Notes under the pieces: model-generated
Seen by the model: only the letters and a program-made list of their open reading frames with translations
What the model was told of the DNA's origin: nothing
The model's database searches: none
Assembly: GCA_002368355.1 (NCBI GenBank)
Contig: AP018281.1
Coordinates: 2,108,001-2,172,000, forward strand
From: Chondrocystis sp. NIES-4102
GTDB lineage: Bacteria > Cyanobacteriota > Cyanobacteriia > Cyanobacteriales > Xenococcaceae
Direction: 5' to 3'
Length of the DNA stretch: 64,000 bases
Part shown: one piece after another, positions 1-64,000 of the stretch
Layout: every line of letters begins with the position of its first letter
How positions within the stretch are numbered: the first letter of the stretch is position 1
Made by a program: the position numbers and the translations under genes

Positions 1-1
1 A

Positions 2-193
2 TTGTTTTTATTTTATTATGCAGCTTATACAGGATACCTTATTTTATATACGACTAAAAATAATGAGGTGTTATCTACCTATATTAATATCATGCTATGG
101 TTTGTTTTACCTTTAACGATAATTACTTTAATTACTGTTAGTATTCAAGAAAAAATTGCAGCTAAAAAAAGAAAAGGTAGTGGATCTTTATAA
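2..193 (+). CDS. C-terminal end of a membrane protein, cut by the window edge
   Basis: An open frame enters from the left edge and stops at 191-193. It encodes 63 residues with two hydrophobic stretches (about residues 3-16 and 31-48) and a basic tail rich in Lys (AAKKRKG), as expected for the cytoplasmic end of a membrane protein. The apparent TTG start sits on the window edge, so the true start lies upstream. I do not recognise the family. Only the C-terminus is visible and no function is assigned. Confidence 0.5.
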   Translation: MFLFYYAAYTGYLILYTTKNNEVLSTYINIMLWFVLPLTIITLITVSIQEKIAAKKRKGSGSL

Positions 194-726
194 TTTCTCA
201 TTGAGTAAATACTGTTTGCTATTTGATAATTAATCTTAAAATAGGGTTTGGCTCTTAGCTTTGCAGTTATTAGCTTTTAATTAATGATTGCTCGGTGATT
301 ATTATTACCTATTACCCACTACCTACTACCTATTTATTTTATCTCATCCTCTAGGGCTATCTAACTTCTGACTGCCGATAATTTCCTGAATTGTCCTAAA
401 TAAATTAATCTACTACGGCTATATAAGACATCAACTTAAGCTTAAAAATAATATATATAAGTTAATTAGTAATAGTTTTGCTATCTGAACTAGTTAGATA
501 AGTAGGTAGGTTTAATTAAATATCAAGTGGTTATGGTACTGTTCAATTAACAGCTAACAGATAGGGCGTAAGCAGATTATTAATCGTATATATTTAATAA
601 ATTACCTCTAACTACCTATGATTATTTCTCCTATAAATAAACAACAAAGAAAACCAATAACCATCCTCTTATATATGAGATAAATTCTTATAGCAACGGA
701 ATATAGCCTAGTGCTTCTATTTTAAT
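194..726. other. AT-rich spacer without a recognisable gene
   Basis: About 530 bases between the truncated membrane protein and the 3' end of the cobJ-cbiG gene. A short run of the CTACCTA-type heptamer family lies near 308-333. I saw no tRNA, no clear terminator hairpin and no plausible coding frame on either strand. Confidence 0.5.
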
Positions 727-2568
727 TTAAGTTAAATATCCCCTGGGGGTAATCATCCAGTCTGCATAATTGCGAGTAGTAGTGTTACCTATAATCACCG
801 TAGTTAGCATATCAATGGGGTGATCTAACATATTAGCTAGCGAGGTTAAAGTAACCTGTTCATCATGTCTATATGCCCCGTGGACGATCGCCACAGGAGT
901 ATCTGCTTGACGATGTTGGGCAAAAATAGCTTGGGCGGTAATGATTTGTTGGGTGCGTTGCTGCGATCGCGGATTATAAAGGGCGGTAATAAAATCTCCA
1001 CTAGCTGCTGCGGTAAGACGCTTTTGGATAACATCCCAAGGGGTTAATAAATCACTAAGGCTGATGGCGCAAAAATCGTGCATTAAGGGCGCACCCACTC
1101 GCGAGGCTGCCGACTGTAGGGCTGAAATTCCTGGTATTATTTGTACTTGGGGCGTTTTGCCATCCCAACCAGTTGCTTGTAATTCTTCTAATACTAAACC
1201 TGCCATGCCGTAAATGCCACAATCTCCAGAAGAAATAACGGCGACTGTTAAACCCCATTGGGCTAATTCAATAGCTCGTCTAGCTCTTTGTTGTTCTTGG
1301 GTGATGGGGGAAGATTCGACAATTTGCCCAGATCGCACTAAAGAACTAATTAAATCGGTATAAAGCTTATATCCAATTACTACATCAGCTTCAGTTATGG
1401 CAGTTTTAGCAGCAGGGGTAAGATGTTCTAGGTTTCCTGGTCCAGTGCCAATAAGATATAGTTTGCCTATCCTATTTATATATTCTACTTTAGATTGGGC
1501 AATTGCTACCGTTACTGCTCCTAATTCTGTTTCAGATTTAAATATTTGTTTGGCGACAATTAAGTTTTGTGCAATTTTAATGGCAGCAGCTTCGGCTACA
1601 CTAGGAGTTCCAACTTCTTGCTGGACGATTTGAGAGGGGGTTGGGACTTCTACTTGGTTTAATTCTTCTGCTTTAAATGTTTTTAGCAATAAGTTACGCT
1701 GTTGGCATAATTCCAAAATTCCTACTTCATCGCTTTTTATGTCTATAGTTGCTATACCCGCGATCGCTTGTGTAGCCAGATGATAGGTTTTACAAGTTTC
1801 ATCAATTGCCGTGGCTATTAATTTACTGGATGTGCCTCTTTCACAACCAATACCCACCCACAATACTTTTGGATGCCACTGCACCATAGGATAATCTGAG
1901 GTGGGAGTTATTTTACGTCCTTTAGCACTGATCCAAATACAGGCTTTAGTATTAGGGGTTGGGGAGTCTGAATTATTTAATTTAAATGAATGGTTTGGGG
2001 GTAATTGTTGCTGCCATAAACTCGAACCTGCATCTTGAATTACTTCTATGGTTTCTTGTTTACTAATGGCTGCCATTACCCAATTCCAATTACCATCTCC
2101 CTTTACCCAACCATAGGTATATCCCAAGGTATCGATCGCTGGTAAACCTAAATTATCAGATGCCCCTGTAATAATTGCGGTGGCATTAATCTGACTTGCC
2201 ACTAATTGCGCCAATAAATCTGCTTTTCCCTGATGTCCACTACAAAGACTAATTACATATTTACCTTGGGCATCAATTACAACTACCGCAGGATCTTCAC
2301 TCTTATTTTTTAGTAATGGGGAGATCAACCGTACCACCGCCCCAGCAGCCAAACAAAATATAAAAGCGTTATTTTCTGTCCAAATCTCAGTCAGATGTTC
2401 TCGCAGAGAATTATTGTAATATTGAGCATTATCTTGTTTGCCGACTGATTTAGGCAACCAGAGTTTAATATCAGGGTTTTGAGCTAAAGGTGTTAATATT
2501 TGTGCTGCTTGATGATGAGTAGCGATCGCTGCGATCGGTGTAAACTGATGGAAATAGGAATTATTCAT
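727..2568 (-). CDS. cobJ: CbiG-CobJ fusion: cobalamin biosynthesis protein / precorrin-3B C17-methyltransferase
   Basis: A 613-residue fusion in the corrin-ring branch of vitamin B12 synthesis. The N-terminal ~360 residues resemble CbiG: an N-terminal part with the AAGAVVRLISP and CSGHQGKADLLA segments, then a C-terminal CbiG part around residues 235-345 with the WVGIGCERGTSS segment. CbiG opens the delta-lactone ring in the anaerobic route. Residues ~369-613 form a tetrapyrrole methylase of the CobJ/CbiH type that starts with the SAM-loop IGTGPG and keeps the PGISALQSAA and LYNPRSQQR segments. This fusion order is common in cyanobacteria, which use the early-cobalt pathway. The ATG start at 2568 gives full-length CbiG. 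I saw no riboswitch in front of it, unlike the cobalt genes at 15.5 kb. Confidence 0.93.
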   Translation of the reverse strand: MNNSYFHQFTPIAAIATHHQAAQILTPLAQNPDIKLWLPKSVGKQDNAQYYNNSLREHLTEIWTENNAFIFCLAAGAVVRLISPLLKNKSEDPAVVVIDAQGKYVISLCSGHQGKADLLAQLVASQINATAIITGASDNLGLPAIDTLGYTYGWVKGDGNWNWVMAAISKQETIEVIQDAGSSLWQQQLPPNHSFKLNNSDSPTPNTKACIWISAKGRKITPTSDYPMVQWHPKVLWVGIGCERGTSSKLIATAIDETCKTYHLATQAIAGIATIDIKSDEVGILELCQQRNLLLKTFKAEELNQVEVPTPSQIVQQEVGTPSVAEAAAIKIAQNLIVAKQIFKSETELGAVTVAIAQSKVEYINRIGKLYLIGTGPGNLEHLTPAAKTAITEADVVIGYKLYTDLISSLVRSGQIVESSPITQEQQRARRAIELAQWGLTVAVISSGDCGIYGMAGLVLEELQATGWDGKTPQVQIIPGISALQSAASRVGAPLMHDFCAISLSDLLTPWDVIQKRLTAAASGDFITALYNPRSQQRTQQIITAQAIFAQHRQADTPVAIVHGAYRHDEQVTLTSLANMLDHPIDMLTTVIIGNTTTRNYADWMITPRGYLT

Positions 2569-2945
2569 TATCTAGAGGCTTTTGGTCAACAATCAATATA
2601 ACAGTATTACTTAGCATCCTTTCAATCTTTGTCTTATTAAAGAGGAGTCAGGTAGGAGAGGGGAGTCAGGAGTCAGGTAGGAGAGGGGAGTCAGGAGTCA
2701 GGTAGGAGAGGGGAGTCAGGAGTCAGGAGGTACTAAGGGTTGAGTAATCCCACAAGGGGACAATGAGAGTAATCCCACAAGGGGACAATGAGAGTAAAAA
2801 GTAACGAGTAACGCGCTACTTAATACTTATAAGGAGTCGGTAGTTAGAAGGTAATGTTTATTAAAAACTAAAAGCTAATAGCTAAGAGCTAAAAACTAAA
2901 AACGGTGCATCACTATCTTATTAATCTCCATCAAAGACAAGCAAA
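2569..2945. repeat. Mosaic repeat module in spacer, with two tandem 25-bp arrays
   Basis: The spacer is filled by a composite repeat. From 2647 a 25-bp unit starting GTCAGGTAGGAGAGGGGAG occurs three times in perfect tandem (to 2721), plus 7 bases of a fourth. A different 25-bp unit starting GAGTAATCCCACAAGGGG follows twice in perfect tandem (2742-2766 and 2767-2791). Next come GTAACGAGTAAC and an AAAAGCTAATAGCTAAGAG tail (to about 2905). Parts of the module recur in the same order at 10.5, 15.4 and 21.3 kb. No ORF is present. Confidence 0.9.
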
Positions 2946-3395
2946 TTACTTATTACTTAACTGTTGTTGTAATTTATCCAATTCCTCGCGATCGCGTTTT
3001 AATTCTTGTTCTAATTCTTGTAATTGTTCACGACGAGTTTCTATTTCCAAAGCACGTTGATTTAATTCGAGATTTTGAGCGGTGATTTCTTGTCTCCATT
3101 TCTCCACTTTACTTTGTTCGGTTTCGATAAACTGGGGATTGATGGCGTTTTTAGTCAAATGTTGTTGTAATATGCTTAAAACCCAGTCTTTAGCATCCTG
3201 CACACTAATAATATGTTGATTTGCTTCTGTTTCTACTAGTACCAAAACCCCTGCACCCAAAGAACTTTCTTTAGTCAGAAGTAATGCTTGGGAATTGTCA
3301 ACCTCCCAAACATATTCTGATTCTTGACGAGCAAGTACTTGTAACTGTATATCTCCCGAATTAGGATTAATTTGAACTTGAGCTAAATAAATCAT
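2946..3395 (-). CDS. Conserved-looking protein with C-terminal coiled coil
   Basis: 149 residues. The N-terminal ~90 residues look like a small alpha/beta domain opening with short beta strands (IYLAQVQI, IQLQVLARQ). Residues ~92-147 are charged and heptad-rich with Leu/Glu/Gln/Lys, which predicts a coiled coil. No signal peptide or membrane segment is seen. It lies 54 bases downstream of valS on the same strand, so the two could be co-transcribed. I do not recognise a named family and propose no function. The length, the clean ATG start and the valS-linked position support a real gene. Confidence 0.75.
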   Translation of the reverse strand: MIYLAQVQINPNSGDIQLQVLARQESEYVWEVDNSQALLLTKESSLGAGVLVLVETEANQHIISVQDAKDWVLSILQQHLTKNAINPQFIETEQSKVEKWRQEITAQNLELNQRALEIETRREQLQELEQELKRDREELDKLQQQLSNK

Positions 3396-3449
3396 GGTTT
3401 CTCGGAGTGTTATACACCAATGCAGTAGTAAAAATCATTAATGATAGTG

Positions 3450-6179
3450 CTACTTTAAACGATCTAAACGCTCCCGTAATATTTCTGCTTGTTTTTGAGC
3501 TTCTGCTAAGTCATTTTCTGCTGTTTTGATAACTTCTGCTGGTGCTTTGTTTACAAAACCAGGATTTTTTAATCTTCCACCCAAAGATTTAATCTCTTTT
3601 TCAATTTTTTCTAATTTCTTTTGTAGTTTAGCTTCTAATGCAGCCACGTCAACTAAACCAGTTAAAGGAATCAAAACTTGTACTGTTCCTGTAACTCCTG
3701 CAATTACCTGTCCTGGATCTTCTGTTAGGGTGGGAGTAATAATTAATTCCCCTACTTTTGCCAGATCTTGGATATAGGTTTGTGTGGATTTTAAAAGATC
3801 GGCTTCTGTTTGGCTTTCGGTTTGCAGTATTACTTTAATTTTCTCTCCTGGTTTAATTACCGACTCGGCGCGCAGGTTACGAATAGTACTAATGACCTTA
3901 AACAGTAAATCAAAACTTTGTTCTAATTGAGGATTAATAAACTCTTCTACAACTTCGGGATAGGTTTGCAGGGCGAGAGTTTGTTTTCCTTCTGCTTTAG
4001 TTAAAGTTTGCCAAATTTCTTCGGTAATATGGGGCATAAAGGGATGAAGTAGTGTAAGAATACCTTCTAAAACATAGCCTAATGTTTGCTGTGCAACTTG
4101 GCGAGAGGTTGAAGTTTCATCTTGCCACAGACGGGTTTTTACTAATTCGATGTACCAGTCACAAAAATCATTCCAGATAAATTCGTATAAACCTTTGGCA
4201 GCTTCCCCTAAACCATATACCTCAATATTAGTTCGAGTTTGTTTTACGGTTTGATAATAACGCGATCGCAACCATTGATCTACTAATTCTAGATTGGTTT
4301 CTGGTTTACCTAATTCTTGGGGAGTTTTACCCTTAAGATTCATCATTACAAACCGTGAAGCATTCCACAGTTTATTAGCGAAGTTACGGGAAGCTTCTAC
4401 TGATGCTGATTCTTGTAATTTACGATCATAATCAAAGCTAATATTTTGTCCTGCACCCACAACTTTAGTAATTAGGGTATAACGTAGGGCATCTGCACCA
4501 TATTTATCGATCATTAATAGAGGATCGATACCGTTATTTTTCGACTTGGACATTTTTTGCCCATTTTCATCTAATACTAGCCCGTGAATATAAACATCTG
4601 CAAAGGGCATCTTATCAGTAAAATGTCCTGCCATCATGGTCATACGAGCAACCCAGAAAAAGATGATATCAAAACCTGTAACTAGGGTTGTGGTGGGATA
4701 ATATTTATCTAGATCCGCAGTAGCTTCAGGCCATCCCATAGTCGAAAAGGGCCATAAACCAGAAGAAAACCAAGTATCCAATACATCGGGATCTTGTTCC
4801 AATTGAATATCATTGCCATATTGCGCGATCGCTTTTTCCTTGGCTTGAGCTTCATCATATGCGACAATAAACGGAGTATGATCATTAATCTCGCCCCCCG
4901 TTTCGGAAATGACATACCAAGCTGGTATCTGGTGTCCCCACCATAATTGACGAGAGATACACCAGTCTTTTAACTTAACCAACCAATCACGATATACTTT
5001 CTTCCATCTTTGGGGAACATAATTAGGGGAATTATCCTCATCCAAACAAGATAAAGCTTTACTCGCTAACGGTTCAATTTTGACAAACCATTGGGTAGAT
5101 AATAAAGGTTCTACAGGTACTTTACCGCGATCGCTGAAGGGAACACTATGACGATAAGCTTCAACTTTAACTAAATTGCCCAATTCTTCCAGTTTTTTTA
5201 CTACATTCTCACGCGCCACAAAGCGATCTTGTCCCTGAAACTCCCCTGCATTCTCATTGAGGCTGCCATCCTTATTCATAATATTAATCATCGGCAGGTT
5301 ATGGCGTTTACCCATCTCAAAATCATTAGGATCGTGGGCTGGTGTCACTTTTACACACCCTGTGCCAAATTCAGGCTCGACAAATTCATCCCCAATAATT
5401 GGAATTTCCCTACCAACTATAGGTAGCTTCAAGGTTTTACCAATATATTGCTTATATCTTTCATCTTTGGGGTTAACCGCCACTCCAGTATCCCCCAACA
5501 TCGTCTCAGGGCGAGTCGTTGCCACTTCCAAATAACCACTACCATCACTCAAAGGATAACGGAAATGCCACAGATGCCCATCTACCTCTTGGTTTTCTGC
5601 TTCTAAGTCCGATACAGCCGATAGCGACTCAGGACACCAATTAACCAAATAATTACCACGGTAGATTAACCCTTCCTCATAAAGCTTAATAAAGGCTGTC
5701 TTCACTGCTTGTGACAACCCCTCATCCATCGTAAATCTTTCCCTCGTCCAGTCTGCTGATACCCCCAGACTCTTTAACTGATTAACAATAGTATTGCCAG
5801 ACTCTTCTTTCCACGCCCAAGCCTGTTTTAAATACTCTTCCCTACCAATTTCCTGACGGGTTTTACCTTCGGCTTTAATTTGCTTATCAATGATTGTACT
5901 GACGGCAATACTAGCGTGATCTGTCCCTGGTAGCCACAAGGTATTGCGCCCAATTAAACGATGATATCTAATCAAAGTATCAATCAACGCACTTTCAAAA
6001 GCGTGTCCCATATGTAAACTTCCCGTAACGTTTGGCGGGGGAATTACAATGCAATAAGGTTCGCCAGGATGGTTAGGATCGGCTTTAAATACTTGCTTTG
6101 AGCTCCAGTATTGCTGCCATTTAGCTTCGGTTTGCTTAGGATCGTATTGAGTAGAGAGGTTGGTTTCAGTTGCGGTCAT
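3450..6179 (-). CDS. valS: Valyl-tRNA synthetase
   Basis: A 909-residue class I aminoacyl-tRNA synthetase that charges tRNA-Val in the cytoplasm. The Rossmann-fold signatures are intact: [13 protein letters not shown] with HMGH at residues 56-59, and KMSKS at residues 542-546. Between them lies the editing (CP1) insert with the [16 protein letters not shown] segment typical of ValRS. The C-terminal ~70 residues form the coiled-coil tRNA-binding arm rich in Lys/Glu/Leu. Length and domain order match bacterial ValS. The ATG at 6179 fits the family N-terminus. Confidence 0.98.
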
Positions 6180-6411
6180 TTGAACTAGCAGAGGTATGAG
6201 TAGTTAAAGCAATTATTTATTGTATATTCATTGCCGTCACTCTTGCTAATTGGTTACTGGGCTATGAATGCAATTTATTATTTCTGAGTTGTAACTTTCT
6301 TTCTTTTATATCTATTCTTCTATTGATTAGATTAGCTGTCGTATATACAGGCGATGTTAATTGTCTCAAGCAATAGGGAACACTATAAAAGACAAGTTAC
6401 ATTAAAGTAGT

Positions 6412-6915
6412 ATGAGACATACTGAATCAAAAGAACTTAAACTAGAACTATATAAAATAGCAATTGAGACTCGAAACTTTGAAATTAAATTATTTTGGCA
6501 AAGGTCAAATTACTTCCTGGTTTTAAATACATCTATTGCAGTTGGAGCATTTACAAAAGTAGCTGAAAAATCTCAAATTTACTTTTTATTATTGGGAATA
6601 GTTGTTTCATTTTTATGGTTTTTGGTAAATATAGGTAGCAAGTATTGGCAGGTAAGATGGGAATACGAAGTAGCAAAATTAGAAAAAGAAATTAACCAAG
6701 AAATATATCTATTTTCTGCTAATAAAAAAGCAACAGATAATGCGGTTAAAGAATTTCTATCAGGTTATAGACAACAAGATAGTTTTCCAAGTTTATGTGA
6801 CTCTTTTATTTTGGTTAAACCTTCTGTTAGCAAAATAATGATATGTCTTTCTGTAATATTTGTTATTTTTTGGAGCGTAAGTTTCTTTGTAATGATAATA
6901 GATATCTTTGCATAG
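6412..6915 (+). CDS. Small multi-pass membrane protein, RipA/SLATT-like
   Basis: 167 residues with about three hydrophobic helices (residues ~32-47, ~58-77, ~138-164) and a charged cytosolic stretch (~85-125). The segment EIKLFWQRSNYFLVLNTSI before and within the first helix resembles bacterial small membrane proteins annotated as RipA-family octameric proteins. It also resembles the two-helix SLATT effectors found beside nucleotide-signalling defence genes; this is recalled similarity, not a search result. No nucleotidyltransferase or SLOG partner is adjacent. The gene stands alone in an AT-rich patch together with broken genes. Confidence 0.6.
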   Translation: MRHTESKELKLELYKIAIETRNFEIKLFWQRSNYFLVLNTSIAVGAFTKVAEKSQIYFLLLGIVVSFLWFLVNIGSKYWQVRWEYEVAKLEKEINQEIYLFSANKKATDNAVKEFLSGYRQQDSFPSLCDSFILVKPSVSKIMICLSVIFVIFWSVSFFVMIIDIFA

Positions 6916-6984
6916 CCCATACTTTACCTTCAGTGCTAGTTTCACATAATACGATATGAAAGAATATTTAATTATTTAGAAAAT

Positions 6985-7466
6985 CTAGTATTTAATTGTT
7001 TCTAGTTCCTTATTAGCTATCGTCCATAGTTCTCGAATCACACTATCTGTATGCCATGCAATTTCATTATTAAGCGAGGTTATTGCGTAATCATCTTGTT
7101 TATCTTTTATCTCTGGAAAAGACTCCAAAATTGGTTTCATCTGTACATCGCTAATACAGTTATATTCATACTCGTATGAATAACATTCTTTCCAAAAAGT
7201 ATAAGTCATTTCGTGTATTTTGATGATCTTTTCAAAAGCTTTTTTTTCTCTTGAATTCTTTATTTGTCTAAAGGCATATATTAAATCGGCAACTAAATTA
7301 CCATATTCATTTTGATTAATACCTACTTCTGTTTTAGCCTGAAGTTTATCTAGCACTTTTTTAGTTTCTAATGCTTCTTCACTAGTTCCACAAGAGCTTA
7401 ATGTAATACAGATGACAAAAAAATAAATATATTTTTAACTGTAGCCAGCAATATTTTGCTTTTCAT
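6985..7466 (-). pseudogene. Small lipoprotein gene with a -1 frameshift in its signal peptide
   Basis: The intact part (from a GTG at 7356 to the stop at 6985) encodes 123 residues. Reading the same frame upstream gives a hydrophobic core and a lipobox, YFFVICITLSSCGTSEEAL, but this frame hits TAA at 7435-7437 without an ATG. In the next frame an ATG at 7466 starts MKSKILLATVK. One extra A in the A-run at 7432-7436 would join the two into a normal lipoprotein signal peptide and a ~160-residue protein. The mature part is mostly helical and I do not recognise it. Either the gene is newly inactivated, or the run is a sequencing error, or expression needs slippage. Confidence 0.6.
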
Positions 7467-7629
7467 AATGGTATTTCCTACTATAATTTTAATAGTGCGA
7501 CTATACTAGTATTCCCCTTATCAATAAAATAATTACAGTATCCTGTGATGTTGCTTTATAGCTTTTATAGATATAAATAGCTATCGAACGTAGTTTTATA
7601 AATTTGCTAAATAACTATTTGCTATTCTA

Positions 7630-7875
7630 TTAAGATAAATATTTTTTGAATGTGATTGCCATCATTATTGGATCATTTAATAAACTATAAAAATTAAGTT
7701 CATCATGGAGAAAATAAAAAACATTACTCGCTTCAGCTAAAGCAATCAATTCTTTTTGAGAAGGATATGGTAGTATTTGTATATTTGTATATAATTTTTC
7801 CTCCAAGAGTAATCTTTCCTCATCGGAGAGAGATTGAATAACTTGATATATGGATTCAATAAGTTGGGTATTCAT
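7630..7875 (-). CDS. Small antitoxin-like protein
   Basis: 81 residues from an ATG at 7875. The N-terminal half, ending in QSLSDEERLLLEEKL, is a motif I associate with many short cyanobacterial proteins located beside PIN or RelE toxins, so an antitoxin role is plausible. The C-terminal half matches nothing I know and may be degenerate. No toxin gene is adjacent. The nearest neighbours are a frameshifted lipoprotein gene and a HicB remnant, so this could be an orphan or decaying antitoxin. Confidence 0.5.
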   Translation of the reverse strand: MNTQLIESIYQVIQSLSDEERLLLEEKLYTNIQILPYPSQKELIALAEASNVFYFLHDELNFYSLLNDPIMMAITFKKYLS

Positions 7876-8055
7876 TTAATCATTACACTTAGTTACTTCA
7901 TCTTAAATGTAAATATTTTTTGTATAAATGTTGAAATGTTTAACAGGATAAAAAGAGCGGTCGCCTTAAAGATTATTTTATAAATTATCCTTTAAAAGAA
8001 TACAAAATAAATCTTTACGTATCAAATTACTATTGCGTGGAGTCAAGAAGATTAA

Positions 8056-8226
8056 TGTTATTTAACTCCTCTCCCCGATTTTGCTGAAGAAGTTATGCAG
8101 CCTGTGACTCATGGAGATACTTGTCAGGCAGCTTTGCAACATGGCTTAGAAGTAATGGAAGAATTAATTTTACATTTACAAGCAGAAGGTAAATCTTTAC
8201 TAGTCGCTAAGTTAGTTTCAGCCTAA
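8056..8226 (+). pseudogene. HicB-family antitoxin remnant, N-terminus lost
   Basis: A 56-codon open stretch with no proper start (the only early in-frame ATG is at 8095). It reads LPDFAEEVMQPVTHGDT, then ALQHGLEVMEELILHL and AEGKSL before a TAA at 8224-8226. This is the recognisable middle and end of HicB-type antitoxins, whose usual core has a Leu-Pro-Asp/Glu-Phe segment, a T-x-G-x-T segment and an EALELLIE-type helix. The N-terminal strand of the fold is missing and no HicA toxin is visible. It looks like the residue of a lost toxin-antitoxin pair. Confidence 0.6.
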
Positions 8227-8351
8227 TCTAATTTTATTATAATGGGTTTAGTTTAAGCGCGATCGCACTTGTCAAACATATTAAGAAAAAGCGATCGCAT
8301 TATAATATTGCAACAGCATCAATTTTTTAAGCTCAATATCTATATCTACTA

Positions 8352-9788
8352 TTAATTATCTTCGTCTTTTTTACCTTTCTTTTTACTTTCAGGAAGATCA
8401 ATAAATACTCTTTGATCAGCTTCCACTCCCTCAAGAATTTGGGTTTTATCACCTAAATATAATCCTACTTTCACTGGTTTAAATTCTGGCTGATTATTTT
8501 CCCCAGGTATCATAACTCCCTGTTCACCATTTTCTGTAAAGATGGCTACAGTAGGTACAACTAAACTATCATTTAATTCCTGACCTAAAAAAGTTAGATC
8601 TGCATTCATTTTAGAACGTAAAACATCTTGTCCTGTAAGTAAGTTAACCCTAACTTCAAAGGAGGTAACATTTTCCTTAACTACTGCTTCAGGGGCAATA
8701 CGTTTGATCTCCCCCATAAACTCTTTATCGGGATAAGCATCAGCTATAATTTTAGCTTTTTGTCCTGGTTTTAATTGACCAACATCTAATTCTGGAACTT
8801 CGGCAACTACTTCTAATCCTTGAGCTAAGGCTAAAATAGAGTTGGCAGAAGCTGAGGCGGTGCTAGAGCCTGAAGTACTAGGAGCAACATATGCGCCTTC
8901 TACAGCGTATCTTTGGGTAACAATGCCATCAAAAGGTGCTTTAACAATACTATCTGCATATTGTATTTGGGACTGTTCTAAAGAGGCGGAAGCTTTTTCT
9001 AGGGAGGCTTCTAAGGCTGCTACTTCATCCCCTGCGGTTGCTTGTCTTTGCTGTAGGGCAATTTTAGCCTCATTGATTTCTGCTTGGATTTGAGCTATTT
9101 CTGAACCACCAGTACTTTGTAACTGTGCTAGTTTCTGACGTAATTCGCTTATACTAGACTGAGCATTTTGATAACTGTTGTTTACTTCATCAAAGGTATC
9201 CTGAGCTATACCTCCTTGTTGTAAGAGATATTGGTTACGTTTTACTCGCTCTTGTGCTAGCTTTAATTGAGATTCGGCGGATTTAATTTGTGCTTTTGTT
9301 TGTTCGATATCTGTGGGAATTCTACTCTGAGCTTGGGCTAATCTTGCTTCTGCTTGTCTTAATCTAGCCTCTGCTTGAGCAATTTCGGCATTCACTTTGG
9401 CTCTTCCTTCCCCAAAACTCGCCTGAGTTTGTTTTAAGTCTGCTTGCGCCTGAGAGGTTTGGTTAGCAAGTTCGGTATTTTCCATAATTGCTAAAGTTTG
9501 ACCTACTTTAACGCGATCGCCTTGTTCTACTAATAGTTTAACTAGTCTACCAGGTTCTTTAGGACTAACATTAACGCTTTTTATAGGTTCAATTCTGCCA
9601 CTAGCTTCGATTTCGACATTTAAATCTTCTGCTTTTACAGGTACAGTTAAAGCATTTAGGTCTATTTTGGGTTTGGAGTTTTGAATAATTCTATAACTAG
9701 TAAACCCAATTAATGTTAAGCAAAGTGCTACTAATCCTGTAACTGCAACTGGATAATGTTTGGAATTACGATTTACCGCTAGTTTCAT
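8352..9788 (-). CDS. HlyD-family periplasmic adaptor subunit (orphan)
   Basis: A membrane-fusion protein linking an inner-membrane exporter to an outer-membrane channel. From the ATG at 9788 (478 residues) there is one N-terminal membrane helix (VALCLTLIGFTSY). A lipoyl/barrel-sandwich half follows (GRIEPIKSVNVSPKEPGRL), then a long Ala/Gln-rich coiled coil, the second lipoyl half (IVKAPFDGIVTQRYAVEGAYV) and beta-barrel domains. A TTG at 9872 in frame would add 28 residues, so the start is uncertain. No ABC or RND partner lies beside it. Its membrane helix resembles that of the second adaptor at 57.3 kb (LTTLGFTSY), which suggests the two are distant paralogs. Confidence 0.9.
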   Translation of the reverse strand: MKLAVNRNSKHYPVAVTGLVALCLTLIGFTSYRIIQNSKPKIDLNALTVPVKAEDLNVEIEASGRIEPIKSVNVSPKEPGRLVKLLVEQGDRVKVGQTLAIMENTELANQTSQAQADLKQTQASFGEGRAKVNAEIAQAEARLRQAEARLAQAQSRIPTDIEQTKAQIKSAESQLKLAQERVKRNQYLLQQGGIAQDTFDEVNNSYQNAQSSISELRQKLAQLQSTGGSEIAQIQAEINEAKIALQQRQATAGDEVAALEASLEKASASLEQSQIQYADSIVKAPFDGIVTQRYAVEGAYVAPSTSGSSTASASANSILALAQGLEVVAEVPELDVGQLKPGQKAKIIADAYPDKEFMGEIKRIAPEAVVKENVTSFEVRVNLLTGQDVLRSKMNADLTFLGQELNDSLVVPTVAIFTENGEQGVMIPGENNQPEFKPVKVGLYLGDKTQILEGVEADQRVFIDLPESKKKGKKDEDN

Positions 9789-10108
9789 TGATATATTATT
9801 ATTATTTCCTAATCGAGAGGTTTTAATTGACCCAAGTTTGACAATTAATTTACTTTTCGCGCTTGTGATCAAGTAGTAAAGACATCACCACTAACTTTAG
9901 ACTCTTAATATATGTTAACTTTATTTAACCTTGATTAGCTTATGAATCGTTAATTAGTAAGATTTTTTGAAATCCCTATCTATCTTTTGTCAATAGTGGT
10001 AATACCTATAATTGATTGAGATTTAGTAACTATCAAGGTATTTATTGCCACTCAACCTCTCCATCGGGTTAATATTTTCCCATTGAGCATACATATTCAG
10101 CAATATCC

Positions 10109-10474
10109 ATGTCGTTTAAGAATAATCTTTTACCTACAGAAATTATCTTGACTCCCGCACGCCAATGTATCGGCAAAATAAATCTAGATCGTCAATTACA
10201 ACCAGGTAATTATATGGATTTTGAGGGGAAAACCTATGCTATTCTGGAGCGACATCATTTTTATCAATATCGTGTTGGAGGGTATAGATTTGATAAAGCT
10301 ACCCTTCATGTTCAAGAGTCATCTAGACCTGAAGAAACTACTTTAATCGGCGATCGCTATATAATTGGTAATGCTAGTTGTCGCTTTAATGCTCGATCTG
10401 AAATTATGCGTTGTGCGGTTAATCCAGAAGGTCCTTGTGCTGGATGTCGTTATTTTGAGCCTATTCTTAAGTAA
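10109..10474 (+). CDS. DUF6464-family protein with a Cys cluster
   Basis: 121 residues, soluble, of a conserved cyanobacterial family that I recall as DUF6464. The N-terminal ~90 residues include a beta-rich segment (NYMDFEGKTYAILERHHFYQ). The C-terminus carries four Cys in the pattern NASCRF, MRCAV, GPCAGCRYFE, which could bind a metal or form disulfides. Function is unknown. The gene is divergent from the orphan adaptor gene and is followed by a copy of the dispersed repeat. The ATG at 10109 fits. Confidence 0.8.
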   Translation: MSFKNNLLPTEIILTPARQCIGKINLDRQLQPGNYMDFEGKTYAILERHHFYQYRVGGYRFDKATLHVQESSRPEETTLIGDRYIIGNASCRFNARSEIMRCAVNPEGPCAGCRYFEPILK

Positions 10475-10511
10475 TATGAATTACCAAAAAGAATGCTAGG
10501 AATTTATAAGG

Positions 10512-10573
10512 AGTCAGGAGTCTGAAAAAATCTACTACCTACATTGTCCCCTTGTGGGATTACTTACTACCTA
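10512..10573. repeat. Dispersed repeat copy (minus orientation)
   Basis: Contains one copy, on the minus strand, of the 25-bp unit (CATTGTCCCCTTGTGGGATT at 10542-10561), flanked by GTCAGGAGT heptamer fragments and CTACTACCTAC stretches. It lies between the convergent DUF6464 gene and the coiled-coil gene at 10656. Confidence 0.8.
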
Positions 10574-10655
10574 AAAACCGTTCTATTTGTAGCCAACATT
10601 TAAATAATTCATATAACAATATCACAGATTAGTTGGTTTTAATATTAAGAACTAA

Positions 10656-11453
10656 TTAAACTCTTAATAATTTAATTCTGCGTTGAAGATGAATATTATC
10701 CTGCTCAAGTAATTTATTTTGACACTGAAGTAAATTGATTTTTTGTTGCGCTTTTTTAAATAGTCTTTGACAGGTTTGTAAACTTTTATTGTTTTGGGCA
10801 ATTTTTTGTCTAGCGGTTTGCTCTTGGATAAATTGAGCAATCAACCATTTATATTTTAGTTGTAATGTTTGTAAACCTTGATGCAATTCGGTTTGTAAGC
10901 TTTGAATTTGGCGATCGCTTAGTTCTAATTGTGCTTTTAATTTAGCAATTTCGAGGTTTTGCTGTGTAATTATGGCTTCTTTTTGTAGCAATATTTCACT
11001 TTTTATAGCAACTATTTCATCTCGACATTGAGTTTTAATTGTTGCCACTTCTTGCTTTTGATCTGCAATAATTTGTTTAAGTTTTTTTATTTCTGCCTGT
11101 TGTTGTTCGGCGGTTAATTTTTTTTGATCTATTATGGTTTGATAACTATTTTGTATCCATTCATGTTGTTTTTTAAAAGCTCTTCTAGTGGCTTCATATT
11201 TAATTGTATTGAGGATGGCTTCTTTTAAATATCCTTCATGTTCATTTTTTATTTTAACTAATAATAGATCGTAATTAGTTGCGAGATGACGTAACTCATC
11301 ACAATTAGCTTGAATATAATTAACTAACTGCTCACTTTTAGAATCCACTAGATAAGCACTGTAACCTTCCCCTTTAGGAGAAAAACAGATTATTTGATCT
11401 TTCCAATTCTGAATTATTTCTTGTAAACTCCATCTAGTTTTAGTTAGATTCAT
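10656..11453 (-). CDS. Coiled-coil protein of unknown function
   Basis: 265 residues without signal peptide or membrane helix. The first ~90 residues are mixed (FSPKGEGYSAYLVDSKSEQLVNY). From about residue 95 to the end the protein is almost continuously Gln/Lys/Glu/Leu-rich with heptad spacing, which predicts a long coiled coil. It is the third gene of a minus-strand set behind the J-domain/WD40 gene and the 216-residue gene, 89 bases after the latter. I do not recognise the family. A scaffold role in the same assembly as the WD40 protein is only an inference from the neighbourhood. Confidence 0.7.
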   Translation of the reverse strand: MNLTKTRWSLQEIIQNWKDQIICFSPKGEGYSAYLVDSKSEQLVNYIQANCDELRHLATNYDLLLVKIKNEHEGYLKEAILNTIKYEATRRAFKKQHEWIQNSYQTIIDQKKLTAEQQQAEIKKLKQIIADQKQEVATIKTQCRDEIVAIKSEILLQKEAIITQQNLEIAKLKAQLELSDRQIQSLQTELHQGLQTLQLKYKWLIAQFIQEQTARQKIAQNNKSLQTCQRLFKKAQQKINLLQCQNKLLEQDNIHLQRRIKLLRV

Positions 11454-11542
11454 GAGCAGTACCAGTATCTTATATTTTTTATTTAGATTTATTGTTCCCT
11501 ATTACTTTAAAGTAGTAACTAAAAGTAGGGATAATTTTTTCA

Positions 11543-12193
11543 TTAATCACAATAACTAGATTTCAATAATCGACTAAGATTATGCTGGGATAAAAATTGT
11601 TCTAACCAAGCCCTTTTTAACAAGTCTAAAGTTGAGGCGGATTTAAGATTATATTCCCATTGCGCGCCTTTCCAACAGCTAATATAACTAGCTAAATCAT
11701 CATAAGCTTCTTCGACTGCGGTTTCACCAGTTAATTGATGATATTGTTGTGTTTCGATAGCCGTAACTAAGGCTTTAATATCTTGTTGAAATTTTTCAAA
11801 CTCTTGATTATTTTTAGTAAGTTTATCAAGAAGATGTACACATTGCGACCAGGAGTTTTTAGATCTAAAATCGAATTGTTGATCTTTAATGATTGGGAAA
11901 GCTAATTTTAATTCGTAGAGATTATTCACTTGTGCCAGTTGGTAGGCTTTAGCTTTAATTATCTGTAAAGGAAATTTTTCAGGTGAGGTATATATTTCTA
12001 GAGACATAATTAAGTCTAGGTTTTGCAAACTTTGAATACTAGTTAATCTATTTAATTCATGTTGAGATAATCCTAATTGTAAACAACGTTGATATTCAGC
12101 CATTAAAATTAATTTAGGAGCATTTAATTGTAATTTTACTAATCCTGCTAATTGATATGGTTTTAACCTTTGCTGTAAAACTGTATATTGCAT
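11543..12193 (-). CDS. Hypothetical helical protein next to J-domain/WD40 gene
   Basis: 216 residues, mostly helical and soluble, with the opening MQYTVLQQRLKPYQLAGLVKLQ and Leu-rich segments throughout. No catalytic motif stands out. It starts 35 bases after the stop of the J-domain/TPR/WD40 gene on the same strand, so the two are probably co-transcribed and may work together. I do not recognise the family. Confidence 0.7.
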   Translation of the reverse strand: MQYTVLQQRLKPYQLAGLVKLQLNAPKLILMAEYQRCLQLGLSQHELNRLTSIQSLQNLDLIMSLEIYTSPEKFPLQIIKAKAYQLAQVNNLYELKLAFPIIKDQQFDFRSKNSWSQCVHLLDKLTKNNQEFEKFQQDIKALVTAIETQQYHQLTGETAVEEAYDDLASYISCWKGAQWEYNLKSASTLDLLKRAWLEQFLSQHNLSRLLKSSYCD

Positions 12194-12228
12194 TTATTTT
12201 AATTCTCCTATTTTAGAGTAATAAAAAA

Positions 12229-13749
12229 CTACCAGTTACATTGCCACAACTTAATTGTTTTGTCGCTACTACTACTAACTAAGGTCTGATAATCACAAGC
12301 GATCGCTATGCTATTAATTTTATTATTATGAGCTTGAATACTAGCTATTTCTTTACCTGTGGTTAGTTGCCAAAGTTTTATATTACTATCCCAACTACTA
12401 CTAATTATACTTCTGCCATCCTTACCAAAGACAACAGTAGATATGCGATCTTTATGACCTTCTAAAATATAAATTAGTTTACCTGTAGTTAGATCCCACA
12501 GTTTTATTTGATGATTATAACTACCTGTTGCAAGTAAATTGCCATCGGGGCTAAAAGCTATAGATAAAACACCTACTTCATTATTAATTGAACTAATAAT
12601 TTGACCTGTTTTAGTTTGTCTAATATTTATTTCTGGATCTAAACCACCACTGGTAAATAGTTGTCCGTCGGGGCTAACTGCTAAACAAGTTATCTCACTA
12701 GTTACTGTAATATTATTAATTTCCCTAGCTCGATTTATATCCCAAATTTTTAGACAACTATCTGCACCATAACTAAATAAAGTTTGATTGTCTGGACTAA
12801 TTTCTACTGCCAAAATACTACCCAGATGCCCATCACCATACCCACCAAAAGTTCTGATAATTTTTTTACTTCTTAAATCCCAAAAACGAATAGTTTGGTC
12901 TTGACTACCACTAATTAAAGTTTGACCAGTTTGACTGATAGTTAAGCAAGTAATTGGAGCGGTATGACCTGCTAAAATAGCTATAAGCTGACCCTTTTTT
13001 AAATCCCAAAGTTGAATTTTAGGCTCGTTACTAGCACTGGCAAATATTTGATTACTATAACTAATAGCTAAATGATTTATAGAATTGTCTAGTAAAATTT
13101 GATAGTAACACTGTAAAAAATCTTTATTTTGTTGTGATTTATTTATATTAGGATTTGTGGCAAAAGATTGCTTATAAATGTCCTCAAGTTTAGATACAGA
13201 TGGCTGATTTATAGTAGTATAAGGTTGCTGAGAAACACTATTAGATTTAGAGCCAGCTTGCTTACTTTTCTGATTTCTAACTTTAATTTGATGTATTTTT
13301 CTAAATTCCGCGTCAGCCTGATATTCGTAACCTAATTTAGATAAAATAAAACCCCGATATTGATAAGCTTCTAAAAAATCGGCATTTAATTTAATAGCTT
13401 TAGCAAAACTATTTAAAGCATCCTGATAATTTTGAGACTCTGCGTAAGCTACCCCTTGTTGATAGAAAAATTCGGGAGTACGTTGTTGCTTATTTACAGA
13501 GGGTTGAGAAGAATTAACATCTACATCTATAATATTATTGCTACCATTAGCCAAATAGTCTTTAATTGTGGCGTAGGCTTGATTAATCTTTTTAATCTCA
13601 ATTTCAGCCTTAGCTTTTAGCGCAGGATTATCAGTATAACGATCTGGATGCCAAATTTTTGCCAGGTTACGGTAAGCTTTTTTCGTCGCTTCGGGAGATG
13701 CTTTAGGTTGAATTCCTAGAATTGCATAACATTGGGAGATATTATTCAT
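12229..13749 (-). CDS. J-domain / TPR / seven-bladed WD40 fusion protein
   Basis: A 506-residue multidomain protein. Residues ~5-65 are a DnaJ domain with the HPD tripeptide intact at 34-36, so it should stimulate a DnaK-type Hsp70. Residues ~90-150 hold TPR-like helices (FYQQGVAYAESQNYQDALNSF). Residues ~225-506 carry seven WD40 blades, recognisable from the ends LWDLKKG, FWDLRSK, IWDINRA, NIRQTKTG, LWDLTTG, LWQLTTG and LWQCNW, enough to close one propeller. The zinc and C-terminal domains of canonical DnaJ are absent, so this is a type III J-protein. The propeller probably chooses the client. It heads a three-gene set. Confidence 0.9.
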   Translation of the reverse strand: MNNISQCYAILGIQPKASPEATKKAYRNLAKIWHPDRYTDNPALKAKAEIEIKKINQAYATIKDYLANGSNNIIDVDVNSSQPSVNKQQRTPEFFYQQGVAYAESQNYQDALNSFAKAIKLNADFLEAYQYRGFILSKLGYEYQADAEFRKIHQIKVRNQKSKQAGSKSNSVSQQPYTTINQPSVSKLEDIYKQSFATNPNINKSQQNKDFLQCYYQILLDNSINHLAISYSNQIFASASNEPKIQLWDLKKGQLIAILAGHTAPITCLTISQTGQTLISGSQDQTIRFWDLRSKKIIRTFGGYGDGHLGSILAVEISPDNQTLFSYGADSCLKIWDINRAREINNITVTSEITCLAVSPDGQLFTSGGLDPEINIRQTKTGQIISSINNEVGVLSIAFSPDGNLLATGSYNHQIKLWDLTTGKLIYILEGHKDRISTVVFGKDGRSIISSSWDSNIKLWQLTTGKEIASIQAHNNKINSIAIACDYQTLVSSSSDKTIKLWQCNW

Positions 13750-13994
13750 ATTTCAGGTTGAGATTTTGGCTATAATAATTTCTAAACTCAAGTGTTTTAT
13801 TAACCGAGCTTAACCTGAATTTTTAAGACTAGCTGCGATCGTGTAGCGTTACCTGCGGTAATTTAAATCATAATTAGCGATTATTTTAAGCAGGCGCAGA
13901 CAAAAATAGTTAAGAGATCCTAGGGAGATTAATAGCAAATTCTCAAACCGCAGATCATCTTAACTTCCTATTAAGCAACAAAATATATTTATTC

Positions 13995-15236
13995 CTATGT
14001 GGTGTATTCGGCGTTTATTTCCACATACTTATAAGTCAAATCACAACCCCAAGCAGTACTTTTACCCGAACCTACCCCAACATTAACAGTAATTAAGACA
14101 GTATCATCTTTTAAATATTCCCCAGCAGCAGCTTGCTTGAGATAATTACTAGCTGCCTGACGGTCAAAGTCTTGAGGCTGACCATTCTTCATCAATAATA
14201 TATCTCCCAGTTGAATAGTCAACTGATCTTGATGAAACTTAACTCCCGCCCTACCAGCAGCAGCAGCAATTCTACCCCAATTAGGATCGCGTCCAAAGAC
14301 AGCAGACTTAACTAGAGATGAGCTTACAATGGTTTTAGCTATTTGATTCGCAGCCTGATCATCTTGCGCACCTGATACTTGTACTTCTATTAAACAAGTT
14401 GCACCTTCCCCATCACGAGCGATCGCTTTAGCTAGATACTGACAAACTTCTGTAAGCATCGCTTCTAGTTTTCGAGCATTGGGACTATCATCGGTAATGG
14501 CTGTAGTCCGAGACTGTCCATTTGCTAAGGCGATTACTGAATCATTTGTACTGGTATCCCCATCAACGCTAATCTGATTAAAACTTTTATTAACAGCGCG
14601 TTTAAGCATCTCCTGCCACAAATTAGTGGAAACGGCAGCGTCACAAGTAATAAACCCTAGCATAGTTGCCATATTTGGCGCAATCATCCCCGATCCTTTA
14701 GCAATGCCACCAATACGCACAGGGCGATCTTCAATCATCGTTTCTAAAGCAATTTCCTTAATTACCAAATCAGTAGTAATAATTGCCTTGGCTGCATCTT
14801 CTCCCCCTTGTCCTGTAGCTTCTCTAACAATTAGAGGGATAGCTTGACGTAAAGCATCCATTTTAATTCTTTGTCCTATTACTCCCGTAGAAGCCAAAAG
14901 TACCTCTTCTTGAGCAATATTTAATACTTGGCTCAATAACTTAGCCGTGGTGATCGCATCCTCCCATCCAGCCTCCCCAGTAGCTGCATTAGCTTGTCCT
15001 GCATTACATAAAATTGCCCTAGCACTAGCTTTATTTTGTAGCAATTGACGACAATAATCTACACAAGCAGCACGCACTTGAGAAGTAGTAAATACCCCAG
15101 CAGCGATCGCTTCTGTTTCTGATAAAATTAACGCGAGATCTTTTGCCCCAGTCGATTTTAACCCTGCTGCAATTCCTGCTGCTCGAAAGCCTTTAGGTGC
15201 AGTTATTCCGCCATTAACTACCTGCCAGTCTGTCAT
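13995..15236 (-). CDS. argJ: Bifunctional glutamate N-acetyltransferase / amino-acid acetyltransferase
   Basis: 413 residues. ArgJ transfers the acetyl group from N-acetylornithine to glutamate, and in bifunctional forms also uses acetyl-CoA, in the cyclic arginine pathway. The protein autocleaves before the Thr of the conserved MATMLGF segment, here Thr191, giving alpha and beta chains that stay associated. Other family signatures present are KGSGMIAPNMATM and GRDPNWGRI. Length and the N-terminus VNGGITAPKGF match the family, which supports the ATG at 15236. It stands alone, with the dispersed repeat on its upstream side. Confidence 0.97.
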   Translation of the reverse strand: MTDWQVVNGGITAPKGFRAAGIAAGLKSTGAKDLALILSETEAIAAGVFTTSQVRAACVDYCRQLLQNKASARAILCNAGQANAATGEAGWEDAITTAKLLSQVLNIAQEEVLLASTGVIGQRIKMDALRQAIPLIVREATGQGGEDAAKAIITTDLVIKEIALETMIEDRPVRIGGIAKGSGMIAPNMATMLGFITCDAAVSTNLWQEMLKRAVNKSFNQISVDGDTSTNDSVIALANGQSRTTAITDDSPNARKLEAMLTEVCQYLAKAIARDGEGATCLIEVQVSGAQDDQAANQIAKTIVSSSLVKSAVFGRDPNWGRIAAAAGRAGVKFHQDQLTIQLGDILLMKNGQPQDFDRQAASNYLKQAAAGEYLKDDTVLITVNVGVGSGKSTAWGCDLTYKYVEINAEYTT

Positions 15237-15540
15237 TGGTATGCAATTATTTAAGATTTGGTTTAAAGCTGATTATACCAAGAGTCTTTATTTTGGTTTC
15301 AGTTGTTTTAAACTTTGTCTCTAACTAATATTAATTGACTCTTAGATAGTGTGGGGATGTTTTTTAGCTATTAGCTTTTAGATCCTCCTGACTCGCTACT
15401 CTCATTGTCCCCTTGTGGGATTACTCCTGTCTCCTGTCTCCTAATTACTACCTACTACCTAACTCCCAACTTGACTACTCCGCACAAATTCGTAATTTGT
15501 ATCATATAACTGTGGTAGATTGACATTAGCTTAAATTTAG
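15237..15540. repeat. Spacer holding a mosaic repeat copy (minus orientation)
   Basis: Between divergent argJ and the riboswitch. It reads, as the reverse complement of the module at 2.6 and 21.3 kb: TTTTTAGCTATTAGCTTTT (15361-15379), then CTCGCTACT, one 25-bp unit at 15402-15426, then CCTGTCTCCTGTCTCC and CTACTACCTACTACC (to about 15461). No gene is seen. The promoter for the riboswitch transcript presumably lies in the last ~70 bases, but I could not pick a convincing -10/-35. Confidence 0.8.
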
Positions 15541-15660
15541 ATCGGTTTTAATGAGGATCAGTCATTAAACGTAAGGGGGAAAGCCCAGTGAAAATCTGGC
15601 ACTGTCCCGCAACTGTGAAGAAGTTTGTCTTAAGACTCAAAAGTCAGAATGCCCACCGAT
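15541..15660 (+). promoter_or_regulatory. Cobalamin (AdoCbl-type) riboswitch
   Basis: The conserved cobalamin aptamer core is readable. There is a purine-rich AAGGGGGAAAGCCCAGTGAAA, then ATCTGGCACTGTCCCGCAACTGTGA, then the B12 box AGTCAGAATGCC at 15642-15653. The closing stem P1 pairs ATCGGT (15541-15546) with ACCGAT (15655-15660). It lies 290 bases before hupE on the same strand, so it probably represses hupE, and perhaps the GTPase behind it, when B12 is abundant. The expression platform between 15661 and 15950 was not resolved. Confidence 0.93.
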
Positions 15661-15950
15661 TTTGCAAGTCAGATCAATATCCTATCTGCGAGGTACAGAT
15701 TGTGTTAATTTTACAAAATGAGAATTATAGTTGTTTTATATCTACTCTACGAACAGTTAGTTTTTTAAAGTATTTATACAATCAATCAATCAAGTAATTG
15801 AGATTTCCTAATTAGTTTTCTATTTCAAAGCAAGTTAATCTATCACACCGTGCAAATTGGTCTAGGAAAAGATAATTATGCTGGGTGTAGAAGATCTAAT
15901 ACTGCTGTATTGAATTACATTGTGTCTAGTTTTCAGCGAATATAAATAAT

Positions 15951-16610
15951 ATGAAGAAAAATCAAGCGATCGCCAAATCCAATTCAGTAATCGTATATGG
16001 TTGCGTTGTGGTATTAATATTAGTTACTTTGGTGGCTAATATATCTCCTGCCTTAGCTCATCATGGAATGGGGGGAAAACTACCTAGTACTACTATGGAA
16101 GGATTGTTATCTGGTTTGGCACATCCTGTAATTGGTATTGATCATTTAGCGTTTGTGGTAGGTGTGGGGTTATTAGCCAGCTTGGGTAAAAGAATGGGAA
16201 TAATGATTCCCCTGTTTATTTTTAGTACAGCTATGGGGACAATAATTCACTTGCAAAACATTAATTTACCCATAGTAGAAATAGTTGTAGCTGCTTCAGT
16301 ATTGAGTGTGGGTATTTTTCTGGCGCAAGTTTATAGGGCAAATTTAAGTTATTTAGTTTTGCTAAGTGCGATCGCTGGTATATTTCATGGTTACGCCTAT
16401 GGAGAATCGATTATTGGGGCGCAAACCTCAGCAGTTGGGGCATATCTGCTAGGTTTTTGTCTAATGCAATTAGTAATTAGCGCGATCGCTTTTTATGTGG
16501 GTAAAAGAGTTATACAAAATAGTGTAACTACTCAATCACCCTTAAGTCTTGCAGGCTTGATTATTACTGGCGTTGGTTTGGCTTTCCTTTCTACTAGTTT
16601 TGTGGGTTAA
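15951..16610 (+). CDS. hupE: HupE/UreJ-family metal transporter, B12-regulated (probably cobalt)
   Basis: 219 residues with an N-terminal signal-like helix followed by about six membrane helices. The family signature is intact: His-rich AHHGMGGKL, then GLAHPVIGIDHLAFVVGVGLLA in the first core helix, and GIFHGYAYGE later. HupE/UreJ proteins move nickel or cobalt. The upstream cobalamin riboswitch argues for cobalt uptake supplying corrin synthesis, as comparative genomics has proposed for cyanobacterial riboswitch-linked HupE. A CobW GTPase follows after 59 bases, and the cobJ-cbiG gene is in the same window. Confidence 0.92.
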   Translation: MKKNQAIAKSNSVIVYGCVVVLILVTLVANISPALAHHGMGGKLPSTTMEGLLSGLAHPVIGIDHLAFVVGVGLLASLGKRMGIMIPLFIFSTAMGTIIHLQNINLPIVEIVVAASVLSVGIFLAQVYRANLSYLVLLSAIAGIFHGYAYGESIIGAQTSAVGAYLLGFCLMQLVISAIAFYVGKRVIQNSVTTQSPLSLAGLIITGVGLAFLSTSFVG

Positions 16611-16669
16611 GTTTAGCCTCCGCAGCAGCATGGCAATATCTATCTAATCAATTTTACTATTTATATATA

Positions 16670-17716
16670 ATGCACAAAATACCAGTTACCGTTATCTCAG
16701 GGTTTCTCGGCGCAGGAAAAACAACTTTAGTGCGTCATCTTTTACAAAATAATCAAGGGAGAAGAATTGCTGTATTAGTTAATGAATTCGGGGAAGTGGG
16801 AATTGATGGGGATTTATTGCGATCCTGTCAAATATGCGATGAGTCTGATAGTAGCAGTGATAATATTGTCGAACTTACTAATGGATGCTTGTGTTGCACC
16901 GTGCAGGAAGAATTTTATCCTGTAATGCAAGAATTACTTAAACGTCGGGATAAAATAGATTGTCTTTTAATTGAAACATCAGGTTTAGCCCTACCCAAAC
17001 CATTAATTCAAGCTTTTAGGTGGCCGACTATTCGCAACAGTGCTACTGTAGATGGAGTGGTGACGGTAGTTGATTGTTATGCTTTAGCTACAGGTAGATT
17101 AGTGGGTGATTTGGAAGCCTTAGAATCTCAAAGACAGGCAGATCCGAATTTAGAACATGAAACCCCCATAGAAGAATTATTTGAAGATCAATTAGCTTGT
17201 GCAGATTTAGTATTGCTAACAAAAACCGATTTAGTAGATGCGATCGCTTTAGATAAAGTTAAAACTTGGCTTAAGGAAGAAATACAACCAGGAGTAAAAA
17301 TAGTTACAGTTAGTCAAGGGGAAATTGACCCCAACTTACTTTTAGGTTTTAATGCTGCGGTGGAAGATAATTTAGATAGTCGTCATTCCCATCACGATCA
17401 TGAAGAAGAACATCAACACGATGATAATATTAATTCCGTAGAACTTATTTTAGACCAAGCTTTTGATCCTGAAGTTCTAATTGAACAATTAAAACAACTA
17501 CTCCAAACCCAAGAAATCTATCGAGTTAAAGGATTTATTAATGTTGCTAATAAACCCATGCGTTTAGTTTTACAAGGGGTTGGTAATCGTTTTGATACCT
17601 TTTACGATCGCTTGTGGAAAGTTAACGAAACCAGACAAACTCGTTTAGTTTTAATTGGAGAAAACTTAGATCGCCAGGTAGTAGAAAAGGCAATTAAACA
17701 ATATAGCTACACATAA
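16670..17716 (+). CDS. CobW/COG0523-family metallochaperone GTPase
   Basis: 348 residues of the G3E GTPase group. Walker A GFLGAGKT is at residues 11-18 and the metal-binding CxCC motif (GCLCC) at 73-76. The switch/Walker B segment IETSGLA and the base-recognition TKTD follow, then a His/Asp-rich metal-binding loop at 238-251, and a CobW C-terminal domain from about 260. These proteins deliver zinc, cobalt or other metals. The position right behind riboswitch-controlled hupE suggests cobalt delivery to corrin synthesis, though zinc-handling relatives look similar. Cytoplasmic. Confidence 0.93.
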   Translation: MHKIPVTVISGFLGAGKTTLVRHLLQNNQGRRIAVLVNEFGEVGIDGDLLRSCQICDESDSSSDNIVELTNGCLCCTVQEEFYPVMQELLKRRDKIDCLLIETSGLALPKPLIQAFRWPTIRNSATVDGVVTVVDCYALATGRLVGDLEALESQRQADPNLEHETPIEELFEDQLACADLVLLTKTDLVDAIALDKVKTWLKEEIQPGVKIVTVSQGEIDPNLLLGFNAAVEDNLDSRHSHHDHEEEHQHDDNINSVELILDQAFDPEVLIEQLKQLLQTQEIYRVKGFINVANKPMRLVLQGVGNRFDTFYDRLWKVNETRQTRLVLIGENLDRQVVEKAIKQYSYT

Positions 17717-17744
17717 TAAGCTGTTACGCATTTAAATTACTGGT

Positions 17745-17840
17745 TGAGAAAGGAGTCAGGAGTCAGGAGCGGTGCTGTGCTATGGGTACGGTTTCCATGA
17801 AGATCGCGAATGCACTCCTGAAGTCAGTAGTCTAGATAAG
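17745..17840. repeat. Heptamer repeat fragment
   Basis: A short GGAGTCAGGAGTCAGGAG stretch of the heptamer family used in the mosaic modules, followed by unrelated sequence up to the 3' end of the convergent binding-protein gene. There is no 25-bp unit here and no gene. Confidence 0.6.
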
Positions 17841-17899
17841 GGTTTCAATCTGATTTTCTAAAAGAATAGTATGCAATTTAAATACGCTATAAGCTTAGT

Positions 17900-19231
17900 T
17901 TAACGATTATTATCAAAGATCAAGTCTAATCGCTGCTGCGATCGCTCTAGTGCTTCTTTGGGAGTTTGTTTTCCTAATAAACTAGCTTCGATCGCCCTCC
18001 CTAAATTTTCTGAAACGCGAGTATATTGAGGGATGATCGGACGAGATCGCGCCCAGTGCATTTGTTCTAAAAATACTTTCAGTACAGGGTTAGCAGCGAC
18101 AAAACTTTGATATACCTCACTTTGCTGAGATTTAAGATTAACAGGTAAATATCCTGTACCCAATGCCCAAGTTGTTTGAAAATCCTCACTGAGAATATAT
18201 TCTAAAAATCTTAAACTAGCTTGTTGTCGTTTGGGAGTAGTTTTAAAGACAAATAAATTTTCGCCCCCAATTACCGCAGCAGGTTGTTTAGCAGCAGGAA
18301 TAGGAAACACATCATAATCAATGTTAGTACTTTTCAACTGTCCCAATGTCCAAGGGCCCGTAATCTGCATAGCTACTTTACCTGCTACAAAATTATCAAT
18401 TTCAAAACCTCGTCCAGGAGAAGACAAAATTGCTGTTTGATCGGCTAGTAAATCTGTTCCCAATTGCAAGGCTGCGATCGCACCATCATTAACTAAATTC
18501 GGCTTTCCTTGAGTAAGGATATCTCCCCCAGCACTATAAATAAAAGGTAGCCAACTAAAGACTGTCCATTCATCTTTACCCAGGGATAAAATGATTCCAT
18601 GTTGATCAAGGCGATCGTCATTATTAGTATCTATAGTAAGTTTTTTAGCTACTTGGCGTAATTGTGACCAAGTTTTCGGGTGATCAATAATTCCTGCTTG
18701 AGTAAATAAACTAGGGCGATAAAATACCGCAGCATTATTAGTAGCAAAAGGAACAGATACTATATGTCCATCTAACTGCATAGATTCCAGCATTGCAGGT
18801 TCTATTTGCGATTTTATAGCGGAATTATTTAGCCAATCTTCCAAGGGTAATAATGCGCCTAATTCGTACAATTTACCCGCAATTTGAGGCACAAACCAAA
18901 GGATATCAGGGGGTTGATTACTAATAGTTGAAGCAAAGATTTTGGGTAATTGGGTATCGGGTTGACCAATATATAATGCCTCTACTTTCAGATCAGGATT
19001 TTGTTGGTTAAACTTAGTAACTAATTTTTGAAAAATATCACGATTTTCGGGAGGGTTGATACCATGCCAAAAAGTTATAGTTGTTACTTGTTGATTATCT
19101 GATTGACTAAGGTTATTGCAACCTCCTAGTAATAGTAAACTGGAAATCCCCGAAATAATCAATAGTTTGGTAAACAGATAATAGTAATACTTGTAGTTAT
19201 TATTTATAAATTTATGCAGAAATATGAACAT
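17900..19231 (-). CDS. Extracellular solute-binding lipoprotein (sugar ABC transporter type)
   Basis: 443 residues. A hydrophobic N-terminal segment ends in a lipobox, LLLLGGCNN, so the mature protein is membrane-anchored in the periplasm. The body is a family 1 sugar-binding protein: TTITFWHGINPPENRDIFQKL at the start, LPLEDWL and GKVAMQITGPWTLGQL in the middle, and a closing helix with RPIIPQYTRVSENLGRAIEA. It captures a carbohydrate for an ABC importer. No permease or ATPase genes are nearby, so the partner must be elsewhere, as is common in cyanobacteria. Substrate is unknown. Confidence 0.92.
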   Translation of the reverse strand: MFIFLHKFINNNYKYYYYLFTKLLIISGISSLLLLGGCNNLSQSDNQQVTTITFWHGINPPENRDIFQKLVTKFNQQNPDLKVEALYIGQPDTQLPKIFASTISNQPPDILWFVPQIAGKLYELGALLPLEDWLNNSAIKSQIEPAMLESMQLDGHIVSVPFATNNAAVFYRPSLFTQAGIIDHPKTWSQLRQVAKKLTIDTNNDDRLDQHGIILSLGKDEWTVFSWLPFIYSAGGDILTQGKPNLVNDGAIAALQLGTDLLADQTAILSSPGRGFEIDNFVAGKVAMQITGPWTLGQLKSTNIDYDVFPIPAAKQPAAVIGGENLFVFKTTPKRQQASLRFLEYILSEDFQTTWALGTGYLPVNLKSQQSEVYQSFVAANPVLKVFLEQMHWARSRPIIPQYTRVSENLGRAIEASLLGKQTPKEALERSQQRLDLIFDNNR

Positions 19232-19314
19232 AAAATCAATTTAAGTTTTGCTGATAGGTTTTATCTCAAATCCAATCTTTCAGGTGACTATAAAATAGGA
19301 TAAGCTTACAAGAA

Positions 19315-20295
19315 ATGAAGCAAAAAGTTATTTGGCATGAACTTTATCATATTCTACAGAATACAAGTTATACCCACGGCTTTAATGAACTTGAGCAAAT
19401 TTTGTTATCTACTCTAATTATTTTAGATATTAGTGCTTTTATTTTAGAAACTTTACCACAGTTAAATCAAATTTACGCCTGGTTATTTGAAAGTATTGCT
19501 ATTTTTTCTACTATTATTTTCACCATCGATTATGGATTACGTTTGTGGCTATGTACTGCTAAACGCAAATATAATCATCCTTTATGGGGTAGACTCCGTT
19601 ATCTTTTAACCCCAATGGCAATTATTGATTTTATCTCTACCTTTCCTTTTTATCTTTTGCTCATATTTCACAGCTTAACTTTTCTTAAAACTTTAAGACT
19701 TTTACGTTTAGCTAGAATTCTCAAGATAGGTAGACACTCGCAATCAATACGATCTTTAGTAAGAGTGGTAATTAGGAAACGAGAAGAACTTTTGATTACT
19801 TTCTCAACCATTTGTTTTTTATTAATTATTGCTTCTAGTTTGATGTTTTTTGCCGAACATGATGCTCAACCCGAAGCTTTTTCTAGTATTCCTGCTGCGA
19901 TGTGGTGGGGGGTAATAACTCTAACAACGGTAGGTTATGGAGATATTTATCCTGTAACTATTATTGGTAAATTACTGGGTGCAAGTTTGGCTTTTTTTGG
20001 AATTGGCGTGTTTGTTTTACCCGCAGGGATTGTAGCTTCAGGGTTTGCTGAAGAGGTTAAAGATAAGATTGAGCCTAAGAATTATATAAATTTTACTCCT
20101 CAGACACCCCCAGATATTGCCAATAATTTGCTTTCTAATAATGATCAGCAGCTTGAGGCAGATGCACAACTATTAAAACAGTGTTTAAAGGTAGCTCAAA
20201 CTGAATTAGGTAATCTCGAATCTAATCAGGAAGCTATCTCATCTTGGGCAATGTTTCTTTATTGTCAAACTAAATGGTTAACCAATAATAAATAA
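19315..20295 (+). CDS. Voltage-gated potassium channel (Kv-type)
   Basis: 326 residues with six membrane helices and a re-entrant pore. The S4-like helix carries spaced Arg/Lys (LKTLRLLRLARILKIGRHSQ) as voltage sensor. The selectivity filter TTVGYGDIYP has V-G-Y-G-D at residues 206-210, and an S6 helix follows (GIGVFVLPAGIVASGFAEE). The last ~75 residues are a charged cytosolic tail that may help tetramer assembly; no CNBD or RCK domain is seen. Divergent from the binding-protein gene and followed by the beta-lactamase gene after 111 bases. Confidence 0.93.
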   Translation: MKQKVIWHELYHILQNTSYTHGFNELEQILLSTLIILDISAFILETLPQLNQIYAWLFESIAIFSTIIFTIDYGLRLWLCTAKRKYNHPLWGRLRYLLTPMAIIDFISTFPFYLLLIFHSLTFLKTLRLLRLARILKIGRHSQSIRSLVRVVIRKREELLITFSTICFLLIIASSLMFFAEHDAQPEAFSSIPAAMWWGVITLTTVGYGDIYPVTIIGKLLGASLAFFGIGVFVLPAGIVASGFAEEVKDKIEPKNYINFTPQTPPDIANNLLSNNDQQLEADAQLLKQCLKVAQTELGNLESNQEAISSWAMFLYCQTKWLTNNK

Positions 20296-20406
20296 TTAAG
20301 ATATTTAAGAGACTCGACCATATACAGCCTAGAGTCTTTATTATCTCTAATTTAACCTTAACTGAGATTAAAACAAATACGGATGAACAGATAAAAACTA
20401 AAACTT

Positions 20407-21249
20407 ATGAAAAAACTACTAACTCTGTTGTTAATCTTGAGTTTAACAGCGATCGCATCCCTTACAACAGCAAAACAACCAGTTTATTCGCAAATAGAGC
20501 CTGTAATAGCGCAAAAAATTGATTTTCAACGTCATTTTGAGGAATTAGGCGTAAAAGGTTCAATTATTATCTATGATCTCAAGGGCGATAAATATTACGA
20601 ACATAACCCTACTCGCAATCATACTGCGGTGCTTCCTGCATCTACCTATAAAATTCCTAATTCTTTAATTGCTTTGGAAACTGGGGTAATAAAAGATGAT
20701 GTGGCAGTTTTAACTTGGGACGGTATCGACAGGGGTTTTAATGGCTCTTCTATGGCGCAATGGAATCAAGATTTAAATCTACGTTTAGCTTTTAAATATT
20801 CCGCCGTCTGGTTTTATCAAGTCTTGGCGCGTAGAATTGGTTATCAAAGGATGCAGGATTATATTACTAAAATTGAGTATGGTAATCAAAATATAGGTGG
20901 CAAAGAAGATATCGATCGCTTTTGGTTATCAGGGGAATTAAAAATAACACCTAAAGAGCAGATTACTTTTCTGCGTCGTCTTTATCAAAATGACCTACCT
21001 TTTTCCCAAAAGACAATGGATTTAGTTAAAGATATTGCGATCGCCGAGCAAACCCCAAATTACATACTTCGAGCTAAAACTGGCTGGGCTACTTCTGTAA
21101 CTCCTAACCTCGGTTGGTATGTGGGTTATTTGGAACAAGATGATAATGTTTACTTTTTTGCTACCAATTTAGATATGGATGCCCAAAGCGATCCTAAAGT
21201 TAGGTTAGAAGTGACTAGACGTTGTTTACAAGATTTAGGATTATTTTAA
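20407..21249 (+). CDS. Class D (OXA-type) beta-lactamase
   Basis: 280 residues with an N-terminal signal peptide (KKLLTLLLILSLTAIASLTT). All class D active-site motifs are present: STYK with Ser79 and Lys82, S-x-V as Ser132-Ala-Val134, YGN at 158-160, and KTG at 224-226 followed by GWYVGY. The enzyme should form an acyl-enzyme on the Ser with a carboxylated Lys as base and act in the periplasm. Clinical OXA enzymes belong here, but chromosomal environmental members may act on other penicillin-like compounds or be weak. Spectrum cannot be read from sequence. No mobile element lies nearby. Confidence 0.94.
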   Translation: MKKLLTLLLILSLTAIASLTTAKQPVYSQIEPVIAQKIDFQRHFEELGVKGSIIIYDLKGDKYYEHNPTRNHTAVLPASTYKIPNSLIALETGVIKDDVAVLTWDGIDRGFNGSSMAQWNQDLNLRLAFKYSAVWFYQVLARRIGYQRMQDYITKIEYGNQNIGGKEDIDRFWLSGELKITPKEQITFLRRLYQNDLPFSQKTMDLVKDIAIAEQTPNYILRAKTGWATSVTPNLGWYVGYLEQDDNVYFFATNLDMDAQSDPKVRLEVTRRCLQDLGLF

Positions 21250-21290
21250 GAGGTATGACTCTTGAATATTGAAAGGCTAATTGTAATAGG

Positions 21291-21462
21291 TAGGAGACAG
21301 GAGTCAGGAGTCAGGAGACAGGAGATAGGAGACAGGAGATAGGAGATAGGAGACAGGAGTAAAGAGTAATCCCACAAGGGGACAATGAGAGTAATCCCAC
21401 AAGGGGACAATGAGAGTAACGAGTAACTAAAAGCCCAAAGCTAATGGCTAAAAGCTAAAAAT
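21291..21462. repeat. Mosaic repeat module with ten heptamers and two 25-bp units
   Basis: Lies between the convergent beta-lactamase and rqcH genes. Ten consecutive heptamers of the form (T/C)AGGAG(A/T) run from 21291 to 21360. Two perfect tandem 25-bp units (GAGTAATCCCACAAGGGG...) follow at 21364-21388 and 21389-21413, then GAGTAACGAGTAAC and an AAAGCTAATGGCTAAAAGC tail. The order is the same as at 2.6 kb. Confidence 0.9.
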
Positions 21463-21512
21463 AGATTACTTTCCAATTTCCTACCTAAAATCAGCAACAT
21501 CTATTTTAAATA

Positions 21513-23240
21513 TTATTCCTGCTTTGCCAGATATTCCTTGGCGAGTTGTGGTCTTCCCCAAATTACCGTTTCTTGTTTATAGATTACCATCCCTGGCTTT
21601 GCTCCCTTGGGTTTATAGACATTTTTAGGTTTGGTGTAAATTACTGGTACTTGATCGCTATCACGAGCTTGACTGTAATAAGCTGTAAGATCTGCCGTAA
21701 ATTGAAGATCTTCCTCACTAGGAACTGCTCCTGGTTCTAAACGCAATAATACATGACTTCCTGGTATTTCTTGGGTATGAAACCACAGATCGTATTCTAC
21801 CGCCGTGCGAAAGGTGAGTAGATCATTTTGACGATTATTACGACCCACCCACAATTGAAACCCTGATGGTACAGTATAGCGATAGGGTTGGGAATCTTTC
21901 TCTACCTGGCGTTGCTCTTCCTGGCGAGCGCTAGTTAGATAGTTTTGTTGAATTAATTCTGTTTTTATTTCTAATAATGCTTCTAAATCTTCAGACTGTA
22001 GTTGATTTAAAGATGTCTGCACTTGAGATAAATAATTGATTTCCTCATCTACCGCAGCTAATAAGGGTACGACTGCACCTTTAGCCCGTTTGAGCTTTTG
22101 ATTGTTTTTATATAAAGCCTGAGCATTTTGTACAGCATTTTTTTCGGGATTTAGCTTGATTTTAACGGGATTTCCTGTTTCAAAGTCGTCTAAGGTAATT
22201 GATTTCATCCCAGGTTGCCATTGATGTAAATGTGCCATCAATAAATCTGCTTGTTGACGGTAACTATCAGCCTCGGCAGATTCTTCTAGACGATCGCGGA
22301 ATGTATCAGCTTTGAGGCGCAGCTTTTTGAGTAGATTATTTAATTTCTGATTTAGTTGCTGGTATAGTTGGCCAAACTGTTGTTGATTAACTGCTTGCTC
22401 ATAATATTGATGTAGTAGGTTTTGTAGCTGTGGCACTGGTGCGGTTTTCTGCCAACCTAAAACTGTATACCCGTCCTGTAGCCAACCAGGATTGAATTGC
22501 TTTTGATCTAGAATTATTAACCACTTTTGCCAAAAACTATATAATTCTTGCCAATCTTGAGGTTGCAGGGTATCAGTAGTTTGCATTAAAGATAAACCCG
22601 CAGCTAAGATAATTTCCTCCGCAACCCTGGGGCTTAAACCTCGATAGGCTTGGAGTAACTGACGTTTAAGATTTCCAGGAATTAAACTTACTCGCTCTTG
22701 CCAACGTGTGAGAGATTCGTCTAATTTTGGGGTAGTACCAGTTAAACTAGGAGGGGCTTGATAAAGTTGACCTGTGAGAATGGGACGGACACTAGATTGA
22801 TTACTAGTAATTTGTCGGGCAGGGGCAATTATTTGTTGTTGATCGTCAGTTAAAATAACGTTACTATATTTCCCCATAATTTCGACATATAGATGCCATA
22901 GGGGAGCATCGCCTGGACGTTGAGCAAATTGTAAATCTATTACTCTTTCCCAAGGAGCGATCGCAGCTATTTTAATTAACGCTAAACCATTAATTTGGTG
23001 TCGTAGCTGATCACTAAAAGTAAATGTATCTTTGACTCTGGGGGGTGGATCGCCTATATTAATCCTAGCAGCTTCAGGATGCCAAGAAATTGTTAACCAA
23101 GGTTTGGCTTTGAGGGTACGTAACCCTAAAGAAATTGTAAAGCGATCGCGTTGATATACCTGCTCAATTTTAGAGGGAATCCAATCTCGGTTTAATTCGG
23201 CACAGGTTGCCATTAGGGTCGTATAATCGACTGGTTGCAT
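21513..23240 (-). CDS. rqcH: NFACT-family ribosome quality control protein (RqcH-like)
   Basis: 575 residues. The N-terminal part is the NFACT-N domain (family once called fibronectin-binding A). A helical coiled-coil middle (~290-400) follows, and the C-terminal ~120 residues are NFACT-R/DUF814 with LWVGRNNRQNDLLTFR and DLWFHTQEIPGSHVLLR. RqcH binds stalled 50S subunits with peptidyl-tRNA and recruits Ala-tRNA to add degradation tails. Length and domain order fit. The ATG at 23240 gives the expected N-terminus QPVDYTTLMATCAELN. Cyanobacterial members are often annotated only as fibronectin/fibrinogen-binding proteins. Confidence 0.93.
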   Translation of the reverse strand: MQPVDYTTLMATCAELNRDWIPSKIEQVYQRDRFTISLGLRTLKAKPWLTISWHPEAARINIGDPPPRVKDTFTFSDQLRHQINGLALIKIAAIAPWERVIDLQFAQRPGDAPLWHLYVEIMGKYSNVILTDDQQQIIAPARQITSNQSSVRPILTGQLYQAPPSLTGTTPKLDESLTRWQERVSLIPGNLKRQLLQAYRGLSPRVAEEIILAAGLSLMQTTDTLQPQDWQELYSFWQKWLIILDQKQFNPGWLQDGYTVLGWQKTAPVPQLQNLLHQYYEQAVNQQQFGQLYQQLNQKLNNLLKKLRLKADTFRDRLEESAEADSYRQQADLLMAHLHQWQPGMKSITLDDFETGNPVKIKLNPEKNAVQNAQALYKNNQKLKRAKGAVVPLLAAVDEEINYLSQVQTSLNQLQSEDLEALLEIKTELIQQNYLTSARQEEQRQVEKDSQPYRYTVPSGFQLWVGRNNRQNDLLTFRTAVEYDLWFHTQEIPGSHVLLRLEPGAVPSEEDLQFTADLTAYYSQARDSDQVPVIYTKPKNVYKPKGAKPGMVIYKQETVIWGRPQLAKEYLAKQE

Positions 23241-23481
23241 AATAATAAATAATATTAAGTTATAAATTTAAACTAATTTTTAAAAAAAGATGAAACTATT
23301 GTGACCTCGAATACAGGCGTGTTTCTGGTTGTAATGAAAGCTAAAATTTACTTGAATAACATCGTCTACATCTCTTTTAGCTTGTAAATCAGCATTTTTA
23401 ACTATAGTATTAAAACTAGATTTTTATTTTCTAACTTGCTTGGCGATAATTTACCGTAAAATTGTCGATTCACTAATAATT

Positions 23482-23733
23482 ATGGATATTCAATTAATTA
23501 ATATTGGTTTTGGTAATATCGTTTCAGCTAATCGAATTATTGCGATAGTTAGCCCAGAATCTGCACCTATTAAGAGGATTATTACCGAAGCTAGAGAAAA
23601 AGGCTTATTAATAGATGCAACTTATGGTCGTCGTACTCGTGCTGTAATTATTACAGACTCTTCCCATGTGGTATTGTCAGCAATACAACCCGAAACTGTA
23701 GCTCATCGCTTTGTAGTTAATAAAGAAGCCTAG
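23482..23733 (+). CDS. remA: RemA/DUF370-family regulatory protein
   Basis: 83 residues from the ATG at 23482 (an upstream in-frame start at 23440 adds residues not expected in the family). It matches the RemA fold: [20 protein letters not shown] at the start, then [20 protein letters not shown]. In Bacillus RemA is a DNA-binding activator of matrix genes that forms rings. The role in cyanobacteria is not settled. It lies 19 bases before gmk, and the same remA-gmk order occurs in Firmicutes. Confidence 0.93.
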
Positions 23734-23752
23734 CCTAATTAGATTATCATTA

Positions 23753-24319
23753 ATGTCACTAGAACACTCAGGAAAACTCATCGTCATTACAGGGCCTAGT
23801 GGTGTAGGTAAGGGGACAATTGTGAGTTCACTACTGCAACGTCATCCCCAACTACAAGTATCGATTTCAGCGACAACTAGAACCCCTCGCACAGGCGAAG
23901 TTGAAGGAGTACACTACTACTTTCTCAGTCGGGAAGACTTTGAAACAGCAATTTCTCAAGAAGAACTTTTAGAATGGGCAGAATATGCAGGTAATTATTA
24001 TGGTACACCTAAATCTCAAGTTGTTGCACAGTTAGAGTCTGGCAATCATATTATTTTGGAAATAGAATTGGCAGGTGCTAGGGCGATCGCTAATATATTT
24101 CCCTCTGCCCTACGTATTTTTATTTTACCCCCTTCAATTGAGGAACTGGAGGAAAGGATTAGAACCAGAGGTAAAAATTCTGAAGATTCCATCGCTAAAC
24201 GCTTAGAAATAGCTTCTTTAGAAATTGCAGCCAAGGATGAGTTTGATGTTCAAATTGTCAATGATGATCTAGAAAAAGCGATCGCTCAACTAGAAGAGGT
24301 GATCTTTAATCAGTCTTAA
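23753..24319 (+). CDS. gmk: Guanylate kinase
   Basis: 188 residues. It phosphorylates GMP to GDP with ATP in the cytoplasm. The P-loop is GPSGVGKGT near the N-terminus, followed by the GMP-binding segment SATTRTPRTGEVEGVHYYF and the lid region RIRTRGKNSEDSI. Length matches bacterial Gmk. It follows remA at 19 bases and is probably co-transcribed with it. Confidence 0.97.
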   Translation: MSLEHSGKLIVITGPSGVGKGTIVSSLLQRHPQLQVSISATTRTPRTGEVEGVHYYFLSREDFETAISQEELLEWAEYAGNYYGTPKSQVVAQLESGNHIILEIELAGARAIANIFPSALRIFILPPSIEELEERIRTRGKNSEDSIAKRLEIASLEIAAKDEFDVQIVNDDLEKAIAQLEEVIFNQS

Positions 24320-24346
24320 AGTGAATCTTCTTCTGTTTCCTAATCT

Positions 24347-25654
24347 TTAATTCCAATTAAATTTAATATTTAGATATGATTCTAGTTTCTCATTAGGCTC
24401 TCTAAAACAATTAGATAGTTTTTGATGTAGTTGTGGGTCAATTTTTTGATAATTTCCTGCTGTATATTTTGAATACTGTTTTAAACTATAACTTGGTAGA
24501 CCTAAAAACTCAAAAACTTGATTTGTAGTTAATTCGGGATTTTTAAAAAGATCATCGCTATGTAAAATTAAAAGTTGATTTTTAGGAAAAAATTCTAGCC
24601 AATTCTTTAAAAAATAATAGTAGAGTCCCCAAACTACATATCTAGGCTCTAAATGTTGAACAAATTTATATTTAGTTGCCATTATTTCCAAGGGATTTTC
24701 AAAATCTTTTAAAATTTTTATTTCTTCATCTATGGCATTTTCTAAACAACGTAATTCTCCTTGATCTTTAACTGCATGATGATAAGCAGAAATTGCTCTA
24801 TCTATAGGATTTCTTAAAATTACAATTAACTTGATCTGAGGAAAAACCTGATATAATCTCTCTGCAACTTGATAACGGTATAAATAGCTTGGAGTTGCTT
24901 CTCCTGTTAAAAAACTGTCATGTTCCATCATTTGCGGAAAATGAGATAAATACCATTCAAGACCATAACGATATCTTCGATTAGTATCAAAATAACCAAT
25001 TTCTTTGATTATGGCAGGTAGAACACGTGGATGTTTAGATATATATTCATAAAGAGAAGTTGTACCGCATTTTCCTGACCCAATAATTAAAAAATTAGGA
25101 ATTCTTTGTTTAATAATTAAAGAATCAGTTAAATTATATTTCTTGTTTAAAGCTAAAGCTTTATTATTACTGGCAATTTGCAGATAACTATTGGCTAAAT
25201 CTAAGTTCTGTTGAGATGCTAATAAAAAACTTAAAGTCATATAAGGAAGTTTAGATTTCGGTTGTGTAGTAATCACACTTTTTAACCCATCAATTAATAT
25301 ATCCTCCTCAGTTTTACTCCAGTTATGACGTTTAATTTTACTATGGGCTTCGTGTCTTTCTGGATTTAATAATATAGCTTGTAAATAAACTTCGGCAGCT
25401 TTTTTTAGATTATTATTTGTGGCTAAAAGATAGGCTAAATCAATGTAAACTTCATATAAATTTGAATCAATGGCTAATGCCTGGTAATAAGAATTTGTTG
25501 CTTGTTCTATATTTCCTTGCTGCCAAAAAGCTTTACCTAAAGCCTGATAAATATGAGTGGGAGGGGAAGTTTTATAAAGACGAGAATATTCTGCTATAGC
25601 TATATCTAAACTATTTTGTTGAGCTAAATATTCTAGATCAATTACATGATTCAT
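24347..25654 (-). CDS. TPR-sulfotransferase fusion
   Basis: 435 residues. The first ~170 residues are tetratricopeptide-like helices (AFWQQGNIEQATNSYYQALAI). From about residue 186 there is a PAPS-dependent sulfotransferase: the 5'-phosphosulfate loop IIGSGKCGTTSLYEYI and the 3'-phosphate loop VILRNPIDRAISAYHHAVKD are intact. Proteins of this type transfer sulfate to glycans, lipids or proteins, and the TPR part may bind the acceptor. No polysaccharide genes are adjacent, so the acceptor is unknown. It converges with gmk. Confidence 0.9.
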   Translation of the reverse strand: MNHVIDLEYLAQQNSLDIAIAEYSRLYKTSPPTHIYQALGKAFWQQGNIEQATNSYYQALAIDSNLYEVYIDLAYLLATNNNLKKAAEVYLQAILLNPERHEAHSKIKRHNWSKTEEDILIDGLKSVITTQPKSKLPYMTLSFLLASQQNLDLANSYLQIASNNKALALNKKYNLTDSLIIKQRIPNFLIIGSGKCGTTSLYEYISKHPRVLPAIIKEIGYFDTNRRYRYGLEWYLSHFPQMMEHDSFLTGEATPSYLYRYQVAERLYQVFPQIKLIVILRNPIDRAISAYHHAVKDQGELRCLENAIDEEIKILKDFENPLEIMATKYKFVQHLEPRYVVWGLYYYFLKNWLEFFPKNQLLILHSDDLFKNPELTTNQVFEFLGLPSYSLKQYSKYTAGNYQKIDPQLHQKLSNCFREPNEKLESYLNIKFNWN

Positions 25655-25840
25655 CGCCAGATGTTACCTACCAACCAAGAAAACACTTAATTGTATTCCT
25701 AATATATTTGGCTGTCATCAAAATCAAGTCATAGTTAAAATAGCCTTTGTAATATACTTGAGCGATTGATTAGTTTCTGGCATCAAATTAGTTACAATTT
25801 AAACAATACCGCAAGAAGAACATTAACAAGGCATAATTGC

Positions 25841-26449
25841 ATGATTCCAACCGTTATTGAAAGTTCAGGTCGTGGCGATCGCGCCTTTGATATTTATTCT
25901 CGTTTATTAAGAGAGAGAATTGTCTTTTTGGGACAGCAAGTGACTGACGAAATTGCTAACTTAGTCGTGGCTCAATTGCTTTTCCTAGAGGCTGAAGACC
26001 CTGATAAGGATATTTATCTCTATATTAATTCCCCTGGTGGATCTGTATCCGCAGGGATGGGGATGTTTGATACTATGAATCAAATTCGCCCTGATGTTTG
26101 TACTATCTGCATTGGTCTAGCTGCTTCTATGGGGGCTTTTCTCCTTAGTGCTGGGGCTAAAGGTAAACGTATGAGTCTCCCTAATTCTAGAATTATGATC
26201 CACCAGCCTTTAGGTGGCGCACAAGGACAAGCAACGGATATTGAAATTCAAGCTAAAGAAATTTTATATCTCAAACAAAAGCTTAATCAACATCTTGCTG
26301 ACCATACGGGACAACCTTTATCTAAAATTGAAGAGGACACCGAAAGAGACTTTTTTATGTCTGCTGAAGAATCAAAAGCCTACGGTTTGATCGATCAGGT
26401 AATTGCTCGTCGTCCTTCGGCTACTAACCCACCTCAAGTGATCAATTAA
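25841..26449 (+). CDS. clpP: ATP-dependent Clp protease proteolytic subunit
   Basis: 202 residues from the ATG at 25841. An in-frame start at 25766 would add 25 residues unlike any ClpP N-terminus. The catalytic triad context is present: Ser96 in [10 protein letters not shown] and His121 in [10 protein letters not shown], with the Asp expected further on. The conserved [18 protein letters not shown] segment is intact. ClpP forms heptameric rings loaded by ClpC/ClpX. Cyanobacteria carry several clpP paralogs plus clpR, and which copy this is cannot be told here. Confidence 0.96.
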
Positions 26450-27035
26450 TTTTAGATATTATTCGGAATGACTATATTGGGCAATAGGTAGGTTTTTTTT
26501 AAATAAATCCTTTGCCCATTTTCTTCAATCGCAGATAACTTTCTCGGTTCAAACTCCATACTACTGATATAAGCACATTGATAGGTAGTAAGAATTAAAC
26601 TCTCCCCCGATCTTTAATTATTCGACTCCACTTAGGCATACTTGCAGAAATTGAATCAGCGCAACATTTTTGTAAGATAGTAAATATTTGTTTAATTAAC
26701 TATTGAGCTATTGCTTGATCTTGATACACTTTTTTAATTAAAGGGTTAATTTTAGCTGAAAAAAATTTGAAATTAAATTTAGCAGTTATTTGGTGAAGAT
26801 AGGATGAAATAAAGTAGTTAAACTTTTACAGTGATTTAATTGGCAAGCCAGACAAACATTTATACATAGATAATCAAAATTTGCCGATTTCTTAAAAATA
26901 GACTTAAGCGCAAAGGATATTTTTTCATAGTGTTCTGGTTTATTTTTATACCTTGCACTTGATTTAACCCAATTAATTTAATTAAGTAGCTAGGAAAAAT
27001 TAACGACATACCTTTATTAAACGGTTATTTGAGAT
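26450..27035. other. Spacer without a recognisable gene
   Basis: About 585 AT-rich bases between clpP and the FAD monooxygenase gene. I found only short open frames on both strands, no tRNA, and no obvious terminator hairpin with a T-run after clpP. The promoter of the downstream gene should be here but was not identified. Confidence 0.5.
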
Positions 27036-28331
27036 ATGGTAAAGAATATTACAATTATTGGTGCAGGACCTAGTGGTTTGCTTTTAGCTCTTTATTTATT
27101 AAAGCGCGATGTGCAATATCAAGTAAGTATTTATGAACGTCAGTGTCATCCTGCAACTAGTTTAATTAATAAATCTAGAACCTTTCCCCTAGTGATTAAT
27201 GAACGTGGGATGAGAGCGATCGCAGAAATTCCAGGGTTGAAGGATGCTGTAGAAAAAATTAGCCTAGAGATTTGGGGTTCTATTTTTCATTCTAGTAGTG
27301 GTAAAGAACGAAAAACTACCAGAACTATACCTTTAATATCCCTTGATCGCACAGCTTTAACTAAAGTCTTTTTGGATACCTTGGAACAAAACTACAATAG
27401 CGATCGCTGTAAGATTTACTTTGATCATGCTTGTACTGGGGTAGATTTAATTAACAAACAAGCTACTTTCACTAATTCTGATTTAAACTCACCAATTACA
27501 GTAGATTATGACTTAATTATTGGGGCGGATGGAGCGCGATCTCAACTTAGAAAATCTTTTCAGGATCTTTCGTTATTTCAACTAGAGCAAAAGTACATAA
27601 ATAACTCTTATAAATCAATTAATTTATCTTCTATATCTTCTCAAGACTTTAAAATCTTAGAACCAGATAAGATTCATACTTGGCGCATAAAAGACGGCAC
27701 TGTAGTTATCTTAGTACCCCAGTATGATGGTAGTGTATCAGGGGTAATTCATTTTCCAAGAAACAATAATCAAATAATGAATCTTCAAAACGAAGGGGAG
27801 GTGAAACATTTTTTTGAACAAAACTTTCCTCAAGTAGCTCAATTTATGTCCACATCAGAGATGTCTACTTTTTTCAATAGACCTAATGGTAATTCTTTAA
27901 CTGTTCGTTGCAACCCCTATCATTATGATAAGTTCGCGCTTCTAATTGGTGATGCAGCCCATGCGATGTCCCCCTCCCTCGGACAAGGTTGTAATTGTGC
28001 TTTGGAAGATGTCAGAATTTTAAATGAGCTTAGTAATGAATATGCCGATCAATGGGGGGAAATATTACCAGAGTTTACTAAACGTCGTGTATCAGATACC
28101 CAGGCGATCGTTAAACTGAGTAATTATACTTTGCCTTCTGTCTCCTCTTTAGCTATTGAATTTATGATTAAACAGCGTCTAGCTAAGATTCTCTACAAAC
28201 TTTTCCCTCAACACTTTTTACCCCCACTATTCGACGCTTTAAACGACTCATCAATTGCTTATAAAGATATTTTGCAACAGTATCAAGGTTGGGTTTCTAA
28301 AGTTAAAAAGTCTCAAGCAACTTTTAATTAA
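27036..28331 (+). CDS. FAD-dependent monooxygenase, kynurenine-3-monooxygenase-like
   Basis: 431 residues, class A flavoprotein monooxygenase. The dinucleotide-binding motif GAGPSGLLLALYLL is at the N-terminus, the DG motif YDLIIGADGARSQLR in the middle, and the second FAD motif LLIGDAAHAMSPSLGQGCN around residue 305. The segment TFPLVINERGMRAI resembles the KMO substrate-side region, so hydroxylation of an aromatic substrate with NAD(P)H and O2 is likely. Kynurenine itself is not proven, since no other kynurenine-pathway gene is nearby. Single gene. Confidence 0.88.
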   Translation: MVKNITIIGAGPSGLLLALYLLKRDVQYQVSIYERQCHPATSLINKSRTFPLVINERGMRAIAEIPGLKDAVEKISLEIWGSIFHSSSGKERKTTRTIPLISLDRTALTKVFLDTLEQNYNSDRCKIYFDHACTGVDLINKQATFTNSDLNSPITVDYDLIIGADGARSQLRKSFQDLSLFQLEQKYINNSYKSINLSSISSQDFKILEPDKIHTWRIKDGTVVILVPQYDGSVSGVIHFPRNNNQIMNLQNEGEVKHFFEQNFPQVAQFMSTSEMSTFFNRPNGNSLTVRCNPYHYDKFALLIGDAAHAMSPSLGQGCNCALEDVRILNELSNEYADQWGEILPEFTKRRVSDTQAIVKLSNYTLPSVSSLAIEFMIKQRLAKILYKLFPQHFLPPLFDALNDSSIAYKDILQQYQGWVSKVKKSQATFN

Positions 28332-28332
28332 C

Positions 28333-28992
28333 TTATAATTGCTGTTGTCGCTTCTTTACTAAGTTATCCAGTTCAAATAAACTAGAATCCTCAATTCCTG
28401 CTGCTAACAAACCCTGCACCGTATGGTGTAAATATTCCGCAGATGAACCTAATACCCCTGTGGCGGTGGCTAAACAATTAACTATTTCTACTGTGGATAA
28501 CTTTACATAGGTTGAATGTTGATGATTTACCGTAAAAGCTAAGACATTAATATTCTCTCTACCGTCGGTTGCCGTAATCCATCTGGGAGTATAAGATCCT
28601 ACAACCATCTCCCTACGCCATAAAAGCAATAATTCAGCCTCCAAGTTAGCATCAACTGCTAAACGATAAGCTACCCCCTCACAGCGATCGCCAGGCTCTA
28701 AAGCTAAAACTAAACCAGGATTTTCAATTGTTCCCCTACCTACTGGTGCAAGTAAGCAAAATTGACGATGCCAACCTTTAATTGTAACTACTCTTTGTTC
28801 TAAATATTCAAATAAAGGATTCCAAATAAGCGATCCATAACCAAATATCCATAATTGCCCAGTAGAATTTTGTGCTAATGTTTCTCGAATTGAGGCGAGT
28901 AATTCTTGATCGCTCCAAATCTTAATATTCAATTCAGGATGAGCTAATAATTGTTGCAGTAATCTTGATTCTAGAGCCTGACGATTTAGCAT
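28333..28992 (-). CDS. ChaC-like gamma-glutamylcyclotransferase
   Basis: 219 residues. The substrate-binding loop of the fold, FGYGSLIWNP, is intact, followed by GWHRQFCLLAPVGRG and GVAYRLAVDA. ChaC enzymes cleave glutathione to 5-oxoproline and Cys-Gly. Cyanobacteria are rich in glutathione, so a turnover role is plausible. It converges with the monooxygenase gene with only a one-base gap and is downstream of the thioredoxin-fold gene on the same strand (41 bases). Confidence 0.9.
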   Translation of the reverse strand: MLNRQALESRLLQQLLAHPELNIKIWSDQELLASIRETLAQNSTGQLWIFGYGSLIWNPLFEYLEQRVVTIKGWHRQFCLLAPVGRGTIENPGLVLALEPGDRCEGVAYRLAVDANLEAELLLLWRREMVVGSYTPRWITATDGRENINVLAFTVNHQHSTYVKLSTVEIVNCLATATGVLGSSAEYLHHTVQGLLAAGIEDSSLFELDNLVKKRQQQL

Positions 28993-29033
28993 TATGGTAT
29001 TGCGATCGCTGTAATTATTTAGTGCTACTATTA

Positions 29034-29807
29034 TTACTCTAATAAAAATGATAATGGACGGCTCATATTGGCTGCAAACCCTAAAATAGCACGGTCTCGA
29101 TGCTCATATAAAATTTTTCCCTCATTGTCAAATAGAAAAGTCGCTCCTCTTTGAGTTAAATAAGCAGAATTAGGAACATAGGTATTCCAATTACTCAAAA
29201 CTTCGGTCATATTACGCAGCCGTAAAGTTGCAAGCTCAAAAGGACGTTGAAACCCACTTCCCCCAGCTAAATTAAAAAACTTGCCTTCAATAGGTGGTAG
29301 GGGAGTATCCCGAATAACTTCTGCATCGGCAATTAATTGTGGTGCTTGGCGATCGCCTTTATAACCTCGAAATACTTCAGAAAGAGTACCAGGGCTACCT
29401 ATTCCTGCACACATTAACATTAAGTTCACCCAAGCTTTTTGTCCTGTGGAGAGGAAGGGTAATTTTAGGCTTAAACCTGGATATAACTCTAATTGTTGAT
29501 GTATCTTGGCTTCAGCATCCATAAATAACCATTGTGGAGGAAAGCCTGTATATTGACAAAACTTTTCCCCAGATGAGCGATCGCCTATTCCTATAGCTCT
29601 AATAGTTATCCCTTGAGCTTGTAGTTTTTCCCTTTCTTTTTGTATCCACCAGGCGTATTCTAAGCTATCGAAATCTCCTAATTGTGACCAAATTAAGACA
29701 AGTAAACGCTCTGCAAACTCACAACCATCAAAAATGGAAACTATTTCTCCATCACTAACTCGAAGACGTTGTGTCTGACTTAATAATAAATAAGGATTTT
29801 GGCTCAT
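29034..29807 (-). CDS. Peroxiredoxin-like (AhpC/TSA, Prx-like 2) protein without the usual peroxidatic Cys
   Basis: 257 residues with a thioredoxin-like core: LLVLIWSQLGDFDSLEYAWW as the first strand-helix, ITIRAIGIGD, and ATFLFDNEGKILYEHRD near the end. This resembles the cyanobacterial AhpC/TSA-like or FAM213-like group. At the place where peroxiredoxins have their peroxidatic Cys there is a Leu/Gly-Asp segment and no Cys pair, so ordinary peroxidase chemistry is unlikely. Its start overlaps the end of the SnoaL-like gene by four bases, so the two are translated together. Confidence 0.75.
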   Translation of the reverse strand: MSQNPYLLLSQTQRLRVSDGEIVSIFDGCEFAERLLVLIWSQLGDFDSLEYAWWIQKEREKLQAQGITIRAIGIGDRSSGEKFCQYTGFPPQWLFMDAEAKIHQQLELYPGLSLKLPFLSTGQKAWVNLMLMCAGIGSPGTLSEVFRGYKGDRQAPQLIADAEVIRDTPLPPIEGKFFNLAGGSGFQRPFELATLRLRNMTEVLSNWNTYVPNSAYLTQRGATFLFDNEGKILYEHRDRAILGFAANMSRPLSFLLE

Positions 29808-30277
29808 CGACGAATAGTTTTAACTAAAATACTTTTTATGATAGATGGGATCAGTTTAGGACTAGGAAAAAATATTATACCTAATTGCTGCATTAATCCT
29901 TGAGCATCCCCTAGACCCCAATGTTCTACAATTTTGCCATCTTCCACGCGATCAATGTGCATAACTGCTATTTTTATTTGTTTACCAGTTAGCGGAAGAC
30001 CTTGAAATTCACCTAGATGTCTCGCTTTAAATGTCCCACAAGTCACTACTTTATTATCTTCTACTATTATTTGCTCAAATTGATGTTGACTATCAGCAAA
30101 AGCTGAATAAAATCTCATGCCAAATTGTTTAAATGCTTCAGCATCTAATGGTTTTTGTATACCAGCCATATAAGCTGTGAAGTTAGGAGAGATTAAATTG
30201 AAAGCTTGTTCAATATCTCTGTTATCGAAAGCCTGATAAAATTCTAAAACGATCGCTTTAGTGTCTTTAGGTGACAT
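29804..30277 (-). CDS. SnoaL-like (ester cyclase family) protein
   Basis: 157 residues with the NTF2-like cone fold: KAIVLEFYQAFDNRDIEQAF at the start, FKQFGMRFYSAFADSQHQFEQII, GEFQGLPLTGKQIKIAVMHIDRVEDGKIVEHWGLGD. SnoaL relatives cyclise polyketides or act as isomerases/hydrolases, while many bacterial homologs are uncharacterised. It overlaps the thioredoxin-fold gene by four bases. There is no link to the polyketide operon 11 kb away beyond the family name. Confidence 0.85.
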   Translation of the reverse strand: MSPKDTKAIVLEFYQAFDNRDIEQAFNLISPNFTAYMAGIQKPLDAEAFKQFGMRFYSAFADSQHQFEQIIVEDNKVVTCGTFKARHLGEFQGLPLTGKQIKIAVMHIDRVEDGKIVEHWGLGDAQGLMQQLGIIFFPSPKLIPSIIKSILVKTIRR

Positions 30278-30308
30278 AGCTGAGATTATAACTAGAATGG
30301 AGTTATTA

Positions 30309-31343
30309 TTAAATTGCTTTAAGATGATGCTCTTTTGTGGCGCGACTATGAGAGCGTAGGATACCTATAGAAGTTTCCCAGGGGAATATTGCATATCCAT
30401 ACCCATATTTTTTTACCGCAGTAATTTGGCGTTGAATTTCAGCTAAGGGTTTTTGCTTTCTAAAATTGCCAGCATATATACCAACCGCCACATCCACATA
30501 ATTACTAACTTGGGCTAATTCGGAATTATTAATCGAAAGTGTAACTTGTTGGCTAGTTTGACGATATATCTGCATAACTATTTCATCAATTAATCCTGCT
30601 TTTACCCAAGCTAACCAGTCTTGGGAATATTTTTGGAGAGAAAAGTAAAAAGGGTTAGGGGAGAGGGAGATAACTAAATCTGGTCTAATTTTCCTAATAG
30701 CTGCTACTACCTTATTAGTTAATTGTGTCATTTCAGCAGTTTTATTAGCAAATTGTCTTGGTATCCCCCAATGATCATCAATTTGAATGCCATAAAGTTC
30801 AGGATATGATGCTGCTACTTAACTAAATAGATTGACAAAGTATTGCTGTACTTCTGGGTTTGCAGGATCTAACCAGTAATGGTAATCGATTAATTTTTTA
30901 TTGTTACTAGTGCTTAAAATCCAATCTGGATGCTTTATGGCTAATTTAGTATAGGGAAAAGTCATTAAACCATGTTCGTACCACGTATAAACCTTTAAAC
31001 CCTGGCGTTTACCTTCTTTTATAGCTGCTTTTAGGGGATTAGTAAAAGGTAATGACATTAGATAATTTCTAGGTGCATATTTACTGGAATAGCAAGTCCC
31101 AGTATTGTATACATCAATATACACGGTATTGTAATTTAATTTAGATAGCTGATGCAGGGCATTATCCATTGTACCTGTATAGGTAAAGATAGCGTTGGCT
31201 ACATGACCTACCCACATTCCTTTTATTAGTTGGGATTTTTCGGGAGTGTGGTTAGGTGCAGTAGTTAATTGAGTTATCAGTAAGGAAATGATGATTACCC
31301 AAATAAAGGTTAGTTTTTTTAGTCGCCAAGTAATCAATTTCAC
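30309..31343 (-). pseudogene. GHL10 (family 10-like glycosyl hydrolase) gene interrupted by one in-frame stop
   Basis: One continuous frame of about 344 codons broken only by a TAA at 30819-30821. The first 174 codons give a signal-anchor helix, IKGMWVGHVANAIF, LSKLNYNTVYIDVYNTG and HPDWIL. After the stop the same frame continues with ASYPELYGIQIDDHWGIP, LVISLSPNPFYFSL and DEIVMQIYRQ, which completes the family's TIM-barrel. The DDHWG motif falls in the part beyond the stop. These proteins are exported and presumed to act on glycans or peptidoglycan. This is either a recent nonsense mutation, a sequencing error or a read-through case. No indel is needed to restore it. Confidence 0.85.
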
Positions 31344-31442
31344 GTTTAAACAAGATGTGCAAAATGTTGCTACAATGATAACCGAATAAAATTATTGATA
31401 ATAATATTCAATAAACAAAATAAATAAGATATAAATAGAATT

Positions 31443-31979
31443 ATGGTAGCGTTACAACCATTTGTTTCTGGATTTACCCTAGTCGGCAAATTAGAAAATT
31501 TAGCTACTAAGTCTAATGGTAGAGTTAAGTATCTATTACTATCTGACAATCAACAACAGTACTGGATAAAAGTTCTCAAAAACCAGCCTGCAAATTTAGA
31601 TCAGCAGCTTAAATTAGGATCATTATTAGAGGTGAAGGGAATGCAAACCCAGAAACTTGAAGGTGATCTAGTTGAATATACCGCTTATGAAATCAAGGTT
31701 GTAGATGCTGAAATTGAAGCAGTAAAACCAAAACCCACTGTATTATTCTGCCAAGCTGGCTGTTGGAGACGAGGAGGAAAAACCGCCTGTGCATTATTAC
31801 AAGCAGAGTTAGAACAGCGAGGAATAGCAGCTAAGGTTGAAATAAAAACTGTGGGATGTCTGAAAAAATGCAAACAAGCTCCTAATATAGTTATTTTACC
31901 TGAAAGAACTAATTATAGTCTGATACAACCACAACAAATATCTTCCTTAGTAGAACAACATTTTCTGGAGCTTGATTAG
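31443..31979 (+). CDS. Thioredoxin-like [2Fe-2S] ferredoxin-domain protein
   Basis: 178 residues. The C-terminal ~80 residues have the thioredoxin-like ferredoxin pattern, with Cys in LFCQAGCWRRGG and VGCLKKCKQAP, enough to hold a [2Fe-2S] cluster. The N-terminal ~90 residues are a beta-rich domain (FTLVGKLENLA, YLLLSDNQQQYWIKVL) that may bind a partner or nucleic acid-like ligand. An electron-transfer role is likely, but the partner is unknown. The gene is divergent from the broken GHL10 gene and converges with the next gene. Confidence 0.85.
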   Translation: MVALQPFVSGFTLVGKLENLATKSNGRVKYLLLSDNQQQYWIKVLKNQPANLDQQLKLGSLLEVKGMQTQKLEGDLVEYTAYEIKVVDAEIEAVKPKPTVLFCQAGCWRRGGKTACALLQAELEQRGIAAKVEIKTVGCLKKCKQAPNIVILPERTNYSLIQPQQISSLVEQHFLELD

Positions 31980-32046
31980 AAATAACTTAGAAACTATTCT
32001 AAGCTAAACTCACTTTTGACAATAAAAACCTTGCAGTTACCGTAAT

Positions 32047-32370
32047 TTAGTCACCTAAAGTTTCTGTGATTTGGTCTAAGTTGAGTATTTCAACGATGCT
32101 ATCGGCATCTTCAGTGTTTGCATCCTCAGCTTTTTGGGATCTGGCTGCTTGTCTTTCATTACGACTCATTTTAGCAGACTCATATTCAGTTTCATCGAGC
32201 ATAGTATCACCTGAAATACCCAGAGCTTCGTCTTGATCTGTGGCTTGGGCTACCTCGGCGATCGCTAAATTATTAGTTGATAGAGCAAATGCCGAACCGA
32301 AGAATAAAGTAATCGATAACAAGCCAATACTAAAAATTCTACGTAAATTAATTTTAGAGAAGAATTTCAT
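32047..32370 (-). CDS. Small exported protein of unknown function
   Basis: 107 residues with a clear Sec-type signal peptide (a basic start with FSKINLRR, then IGLLSITLFFGSAFA). The mature part of about 70 residues is acidic and low in complexity, with a basic patch (RNERQAARSQKA). No catalytic motif. The family is not recognised. It converges with the ferredoxin-like gene. Confidence 0.65.
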   Translation of the reverse strand: MKFFSKINLRRIFSIGLLSITLFFGSAFALSTNNLAIAEVAQATDQDEALGISGDTMLDETEYESAKMSRNERQAARSQKAEDANTEDADSIVEILNLDQITETLGD

Positions 32371-32621
32371 TTTACTCCTGAAAGTTTGTTATTAGTTTAA
32401 TTACTAATTAATTTAATATTTAGGGTTTTTATTAATCTTACCTAAGAATGATTTTATTGATATTTAGATTAATTGTTATTGAGACTGATTACATTTATCT
32501 GCAAGTAAGCGGGTAGCGAAGAATCATCCCCATATTATTTCGGATATTACGACATTGGATAGAGTTAAGTTTTTTTAAGGATTATTTACAATATACGTAT
32601 AAATAATTAGAGGTGGTAGTA

Positions 32622-32834
32622 ATGGACAAGCTAGAAAAAGGTCTTTCAATCGAGCAGGAATTTAACCACAGAATATTTAGTGATTATGTAAGACAATTAT
32701 CTCAGCAAGAAGCACAAGAATTGTTATTACAAATGCACCTAGAGACATTATATAAAGATAATGTTTATCGCGATTTATTTTTAAGTCAAGGAAAAGATAT
32801 TGTAGATGCTCTGTTTGGAGTTGAAAAAAACTAA
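32622..32834 (+). CDS. nblA: NblA-like phycobilisome degradation protein
   Basis: 70 residues from the ATG at 32622, which has a GAGGTGG ribosome site just upstream (a GTG at 32613 would start inside it). The pattern LSIEQEFNHRIFSDYVRQLS-QQEAQELLLQMH and YKDNVYRDLF matches NblA, the small helical adaptor that binds phycobiliproteins and brings them to a Clp protease during nutrient stress. It is slightly longer than typical NblA (~60). The neighbouring sigma factor and stress proteins fit a stress setting. I could not identify an NtcA box upstream. Confidence 0.82.
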   Translation: MDKLEKGLSIEQEFNHRIFSDYVRQLSQQEAQELLLQMHLETLYKDNVYRDLFLSQGKDIVDALFGVEKN

Positions 32835-33075
32835 ATAGTTCTGACTTAGTAATTGAGAATACTGCTTTAAAAGAGCGATAAAATTTTTTATTTTATTTCA
32901 ATTATGTCTAGCTTGAGGAAGATGTATAAAGCATTTAAAAATTGCTAATTGTATAAAGAGTTAGAAACTTAAGCGTAAGTGATAGACAGATCCTAGGTAG
33001 TTTTAAGATTTTATTCAATGTAATATGGGCTATTGTATAGCCTCTTCTTAATTAGTCAAAAAAGCAGCTAGACAA

Positions 33076-33966
33076 ATGATAACAACTAATAATAGTAATA
33101 GCGTTACAAGCTATCTAAAAGAAATTGGTCGCATTCCTCTATTAAGTGCAGAAGAGGAGATTAGACTAGCTAATCAAATTCAAGCTATGCTGCCTTTATT
33201 AGAGCAAGAAGGTTTAAGTTTGGAAGAAAGAAGAATAGTTCTTCAAGGACAAAAAGCCAAACAAAAAATGGTACAGTCTAACTTGCGTTTAGTAGTTTCA
33301 GTTGCCAAGAAATATCAAAATCGTGGTTTATCTTTATTGGATTTAATTCAAGAAGGTAGTATTGGTTTGATGAGAGCTACCGAAAAATTTGATCCAAGTA
33401 AAGGATATAAATTCTCCACTTATAGTTATTGGTGGATTAAACAAGCGATGACCAGAGCGATCGCTAATCAAGCCAGAACTATTCGTCTACCAATTCATAT
33501 TACTCAAGATCTCAACAAAATTAAAAAGACAACACGCAATTTATCGCAGAATTTAGGTAGAAAGCCTACAGATACAGAGATCGCTCAAGAGTTGGATATT
33601 GATGTAAAAAAATTAAGAAGCTTGGCGCAAGCATCTAGAATTACCAAGCCTAAGAGTTTGAATGTTACTATAGATGAAAATCAAACCGAATTAGGGCAAA
33701 TATTAGCAGACGATGCAACTTCACCTTTAGAATTTGTGACTGAGCAGGAAAATTTATCTAAGGTTCAAAATCTTCTACATACCTTATCCCCCAAACAGAG
33801 AGATGTAATTAGCCTAAGATATGGTTTGAAAGATGGTAGAACTATGACTTACGAGCAAATTGGTAGTATTTGTGGCATTAGTAGAGAAAGGGTGCGACAA
33901 ATTAATAATAAGGCGATGAAGTTACTTAAGAAAAGAGCGATCGAGCTTTCAGTTCTAGCTGGTTAA
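33076..33966 (+). CDS. Group 2 RpoD-like sigma factor
   Basis: 296 residues. Region 1.2 ([23 protein letters not shown]), region 2 ([43 protein letters not shown]), region 3 and region 4 with the helix-turn-helix [19 protein letters not shown] are all present. The long N-terminal region 1.1 of the primary factor is missing, which is the mark of the nonessential group 2 factors SigB-SigE of cyanobacteria. These redirect transcription in stress, darkness or nitrogen limitation. Which one it is cannot be decided here. A strong terminator follows the stop. Confidence 0.94.
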
Positions 33967-33982
33967 ATTTAAATTATTAAGG

Positions 33983-34025
33983 AGCTATTAGTAGTATTGT
34001 AATTAACTAATAGCTTTTCTTTTTT
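33983..34025 (+). terminator. Rho-independent terminator of the sigma factor gene
   Basis: A perfect 10-bp stem pairs AGCTATTAGT (33983-33992) with ACTAATAGCT (34006-34015), with a 13-base loop, followed by TTTTCTTTTTT. It lies 17 bases after the sigma factor stop. Confidence 0.9.
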
Positions 34026-34046
34026 GTAAGTGAGTATTATGTCTAC

Positions 34047-34538
34047 CTAATGGTATTGCTCACAAATGTTTTGATAGTTCATCTGTTCTTCACCACTACT
34101 TGTGACAATTTCTAAACAGATTTTGGCGTTACCACTTGCAGATAGATGGGCGATCGCTTCTAAAAGTTCTTTGGCTGTCTCCACTGAAAGAAAATTGCTT
34201 CTAGTAATATGTAGACTACTATCATTTTCTAACTGTTCAAATTCAAAACCGTTAACTTTTTCCTGATTAATAACTACTTCTGCTAGTTGTTCGGGATGCT
34301 TACCAATTCTTTCTACAATTAATTTTTCACGACGCATGGGAACTTGTACCATCTTAGTTTCCACTTGCTTACGTACAATTACTTCGCCAACTTTATATTT
34401 ACGTCGATTAATTTTAAGCTTTTCTGATAATAAAGGAATTTTATAAGATTCTGTAACTTCTAAGGTTTTTTGCTGATCAACCCTTTGAGAGTCGAATTCG
34501 CTATAATTACCTGAATAATCATCTTTACTAATAGTCAT
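34047..34538 (-). CDS. DUF2382-domain stress protein
   Basis: 163 residues. The core IPLLSEKLKINRRKYKVGEVIVRKQVETKMVQVPMRREKLIVERIG is the DUF2382 (YsnF/AvaK) type. Here it occurs in a short form, without the PRC barrel, and with a helical C-terminus. Such proteins are often stress- or akinete-induced, and their activity is unknown. It lies 92 bases downstream of the longer PRC-DUF2382 gene with a probable terminator between them. Confidence 0.8.
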   Translation of the reverse strand: MTISKDDYSGNYSEFDSQRVDQQKTLEVTESYKIPLLSEKLKINRRKYKVGEVIVRKQVETKMVQVPMRREKLIVERIGKHPEQLAEVVINQEKVNGFEFEQLENDSSLHITRSNFLSVETAKELLEAIAHLSASGNAKICLEIVTSSGEEQMNYQNICEQYH

Positions 34539-34570
34539 AGGATTTAATTTTTAGCTCAATTATAAACTTA

Positions 34571-34604
34571 AAAAGCACAGGTAGAGCATATCACCCTACC
34601 TGCT
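34571..34604 (-). terminator. Probable terminator after the PRC-DUF2382 gene
   Basis: On the minus strand AGCAGGTAG pairs with CTACCTGTGCT (two-base bulge), followed by a short T-run (TTTTTAAG). It lies 27 bases past the stop of the 34631-35524 gene. The T-run is weak, so partial read-through into the next DUF2382 gene is possible. Confidence 0.55.
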
Positions 34605-34630
34605 GTTGGAACTATTTAAAGAATTTTAAC

Positions 34631-35524
34631 TTATACATCACGGTTAATGATGTTGTCTCCCTCACTATCGATATCTAGTTCTTCACGACGAATGGTTTCT
34701 CTTGCAGATACCACATCTTGCTCTACTTCTTTGCGTACGCTAACTTCTTCTCTTACAAATGCTTCTTTCTGAATGTTAGCGGTTTCTTCATAAACTTCTA
34801 AACGCGCTACCTCACCTTCATTAAAAGCAGTTTCACCAGGAGCTACCGCAGTAGCGTCAGTAGGAGTGCGACGTTCGATAACAATTTTTTCTTTTTCAAC
34901 AGGAACAGAAACATTGGCAGTTTCAGTTTCAACTCTCTTACCAATACTTACTGCACCAGCACGAAAACGCTCTTTATTAGCTACTAAACGCTCTTCATAT
35001 AGTTTGAGAGTTTGGTTATCACCATCATCTTCCTTATATCCGTAAAGATCCGCGTCACGATCATAACTATAATTAGTATCAACATTAGCAACCGCAGGAG
35101 TAGCAGCTACACCTGTGTCTACAGTGTTAACATCTTGAGTGTAACTAGCATCACCTGGAACGGTTTCTACACCTCTATAGACTTTTCTGACTCTTTCTTC
35201 ATAATCATAGTCTACAGTCATGCTAGAGTCATACTCAGGTAGGTTTTCTGCTTGTTCTTTAGTTAAACCTTGAGCGTATACTCTTTGTTGGCTATAATCT
35301 ACACTAGCTTTGCCTGCTGGTAATAGAACTTTTTTGCCAAAAATCCAAAAACCAGTATCAATTACTAAATAACGAAAACGACCAGTTTCATCAACTAAAA
35401 TGTCGTAAACTGAGCCTACTTTATCATTGCTATAATCATATACAGAAAAATTCTTAATATCTTCACCGCCAAAGATATCATCCTTATAATCAGGATATAA
35501 ATCAGCTATTTTTGCTAGTGCCAT
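34631..35524 (-). CDS. PRC-barrel / DUF2382 protein, AvaK-like
   Basis: 297 residues. An N-terminal PRC-barrel (KNFSVYDYSNDKVGSVYDILVDETGRFRYLVIDTG) is followed by an acidic linker with Asp/Tyr (~100-180). A DUF2382 domain with repeated charged beta strands then runs to the end (KERFRAGAVSIGKRVETE, EAFVREEVSVRKEVEQDVVS). Similar two-domain proteins are known from Anabaena akinetes (AvaK) and in desiccation/salt responses. Biochemical function is unknown. It pairs with the shorter DUF2382 gene downstream. Confidence 0.88.
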   Translation of the reverse strand: MALAKIADLYPDYKDDIFGGEDIKNFSVYDYSNDKVGSVYDILVDETGRFRYLVIDTGFWIFGKKVLLPAGKASVDYSQQRVYAQGLTKEQAENLPEYDSSMTVDYDYEERVRKVYRGVETVPGDASYTQDVNTVDTGVAATPAVANVDTNYSYDRDADLYGYKEDDGDNQTLKLYEERLVANKERFRAGAVSIGKRVETETANVSVPVEKEKIVIERRTPTDATAVAPGETAFNEGEVARLEVYEETANIQKEAFVREEVSVRKEVEQDVVSARETIRREELDIDSEGDNIINRDV

Positions 35525-35765
35525 TTTCTATTATTCCTTTTGTATCGTTTGGTTATTTTATAGATTATTGATTGTCGATTAAATTTTCATCTAACTTATG
35601 AAGTAGATACAAAATAACTTCAGTATATCTACAGGTATACAATAGTTCCTGAGTACCAAAACCTAGATTGATTAATGCTTATATATCCAGAGATAGGTTG
35701 ATTAAGGATCAAGATTTTTCATAATATAAATTGTACAAACTAATACAAAATGGTAGAAAACAATT

Positions 35766-35948
35766 ATGGGAAATCCAACCGACGAAGTACCAAATCCTAC
35801 TAATGATGCAGGAACTCCAGTAGAAGAAGCAGATCGTACAACAGGTCAGGGAGAAAGTCAAGATACCCGTGATGGAGCAGAGCCAGAAGCACCAGGTAAC
35901 AAAGATGACGTACCAGGATCTCCTAATCAAGGTACAGAAGCTCGTTAA
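35766..35948 (+). CDS. Small acidic, disordered protein (tentative)
   Basis: 60 residues, almost all Gly, Pro, Asp, Glu, Thr, Asn and Gln, with no hydrophobic core, so intrinsically disordered. Low-complexity hydrophilic proteins of this kind are seen among stress-protective proteins, and the neighbours (DUF2382 and membrane stress genes) agree. The ribosome site is weak and a frame on the other strand also stays open, so I keep confidence moderate. Confidence 0.5.
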   Translation: MGNPTDEVPNPTNDAGTPVEEADRTTGQGESQDTRDGAEPEAPGNKDDVPGSPNQGTEAR

Positions 35949-36038
35949 TTTAAACTAAAAATTGTATAGTTAGAAGGTATATTCGGTAGTTGAGCGTATT
36001 ATTATGGTTAGCTGCCGAAATTTTAATGAGTAACTGAT

Positions 36039-36926
36039 TTGAAAAGCGATCGCCAAAATAATTTAAATGGTTGGGATAAGGAAATTGGAGAACTGATCAG
36101 CGCAGCTTCAGGCGGATTTTTGTTTGGAATTCCTTTACTTTATACTATGGAAGTTTGGTTTATAGGTTCTTTTATCCAACCTCCCATTTTACTAAGTGTT
36201 TTAGTCATTATGTTTGTTGTTGTTGTTTTATTAAACAAAATAGAGGGTTTTCGTGAACAACAAGCTCAAACTTTTTGGGAAACAACTGCAGAAAGTATCG
36301 AAACTCTAGCAATTGGCATCGTTTGTACTACTTTAATGCTAATCGTTTTAGGACGTATAGATCTAGAAACTCCTCTATCTGAAATTTTGGGAAAAATCAT
36401 TTTTGAAAGTGTACCTTTTTGTCTAGGAGTAGCTTTTTCGCGATCGCTTCTTACGGGAAACACTAAAATTGATTTTGACCCTGAAGATCAGCAGTCTACT
36501 GGGGGATCTAGTAGCAAGGGTGATATTTGGCATGATAGTTTGGCAGATTTTGGTGCTACTTTAATTGGTACTTTATTTGTAGCTTTTAGTATTGCTCCAA
36601 CCGAGGAGGTGATTATGTTAGCTGCTTCATTTTCTCCCTTAGAATTATTAATTCTGATATTTGTATCACTTTATATTTCCTACGGAATTGTTTTTGCTGC
36701 CCAATTTACTAATTATGATCAACGTCATCAACAGCAAGGACTATTCCAAAATCCTCAAACAGAAACAATAATTTCTTATTTAATATCTTTGATAGCTGGA
36801 ATAATTATGTTGTGGTTTTTCCACCAATTAACCTTTAGTGATCCTTGGTTTATTTGGTTGCGTTACGGTATAATTTTGGGATTTCCTGCAAGTATTGGTG
36901 GAGCAGCAGGACGCTTAACAGTATGA
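36039..36926 (+). CDS. TIGR02587-family integral membrane protein
   Basis: 295 residues with about seven membrane helices. It resembles the uncharacterised TIGR02587 family (segments ISAASGGFLFGIPLLYTMEVW and DFGATLIGTLFVAFSIAPTEEV). The only in-frame start is the TTG at 36039, since a stop lies four codons upstream and the first internal ATG would remove the first helix. The stop TGA overlaps the ATG of the next gene (ATGA), which shows translational coupling with its usual partner. Confidence 0.82.
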   Translation: MKSDRQNNLNGWDKEIGELISAASGGFLFGIPLLYTMEVWFIGSFIQPPILLSVLVIMFVVVVLLNKIEGFREQQAQTFWETTAESIETLAIGIVCTTLMLIVLGRIDLETPLSEILGKIIFESVPFCLGVAFSRSLLTGNTKIDFDPEDQQSTGGSSSKGDIWHDSLADFGATLIGTLFVAFSIAPTEEVIMLAASFSPLELLILIFVSLYISYGIVFAAQFTNYDQRHQQQGLFQNPQTETIISYLISLIAGIIMLWFFHQLTFSDPWFIWLRYGIILGFPASIGGAAGRLTV

Positions 36927-37321
36927 GAAATAGTATTAAACGATCTTCAGGCAGATCATTTGCGGAAAAAGTGAGTCTGGCTATTTCCCTAGCAATAATG
37001 AGTGTAATTGTTGCTTTAATTTGCTACACCTGGATCAGGGGAGATAATAACCCTCCTATCCTCTCAGTTACAACTAGCGAAACTAGAAAAGTCAATCAAC
37101 AGTATTATGTACCATTTACAGTAACCAATGAGGGGGGAGAAACAGCAGAGTCTGTAGAAGTTGTGGGGGAATTATCCTTAAAAGACGGTACAACTGAAGC
37201 AGGAATGCAGGAAATAAATTTTCTATCTCGTCAAGAACAACGTTCAGGTGAATTTATTTTTGACCGTGATCCTCAGCAGGGAGAATTAACCGTTCGTGTC
37301 GCTAGTTATAAAACACCTTAA
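36923..37321 (+). CDS. TIGR02588-family membrane-anchored protein
   Basis: 132 residues from the ATG at 36923, which overlaps the preceding stop in ATGA. One N-terminal helix (SLAISLAIMSVIVALICYTW) anchors a periplasmic beta-sandwich-like domain (YYVPFTVTNEGGETAESVEVVGELSL). It corresponds to the small partner of TIGR02587. The pair probably forms one complex of unknown function. A longer in-frame start at 36845 lies inside the upstream gene and is not needed. Confidence 0.83.
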   Translation: MRNSIKRSSGRSFAEKVSLAISLAIMSVIVALICYTWIRGDNNPPILSVTTSETRKVNQQYYVPFTVTNEGGETAESVEVVGELSLKDGTTEAGMQEINFLSRQEQRSGEFIFDRDPQQGELTVRVASYKTP

Positions 37322-37327
37322 ATAAGT

Positions 37328-37918
37328 CTAAATAGATGTTTCTTCCTGATTCTTAACTTTTTTAGTCAAGGGGAATTTAGTAGCAACTTTAGTAACCCCA
37401 AAAACCAACAAGACAAATACAATAAATAGCGTAGGCAAAGGTAAAGTAATTCCTAAAATAGATAAAGAAATTGACCCAATTGCTTCAATGGTAGCCACAA
37501 TAAAATTACCCAGTCCGCCTGTAACCCCTGTGGAGAATAATCTAGTAAAACTGGCTAAAGTCTTCATAATACCAGCCGTTCCCCCGCCAGCGATCGCAGC
37601 AAGTGTCCATTGCAATACAGGATCTGTATGTCCTAAAGTTGCAGCAGTAATAACTGTACCAATTCCCATCGCCACAGGAATTTGAACTGTATCCAATAAA
37701 TTATCAACAAAGGGTATATAGTAGGCGCAAACCTCGATGATAGTAGCAATTGTTAAAGCGATCGCAGCTTCACTTGTTCCCAACCATTCAAAACCAGATG
37801 CAGGGGTATAATGCCCAGAAATGGTTGCTAAACTCATAGCCAAAGGTGGTACGAATACCCGAAAGCCACAAGCAGCACTAAGAGTTATTCCTAAACTTAT
37901 AGCAACTAAAGTTTCCAT
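37328..37918 (-). CDS. DUF4126-domain membrane protein
   Basis: 196 residues with about five hydrophobic helices. The opening LVAISLGITLSAACGFRVFVPPL and the segment ATIIEVCAYYIPFVDNLLDTV are the features I recall for DUF4126. Helices contain Gly/Ala-rich stretches (AAIAGGGTAGIMKTLAS). Function is unknown. It converges with the TIGR02588 gene (6 bases apart) and is separated from the gene behind it by a strong terminator. Confidence 0.82.
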   Translation of the reverse strand: METLVAISLGITLSAACGFRVFVPPLAMSLATISGHYTPASGFEWLGTSEAAIALTIATIIEVCAYYIPFVDNLLDTVQIPVAMGIGTVITAATLGHTDPVLQWTLAAIAGGGTAGIMKTLASFTRLFSTGVTGGLGNFIVATIEAIGSISLSILGITLPLPTLFIVFVLLVFGVTKVATKFPLTKKVKNQEETSI

Positions 37919-37923
37919 ATTAA

Positions 37924-37949
37924 TAAAAAAAGGACAGATTAACTGTCCC
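37924..37949 (-). terminator. Rho-independent terminator of the WGxxG protein gene
   Basis: On the minus strand GGGACAG pairs with CTGTCC around a five-base loop (TTAAT), directly followed by seven to eight T. It lies 26 bases past the stop of the 37975-38388 gene and would also insulate the DUF4126 gene. Confidence 0.88.
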
Positions 37950-37974
37950 TCAAAACAATTTAATTAGATATCGA

Positions 37975-38388
37975 TTAACGATTATAAGTAGTGGTGCGAT
38001 CGTTAGGATCTAGAGGATCTAATTCGCGACGGTCAACTACAACATCTTTTTTACCTTTACCAGCTAAACCTAGCAAACCTAAAAGACCTAAAAGACCTAA
38101 CCAACCCCAATCAGTTTTTTCCTCTACTTCTTGTGCTGCTACATCTACATTTCGGTCAATTTCTCGTCCTGTATTTTCCAAACCTTGTTGAGCAGCTTCA
38201 CCTGTGTTTTCAACGCTATCACCAATAGCATTACCTGCTTCCTTGAGATTTTGTCCAGCATTATCAAGATTTTGTTCTGCTTGATTTAGGTTGGTATCTA
38301 CGGTTTGATCTTGACTGAAAGCTGCACCTGCGGGTAAGGCTAAACTAATAGCTATAAGAGTAGTAGCACTTAATTTAGATAAATTCAT
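37975..38388 (-). CDS. Exported WGxxG-type small membrane protein
   Basis: 137 residues. An N-terminal signal peptide ends near PAGAAFSQDQ. A helical, Glu/Asn/Gln-rich middle with an eleven-residue-like repetition (NLNQAEQNLDNAGQNLKEAG) resembles apolipoprotein or LEA-type helices. A C-terminal helix follows with DWGWLGLLGLLGLLGLAGKGKK, the WGxxG-type sorting/anchor pattern ahead of basic residues. Probably anchored in the envelope. Function unknown. Confidence 0.75.
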   Translation of the reverse strand: MNLSKLSATTLIAISLALPAGAAFSQDQTVDTNLNQAEQNLDNAGQNLKEAGNAIGDSVENTGEAAQQGLENTGREIDRNVDVAAQEVEEKTDWGWLGLLGLLGLLGLAGKGKKDVVVDRRELDPLDPNDRTTTYNR

Positions 38389-38951
38389 AATGACTCCTAA
38401 TTATTACTTGTATTACTTGTTTTAAATTTGCCAATAATATAATCACAGTAGGTAAAAATCAATAATCAAGGCATTAAACCTGACTAATCATTTTTTCACT
38501 AAAGTTAAAGTATTTTAGCATAACTTAATCAACAGATTAACTTTGTTGAGAAGTTTGGCTATCCTAACCGAATTTTTAAGTTTTAGACTTTAACTTCACT
38601 TACTGTAATATTTGAGTGGCTGTAAAACATCTTTCTTGAGTTATAAACCATAAGTTATACATAATCTGTGTGATATAAAAGACCTATAACAATCAATTTT
38701 TTTAAAGTAATAGCACGGTATCGCGCATTTTAATCAGTAATATTGAGACTGCTCACTATTAGAAACTTTAGTAAAAACAGCAATTAGTAAGATTAAACTT
38801 TAAACATTTAGTTATTAGGTGTTTATAACATTCGAGTATGATAAATGTTGCAAATGTCCATAGCTCAAGTAACTTTAAATCGCCACATAGTTATAACAAC
38901 GTCTGTTGAAAATGTAAAGTAAAAGTATCTGTATTTTTTTATTATAATTTT
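38389..38951. other. Spacer without a recognisable gene
   Basis: About 560 AT-rich bases between the divergent WGxxG gene and the CpcT-like gene. No ORF of convincing length, no tRNA and no repeat of the mosaic family. It presumably holds both promoters. Confidence 0.5.
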
Positions 38952-39554
38952 ATGGTTTTTTCTTCTCAATTGATTAGCCTTGCTACCTATCTATCTGGTG
39001 AATTTAGTAATCAACCACAAGCATTAGCCCAGCCAGCCTGGTTTGTTAATTTACGTCTGTGGATACGTCCAGTTCCAATTTTTACTGATGATAGTATCAC
39101 TCTATTTGCTGAACAAGCCAATATCTTGAAGTTAGATCAGCCTTATCGCCCTAGAATTTTAAGATTAAGAGAGAAAGAAGCTATAGAAATTGAATTTTAT
39201 ATGTTTCAAGATCTAGCTACAGCCAAAGGTGCAGGACAAAATGAAAATTTAATTAGACAAATAACACCAGACAAGATTACATTTTTGCCTAATTGTACCC
39301 TCAATGTTTCCACAGCAGAACTTACCAATGGGCAGTATAGTTTTACTACTACTCCTGCAACAGATAAGCGGTGTCAAGTTACATATCAAGGTTCTACTTT
39401 TGAGGTTTTTTTGGGTTTAGAAGCTAGGGCGGATCAATTGCAAATATATGATCGCGGTATTGATCCCCAAACTGGCAAAGGTACTTGGGGCGCACTGATG
39501 GGTGCTTATTGTTTTACTAAATTGCAAGATTTTTCAGCCCAGTTAAAGATTTAA
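38952..39554 (+). CDS. cpcT: CpcT/CpeT-type chromophore lyase
   Basis: 200 residues of the CpcT/CpeT beta-barrel family, which attaches phycocyanobilin or phycoerythrobilin to the beta-subunit Cys of phycobiliproteins. The typical C-terminal pattern is present: KRCQVTYQGSTFEVFLGLEARADQLQIYDRGIDPQTGKGTWG and then GAYCFTKLQDF. CpcT and CpeT look alike and some paralogs are non-lyase chaperones, so the exact target is open. Standing alone, not beside phycobiliprotein genes. Confidence 0.88.
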   Translation: MVFSSQLISLATYLSGEFSNQPQALAQPAWFVNLRLWIRPVPIFTDDSITLFAEQANILKLDQPYRPRILRLREKEAIEIEFYMFQDLATAKGAGQNENLIRQITPDKITFLPNCTLNVSTAELTNGQYSFTTTPATDKRCQVTYQGSTFEVFLGLEARADQLQIYDRGIDPQTGKGTWGALMGAYCFTKLQDFSAQLKI

Positions 39555-39897
39555 TAATCTGATTATTTACGTGGTTGAATTGTAATATATTAGCTGTTAA
39601 CAATTATAATTACTCATTGAAGGTGGTAGGTAGTATAAAGTTATAACATTGTTTGGTATTGTAATAGTACTGCCTTAATTTAATTTACCCTCAATAATCT
39701 TCCTAACGCTCGGCGAATATCTCATATCACCTCAATTTATGTTAATCGCAAACATGATCAACAGAGAAATGAGCAGTATAAAATAACTATATATTATGTA
39801 AAAAGAGTAGCTGATTGATTTAAAAATGTTGAAACTTCAGATTTATAGATTTTTTATTTATACAATATAATTAGTTTTTAGCTGATAAAATTGCTAT
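39555..39897. other. Spacer without a recognisable gene
   Basis: About 340 AT-rich bases between the CpcT-like gene and the GIY-YIG gene. Nothing beyond a short GGTGGTAGGTAGT stretch was noticed. Confidence 0.4.
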
Positions 39898-40173
39898 ATG
39901 TGGTCTATATATATGATTCGTTGTGGCGATAATTCTCTTTACACGGGAATTTCTAATAATGTTGCCAAACGTTTTGAAGTTCATCAATTAGCAGGTGCTA
40001 AAGCTTCTAAATACACTAAGACTAGACACCCTCTACAATTAGTTTTTACTGCGGAAATAGGAGATCGATCTGCTGCTTTAAGTGCTGAATATCGCCTTAA
40101 AAAAATTTCAAAAAGTAATAAGGAGTTACTGATAATAGGTAAAAAGTCCTTAGCTCGTTTGGGAATTATCTAG
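39898..40173 (+). CDS. GIY-YIG nuclease-domain protein (YhbQ/UPF0213-like)
   Basis: 91 residues that are a single GIY-YIG domain: WSIYMIRCGDNSLYTGISNNVAKRFEVHQ, with the Tyr pair, Arg and Glu (ALSAEYRLKKISK) of the catalytic core. Small single-domain members are nucleases or DNA-repair related proteins of uncertain substrate. Complete in length for the family. No intron or mobile element is associated. Confidence 0.9.
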   Translation: MWSIYMIRCGDNSLYTGISNNVAKRFEVHQLAGAKASKYTKTRHPLQLVFTAEIGDRSAALSAEYRLKKISKSNKELLIIGKKSLARLGII

Positions 40174-40446
40174 TTGTTTTTAAATGTTTTAGTAACTAGA
40201 TTACGCTTGCTGATCAACCAATTTAATTTAAAAGAGCGATCGCCCTGCAGTTATAATTAGTTTGAACATAATTTAAGCAAGCCTGACTATTAGGTAAGAT
40301 TCTTTCTCCCGATCAAGCTGCAATTATTCCCCTCGCTAGTTGATCTACTTTATATCCTTCTAAAACTAAATCTTCTGACAATAGTTTATCTCTATTGAAT
40401 GAGAAACGATTAAGTGATAATCTTGCTGTAAAGTTATTCCTCAAAC

Positions 40447-41223
40447 CTAATTGGAGCTTTCGGCTAATTCAATCACTTGTTTAATTGCCTGCTTAGTTTC
40501 CTCAATAGATTCATGGGGGGTTATATGTCCTCCTTTGACTATTTTAGTCGGGATATGGGGAATTGTACCTACATAATCGGATTCTCCCACTACAGCTAAG
40601 GCAGGGACTTGTAATTGATTGAGAATCTGGGTTATGTCTGTCGTATTAAGGATGACTGCATCAATCAAACGTTCTATTTCTTTGGCTGGTCTTTTTGATA
40701 GTCTTTTACCCATAGCCACGGCTAATTCAGGTCGTTTACTTAAAATTTCCTCGGAATAAAGAGATTTAGCAGCCTGCTGTCCATAAAATTCTGGAAACAT
40801 TAAAATAAATTTTTGCATAGTAAATCCTAATCTATCCAAACCTGCTGTTCTTTTAAAGGGCATATTAAATAGCCCCAAAGCTGCAAAACGTTCAGGAAAC
40901 TTATAGGCTGTACGTACTGCGGTCATACTTCCCCAAGAATGAGCGATCGCAATACATTTTTGGATACCGAGATTGTCTAAGATTTGTAATAGCATAGTAA
41001 CGCAATCATCCAGATTCCAATCCTGATCGATATTGCTGCTATCTCCATGACTAGGCATATCTAGGTAGATGTGGGTTTTACCCGTTATATTACTACCGTA
41101 ATCAGCCCAAAGACTTTTATCAAGATATAGACCGTGCATAAATACAATAGGTGGATCAGTATCCTGTTGCTCAATTTCTAAAGCTATTTCACCCAGGTTA
41201 GTAAGAACTTTTTTTCTCAGCAT
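40447..41223 (-). CDS. Alpha/beta hydrolase
   Basis: 258 residues of the alpha/beta hydrolase fold. The oxyanion segment VFMHGLYLDKSLW is near the start, the nucleophile elbow AHSWGSM carries Ser, and a late GGHITPHE supplies the catalytic His. Esterase, lipase or C-C hydrolase activity is possible; substrate unknown. It reads away from the polyketide operon, with 575 bases between the two starts, so it may be unrelated or share a control region. Confidence 0.88.
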   Translation of the reverse strand: MLRKKVLTNLGEIALEIEQQDTDPPIVFMHGLYLDKSLWADYGSNITGKTHIYLDMPSHGDSSNIDQDWNLDDCVTMLLQILDNLGIQKCIAIAHSWGSMTAVRTAYKFPERFAALGLFNMPFKRTAGLDRLGFTMQKFILMFPEFYGQQAAKSLYSEEILSKRPELAVAMGKRLSKRPAKEIERLIDAVILNTTDITQILNQLQVPALAVVGESDYVGTIPHIPTKIVKGGHITPHESIEETKQAIKQVIELAESSN

Positions 41224-41798
41224 AGGTATAAAAAATATCTGGTTATCGCATAATAAAATATCTAAAAAATTAAATGGTTTCTAAAGTTACCAGCAAGTAT
41301 AGTTAATGAAACTTAAAACCTTAAAGTAGGGAAAAAGTAATCAAGAAAATGCTTATAACCCAGTCTTAATAGGCACTTATAATTTAAGATTTTTCCTGAT
41401 CATATATTGATTAGTAACAGTTAATCTGAATATTATCTATAAAAAAAATAAATAAAAGATTAAATTAATATTTTCAAAATATTAGAAAAATAAACAATTA
41501 TTCATATTTAATGTAAATTAGACTATATCTATGTTCTAGCTCTATTTTACTCCAATTCCAATAGTAACTTTGCTCATTTGAGTAAATTAGAATACGTCCA
41601 AACTTTTTTCTCATGGTAAACTTCAAGGTAAATCTACTTAAGTAAACTAGTAGCAACGCTAACAAGCTAGTGTATACACCTCTTAAGTAACTTGGCTGAT
41701 AACTATCTTGCAAAATATTTAAACTTCTTAGTGTTATTCATTCTTTAGCTAACTTGAATAACCTAAAATTTCCCAACCCAATTTTTCTAGAACTGTAA
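41224..41798. other. Intergenic region upstream of the polyketide operon
   Basis: 575 AT-rich bases between the divergent hydrolase and synthase genes. It should contain the operon promoter, but I could not choose a convincing -10/-35 or an operator. A 71-codon minus-strand frame inside it (41498-41713) has no good support. Confidence 0.5.
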
Positions 41799-44700
41799 AT
41801 GTCTCAATCAGCCTTATCGATCGCGGTTATTGGCATTGGGTGCAATTATCCTGATGCGCAAAATTTAACAAAGCTTTGGGAAAACGTATTAAGCAGAAGA
41901 TGCCAATTTCGCCAGCTTCCTGCCCAAAGACTTCCCCTTTGGGAATATTATGACCCTGATAAAACCGTACCTGATAAAACCTATGGTAAAAAAGCTGCGG
42001 TAATTGACGGATTTCAATTTGATTGGGCAAGTCGTCGCATACCCCAAAAAACCGTATTAGCGACCGATATAGTACATTGGCTAGCTTTAGAAACTGCTGA
42101 TCAGGCGATCAAGGATGCTGGATATACCCGTGCCACTATACCCCAAGAAAAGACGGGAGTTATCTTAGGAAACACCTTAACGGGGGAACAAACCCGTGCA
42201 GGTACAATGCGTTTACGTTGGCCTTACGTCAAAAAAGCTTTATTAGCTGCGGGGCAACATAGAGGACTATCTGAGGCAGAAATGACCGCTTTAGTTACTA
42301 CCACAGAAAAATTCTACAAATCAGTATTTGCACCAGTAACAGAAGATTCCTTAGCTGGGGGTCTTTCCAATACAATAGCTGGTCGCGTTTGCAACTATTT
42401 CAATTTAGACGGTGGTGGGTATACGGTTGATGGGGCTTGTGCTTCATCCCTAATTGCTGTGGCTAATGCTTGTAGTGCTTTAATGAGTGGGGATCTAGAT
42501 ATTGCCCTAGCTGGGGGAGTTGATGTTAGCTTAGACACAATGGAGTTAATTGGCTTTGCCAAAACTGGGGCATTAACCAATGCAGACATGAAAGTTTACG
42601 ATCGCCGTGCCAGTGGTTTTATTCCTGGTGAAGGTTGTGGGTTTGTTGTCCTCAAACGCTATGAAGACGCAGAAGCTGCTGGGGATTACATATATGCAAC
42701 GATCAAGGGTTGGGGTATCTCTGCCGATGGCAAGGGTGGAATTACCGCCCCCTCAAGATTTGGACAGTCTAAGGCACTATTGAGGGCATATCAAAAGGCT
42801 GGTTATCAGGGTAAAGATATAGATTTTATCGAAGGACATGGAACAGGTACACCAGTTGGGGATCGTGAAGAATTAGAAGGTATTGCGATCGCGATTAATC
42901 ATATCTTACCTACTCAACCTCGACGGGTGGGAGTAACATCTTTTAAATCCTTATTTGGTCATACCAAAGCTGCTGCTGGCATTGGAGGTTTAATCAAAAC
43001 AATTCTGGCGGTTAACCAAAAAGTAATACCTCCCATTGCAGGGTGTCAAGAACCCAACCCTGTATTTGCAGATTCCGTAAGCTGTGCCTATCCAATTTTA
43101 ACAGGAGAAGTATGCGAACCAAAGAGAATATTACGGGCAGGGGTTTCAGCAATGGGTTTTGGCGGAATTAATACTCATATTGCCTTAGAATCAGCCAATA
43201 GCCCCAAAAAAGACCTAAAAATAGCTTTATCTCCCAGGGAATTATTAGTTTCTGCCCAAGATAGCGAACTATTTGTCTTTAGTGCTAGTTCAATTGAGCA
43301 ATTATTAGAACGCACCTATGAAGTGATTAATTTAGCTCAAGGTATCTCTATAGCCGAGATGGCTGATCTGGCTGTATTTCTAACCAAAATGGATCTGACG
43401 GGATATGTAAAAGCAGCAGTTATTGCTAGTGATCCTGAACAACTGATCAATAATCTTCAGCAATTAGAGCAAATACTCCAAGATTCTCCGCCAGTAGCTG
43501 GGGAGGTAAAAACTAATCCCTACGAGCAGATCTGGGTGGGTAATCAAGTTACTCAAAATCGCGTGGCTTTCCTCTTTCCAGGACAAGGTTCGCAAAGATT
43601 AAATACCGCCAGAACTATTGTAGAACGCTTTACTTGGGCGCAGCAACTAGTGAAACAAGCAGATCAATGGTTGCAAGAAATTGGATGTCAACCTGTTAGT
43701 CAGTTGATCTATCGCTGTCGGGAAAAAGCAGCAGATGAACAGGAATTACAACAATGGTTAACGCAACTATCAGCAAGTGCGATCGCCTATCCAGCCATTT
43801 GTTTAGCTTCCTTACTCTGGATAGAATACCTCAAAAGATTAGGCATTGAGCCAAAGGCAGTAGGGGGACATAGTTTAGGTGAACTTACCGCTTTCTATAT
43901 GGCGGGTGCTTACGATGCTAAAACCTTGATCCAATTTGCAGCCCTTCGAGGTCAAGCCTTGGCAAATTGTAAGTCAAAATCAGGCACAATGGCTAGTTTA
44001 GGTTGCGATCGCCAAACTGCCGAAAAGATTATTGCTCAAGTCCCAGGATATTTAGTAGTTGCTAATCTTAATAGTACTAATCAAACTGTTATTTCGGGAG
44101 ATAGTGATAGTATTAATCACGCCCTACAAGTGGCTGCTCAACATAATGTGCAAACTCGTAAATTGCCCGTTGCTAATGCTTTCCATTCACAATTAGTCGC
44201 TGAGGCTGCCGAATATATTAAAGTTAATGCTCCTGTTGCTGAAGATTTTATATCTGATTCCCTGTCTGTATTTTCTAGCACCAACGGCAAAATTATTAAT
44301 AGTAAAATTAAACTTAAAGAACACTTTGGCAAGCAAATTACTTCACCTGTTAATTTTGTAGAATTAGTTAAGGAAATTGACAAGCAAGTAGACTTATTTT
44401 TAGAGGTTGGTTCGGGTAAAGTTTTGTGTGGTTTGGGGAAAGAGATTATTAAGCAACAATCTAAGGTGTTCTCAACAGAAGCAAAATCTGATCTTAAAGT
44501 AAATTTTCATATATTCTTGGCTAGGTTTTTTATCAGCAATGGTAAGATAAATTGGCAAGAATTATATAGTAATAGATTAATTAGAGATTTTATTGCAACC
44601 AAAGAAAAGGTGTTTATAGAGAATCCTTGTGAACGCCAGTTTCAAGTATCCCCAGAAGAAATTGAGGATATAAATAAAATAATGCCCTTTAAAAATGAGG

Positions 44701-44864
44701 CAAGGAATTACAAACAACCTAAAGAAATAAATAATAATTCCGATGAGGTGGCGGAAATATTAACTACATATTTTCAGAATCGTAGTGACTTTTTAGCAGA
44801 ACTAATTAAAGCAGATCTAGAAAATTTACCCTATTTTTTCAATAATGAATCCAAATTTGATTAA
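41799..44864 (+). CDS. Enediyne-type iterative polyketide synthase, KS-AT protein
   Basis: 1021 residues. A ketosynthase (~5-460) has Cys214 in DGACASSL, His347 in EGHGTGTPVGD and His388 in FGHTKAAAG. An acyltransferase (~585-880) has Ser692 in GGHSLGE and the malonyl-type ANAFHS segment. Many KS stretches, such as GNTLTGEQTRAGTMRLRWPY and LAGGLSNTIAGRVCNYF, closely resemble the KS of enediyne PKSs (SgcE/PksE) more than modular PKSs. The heterocyst glycolipid HglC/HglE type is the other relative. The last ~25 residues form a helix (YFQNRSDFLAELIKADL) repeated at the start of the next protein, which overlaps by 20 bases. It should load malonyl-CoA and condense iteratively with the ACPs of the partner. 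Confidence 0.92.
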   Translation: MSQSALSIAVIGIGCNYPDAQNLTKLWENVLSRRCQFRQLPAQRLPLWEYYDPDKTVPDKTYGKKAAVIDGFQFDWASRRIPQKTVLATDIVHWLALETADQAIKDAGYTRATIPQEKTGVILGNTLTGEQTRAGTMRLRWPYVKKALLAAGQHRGLSEAEMTALVTTTEKFYKSVFAPVTEDSLAGGLSNTIAGRVCNYFNLDGGGYTVDGACASSLIAVANACSALMSGDLDIALAGGVDVSLDTMELIGFAKTGALTNADMKVYDRRASGFIPGEGCGFVVLKRYEDAEAAGDYIYATIKGWGISADGKGGITAPSRFGQSKALLRAYQKAGYQGKDIDFIEGHGTGTPVGDREELEGIAIAINHILPTQPRRVGVTSFKSLFGHTKAAAGIGGLIKTILAVNQKVIPPIAGCQEPNPVFADSVSCAYPILTGEVCEPKRILRAGVSAMGFGGINTHIALESANSPKKDLKIALSPRELLVSAQDSELFVFSASSIEQLLERTYEVINLAQGISIAEMADLAVFLTKMDLTGYVKAAVIASDPEQLINNLQQLEQILQDSPPVAGEVKTNPYEQIWVGNQVTQNRVAFLFPGQGSQRLNTARTIVERFTWAQQLVKQADQWLQEIGCQPVSQLIYRCREKAADEQELQQWLTQLSASAIAYPAICLASLLWIEYLKRLGIEPKAVGGHSLGELTAFYMAGAYDAKTLIQFAALRGQALANCKSKSGTMASLGCDRQTAEKIIAQVPGYLVVANLNSTNQTVISGDSDSINHALQVAAQHNVQTRKLPVANAFHSQLVAEAAEYIKVNAPVAEDFISDSLSVFSSTNGKIINSKIKLKEHFGKQITSPVNFVELVKEIDKQVDLFLEVGSGKVLCGLGKEIIKQQSKVFSTEAKSDLKVNFHIFLARFFISNGKINWQELYSNRLIRDFIATKEKVFIENPCERQFQVSPEEIEDINKIMPFKNEARNYKQPKEINNNSDEVAEILTTYFQNRSDFLAELIKADLENLPYFFNNESKFD

Positions 44865-47800
44865 TCATAAGGCTAATGGTTTAGATAATAATGACCCAGA
44901 TAATGACCAGTCAATAGTTAAATTATTATCCTTCTACTTCCAACAACGAGGCGCATTTCTAGCACAAGTAATTAAAGCAGATTTAACTAGTTCTAATTAT
45001 GGCAAGCAATTAAACCAGTCTGCCGTTAGTTTGTTGCCGACCTTTCCCCAAGTACAGAAGTATAAGCCAAGTAATGGTAATGGTTATAGTAATGGCAACG
45101 GGAAGGTAACTATCGAACCAAAACCAGAACCCATTATCGCGCCGAATACCAAAAATAAAAATGATCATGATGTTCAAACCCTACTGATCAATTTAATTGT
45201 TGAGCAAACAGGATACCCAAAAGACACCATTTCTGGGGAATTACGTTTACTTGATGACTTAAACCTAGATTCAATTAAAGCAGGAGAATTAATCGCCACT
45301 GCTGCTCAAAAATTGGGGGTTGCGGGAAAATTAGAACCCTCTAGTTTAGCCAATGCAACTATTAAAGAAATTACCAAAGCGATCGCCTCAGAATTAGTTG
45401 ATCCCAAGGTAGAAGTAAATAGCAATTCTCCAGCAGCAATAGATGTTACCCAACTACTATTAGATTTAGTTGCCACACAGACAGGCTTTCCCTTAGCCTC
45501 ATTAGATGCAGATTTAAAGCTTTTAGACGACTTAAACCTAGATTCCATCAAAGCAGGAGAACTAGTAGCCACTGCTGCTCAAAAATTAGGGGTTGGGGGA
45601 CAAGTAGAACCTGCTAGTTTAGCCAACGCAACCATTAAAGAAATAGCCCAGGTATTAGAATTACTCAACTTACCCAATAATAAGAAAGATCAGCCATTAA
45701 ATAAACCCGTAGTTATTGCCGAGTCTACAACTAATTGGGTGCGTAACTTCAAACTTGAATATATAAATCAAGCAAAAAATAATGTTGAAGTTGAAAATTG
45801 GTCTATTGCCAAGGTTTTAATAGTTTGCCAAAGCCCTAATAATTCCTTAGTTAGCAGTTTAAAAACACAACTACAAGAACAACAAGCCCAAGTATTAGTT
45901 GTTACTTATCAAGATCTAAAAGGGGAGTTAACAGGATACACCCATTATTTTGCTTTCCTACCTGAAGTTGCCGAAGACGATTCTAATTTATCGTTAGAGT
46001 CAATGACTACCAGGTTAAAAAGTATTGCCACTGCACCTAAAAATTCCTGTATTACCTATATACAATTTGGTGGTGGTAAATTCGGTACAAATGCTCAAAA
46101 TATCCACCCAGAAGTTTGCAATGCTGCTGCTTTTGCTCGTAGTGTGCATTTAGAACGAAATGATTTAAAAGTTAGGGTAATTGATCTAGATCCTCAGATC
46201 AAACCTGATCAGGCTTCACAACTAATTTTGCAAGAAATACCTGGTACTGAAACAATTGTAACTGTCGGATACGACCTAGATTTAAATCGTTGGCTACCCC
46301 AATCTCAAATAGTACAGCCTGTTGAATACCAACCTCGTAAACATAATTGGACTGCGGAGGATGTCATTTTAGTCACGGGAGGAGCAAAAGGGATCACCGC
46401 CGAATGTGCCTTAGCCCTAGCCCAAGAAACTCAAGTTAAAATGGCTCTAGTTGGTCGAGGTAAAGATATTACGGGGGAAATTGCCCAAACCCTAGAAAGA
46501 TTTGAGCAGCAAGGATTGACTTGTAGATATTATGGTTGCGATGTTGCGGATGGGTTAGCAGTAGAGCAATTAGTAGCAACGGTTAATGCAGAATTAGGGA
46601 ATATTACAGGAATAATTCACGGTGCAGGACTTAATACCCCTCGTCGGGTAGAACAAGTAACCTTAGAAGCAGCCCAAAAAGAAGCCTCTCCCAAACTTTT
46701 AGGGGCGTATAACCTGCTGCAAGCATTAAAACAACCAATAAAAATTTTTACAGCTTTTAGTTCAATCATCGGTGTAACTGGAATGGCTGGGAATAGCTGG
46801 TATGCCTTTGCTAATGAATCCTTAGCCTTACTATTAAATCGCTGGCAACAACAACACCCAGAAAGTGATGTAATTTCCCTAGCCTATAGCGTTTGGAGTG
46901 AAGTAGGAATGGGAGCGCGCTTAGGAAGTATTAAACATTTAGCACGTCTAGGTATTGAAGCCATTCCACCCCAAGCAGGGATAGAACGCTTTATAGGACT
47001 ATTTAAAGGAGATCCTGGTGTTGGGCAAATAATTATAGCTGCCCGTTTAGGGGGTTTAGATACCTGGCATCCCCAAAATATCAGTTTAAATAAACCACTG
47101 CGTTTTATCGAACAAGTAGAATATATCGAACCTGGGGTAGAAACAAAAATTATCGCCGATCTAAACATAAAGCGCGATCGCTATATAGGGGATCATATTT
47201 GGCGTGGTTCATATCTCTTTCCTACCGTCTTTGGGTTAGAAGCAATGGCACAGGCTACCGCCTACGTTTTAGGTGATGCCCAACCCCAGATAGTCAGGAT
47301 CGAAAATATTTCTTTGCGTCGTCCTGTAGTAGTTAACCCTCAAACAGGCACAAAAATACAAATTCACGCAGAAGTATTAGAACTAGATGCAGCAGGGGAA
47401 ATTAAAGTAAAAGTTGGCATAAGTTCCCAACAGTCAAATTATACTGCCGATTGTTTTAGTGCAGAACTTATAGTAGGTAAACGCAGCCAGCAAACCCAAA
47501 GATCACTAGTAGAAATAGGATCGGCTTTAGATATCCAACCACAACAAGACTTATACGGAGGTTTACTATTTCAAGGGGAATTATTCCAACGCCTAGAAAA
47601 AATATATTCCCTCTCAAGAGAGTTAAGTATTCTTAGCGTTACCACTCGCCCAGCAACAGAATTAACTAACGAAGGGTTTGGTGAAGGTTTAGGGGGACAT
47701 CTAATCTTAGGAGATGCCTACTATCGAGATGTGCTGCTGCAATGTATGCAGGTTAATATTCCCCAGGATATCTGCTTACCAGTCCAAATAGACTGTATAC

Positions 47801-49764
47801 AATTTAATTACGATCCTAGTTACGAATGTGGCGAAAGAATTCTACAGGCAATTTTACACAAACTAGAAGGGAGAGAATACCTGTGTGAAGTAATAGCCAC
47901 CGATAAAAAAGGCATAATTCGCGAAAGAATCCAAGGTTATCGACTGCGTATACTAGAAGAACATCCAGAAAATCCCACCGCACAACAACTTGCTAACCCC
48001 GAAAGTCGCGATCGCGCCCTGCTCCATTCAGCCATTACCAAGGCTTATGAACAATTTGCGCTGATTCCTAATACAGTTGAACTAGCATATCTACCCAAAA
48101 TAGGTTATAAAGACAAAAAACAACGTCGCCAACTAGAAAAACCTTTAATTACTGCTGCTTTAGCTCAACATTTACAAGTGCCAACAGCAATTAATTATAG
48201 ACTTAAAACCTTAGCCAATGGTAAACCCCAAATAACAGTTCAAGACTATCCAGAAATAGATCTTTCCCTTTCCCACGACCAACAATATTGCTTGTGTACA
48301 GTGGGGATGGGGGCGCAAGGGTGCGATATCGAAATCCAGAGCGATCGCTCGGCTACAGATTGGTTAGCCTTACTTAGTAATAAACATTCCTCCATAGTCG
48401 AAGAGTTAATCACCCAGGGAGATGACCGCAACTGTGCTGGGACTCGCATTTGGTCAGCAACGGAAGCAGTACGCAAAGCTTTTAACGGTACTAACCCCAA
48501 ATTTTCCCTAGTTAAACATCAGGGTACAACTGCACTACTAAAAGCCGAAACCGAAATAGGCAGACATTTAGTTTTAACCCTAAGTTTACAATTCACCCGC
48601 CCAAGCAAACGAGTCGTTGCCTTAGTAGTTCAACCCCAGGGAAAGGATGACCTCAATTTAGCCTCTGCCACCATAGAACAAATGGTAGATACAATCATCC
48701 AACCCCACCATCATCGAGTCGAAATAACTAATGATGGACCCCAAGGTCAAAGAGTTTATCTACAGAGGTTTCAGGTTTCCTTCCGCCAAGCCTGTAGCAT
48801 CAGCCGTAATGTCCCAGTCTCACAATATATCGGTTGGGTTGGTAAGTTTCGCGAAATTCCCATGATTAGTATGGCTCAACCCATGCTACGAGACTTCTAT
48901 AGTGGTCAATATGGCATGGTGACTAATGATGTAACCCTACGCATTTTGGGGGATGTTACCACCTATGACACCATTCAAGGGCGTTGCTGGTTGGGAAATC
49001 TCAAAAATTCCTCCTTCGATACCTATATCGAGTTTTGTAAAGTATTAGCGGATCACTCCCTAGTTCGAGTGGCAATGGCAGAGGTTAAAGCCACTTGGGT
49101 AAAACTTCTAAAATATGGTGTTCCTGCTCCCGAAGCCCTACCCGATTATTTAGCCAACTATCTCAGTCTGTTTACCGTTGATCAACCAGCCAGCATCGAT
49201 TTAAAAAATGCTCCGACGATCAGCTTACCCAAATTACCCGAACCCAACGCCTCCCTAGACCCTGGAGAGGTACTATATCAAGCTACCCCCAGTCCCAAAC
49301 GCCAAGATCTCCTCTTTTCTAAAAGCTATCAAACTACTTTAGAAGAAGCCAATGCGGTGGGTAATGTCTACTACGGTAACTACTTTATCTGGCAGGGAAG
49401 AACCTTAGATTTCTTCTTCTATCAATTCATTCCCGAATACTTCCGTGTAGAACAAGCCAAAGGAGAAGTTCTATCAGTATATAGTCGTATGACTTACCTT
49501 AAAGAGGCGATGCCTTTCGATACCATTTTGACCAATCTCTATGTAGATGAAGTCACAGAATGCGGAGCGGAGTTTACATTCCAATTCTTCCGTCAAACCG
49601 CCAATGGTGAACTAGAAAAACTACACAGTGGAGTACAAAAAGTAGTGTGGGCAACCAGACAGACAGATGGTAGAGCGATCGCCAGCCCTTGGCCCCAACC
49701 AGTGTTAAAAGCATTGCTCCAAGCTGCTCGATCTCCCGAAGTTACTTATGCCTTGGCTAGGTGA
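44845..49764 (+). CDS. Enediyne-type iterative PKS partner: ACP-ACP-KR-DH-PPTase-hot-dog-hot-dog
   Basis: 1639 residues. Helix YFQQRGAFLAQVIKADL (~30-48); two ACPs with Ser143 and Ser234 in LNLDSIKAGEL; ketoreductase with TGGAKGIT at 511-518 and Ser639/Tyr653; PKSE-type dehydratase with His784 and Asp957; phosphopantetheinyl transferase with GCDIE (1159-1163) and WSATEAVRKA (1203-1212). Two hot-dog domains follow (~1300-1440, ~1480-1625). The second, with NAVGNVYYGNYFIWQGR, looks like E10, the enediyne thioesterase that releases polyenes. PKSE normally ends at the PPTase with E10 as a separate gene, and KS-AT is normally in the same chain, so this is a rearranged version. The chain should self-activate its ACPs and produce a polyene. 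Confidence 0.92.
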   Translation: MNPNLINHKANGLDNNDPDNDQSIVKLLSFYFQQRGAFLAQVIKADLTSSNYGKQLNQSAVSLLPTFPQVQKYKPSNGNGYSNGNGKVTIEPKPEPIIAPNTKNKNDHDVQTLLINLIVEQTGYPKDTISGELRLLDDLNLDSIKAGELIATAAQKLGVAGKLEPSSLANATIKEITKAIASELVDPKVEVNSNSPAAIDVTQLLLDLVATQTGFPLASLDADLKLLDDLNLDSIKAGELVATAAQKLGVGGQVEPASLANATIKEIAQVLELLNLPNNKKDQPLNKPVVIAESTTNWVRNFKLEYINQAKNNVEVENWSIAKVLIVCQSPNNSLVSSLKTQLQEQQAQVLVVTYQDLKGELTGYTHYFAFLPEVAEDDSNLSLESMTTRLKSIATAPKNSCITYIQFGGGKFGTNAQNIHPEVCNAAAFARSVHLERNDLKVRVIDLDPQIKPDQASQLILQEIPGTETIVTVGYDLDLNRWLPQSQIVQPVEYQPRKHNWTAEDVILVTGGAKGITAECALALAQETQVKMALVGRGKDITGEIAQTLERFEQQGLTCRYYGCDVADGLAVEQLVATVNAELGNITGIIHGAGLNTPRRVEQVTLEAAQKEASPKLLGAYNLLQALKQPIKIFTAFSSIIGVTGMAGNSWYAFANESLALLLNRWQQQHPESDVISLAYSVWSEVGMGARLGSIKHLARLGIEAIPPQAGIERFIGLFKGDPGVGQIIIAARLGGLDTWHPQNISLNKPLRFIEQVEYIEPGVETKIIADLNIKRDRYIGDHIWRGSYLFPTVFGLEAMAQATAYVLGDAQPQIVRIENISLRRPVVVNPQTGTKIQIHAEVLELDAAGEIKVKVGISSQQSNYTADCFSAELIVGKRSQQTQRSLVEIGSALDIQPQQDLYGGLLFQGELFQRLEKIYSLSRELSILSVTTRPATELTNEGFGEGLGGHLILGDAYYRDVLLQCMQVNIPQDICLPVQIDCIQFNYDPSYECGERILQAILHKLEGREYLCEVIATDKKGIIRERIQGYRLRILEEHPENPTAQQLANPESRDRALLHSAITKAYEQFALIPNTVELAYLPKIGYKDKKQRRQLEKPLITAALAQHLQVPTAINYRLKTLANGKPQITVQDYPEIDLSLSHDQQYCLCTVGMGAQGCDIEIQSDRSATDWLALLSNKHSSIVEELITQGDDRNCAGTRIWSATEAVRKAFNGTNPKFSLVKHQGTTALLKAETEIGRHLVLTLSLQFTRPSKRVVALVVQPQGKDDLNLASATIEQMVDTIIQPHHHRVEITNDGPQGQRVYLQRFQVSFRQACSISRNVPVSQYIGWVGKFREIPMISMAQPMLRDFYSGQYGMVTNDVTLRILGDVTTYDTIQGRCWLGNLKNSSFDTYIEFCKVLADHSLVRVAMAEVKATWVKLLKYGVPAPEALPDYLANYLSLFTVDQPASIDLKNAPTISLPKLPEPNASLDPGEVLYQATPSPKRQDLLFSKSYQTTLEEANAVGNVYYGNYFIWQGRTLDFFFYQFIPEYFRVEQAKGEVLSVYSRMTYLKEAMPFDTILTNLYVDEVTECGAEFTFQFFRQTANGELEKLHSGVQKVVWATRQTDGRAIASPWPQPVLKALLQAARSPEVTYALAR

Positions 49765-49806
49765 ATCTAAGATTAAAAATTTCATTAAATAAATCCCAAA
49801 TAAATA

Positions 49807-51630
49807 GTGAATAGTTCAACAACCACTACAACTAAAAATTACGATGTAGTAATCATGGGTGCAGGTATTGCAGGTTTATGTCAAGCTCGACATCTCTTGC
49901 TCAAAATCAAAGACCTCAAAATAGCCCTAATAGATCCGCGTCCCGAAACCAGAGGTGATCAAGACCATAAATTGGGAGAATCTACGGTGGAGATTACATC
50001 TTTATTCCTCTGCAAAGAGTTAGGTCTTAATGACTATATGATCGAAAACCATCCCCCCAAAGCTGGTTTAAATTTCCATTGGGCAAAACAGAGCGATCGC
50101 ACTAAAAATATCGATGATTACTTTCATATTTGGATTAATCGTCAACCCCCCATTCCCACTTTTCAGATCAATCGACCGCGATTTGAGCAAGACCTGTTAA
50201 AAATGAATCGTCAGATGGGAGTGGACTTCTATCATGGTCGAGTGGTAGATGTGCATCTAAATAGAGATACTCCTCACCTTGTAAACGTCAAGTGTAAAAA
50301 TGGAGAAAATATACAGTTACAAGCATCCCATTTAGTTGATGCTGCTGGACGTAAATTTATTATCGGTCGTAAAACTGATAACTTGATCTTCGATGCTCAA
50401 CAGTTAGAAGGGGTGGATAACGGTGCAGCTTGGGTGCGGGTGCGCAATATTGATCGCCGAATCTTTCACAATGGTTATGATCCAGAAGGCACTACCGTTA
50501 GTCATTATTACGCTACCAATCATTTCTTTGGTAAAGGTCATTGGATCTGGATGATTCCCATCGATCGCGACCAACAGGAAATATCATTAGGTATTATTCA
50601 TCATCACGATGCTATTGCTGCTAAAGAGATTAATACTAGGGATAAATTTGATGCTTTTTTAAAAAATAATCACACCCTACTTTATGACTTAATTAATAGT
50701 GGTCAACAGATCGATTTCCACTATTTCCCCCGCATTGCTCATAAAAGTAAAACTCTATTTTCTCCAGATAATTGGTATGTCTTGGGAGATGCAGCAGCAA
50801 TTTTTGATGCCTTCTATTCCCTAGGGCTGACAATGGTTGCTGTACAGATAGAAAGTACAACAGAACTAATTTGTTCTCAAATTCAAGGAGTGGCTAACTT
50901 AGAAGCTAAACGAGCAGCCTACAATCAGTTTAATCTTACCTATATTGATGCAATTAATACCTTCGTCAAACAACATTCTTCTCAAATAGGCAATGCCAGT
51001 ATTATGAGTTGGCGCATTTATTTCGAGTATATGTGGTGGTTTGGTATTTTAGTACCCATGTTCTTAGGTAAATGGCATTTAGATTTAGATTTTGCTCAAA
51101 GTTTTGTCAAACCATTTAGAGCAAGTTGTGAGGGGCTGATATCCCATGTATACGATAGACTGCAAAAATTAGGCGATCTGGGGAAAAATATCGGTTTTAT
51201 GGATGCGGTGCGCGCCGACCAATTAATAGGGAAATACTATACTTTCCAACATTTCGACGATTTCTTAGAAAATGCCAAACTAGAACCCCAACGCTGCAAC
51301 ATATACGGCAGTATGAAACACACCTTTTTATATATTATTGTGTGGTATCTCAAGTTTAGCTGGATAGGATTTGGGGTTAGGGGAATTGTTAACGGCAAAA
51401 CAATTTATTACACAGCATCCCTGATAAGTTCAAGCATTCTTTGCGCCTTGGGAGAACTTCAATTCAAATGGAAGACTCGTAACTTACCAAACAACAGCGC
51501 GATCGCACTAAGCAGAGAAGAATTTAAAAACTACCGCTACAGCGATCGTCTAGAACCTTGGGTAGTGGTGGATCAGGGGCAAACAGAATCAAATGAATCC
51601 GCCCAAAACGAACTATTACCTTTAGTTTAA
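49807..51630 (+). CDS. FAD-dependent halogenase-like protein 1
   Basis: 607 residues from a GTG start 42 bases after the synthase. The FAD motif GAGIAG is near residue 18 and GES follows. The Lys in HPPKAGLNFHW (Lys85) matches the catalytic Lys of flavin halogenases. The halogenase signature WxWxIP is intact at 246-251, and GDAAAIFDAFYSLG occupies the usual FAD-contact site. At that site halogenases carry F-x-x-P-x-x-S-x-G; here Pro is replaced by Ala. A C-terminal extension (~390-600) includes hydrophobic stretches that may touch the membrane. It likely uses FADH2, O2 and halide on an ACP-bound or free polyene. A non-halogenating monooxygenase remains possible. Confidence 0.82.
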   Translation: MNSSTTTTTKNYDVVIMGAGIAGLCQARHLLLKIKDLKIALIDPRPETRGDQDHKLGESTVEITSLFLCKELGLNDYMIENHPPKAGLNFHWAKQSDRTKNIDDYFHIWINRQPPIPTFQINRPRFEQDLLKMNRQMGVDFYHGRVVDVHLNRDTPHLVNVKCKNGENIQLQASHLVDAAGRKFIIGRKTDNLIFDAQQLEGVDNGAAWVRVRNIDRRIFHNGYDPEGTTVSHYYATNHFFGKGHWIWMIPIDRDQQEISLGIIHHHDAIAAKEINTRDKFDAFLKNNHTLLYDLINSGQQIDFHYFPRIAHKSKTLFSPDNWYVLGDAAAIFDAFYSLGLTMVAVQIESTTELICSQIQGVANLEAKRAAYNQFNLTYIDAINTFVKQHSSQIGNASIMSWRIYFEYMWWFGILVPMFLGKWHLDLDFAQSFVKPFRASCEGLISHVYDRLQKLGDLGKNIGFMDAVRADQLIGKYYTFQHFDDFLENAKLEPQRCNIYGSMKHTFLYIIVWYLKFSWIGFGVRGIVNGKTIYYTASLISSSILCALGELQFKWKTRNLPNNSAIALSREEFKNYRYSDRLEPWVVVDQGQTESNESAQNELLPLV

Positions 51631-51642
51631 CCAAATAACAGC

Positions 51643-53436
51643 ATGACCAGATTAACAACGACAGAAACCTACGATGTAGTAATTATGGGTGCAGGGTTTG
51701 CAGGCTTATGTCAAGCAAGACACTTGCTATTAAATATACCCAAGATCAAAGTTGCCCTGATAGATCCCAGACCAGAAATTAGAGACGAAAAAGACCTAAA
51801 AATAGGTGAGTCTACCATAGAAATAGCTTCATTATTCCTCTCCAAAGAATTAGGACTATACGAATATCTAGTAGAAAACCATGTACCCAAAATAGGTTTA
51901 AATTTCCATTGGGCAAAAGATACCGCTAAAACCGACACCCTAGACGACTACTATCATATCTGGTCAAATCGTAATGTCGAAATTCCTGCCTTTCAAATCA
52001 ATCGCGCCAAATTAGAAACCGACCTATTGAGGATGAATCAGGAAATGGGGGTAAAGTTCTATCATGGTCGTGTTAGCGATGTCGATTTAACCCAAGGCGA
52101 TCGCTTAAAAACAGTGGTAGTTAAAACCGCAGATGGTCATCTTGAACTACAAGCCAAGCACGTAGTCGATGCTGCGGGACGTAAATTTATCATAGGTAAA
52201 AAGAAAGATAACATTCTTACAGGCCCAGACAACCTACTAGGACTAAATAACGGTGCGGTATGGTTGCGAGTTAAAAATGTAGATCGTACCATTTTTGATG
52301 ATGGGTATCACCCCAATACAGCTACCTCTAGTCATTATTACGCCACCAATCACTATTTCGGTCATGGTCATTGGATGTGGATGATTCCCATAGATAAAGA
52401 AGCCAAGGAATTATCCATCGGCATCATGCAGCACCACGAACAATTACCCAGCGAAGTTATCAACACCCAGTCAAAATTCCTCGACTTTCTCAAAGCCAAC
52501 CATACAATGGTCTATAACCTGATAGAAAGTGGGGAAATAGTCGATTTTCACTATTGGTCTAAAGTTGCCCACAAAAGTAAAATCATGTTTTCTCCCGATA
52601 ACTGGTATGTAATTGGGGATGCTGCTTATATCTTTGATGCTTTCTATTCCTATGGAACTTCTACTATTACTATTGCGGTGGAAAGCGTTACCGAAATCAT
52701 TCGCGCCCATTTAGCCCAAGAGACAGAAGTAGAGGAGAAACGGGAATTATATAATAAATTTAACCAAATTTTCGCCCTCACTGTTAACTATCTCTACCGC
52801 GATCATGGTAAACAATTAGGTCATGCAAGCGTGATGAGTTGGCGTATTTACTTTGAGTATATGTGGTGGTTTGGAATGTATGTACCCATGTATGTCGGTA
52901 AATGGCATTTAGATAAAACCTTTATCAATGTATTTTCAGGAGTTAACCGCAAAATAGATGGTTTGTTTGCCGATTTATGTCAGCAATTTAACCAGTTAGT
53001 AGAACGTAATGCCAATATTGGTTTCATGGACTGCTATCGAGCGGATCAATTGATTGCAGGTTACTACACTCCTAAACATTTTGAACCATTTCTAGCTAAT
53101 ACCCAATTAGAACCGTTGCATACTAACGTTTTTGGGGAAATGAAGCACACCTGTTTTTATGCAGCTATTTGGTATGCCATGTTTCAATGGCGAGGCTTTA
53201 AATTCAAGGGGGTATTAAATCCCAAACATATCTATTATTTCCTCTTATTAATTTGGTTTGCGGTGCAATCAGCGATCGGGGAAATGGTTTACAAATCTAA
53301 GACTAAAAATATGCCCAAAAACAGCGAAATTGCCCAAATGCGCGCAGAATTTAAAAATTATCGCTATAAACCCCAATTACAACCTTGGTCGGCAGAAACA
53401 CCAGCAGAAAGTAAACCAGATTATTCCTTAGTTTAA
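51643..53436 (+). CDS. FAD-dependent halogenase-like protein 2
   Basis: 597 residues, paralogous over its full length to the genes before and after it, starting 12 bases after protein 1. It has GAGFAG for FAD, GES, Lys83 in NHVPKIGLNFHW, and WMWMIP at 244-249 (WxWxIP). The GDAAYIFDAFYSYG segment again has Ala in place of the halogenase Pro. The C-terminal half keeps MSWRIYFEYMWWFG and the hydrophobic tail helices. Sequence differences from copies 1 and 3 are spread along the gene, so the copies are diverged and not freshly duplicated. Different positional specificity is a reasonable guess. Confidence 0.82.
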   Translation: MTRLTTTETYDVVIMGAGFAGLCQARHLLLNIPKIKVALIDPRPEIRDEKDLKIGESTIEIASLFLSKELGLYEYLVENHVPKIGLNFHWAKDTAKTDTLDDYYHIWSNRNVEIPAFQINRAKLETDLLRMNQEMGVKFYHGRVSDVDLTQGDRLKTVVVKTADGHLELQAKHVVDAAGRKFIIGKKKDNILTGPDNLLGLNNGAVWLRVKNVDRTIFDDGYHPNTATSSHYYATNHYFGHGHWMWMIPIDKEAKELSIGIMQHHEQLPSEVINTQSKFLDFLKANHTMVYNLIESGEIVDFHYWSKVAHKSKIMFSPDNWYVIGDAAYIFDAFYSYGTSTITIAVESVTEIIRAHLAQETEVEEKRELYNKFNQIFALTVNYLYRDHGKQLGHASVMSWRIYFEYMWWFGMYVPMYVGKWHLDKTFINVFSGVNRKIDGLFADLCQQFNQLVERNANIGFMDCYRADQLIAGYYTPKHFEPFLANTQLEPLHTNVFGEMKHTCFYAAIWYAMFQWRGFKFKGVLNPKHIYYFLLLIWFAVQSAIGEMVYKSKTKNMPKNSEIAQMRAEFKNYRYKPQLQPWSAETPAESKPDYSLV

Positions 53437-53459
53437 AGATAAATATAAAACCGATTAAT

Positions 53460-55253
53460 ATGTATACCCAACAAATAGCAGATTATGATGTGGTGATTAT
53501 GGGGGCAGGGTTTGCAGGTATTTGTCAAGCTCGACACCTGCTATTAAATATCCCAGGAATTAAAATTGCCATTATCGATCCGCGATCGCAAAATCGAGAT
53601 CATAAAGATCTTAAGATTGGTGAATCTATGGTGGAAGCAGCAGCCTTGTTTGTTTGCAAAGAACTTGGTCTGCACGAATACATGATTGAAAATCATACCC
53701 CCAAAGCAGGTTTAAACTTCCATTGGCCCAAAGATCCCGCAGCAACTAAAGATCTTGACGACTACTATCATGTCTGGTCAAATCGCCAAACAGCGATCGC
53801 CTCTTTTCACATGAATCGTGCAAAATTTGAAACCGATGTGCTGCAAATGGTTCGAGAGATGGGGGCAAGTTTCTATCATGGTCGTGTGGTGGATGTGGAT
53901 TTAACCCCAGGGGAACAACTAAATAGCGTAAAAGTTAAAATTGGTGATCAATATCACTCTCTAACTACCCATCACCTAGTAGATGCTGCGGGACAAAGTT
54001 TTATTATTGGTAAGAAAAAGGATAATTTAATTACCGAGTCGGAAAATCTTTACGGCTTAAATACAGGATCAGCTTGGGTGAGGGTTAATAACGTCGATCG
54101 CACTATCTTTGACGATGGTTATCACCCCTATCGTGCTTCTAGTAGTAGTTATTACGCCACTAATCACTATTTCGGTCAAGGTCATTGGTTATGGATGATT
54201 CCTAGTGAATTGGACTCAATGGAGTTATCCATAGGGGTAATGCACCACCACGATGTCATCCCTGCTAATACAATCAATACCAAAGAGAAATTCTACGGCT
54301 TCCTCAAAGCCAACCACACCATGCTTTATAACTTGGTTAAAAGTGGTCAGGATGTCGATTTCCACTATCGATCAAAAGTTCCCTATAAAAGTAAAGAAGT
54401 CTTTTCTCCAGATAACTGGTACGTCATTGGCGACTCTGCCTATATCTTCGATGCTTTTTATTCCTACGGCACAACCATGATTGCTTTTGCTATTGGCGGG
54501 GCGACCGAAGTAATTCGCGCCAAACTAGCTAAAGAAGCCGATGCAGCCGTTAAACAAGATGCCTACAATCGATTTAATCTGGCATATTCAGAAAACGTCA
54601 ATCATTTAATGCGCCATCACCATAAACAATTAGGTCATGCTAGCGTCATGAGTTGGCGGATTTACTTTGAATATATGTGGTGGTTTGGTATCCATGTACC
54701 AATGTTTGTCGGCAAGTGGCATCTCAACCTACAGTTTCTAGAAAAGTTTTTAGTATTGATGCCTGCCAACCAACAGGGGTTATTTGTCGATGTTTACAAT
54801 CAATTCAATCAATTAGTAGAGCGTGGGGCGAATATCGGTTTAATGGATGCCTACCGTGCCGATCAACTAATCAATAATTATAGTCCCCTCGATCACTTCG
54901 ATCACTTCCTAGAAAACTCCAAATTAGAACCCTTGCGCGTTAATATCTTTGCTGGGATGAAACACGCCTACTTTTATATAGCAATTTGGTACTTAATGTT
55001 TCAGTGGAAAGGTTTTGGAGTGGCTGGAATTGTGCATCCCAAACACATCTATCATTTTGGGCGTTTACTTAGTTTATCCCTACAAACTGCGATCGCCGAA
55101 ATTATTTACAAATCCAAAATTAAAGGACTTCCCGACAATGCGGAAATAGCCCAGATGCGCCAAGAGTTTAAAGATTATCGCTATCAACCAATGATTCAAA
55201 CACCTGATAATTCAACAACAAAATCCGCTTCTCAAGACTTAGTTAAAGTTTAG
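53460..55253 (+). CDS. FAD-dependent halogenase-like protein 3
   Basis: 597 residues, the third tandem paralog, 23 bases after protein 2. FAD motif GAGFAG, GES, Lys82 in NHTPKAGLNFHW, and WLWMIP at 243-248 are intact. The FAD-contact segment reads GDSAYIFDAFYSYG. Copies 2 and 3 look closer to each other than to copy 1 (for example NVDRTIFDDGYHP in both). The C-terminal MSWRIYFEYMWWFG and hydrophobic tail are retained. All three share the Pro-to-Ala change, so the whole set forms one divergent clade. Confidence 0.82.
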   Translation: MYTQQIADYDVVIMGAGFAGICQARHLLLNIPGIKIAIIDPRSQNRDHKDLKIGESMVEAAALFVCKELGLHEYMIENHTPKAGLNFHWPKDPAATKDLDDYYHVWSNRQTAIASFHMNRAKFETDVLQMVREMGASFYHGRVVDVDLTPGEQLNSVKVKIGDQYHSLTTHHLVDAAGQSFIIGKKKDNLITESENLYGLNTGSAWVRVNNVDRTIFDDGYHPYRASSSSYYATNHYFGQGHWLWMIPSELDSMELSIGVMHHHDVIPANTINTKEKFYGFLKANHTMLYNLVKSGQDVDFHYRSKVPYKSKEVFSPDNWYVIGDSAYIFDAFYSYGTTMIAFAIGGATEVIRAKLAKEADAAVKQDAYNRFNLAYSENVNHLMRHHHKQLGHASVMSWRIYFEYMWWFGIHVPMFVGKWHLNLQFLEKFLVLMPANQQGLFVDVYNQFNQLVERGANIGLMDAYRADQLINNYSPLDHFDHFLENSKLEPLRVNIFAGMKHAYFYIAIWYLMFQWKGFGVAGIVHPKHIYHFGRLLSLSLQTAIAEIIYKSKIKGLPDNAEIAQMRQEFKDYRYQPMIQTPDNSTTKSASQDLVKV

Positions 55254-55332
55254 AGTTTAAACCAAATCAGATCACGGGGTGGGTTATGCCCACCAAACAT
55301 CTTGTTAATCATCACAATAATTAATTTAAATC

Positions 55333-56766
55333 ATGGTCAACACTATTAATCCCACCATTGCCGAAACCCTCAGTTGGAAAAAAGCCTTTATACAATCAGC
55401 CAAGGAATTTGAGCCGACGGATTTAAAAGTTATTGAGGGTGCAATACCGCCAAACTTAACAGGTTCTTTTTACACTATAGGTCCAGGATTATTAGAAAGA
55501 AACGGCGAAACAATTGCTCACTGGTTTGATGGGGATGGGGGAATTCTCAAGGTAAATTTTACAGGGGAGACGGCAACGGCGATGTATCGTTATGTGCAAA
55601 CCGAAGCCTATCAACAGGAATCCGCAGAAGGTAAGTTTTCCTTTGGGTCTTATGGTCGTTTACCTTCAGGCTCTTTTTGGCAAAAATTGACCGTTCCGAT
55701 TAAAAATAGAGCTAATAGCGGAATTATTGCCCTAGAAAACCGTTTACTGGCTCTTTGGAACGCAGGCTCTCCCTACGTAGTTAATCCGAACAATTTAGCC
55801 ACCCAAGGAATCGATCCCAATTTTGGTACAGAGAAAGCAGAATTACCCTACTCTAGCAGTCCTAAAATAGACCCAGAAACAGGTAGGATATATAACTTTG
55901 GGATAGAATATGGCACAAAAGCCCAATTAAAACTCTACTGTAGCGATCGCACTGGCAGGATAATCCAACAAGCAGATATTCCCCTCGAAGGTTTCCCCTA
56001 TATCCATAATTTCATCTTAGCAGGACGCTATTTAGTCTTCTTTATTCCCCCCCTACGTTTAAAACTTCTACCTTTTTTAAGTAAACAAAAAAGTTTTGCC
56101 GATGCCTTAAGTTGGAAACCAGAATTAGGCACAGAGATTTTAATTATCGATCATCATACTTTTGAGGTGGTTAGTGAAGGAATTACCGCCCCTTGGTTTA
56201 GTTGGAATTACAGCAATGGGTATGTAGATCAAGTTGGTAATATAGTTATCCAAGCCGTTTGTTATCCTGATTTTGGCATTAATGAATTTTTAAAATATGT
56301 CCCTTCAAATCACCTAGCAAGTAGTAGTAAAGGTAAATTACGAGAGATAACTATTAACCCCCAAACAGGACAGGTTATAAATAACCAATCTCCCTTAAAT
56401 AATTTTTGTGAATATCCTGTAGTTGCCGAGCAAGATGTTGGTAAACCTTGGCGTTTTACCTATTTATCCGTCTACTCCCATAACAATAATGTTGCTCAAG
56501 ATCTACCAGATACAATTGCTCGTTTTGATCGCCAAACAGGAGAATTAACCACAGCTAATTTAGGCAAAAATTATTATCCTGTCTTGATGGTTCATGTTAA
56601 TAATGCAGCAGAAGATTGGCTATTAGTACAGGTATTTAATGGCAATAGTGGTAAGAGCGAAGTTTGGGTTTTTGACACCGACCAACTAGATAGTAAACCT
56701 GTTTGTAAATTAGCTTTACCTGCCCCTATCCCCTTTGGGTTTGCTGGGGTCTGGCAAGATAATTAA
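55333..56766 (+). CDS. Carotenoid-oxygenase-like protein lacking iron ligands
   Basis: 477 residues with the RPE65/CCD seven-bladed propeller pattern: GSFYTIGPGLLERNGETIAHWFDGDGG, KIDPETGRIYNFG, FPYIHNFILAGRYLVFF, DFGINEF. The fold normally holds iron with four His. Here Ser176 stands where the AHPK His should be, Asn292 where the FHHxN His should be, and Ala471 in FGFAG where FHG is the rule; only His225 remains. Oxygen-dependent cleavage of a polyene is therefore unlikely. An isomerase, a binding protein or a new chemistry should be considered. It lies 79 bases behind halogenase 3 in the operon. Confidence 0.85.
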   Translation: MVNTINPTIAETLSWKKAFIQSAKEFEPTDLKVIEGAIPPNLTGSFYTIGPGLLERNGETIAHWFDGDGGILKVNFTGETATAMYRYVQTEAYQQESAEGKFSFGSYGRLPSGSFWQKLTVPIKNRANSGIIALENRLLALWNAGSPYVVNPNNLATQGIDPNFGTEKAELPYSSSPKIDPETGRIYNFGIEYGTKAQLKLYCSDRTGRIIQQADIPLEGFPYIHNFILAGRYLVFFIPPLRLKLLPFLSKQKSFADALSWKPELGTEILIIDHHTFEVVSEGITAPWFSWNYSNGYVDQVGNIVIQAVCYPDFGINEFLKYVPSNHLASSSKGKLREITINPQTGQVINNQSPLNNFCEYPVVAEQDVGKPWRFTYLSVYSHNNNVAQDLPDTIARFDRQTGELTTANLGKNYYPVLMVHVNNAAEDWLLVQVFNGNSGKSEVWVFDTDQLDSKPVCKLALPAPIPFGFAGVWQDN

Positions 56767-56823
56767 TTCCTCTACTGCCTTTAGTTTGGTTAGTTTCTTA
56801 TTAGAATAATTCGTAGTTAAAAG

Positions 56824-57225
56824 ATGTTTGCTAAAACCTTAAAATCAACTTCCCCTATTAATCCATCCCCCTCAACGAATCAACATCTAATTATCGAACT
56901 TCACGAACTAGAGGCAGTTTTAACTAAATTAGGTTTATACCTTTCTACTGCTGAATTAAATCGCCTTTGTGGTGGTCAATTTGTAAGTTTAGAAAATCTT
57001 GCATTAGCAGATGTCGGTATTATCCTAATTTTAGCCTCGGCGATCGCTTCGCATCATTTCCAACACAAACATCTTTCCTTTAGAGACTTACTTTTATTAA
57101 GTGGAACTACGGAGTCTGTGGGCATTCCTCTATACTGTTGGGATAATAATCTTGCAGTAAAATACTACCTTCGTCTAACTTTCGTAGAAGGAGTACCTGT
57201 GATTGTTATTCAAACCCAAAATTAA
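56824..57225 (+). CDS. Orphan 133-residue protein within the polyketide operon
   Basis: 133 residues, soluble, no signal peptide. Residues ~22-110 are mostly helical with Leu/Ile-rich segments (LHELEAVLTKLGLYLSTAEL, VGIILILASAIASHHFQ). A C-terminal beta stretch (YYLRLTFVEGVPVIVIQ) follows. I do not recognise the family. Tight co-direction with the cluster (57 bases from the gene before, 33 from the gene after) makes a role in biosynthesis or export likely. The first ~20 residues are Ser/Thr/Pro-rich and disordered. Confidence 0.65.
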   Translation: MFAKTLKSTSPINPSPSTNQHLIIELHELEAVLTKLGLYLSTAELNRLCGGQFVSLENLALADVGIILILASAIASHHFQHKHLSFRDLLLLSGTTESVGIPLYCWDNNLAVKYYLRLTFVEGVPVIVIQTQN

Positions 57226-57258
57226 ATTAATTATCCAGTAGATAGAAAAATTCGCCCT

Positions 57259-58638
57259 ATGAATAATAATCCACCTAATCTACAAAATAATAAAAAAATT
57301 AATTATCAATATAGACCCCAGTCAAGGCAGCAAGCCATAATTCTCGATGTTAAAACTAGTCTGCTATTGATGGCTTTGGCTCTGACTACTTTGGGTTTCA
57401 CTTCCTACTATACCCTTAAAAATAGCAACATTATTAGTAATTATCAGGCTAAAACTTCAACAGCACCAAAAACAATTACTACAGCTAATACTAATTTAAA
57501 TAATAGGGTAGCAGCCATCGGTTATATCCAAACCAAACAAGATCCCATTAATCTATCCGCCACTACTTTTGTTGAGGGCGCAAGGGTACAAGAATTACTA
57601 GTAAAACGCACAGATCAAGTAAAAGTTGGTCAAATCATTGCCATTCTCGATAATCGCGATCGCCTTTTAGCTGCCTATAATCAAGCTCAAAAACAAGTCA
57701 CTGTAGCAAACGCTCGTCTACAACAAGTTCAAGCAGGGGCGAAAACAGGCGAAATTCAAGCACAAAAAGCTAAATTTCAAGCAACTGAGGCAGAATTACA
57801 AGGACAGATCGATACTCAAAAAGCTGCGATCGCTAACCTCAACGCCCAATTGGCAGGGCAAACTAACGCCCAAAAAGCCACTATTAACCGACTCAAAGCA
57901 GAAGTTGAAAATGCGACAAAGGAATGTCAACGCTACAAACAGTTGTCCGTGGGAGGGGCGATATCTGCCTCGGAAAAAGATAGTATTTGTCTTAAGCAAA
58001 CCACCTCGCAAGATCAACTGCTAGAAGCTAATGTCAACTTACAAAGAATTACTAATACTTTGGGCGAACAAATCAATGAAGCTAAAAGTAATCTTCAACG
58101 TACTATTAATACCTTAGATCAGCAAATCATCGAAGCTCAATCTAGTTTAGAAGCGGTGGCAGAAGTACGGGATGTAGATGTGGCGGTGGCTATGTCTGAA
58201 TTAGAAACGGCAAAATCGGCGGTAAGTAAGGCGGAGGCGGAATTAGATTTAGCTTATGTTCGTTCTCCTATTGATGGTCAAATTCTACAAATTAATACTT
58301 GGGCTGGCGAGACAATTAATAATACCAAAGGGATCGTTACTTTGGGTGATACCGCCAATATGTATGTGGTGGCAGAAGTATATGAAACTGATATAAATAA
58401 AATAAAAATAGGTCAACAAGCAACTATTGATAGTGGTGGGATTACTAGTAAATTAACAGGTACAGTCGAAGAAATAGGATTACAAATTGGCACGAAAGAT
58501 GTCTTGGGTACTGACCCAGTAGCTGATGCTGATGCGCGGGTGGTGGAAGTAAAAATCCGTTTAACTCCTGAAGCTAGTAAGCAAGTGACGGCTCTTACTA
58601 ATTTACAAGTTAACGTAATTATTAATACTAATAGTTAA
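57259..58638 (+). CDS. HlyD/DevB-type periplasmic adaptor subunit
   Basis: 459 residues. One N-terminal helix (SLLLMALALTTLGFTSYY), a lipoyl half with IQTKQDPINLSATTF, a long coiled coil rich in Ala/Gln (~140-325), the second lipoyl half (VRSPIDGQILQINTWAGETI) and a beta-barrel region. This is the DevB-type adaptor of DevBCA exporters, which in Anabaena export heterocyst glycolipids through TolC. It is followed by the DevC-type and DevA-type genes in the usual B-C-A order. The outer-membrane channel must be encoded elsewhere. Confidence 0.9.
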   Translation: MNNNPPNLQNNKKINYQYRPQSRQQAIILDVKTSLLLMALALTTLGFTSYYTLKNSNIISNYQAKTSTAPKTITTANTNLNNRVAAIGYIQTKQDPINLSATTFVEGARVQELLVKRTDQVKVGQIIAILDNRDRLLAAYNQAQKQVTVANARLQQVQAGAKTGEIQAQKAKFQATEAELQGQIDTQKAAIANLNAQLAGQTNAQKATINRLKAEVENATKECQRYKQLSVGGAISASEKDSICLKQTTSQDQLLEANVNLQRITNTLGEQINEAKSNLQRTINTLDQQIIEAQSSLEAVAEVRDVDVAVAMSELETAKSAVSKAEAELDLAYVRSPIDGQILQINTWAGETINNTKGIVTLGDTANMYVVAEVYETDINKIKIGQQATIDSGGITSKLTGTVEEIGLQIGTKDVLGTDPVADADARVVEVKIRLTPEASKQVTALTNLQVNVIINTNS

Positions 58639-58653
58639 ACTCAATATAATAAA

Positions 58654-59826
58654 ATGTTTAATAAATTATTTACAGCTTGGCTACAACTAAAATATCAAAA
58701 AATACGTCTAATTTTGGCATTGTCAGGGGTAATTTTTGCCGTCGTAATTGTTTTTATGCAGTTAGGTATTAGAGATGCCCTATTTGATAGTGCAGTGCGC
58801 TTTCATAAGAGTTTAGATGGCGACTGTTTTATAATAAGCCCTCGTTCCACTTCCTTAATTGCTATGGAAAATTTCCCCAACAGACGTTTAGCCCAAGCAT
58901 TAGCTTTTGAAGAAGTAGACCATGTTAGCCCCATTTATCTAGACTTCGCCCAGTGGAAAAATCCTGAATCTAGGAAATACTGGCGCAATATCTTTGTAAT
59001 TGGGTTCGATTTACGAGATCAAGTATTTACTTTACCTGGGGTGAATGAAAACCGTCAAAAATTACAATTACCCGATACTATTTTATTTGATCGCAGTTCT
59101 CGAACAGAATTTGGGCCTATCGCGCAACAATTTACCACCTACGGCAAAGCCAAGACAGAAATAGGTAGTAATAGCGGTTCAAATCGTCGGGTAGATGTAG
59201 TAGGACTATTTGATTTAGGCACTTCCTTTGGTTCGGATGGCAATATAATTACTAGTGAAGTCAACTTTTTAAGACTGGTTGATACAAGGGCTAAAGGCAG
59301 AATTGATGTAGGTTTAATTAAACTTACTCCAGGTACAGATCCCAATCAATTTAAACAAAAACTAGTCCAAAAATTACCGCGAGATATCAAAATTCTAACC
59401 AAACAAGAATTTATCCAATTTGAAAAGAAATATTGGCAAAGTAGCACAGCGATCGGGTTTATCTTCAATTTAGGAGTATTTCTGGGGTTAATTGTCGGGG
59501 TGGTGGTAGTTTACCAAATCCTTTATACCAATGTGTCGGATCATTTACCACAATACGCTACTTTAAAAGCGATCGGTTACACCCAAAATTATCTACTCTC
59601 TATCGTATTTCAACAGGCTTTATTTATTGGGGCTTTAGGATATTTACCAGGGTTAATAATTAGTATTATTCAATATCAATTTGCAGCCAAAATGACTTTA
59701 TTACCAATCATTATGACTTGGCAAAGAGCAGTATTTGTACTTGTTACCACATTGATAATGTGCCTGATTTCGGGATTTTCCGCTATGAATAAATTAAAAT
59801 CTGCCAACCCTGCTGACGTATTTTAA
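58654..59826 (+). CDS. DevC/FtsX-type ABC permease
   Basis: 390 residues with the MacB/FtsX topology: one N-terminal helix (LALSGVIFAVVIVFMQLG), a large periplasmic domain (~45-260), and three helices at the C-terminal end (AIGFIFNLGVFLGLIVGVVVVYQ and the following). Typical of DevC, the permease that forms the inner-membrane part of DevBCA. Located 15 bases after the adaptor and 4 bases before the ATPase, so the three proteins are expressed together. Confidence 0.9.
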   Translation: MFNKLFTAWLQLKYQKIRLILALSGVIFAVVIVFMQLGIRDALFDSAVRFHKSLDGDCFIISPRSTSLIAMENFPNRRLAQALAFEEVDHVSPIYLDFAQWKNPESRKYWRNIFVIGFDLRDQVFTLPGVNENRQKLQLPDTILFDRSSRTEFGPIAQQFTTYGKAKTEIGSNSGSNRRVDVVGLFDLGTSFGSDGNIITSEVNFLRLVDTRAKGRIDVGLIKLTPGTDPNQFKQKLVQKLPRDIKILTKQEFIQFEKKYWQSSTAIGFIFNLGVFLGLIVGVVVVYQILYTNVSDHLPQYATLKAIGYTQNYLLSIVFQQALFIGALGYLPGLIISIIQYQFAAKMTLLPIIMTWQRAVFVLVTTLIMCLISGFSAMNKLKSANPADVF

Positions 59827-59830
59827 AACC

Positions 59831-61078
59831 ATGAAACCAGTAATTATAGAACACTTAAATCATTATTTCGGTAAGGATAGATTAACAAAACAAGTCTTAT
59901 TTGATATCAATTTAGAGATTAGACCTGGGGAAATAGTTATTATGACTGGCCCATCTGGTTCGGGTAAAACCACCCTCTTAAGCCTTCTGGGGGGATTAAG
60001 AAGAGTTCAAACAGGTAGCCTTAAAACCCTAGGTCAAGAGTTATTTTTAGCTAAAGAAACAGATCTAGTTAATATTCGACGCAACATTGGTTATATATTT
60101 CAAGCCCATAATTTGCTGCCTTTTATGACCGCACAGCAAAATGTACAGATGTCCTTAGAATTAAACCCTAAGATCAATTCCCGTCAAGCAGCTAAAATTG
60201 CTGCCCAGATGCTTGGGGATGTGGGTTTACAAGAGCGAATCAAATACTTTCCTGAAAAACTATCGGGGGGACAAAAACAAAGAGTAGCGATCGCTAGGGC
60301 ATTAGCTCCCAGACCAAGATTAGTTTTAGCCGATGAACCTACTGCTGCACTAGATAGTAAAACTGGGCGAGAAATCGTTAATATCATGCACCGTTTGGTA
60401 AAAGAGCAAAATACAACCATTCTCTTAGTTACCCATGATAACAGAATATTAGATATTGCCGATCGCATTATTCATATGGAAGATGGGCGTTTAGTTCATA
60501 CAGAAAAAAGGTTCGAGGAAAAACAAATGTTTAATCTCAAACCCAGTCAAACTAAATCCCGTGGGCAATATGCCTCCCTATTACCTACGATGACCCAAGC
60601 CAATGGCAATCATCATTCATCAGCTACCACTCTTAATCGTCAGACAAGCCTAGGAAAAACCCCACAGTCTGTGATTAAAAAGACAATTGAACCCCCAAGT
60701 AAACAGCATCAGGGTCGTACCTACAAGATAGTTTGCATTGACGATAGCACTACAATTCTAAAATCCTTAGAACAATACTTGGATAATGAAATGTTTAACG
60801 TCACCACCATTAATAATCCCATCAATGCCCTAGTAGAAACTATCAAAAACGAACCTGATATTGTTTTATTAGATGTAATGATGCCCGATATTAATGGTTA
60901 TGAATTTTGTACCTTATTACGTCAAAACCAAAAATTCAAAGATACACCTGTAATAATGATCACTAGTTTAGATAACAATAGCGATCGCACTCAAGCTAAA
61001 GTAAGTGGTGCTACGGATTACCTAGTTAAACCCTTTAATAAAACCGATTTACTCAAGATGTTATTTAAGTTTTTGTAA
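59831..61078 (+). CDS. DevA-type ABC ATPase fused to a response-regulator receiver domain
   Basis: 415 residues. Residues ~1-225 are the DevA/LolD-type ATPase with Walker A GPSGSGKTT, signature LSGGQKQRVAIARAL, Walker B LVLADEPTAALD and the H-loop VTHD. A ~70-residue Ser/Thr/Gln-rich linker leads to a complete CheY-like receiver (~297-415) with the acidic pair Asp304-Asp305, phospho-acceptor Asp348 in LLDVMMP, Ser in ITS and Lys400 in LVKPF. All residues needed for phosphorylation are present. This puts an export ATPase under possible His-kinase control; ordinary DevA is ~220-250 residues without a receiver. No kinase gene is adjacent. Confidence 0.93.
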   Translation: MKPVIIEHLNHYFGKDRLTKQVLFDINLEIRPGEIVIMTGPSGSGKTTLLSLLGGLRRVQTGSLKTLGQELFLAKETDLVNIRRNIGYIFQAHNLLPFMTAQQNVQMSLELNPKINSRQAAKIAAQMLGDVGLQERIKYFPEKLSGGQKQRVAIARALAPRPRLVLADEPTAALDSKTGREIVNIMHRLVKEQNTTILLVTHDNRILDIADRIIHMEDGRLVHTEKRFEEKQMFNLKPSQTKSRGQYASLLPTMTQANGNHHSSATTLNRQTSLGKTPQSVIKKTIEPPSKQHQGRTYKIVCIDDSTTILKSLEQYLDNEMFNVTTINNPINALVETIKNEPDIVLLDVMMPDINGYEFCTLLRQNQKFKDTPVIMITSLDNNSDRTQAKVSGATDYLVKPFNKTDLLKMLFKFL

Positions 61079-61112
61079 CATTGCATCACTGATATCTACT
61101 CCCTACTACCCC

Positions 61113-61161
61113 CTACCTACTACCTACTACCTACTACCTACTACCTACTACCTACTACCTA
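61113..61161. repeat. Tandem heptamer array, seven CTACCTA units
   Basis: Seven perfect copies of CTACCTA in tandem directly after the DevA-receiver gene and before the convergent CPBP gene. Similar but shorter runs lie near 308-333, 10.5 and 15.4 kb. It belongs to the short tandemly repeated heptamers known from cyanobacteria. Confidence 0.9.
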
Positions 61162-61192
61162 ATTGTCCTAATCTAATTTTGTACGGCTATAG

Positions 61193-62749
61193 TTAAACAC
61201 CACTACCCAAAACAAATAAACTAATTAACGTCCCACTATTCCAGAGACTATGGAGTAACATGGGGGCTAAAAGATTGCGCGATCGCGTATAAACTACCCC
61301 TAAAACTATTCCTAAAGTAGCCAAGGGTAGCACCTCCGATAAACTCAAGTGGGCAATAGCAAAGATAAAACCACTAATAATAATGGCACTGGTAACAGAA
61401 ACATAGCGGGTTAGGGAGGGAAGTAAAAAACCGCGAAACATGATTTCTTCAAAAATCGGTGCAGCAATGGAAGCCGTGCTAAAAAAGATTGCCAGGGCTA
61501 CCTTATCCTGTGCTTGTAGAGCTAAATATAGTAAAGGATTACTACCTCCTTGTCCTTGCCAGATTTGCTGATTAATTAGTGATACTAGTAATACTAAAGG
61601 TACTGCTACTAAATATCCACCGATACCCCAAACAAACCAATTATCAAATAATTTAAATTTAAACCAATCTTGAGGTAGGGGAAGGAAAGATTTAATGGAA
61701 AAATATAAAACCCCAACACCACCAGCAGCCATTAAGAGATAAGTAGCTAAAACATATAAAGCCTTGATTCTGAGGGTAGAATTAACAGGATTGATATTAG
61801 CAATACCTAAAATTAAAGGTAGGACAAATTGACCAATAAAGAAAAAGCCTACAATCAAAACTTGCCAGGTTATCTCCCAATCCCAGGGTGTTGACCAGGT
61901 GTTATTACTATTAGTGGCAATAATTGCTTCATCTTTTTTAAGCAATCTTTGAACTATTAAAAAGATTAATAAGATTACTCCTCCCACACCTCCGAGAAAA
62001 GGAATAGCACTAAGGGCAGCTAATTTAAACAGAGAATTAGTTGCTGTTTCCAACTCTTGCGCCTGTAAGGTTGCCAAATCATCGGACAAATTATTAACTT
62101 GGGCATATTTAGCTAAAGCTTGATAACGAAACCAACTATCCAAATTACTACTAATAGTTTCCATCCCTGCTTGTAAAGTTTGGGTGGGAGATTGCCATAG
62201 TTGCTTGAGTATAGTTGCAGTTTGAAAATATCGATCTTGAGAATTATCAATACGCTCAATTGCACCTTCCCAAATTCCAATAGCTTCTTCAGGCTTACCT
62301 TGTACAGCAGTTAAGATACCTTGTTTCAAATCCAACTCATTAATAAACTGATCTATTTCAGCAATCTGTTGTTTCAATTGCTTCCTTTGGGTTGAATTAA
62401 CTTGTAATTGTTGTTGTGTCAGATTAGGTGTAAGATTTGTGTCTTGCAACTGCTGCAACTGCTTAAGATAATTATCCCGACTTATTACCGATTGCTTACG
62501 GGCTTTTTGATACTGTTTACTCGCTGCACCATAGGGATCTTCCCCAACCAAAGAATTAACCGTACTACTTAAATCCAAATCATCCGTGGCTTCAGGCTTA
62601 AATTCCGTGATGTGAAGAACTAAATTAGTTTGATACAACTCCAGACGACTTTGAATTTGAGGTTGAGAAAGACTATCATTCAAAGAAAAACCAATTCTGG
62701 CGATCGCAAAGATAGTAAGTAAAGTGAGAATTACACGTTTTAATGTCAT
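61193..62749 (-). CDS. CPBP-family intramembrane metalloprotease with N-terminal helical domain
   Basis: 518 residues. After a signal-anchor helix, residues ~30-235 are periplasmic or cytosolic helices with coiled-coil character (QYQKARKQSVISRDNYLKQL). The remainder has about eight membrane helices. The Abi/CPBP (Rce1-like) motif EEIMFRGFLLP and the later FAIAHLSLSE provide the Glu-Glu-Arg and His expected for a zinc-dependent intramembrane protease. It also keeps HSLWNSGT near the end. Substrate unknown. It converges with the polyketide operon and is not part of it. Confidence 0.9.
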   Translation of the reverse strand: MTLKRVILTLLTIFAIARIGFSLNDSLSQPQIQSRLELYQTNLVLHITEFKPEATDDLDLSSTVNSLVGEDPYGAASKQYQKARKQSVISRDNYLKQLQQLQDTNLTPNLTQQQLQVNSTQRKQLKQQIAEIDQFINELDLKQGILTAVQGKPEEAIGIWEGAIERIDNSQDRYFQTATILKQLWQSPTQTLQAGMETISSNLDSWFRYQALAKYAQVNNLSDDLATLQAQELETATNSLFKLAALSAIPFLGGVGGVILLIFLIVQRLLKKDEAIIATNSNNTWSTPWDWEITWQVLIVGFFFIGQFVLPLILGIANINPVNSTLRIKALYVLATYLLMAAGGVGVLYFSIKSFLPLPQDWFKFKLFDNWFVWGIGGYLVAVPLVLLVSLINQQIWQGQGGSNPLLYLALQAQDKVALAIFFSTASIAAPIFEEIMFRGFLLPSLTRYVSVTSAIIISGFIFAIAHLSLSEVLPLATLGIVLGVVYTRSRNLLAPMLLHSLWNSGTLISLFVLGSGV

Positions 62750-62890
62750 TAGTAAAAAGATTGAGGATTACCTTATTATCCGAATATTTTTATAACCCTT
62801 TGGCATTATCCACTTTCCCAGAAAACTTAGCAATCAACCATATCTACCATATACAATAACTGAGGTGAAATAATTAGGAGGAATGTTAGC

Positions 62891-64000
62891 TTGTCTACTC
62901 GTGTGATAATCGTCCGTCATGGACAAAGTACCTATAATGCACAAAAGCTAATTCAAGGTCGTTGTGATGAATCTGTTTTAACAGAAAAAGGGATAGCAGA
63001 TGCTCAAAAAGTGGCACAAGCTTTAAGTGAAATTGCGATCGATGGGTTTTATTGTAGTCCTCTACAGCGAGCCAAACTAACAGCAGAAACAATTCATAAT
63101 GCTTTAGTAAATCCTCCTACCCTACAACCTACGGACAAATTACTAGAAATAGACTTACCTTTGTGGGAAAAACTCAATAAAGAAGAAGTGCGATCGCGTT
63201 TTGCCGACGACTATCAGCAGTGGCACACTAACCCACAAGAATTTAAAATGCTATTGGCAGATGGACAAGAACATTATCCTGTAGTTGCTCTTTATCAGCA
63301 AGCACAAAACTTTTGGCGAGAAACTATACCTAAACATGATGGACAAACCATTTTAATAGTGGCTCACAATGGCATAAATCGTTGCTTAATTATGAGTGCT
63401 ATCGGGATGAGTTGCGATCGCTATCCTTCAATTCAACAGTCTAATTGTTGTATTAATATTCTCAACTTTACTGGTGAATTTGGTGGTGCAGTCCAGTTAG
63501 AATCCCTCAATCAAACCTCACACCTTGGTCTTAGCGTCCCTCCCACCCGTCCTGGTCATAAAGGACCCCGTTTACTATTAGTAAGACATGGGGAAACCAA
63601 TTGGAATAAGGAATCCCGTTTTCAGGGTATTAGGGATATTCCCCTAAATGATAATGGTCGTCTTCAAGCTGTTCTAGCAGGTACATTTTTAGAAGATGTA
63701 GAGATCAATTTTGCCGTTTCAAGCTCAATGCTACGCCCCAAAGAAACCGCCGAAATCATCCTAGAAAAGCATCCAGATGTAACCCTAGAGACTACGCCAG
63801 AATTAATTGAGATTTGTCATGGTTTATGGGAGGGAATGCTAGAAACAGATATCCAAGCAGAATATCCCGACTTACTGCAACAGTGGAAAGATAAACCAGA
63901 AACAGTACAAATGCCTGAAGGAGAAAACTTACAACAAGTCTGGGATAGAGCGATCGCAGCTTGGAATAAAATAGTTGTTCAGTATACTTCTACTGATGCT
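62891..64000 (+). CDS. Tandem-domain histidine phosphatase family protein, cut by the window end
   Basis: The frame stays open to the right edge (about 370 codons visible). The probable start is TTG at 62891, preceded by AGGAGG at 62876-62881; the protein begins with TRVIIVRHGQSTYN, the catalytic RHG of a phosphoglycerate-mutase-like domain. A second RHG motif follows in LLLVRHGETNWNKESRFQGI (63570-63630). Such two-domain histidine phosphatases are common in cyanobacteria, and some act on phosphoserine or sugar phosphates. Substrate not determinable here. Confidence 0.85.
   Translation, partial: MSTRVIIVRHGQSTYNAQKLIQGRCDESVLTEKGIADAQKVAQALSEIAIDGFYCSPLQRAKLTAETIHNALVNPPTLQPTDKLLEIDLPLWEKLNKEEVRSRFADDYQQWHTNPQEFKMLLADGQEHYPVVALYQQAQNFWRETIPKHDGQTILIVAHNGINRCLIMSAIGMSCDRYPSIQQSNCCINILNFTGEFGGAVQLESLNQTSHLGLSVPPTRPGHKGPRLLLVRHGETNWNKESRFQGIRDIPLNDNGRLQAVLAGTFLEDVEINFAVSSSMLRPKETAEIILEKHPDVTLETTPELIEICHGLWEGMLETDIQAEYPDLLQQWKDKPETVQMPEGENLQQVWDRAIAAWNKIVVQYTSTDA

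Follow-up and report, generated by a model that had tools for sequence, protein, structure and literature searches.

The 64,000-nucleotide stretch of the Chondrocystis sp. NIES-4102 genome analysed here, referred to as the window, contains ten open reading frames (P0001 to P0010), all on the plus strand, at positions 41799-61078. The gaps from P0001 to P0010 measure -20, 42, 12, 23, 79, 57, 33, 15, and 4 bp, in agreement with the initial annotation, which had described ten genes on one strand with gaps of -20 to +79 bp. The gene content that it proposed is likewise backed by Pfam and NCBIfam, which support KS-AT, two ACP, KR, DH, and thioesterase domains, three Trp_halogenase-like enzymes, an RPE65/CCD protein, an orphan, and DevBCA. 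The ten genes are flanked upstream by a divergent alpha/beta-hydrolase gene (40447-41223, minus strand) and downstream by a convergent CPBP protease gene (61193-62749, minus strand). Promoter and terminator scans of the operon gave no more matches than in shuffled sequence. The search for conserved synteny that had been suggested found the same order in Gloeothece, Microcystis, Prochloron, Nostocales LEGE 11386, and others, and since both gene set and gene order recur in other cyanobacteria, the ten-gene grouping goes beyond chance.

P0001 (41799..44864) and P0002 (44845..49764) form an enediyne-type iterative PKS (PKSE) divided after the AT domain into two ORFs. P0001, the KS-AT half, was assigned by Pfam KS and AT matches, the motifs GACAS (212), HGTGT (347), GHTK (387), and GHSLGE (690), a 39% match to SgcE of C-1027 across 1000 residues, and its place in the KS tree. 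P0002 continues with ACP-ACP-KR-DH-PPTase-like domains recognized by Pfam, although the ACPS match is below cut-off, and its residues 197-1212 are colinear with SgcE 940-1878 (28%). Fused to its C-terminal part, which matches CalE7 (1e-11), the ACP-polyene thioesterase 4i4j, and DynE7, is an E10-type hotdog thioesterase; the E10 match (25% over 134 aa) covers 49315-49716, the one such stretch detected in P0002, while eight related loci carry two in tandem. In the KS tree, P0001 falls inside a cyanobacterial clade (99/99) that joins the enediyne PKSEs at 100/100, so that on these sequences the cyanobacterial PKSE clade is sister to the true enediyne PKSEs. Of 29 matches, the three with no more than 330 aligned query residues (the N-terminal pieces of genomes G022 and G149 and one Tolypothrix piece) were dropped from this tree, and the Phormidium tenue KS-AT, present as two pieces, was retained as two rows. 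The PKSE and E10-like chemistry claimed earlier is thus borne out by domain order, SgcE colinearity, the tree, and the fused thioesterase; the "synthase" of the initial annotation is indeed a PKSE, but it consists of two ORFs rather than one, with the thioesterase fused to the second.

The enediyne PKS cassette comprises E3/E4/E5/E/E10 (PMC5181780). The operon holds two of these members, E as the split PKSE and E10 as the thioesterase fused to P0002, whereas a search of the whole window genome with one profile and two single-sequence queries turned up neither DUF1702 (E3-like) nor E4 or E5. E4 (CRTAC1) was found in none of the ten cluster-bearing genomes with one SgcE4 query, which recovers E4 in its own record and in the cyanobacterium G078, the carrier of a complete E3-E4-E5-E-E10 cassette that served as positive control. 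E5 (RnfD-like) was absent from the clusters of the ten genomes, four of which gave weak matches away from the cluster, and in the set of loci searched, which left out L032, L034, L035, and L036, it occurred only in three Streptomyces-type/G078 cassettes. A true enediyne product is therefore disfavoured, as the queries that detect E4 and E5 in G078 do not recover them in these clusters, and the earlier view that an enediyne is unlikely remains the best reading of the PKSE-halogenase loci examined. The accompanying claim that E3, E4, and E5 are all absent holds for E4 and E5 in these clusters and, as regards E3, for the window genome and three Microcystis genomes, where DUF1702 has no match. It does not hold for the family, because six of the ten genomes carry DUF1702 (E2/E3-like) genes within the cluster or next to it, so the homologs in relatives that the initial annotation named as a refuting sign do exist for E3, but were not found there for E4 or E5. 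The DUF1702 genes at these six related clusters hint that some of the products may go beyond a plain polyene.

Downstream of the PKSE lie three FAD halogenase-like enzymes of orthogroups A, B, and C, i.e., P0003 (49807..51630; GAGIAG, PKAG, WIWMIP), P0004 (51643..53436; WMWMIP, K83), and P0005 (53460..55253; WLWMIP, PKAG). Pfam Trp_halogenase is above cut-off for all three flavoproteins, while no NCBIfam halogenase model exceeds its own cut-off; their solved matches are nearly all halogenases, with PltA, ChlB4, and CmlS among the best for P0004. Signature motifs of flavin-dependent halogenases are GxGxxG, the catalytic-lysine region, and WxWxIP, and all of them, including the PK lysine, are intact in the three window copies, also when aligned to PltA, which upholds the earlier description of three halogenase-like flavoenzymes. 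In the 40-row halogenase tree, which kept all 37 matches from 17 supplied loci and left out L036, L054, and the distant L012-L014, the PK lysine is present in 39 of 39 rows reaching that site and a strict WxWxIP in 32 of 39. P0003 groups with Gloeothece hal1 (99/97), P0004 with Phormidesmis (100/99), and P0005 with Phormidesmis and Gloeothece hal3 (100/99); judged from this tree, they are three long-separated paralogues. The WxWxIP motif predicts halogenation but does not prove it, and to our knowledge none of the solved relatives halogenates a polyene. No convincing transmembrane helix was detected by hydropathy in the C-terminal part of these enzymes (best 1.5), and there is no flavin reductase gene among the ten operon genes.

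P0006 (55333..56766) has the carotenoid-cleavage-oxygenase fold (RPE65, PF03055, 5e-103), which it shares with cyanobacterial CCDs such as Synechocystis ACO, at 38-47% to the common cyanobacterial family and 43-44% to its paralogue in the same genome. Unlike in those proteins, the iron site is broken, as the ligands H183, H304, and H484 are replaced by S, N, and A and only H238 of the four histidines is retained; of the acids, E150 is replaced by N, E426 is gapped, and E370 is retained. The full set of four histidines occurs in each of 13 family members, as well as in L051, in ACO, and in the cluster CCDs of G191, G382, and G278. The ACO row is chain 5kjb, with D at position 150 versus E in ACO chain 5kk0, which suggests that 5kjb is possibly an engineered variant. 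The CCD tree, which left out L037 as a second reading of P0006, unites P0006, on a long branch, with the Gloeothece cluster CCD (99/99). Outside the iron site, P0006 matches the family at 93 of 125 invariant columns, versus 125 of 125-144 for family members in a leave-one-out comparison, so it has diverged overall and the iron-site loss could belong to general drift. When the four histidines are taken with two second-shell acids picked post hoc, one of six is kept versus 93 of 123 (Fisher p 0.006), whereas the histidines alone give p 0.06 for P0006 and p 0.53 for the Gloeothece CCD, which keeps three of four. The CCD-like protein of the initial annotation is thus a member of the RPE65 family with a broken iron site, and judging by these residues it is probably a non-oxygenase that has lost iron-dependent cleavage. 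A CCD-like match on a Calothrix plasmid lies outside any such cluster.

The 133-aa orphan P0007 (56824..57225) is kept between the halogenases and DevB, with homologues of 33-38% at L028, L029, L030, L031, L033, and L080. It has no Pfam or NCBIfam match at 0.001 and no clear PDB match, and weak calmodulin/EF-hand profile matches (best E 0.012) were taken as chance. The DevBCA exporter proposed earlier is confirmed by three adjacent proteins, each above its NCBIfam cut-off: the DevB-type membrane fusion protein P0008 (57259..58638; TIGR02971, 296 bits, cut-off 129), the DevC permease P0009 (58654..59826; TIGR01185, 511 bits, cut-off 290), and the DevA ATPase P0010 (59831..61078; TIGR02982, 354 bits, residues 5-221), which ends in a response-regulator receiver domain (Response_reg, 300-411). 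In nine further halogenase clusters, the DevA ORF is 223-235 aa long, too short for this domain. Receiver domains proved common in general in a dedicated search.

A cluster of this type has been in print since 2008, when the "Iterative PKS I / enediyne-type" orphan cluster of Microcystis aeruginosa PCC 7806, with a PKSE-like synthase and three halogenases, was described (Frangeul et al. 2008, PMC2442094); it reappeared as "PKSI iterat" (Humbert et al. 2013, PMC3741299). New here are the pseudo-CCD, the DUF1702 mosaic, and the swapping of carotenoid-type enzymes. Three other Microcystis loci share with the window PKS1, PKS2, two to three halogenases, P0007, and DevBCA, in this order, but have an alpha/beta-hydrolase and an unknown protein of about 310 aa in place of a CCD-like match, and an unfused DevA. 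Plasmid Cy782201 of Gloeothece verrucosa PCC 7822 (NC_014533.1) follows the order of the window, including three halogenases, a CCD-like gene with one iron histidine lost versus three in P0006, a P0007 homologue, and DevBCA, with a small ORF, two unknowns, and an alpha/beta-hydrolase in addition. Other relatives pair the PKSE with an intact four-histidine CCD (G191, G382, and G278) and an aldehyde dehydrogenase, and G022 and G149 keep PKSE, thioesterase, and DevBCA with a CrtD/CRTISO-like enzyme and no halogenase. The C-1027 cassette (S. globisporus plasmid SGLP1, L079) is colinear with the window over ACP-KR-DH-PPTase and shares the E10-type thioesterase, but the window lacks E2/E3, E4, and E5, its PKSE is split, its thioesterase is fused, and halogenases stand instead of E6-E9. 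No report on the product of this cluster type was found in open-licence PMC literature with searches only partly aimed at the product.

From the layout, the homologies, the motifs retained or lost, the synteny, and the other polyene-type enzymes that relatives pair with this PKSE, we hypothesize that the operon product is a linear conjugated polyene that is halogenated and then exported, a reading that we consider somewhat probable. The KS-AT would use the tandem ACPs for the condensation of malonyl units, with KR and DH leaving a conjugated chain and the fused thioesterase releasing it; a passage of PMC8725005 describes a linear conjugated heptaene from a co-expressed PKSE and thioesterase. 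P0003, P0004, and P0005 could each halogenate the ACP-bound or freed polyene electrophilically at a different position. P0006 would most likely bind, shield, or orient the polyene without cleaving it, and DevBCA may carry the product across the envelope; a role of the product in the cell envelope, as formerly assumed, is not directly supported.

The flavoenzymes might instead oxygenate the PKSE polyene by epoxidation or hydroxylation, yielding an oxygenated exported polyene. Their sub-cut-off NCBIfam matches to the flavin oxygenases/reductases LodB, QhpG, and geranylgeranyl reductase would fit, as would the additional FAD_binding_3 enzyme and aldehyde dehydrogenase of G382, but the solved halogenase matches and the intact WxWxIP motifs speak against it, and we regard it as unlikely. 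Flavin-dependent halogenases usually act on electron-rich aromatics, which counts for a polyene that folds into an aromatic ring system and is then halogenated to an aryl polyketide. We consider this decidedly unlikely despite the dynemicin precedent of a PKSE-derived anthracene (in a passage of PMC8725005), as Pfam detects neither a cyclase nor an aromatase family in the ten-gene set, and partner enzymes of the CCD and CrtD/CRTISO type fit linear polyenes.

Cryptic halogens, i.e., halogenation of the polyene followed by elimination, from which alkynes or, without E4/E5, an enediyne-like core would result, would fit the sister position of the PKSE and the DUF1702 genes of relatives, and an iodoanthracene intermediate occurs in the anthraquinone half of dynemicin (same passage of PMC8725005). 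As E4 and E5 were not found in the clusters and DUF1702 has no match in the window genome, this route appears very unlikely. DevBCA is known for the export of heterocyst glycolipids, which, together with omega_3_PfaA as the second, below-cut-off NCBIfam match of P0001, would point to a saturated or partly reduced envelope lipid of PUFA or heterocyst-glycolipid type. Such a lipid is highly improbable, since no enoyl reductase family was found with Pfam, an E10-type thioesterase is present, and the KS tree, which includes no hgl or named pfa sequence, places P0001 with the PKSEs (100/100) and separates it from rows of Beijerinckia, Persicobacter, and Crocosphaera, which would speak against a PUFA/Hgl-type synthase.

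PKSEs are known chiefly for enediyne cores. More tentatively than the halogenated polyene itself, we suggest that, in addition to enediynes and plain polyenes, the PKSE lineage may have a third class of products, made by these clusters. Its mosaic operons would combine a constant PKSE-thioesterase core, mostly with DevBCA, with up to three position-specific polyene halogenases and swapped carotenoid-type enzymes, i.e., an iron-less CCD-fold polyene binder (window, Gloeothece), an intact CCD (G191, G382, and G278), or a CrtD/CRTISO-like enzyme (G022, G149), and the DUF1702 clusters without E4/E5 would be intermediates to or from enediynes. A sister clade without E4/E5, with three halogenases and an exporter, offers a natural test of the fate of a PKSE polyene lacking the warhead genes, and because relatives differ in having DUF1702, the role of this E2/E3 family is open to the same natural comparison. 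If true, the proposed pathway would provide flavin halogenases that act on polyenes and a new role for a carotenoid-oxygenase fold without iron, and the comparison offers starting points for the orphan cluster noted in 2008 in bloom-forming Microcystis.

All ten ORFs of the operon (P0001-P0010, in gene order) were recovered on the forward strand at 41799-61078, with intergenic gaps of -20, 42, 12, 23, 79, 57, 33, 15 and 4 bp, between a divergent upstream neighbour (40447-41223, reverse strand) and a convergent downstream one (61193-62749, reverse strand). Family scans identified KS-AT in P0001, two ACPs, KR, DH and thioesterase in P0002, Trp_halogenase-like flavoproteins in P0003-P0005, an RPE65/CCD protein in P0006, an orphan in P0007, and DevB, DevC and DevA in P0008, P0009 and P0010. 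The ten-gene, same-strand layout of the initial annotation is thus confirmed in ORFs, strand, gaps and gene families, and its interpretation, a halogenated or oxidised, exported polyene lipid, is partly supported. Elsewhere in the window, which belongs to a genome of 5.0 Mb in 7 contigs whose relatives place it in the cyanobacteria, a cobalamin riboswitch (15526-15674, 50.5 bits) lies upstream of HupE/UreJ-like and CobW genes (15951-17716).

Judged by sequence, P0001 and P0002 are a split PKSE with an E10-type thioesterase fused to P0002. P0001 is 39% identical across 1000 residues to SgcE, the PKSE of C-1027, and SgcE 940-1878 is colinear with P0002 residues 197-1212, spanning ACP, KR, DH and a C-terminal stretch that we take to be the phosphopantetheinyl transferase of PKSEs, where the Pfam ACPS match to P0002 is below cut-off. 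P0002 terminates in a hotdog thioesterase matching CalE7, an ACP-polyene thioesterase and DynE7; one SgcE10-like stretch was detected in the window, and two in tandem at 8 related loci (L026-L031, L033, L080). The KS, AT, KR, DH, thioesterase and both ACP motifs are all found. In a KS-AT tree of 27 rows, with a midpoint root at which long branches meet (a tool warning), 15 cyanobacterial rows from 14 genomes form one clade (99/99) adjoining SgcE, Streptomyces NBC_00846, S. clavuligerus and the cyanobacterium G078; this clade and the enediyne-type rows (19 rows) are united at 100/100, separate from 8 other PKS rows.

The C-1027 plasmid carries, in order, DUF1702, DUF1702, CRTAC1, RnfD-like, PKSE and, farther along, thioesterase genes, which we take to be E2, E3, E4, E5, E and E10. 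The enediyne cassette in PMC5181780 was also used for this matching, and a figure legend of PMC7692728 places DUF1702 proteins in enediyne clusters. An enediyne had been considered unlikely on the grounds that E3, E4 and E5 are absent, a view that their presence beside the cluster in relatives would contradict. The DUF1702 profile (PF08012) gave zero matches in the window genome and in three Microcystis genomes; the E4 query found nothing in the ten halogenase-bearing genomes, the window genome included, and the E5 query only weak matches outside the clusters in four of them, both being single-sequence queries that can miss remote versions, at loci several of which end early. The absence does not extend to E3 in relatives, where DUF1702 (E3-like) lies in or adjoining the cluster in 6 of the 10 genomes; E4 and E5 were not seen there. 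The contradicting sign named for that view is thus present in part. The queries can detect cyanobacterial versions, because they find E3, E4, E5, PKSE and E10 adjacent in G078 (L106). The E4/E5 query results and the lack of DUF1702 in the window genome argue that the window cluster is not an enediyne cassette. Across 386 genomes of the phylum, PF08012 matched 7, of which 6 were above cut-off and four of these (G097, G191, G278, G382) also have the halogenase family. The G078 locus itself (C15:11000-30000) is a full canonical E3-E4-E5-PKSE-E10 cassette, 40-52% identical to C-1027, in a genome with no match to the operon's halogenase family at 1e-30. A strong DUF1702 gene also occurs at L107 (G143:C3:2304000-2323900), where the 19.9 kb covered gave no match for PKSE, E4 or E5.

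The conserved synteny proposed as a check was observed in a plasmid of Gloeothece verrucosa PCC 7822 and at five of 12 halogenase loci. The plasmid cluster starts with KS-AT, PKS2 and a small ORF, continues with three halogenases and the carotenoid oxygenase, and then has a homologue of P0007, additional genes and DevBCA, with identities to the window of 57 and 54% for the PKSs, 66, 64 and 67% for the halogenases in gene order (P0004 and the third Gloeothece halogenase share 65%), 51% for the CCD, 35% for P0007, 55% for DevB and 67% for DevC. A P0001/P0002-type synthase adjoins the halogenase at eight of the 12 loci (L025-L031, L033), and P0007 and DevBCA follow in the same order at L028, L029, L030, L031 and L033; counts by locus and by genome overlap, L028, L029 and L031 coinciding with the loci of G235, G237 and G357. 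No such synthase was seen at L032, L035 and L036, several contigs among the 12 loci ending early, and L034 has other PKSs. At L034 (9029-10882, Crocosphaera MAG) the halogenase has two modular-type PKSs on one side and, on the other, a PKS with a KS that falls among Persicobacter/Beijerinckia rows, an arrangement that may resemble the PUFA-PKS-NRPS hybrids carrying a tryptophan halogenase in PMC13291983. The L035 halogenase (9968-11878, marine Deltaproteobacteria MAG) is 49% identical, with no match to the operon's PKS in the 21.7 kb covered.

Within the phylum, the halogenase was matched at E<=1e-30 in 11 of 386 genomes, three of them (G024, G042, G095) at only 29-32% identity, and KS-AT at E<=1e-150 in 10, three of which (G022, G149, G078) lack a halogenase match. 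In G022 and G149 the synthase and thioesterase are accompanied by DevBCA and by an enzyme that scores below the cut-offs of the CrtD and carotenoid-isomerase models it matches; KS-AT is divided over two ORFs in both, and an aminotransferase ORF is situated within the G022 synthase genes. G191, G382 and G278 have a one-piece PKSE (cut by the contig end in G278) and two halogenases (shortened or broken in G278), followed by aldehyde dehydrogenase, four-histidine CCD and DUF1702 genes; G382 has an additional FAD enzyme, with a similar-sized ORF at the same place in G191, and the cluster stretches examined gave no DevB/DevC match.

Halogenase activity of P0003-P0005 is inferred from their top solved profile matches, all halogenases (PltA, ChlB4, 8zop, 5buk, CmlS), and from GxGxxG and WxWxIP, exact in all three. 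In a 40-row set, the PK lysine is present in 39/39 rows reaching it and strict WxWxIP in 32/39, with L, F or M for I in seven rows of G097, G402 and G387. Gloeothece hal1 is the partner of P0003 (99/97); P0005 falls with hal3 of Gloeothece and with Phormidesmis (100/99), and P0004 with Phormidesmis (100/99), which Gloeothece hal2 joins less surely (83/98); three groups would fit three positions or three steps. In the same-genus genome G402, the second halogenase extends over two ORFs (L062, 12471-14338), broken or mis-sequenced.

P0006 belongs to a common cyanobacterial CCD family (closest relatives 47%; some match at E<=1e-40 in 177 of 386 genomes). The four iron histidines of the Synechocystis enzyme ACO are S, H, N and A in P0006, and H, H, R and H in its Gloeothece cluster orthologue, which has S for E426; ACO, 13 family members and the more distant CCD L051 keep all four, as do the cluster CCDs of G191, G382 and G278. 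The tree joins P0006 and the Gloeothece protein as sisters (99/99); their branches, 0.81 and 0.46 long, exceed the median of 0.18, and the tool flagged the placement of P0006 as unsure because of its length. P0006 has diverged throughout yet is not a wreck, as 93 of the 125 other invariant columns are retained (125 of 125-144 for family members in leave-one-out). Of the iron histidines and two second-shell acids, the latter chosen after the fact, 1/6 is kept versus 93/123 elsewhere (p 0.006); the histidines alone give p 0.06, and p 0.53 in the Gloeothece orthologue. E370 is retained. We read P0006 as a putative polyene-binding pseudo-oxygenase. The G191, G382 and G278 CCDs, 25-27% identical to P0006 and 100/100 apart in the tree, are another lineage, so that CCD folds entered PKSE clusters at least twice.

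This kind of cluster is known as an orphan, since earlier papers record it and the literature searched gives no product: Frangeul 2008 (PMC2442094) notes an enediyne-type iterative PKS with three halogenases in Microcystis aeruginosa PCC 7806, Humbert 2013 (PMC3741299) lists 'PKSI iterat' as an orphan cluster complete in 2 of 12 strains, and Calteau 2014 (PMC4247773) shows a 'KS enediyne' clade of cyanobacteria at the base of the PUFA KS groups. The literature searched held no description of the DUF1702 mosaic without E4/E5, nor, with the targeted search on DUF1702 only, of the split PKSE with fused thioesterase or of the iron-less CCD and exchange of carotenoid-type enzymes.

DevA (59831-61078) carries a fused response-regulator receiver domain, for which the DevA ORFs in nine further halogenase clusters (223-235 aa) are too short; those of G022 and G149 have 235 and 230 aa. 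As a speculation, a histidine kinase may gate export. We hypothesize that the PKSE (P0001 and P0002) very probably assembles a polyene which the thioesterase releases, as PKSE and thioesterase co-expression yielded a linear conjugated heptaene (PMC8725005). The polyene would plausibly be halogenated at up to three sites, might be bound by P0006, and would plausibly be exported via DevBCA.
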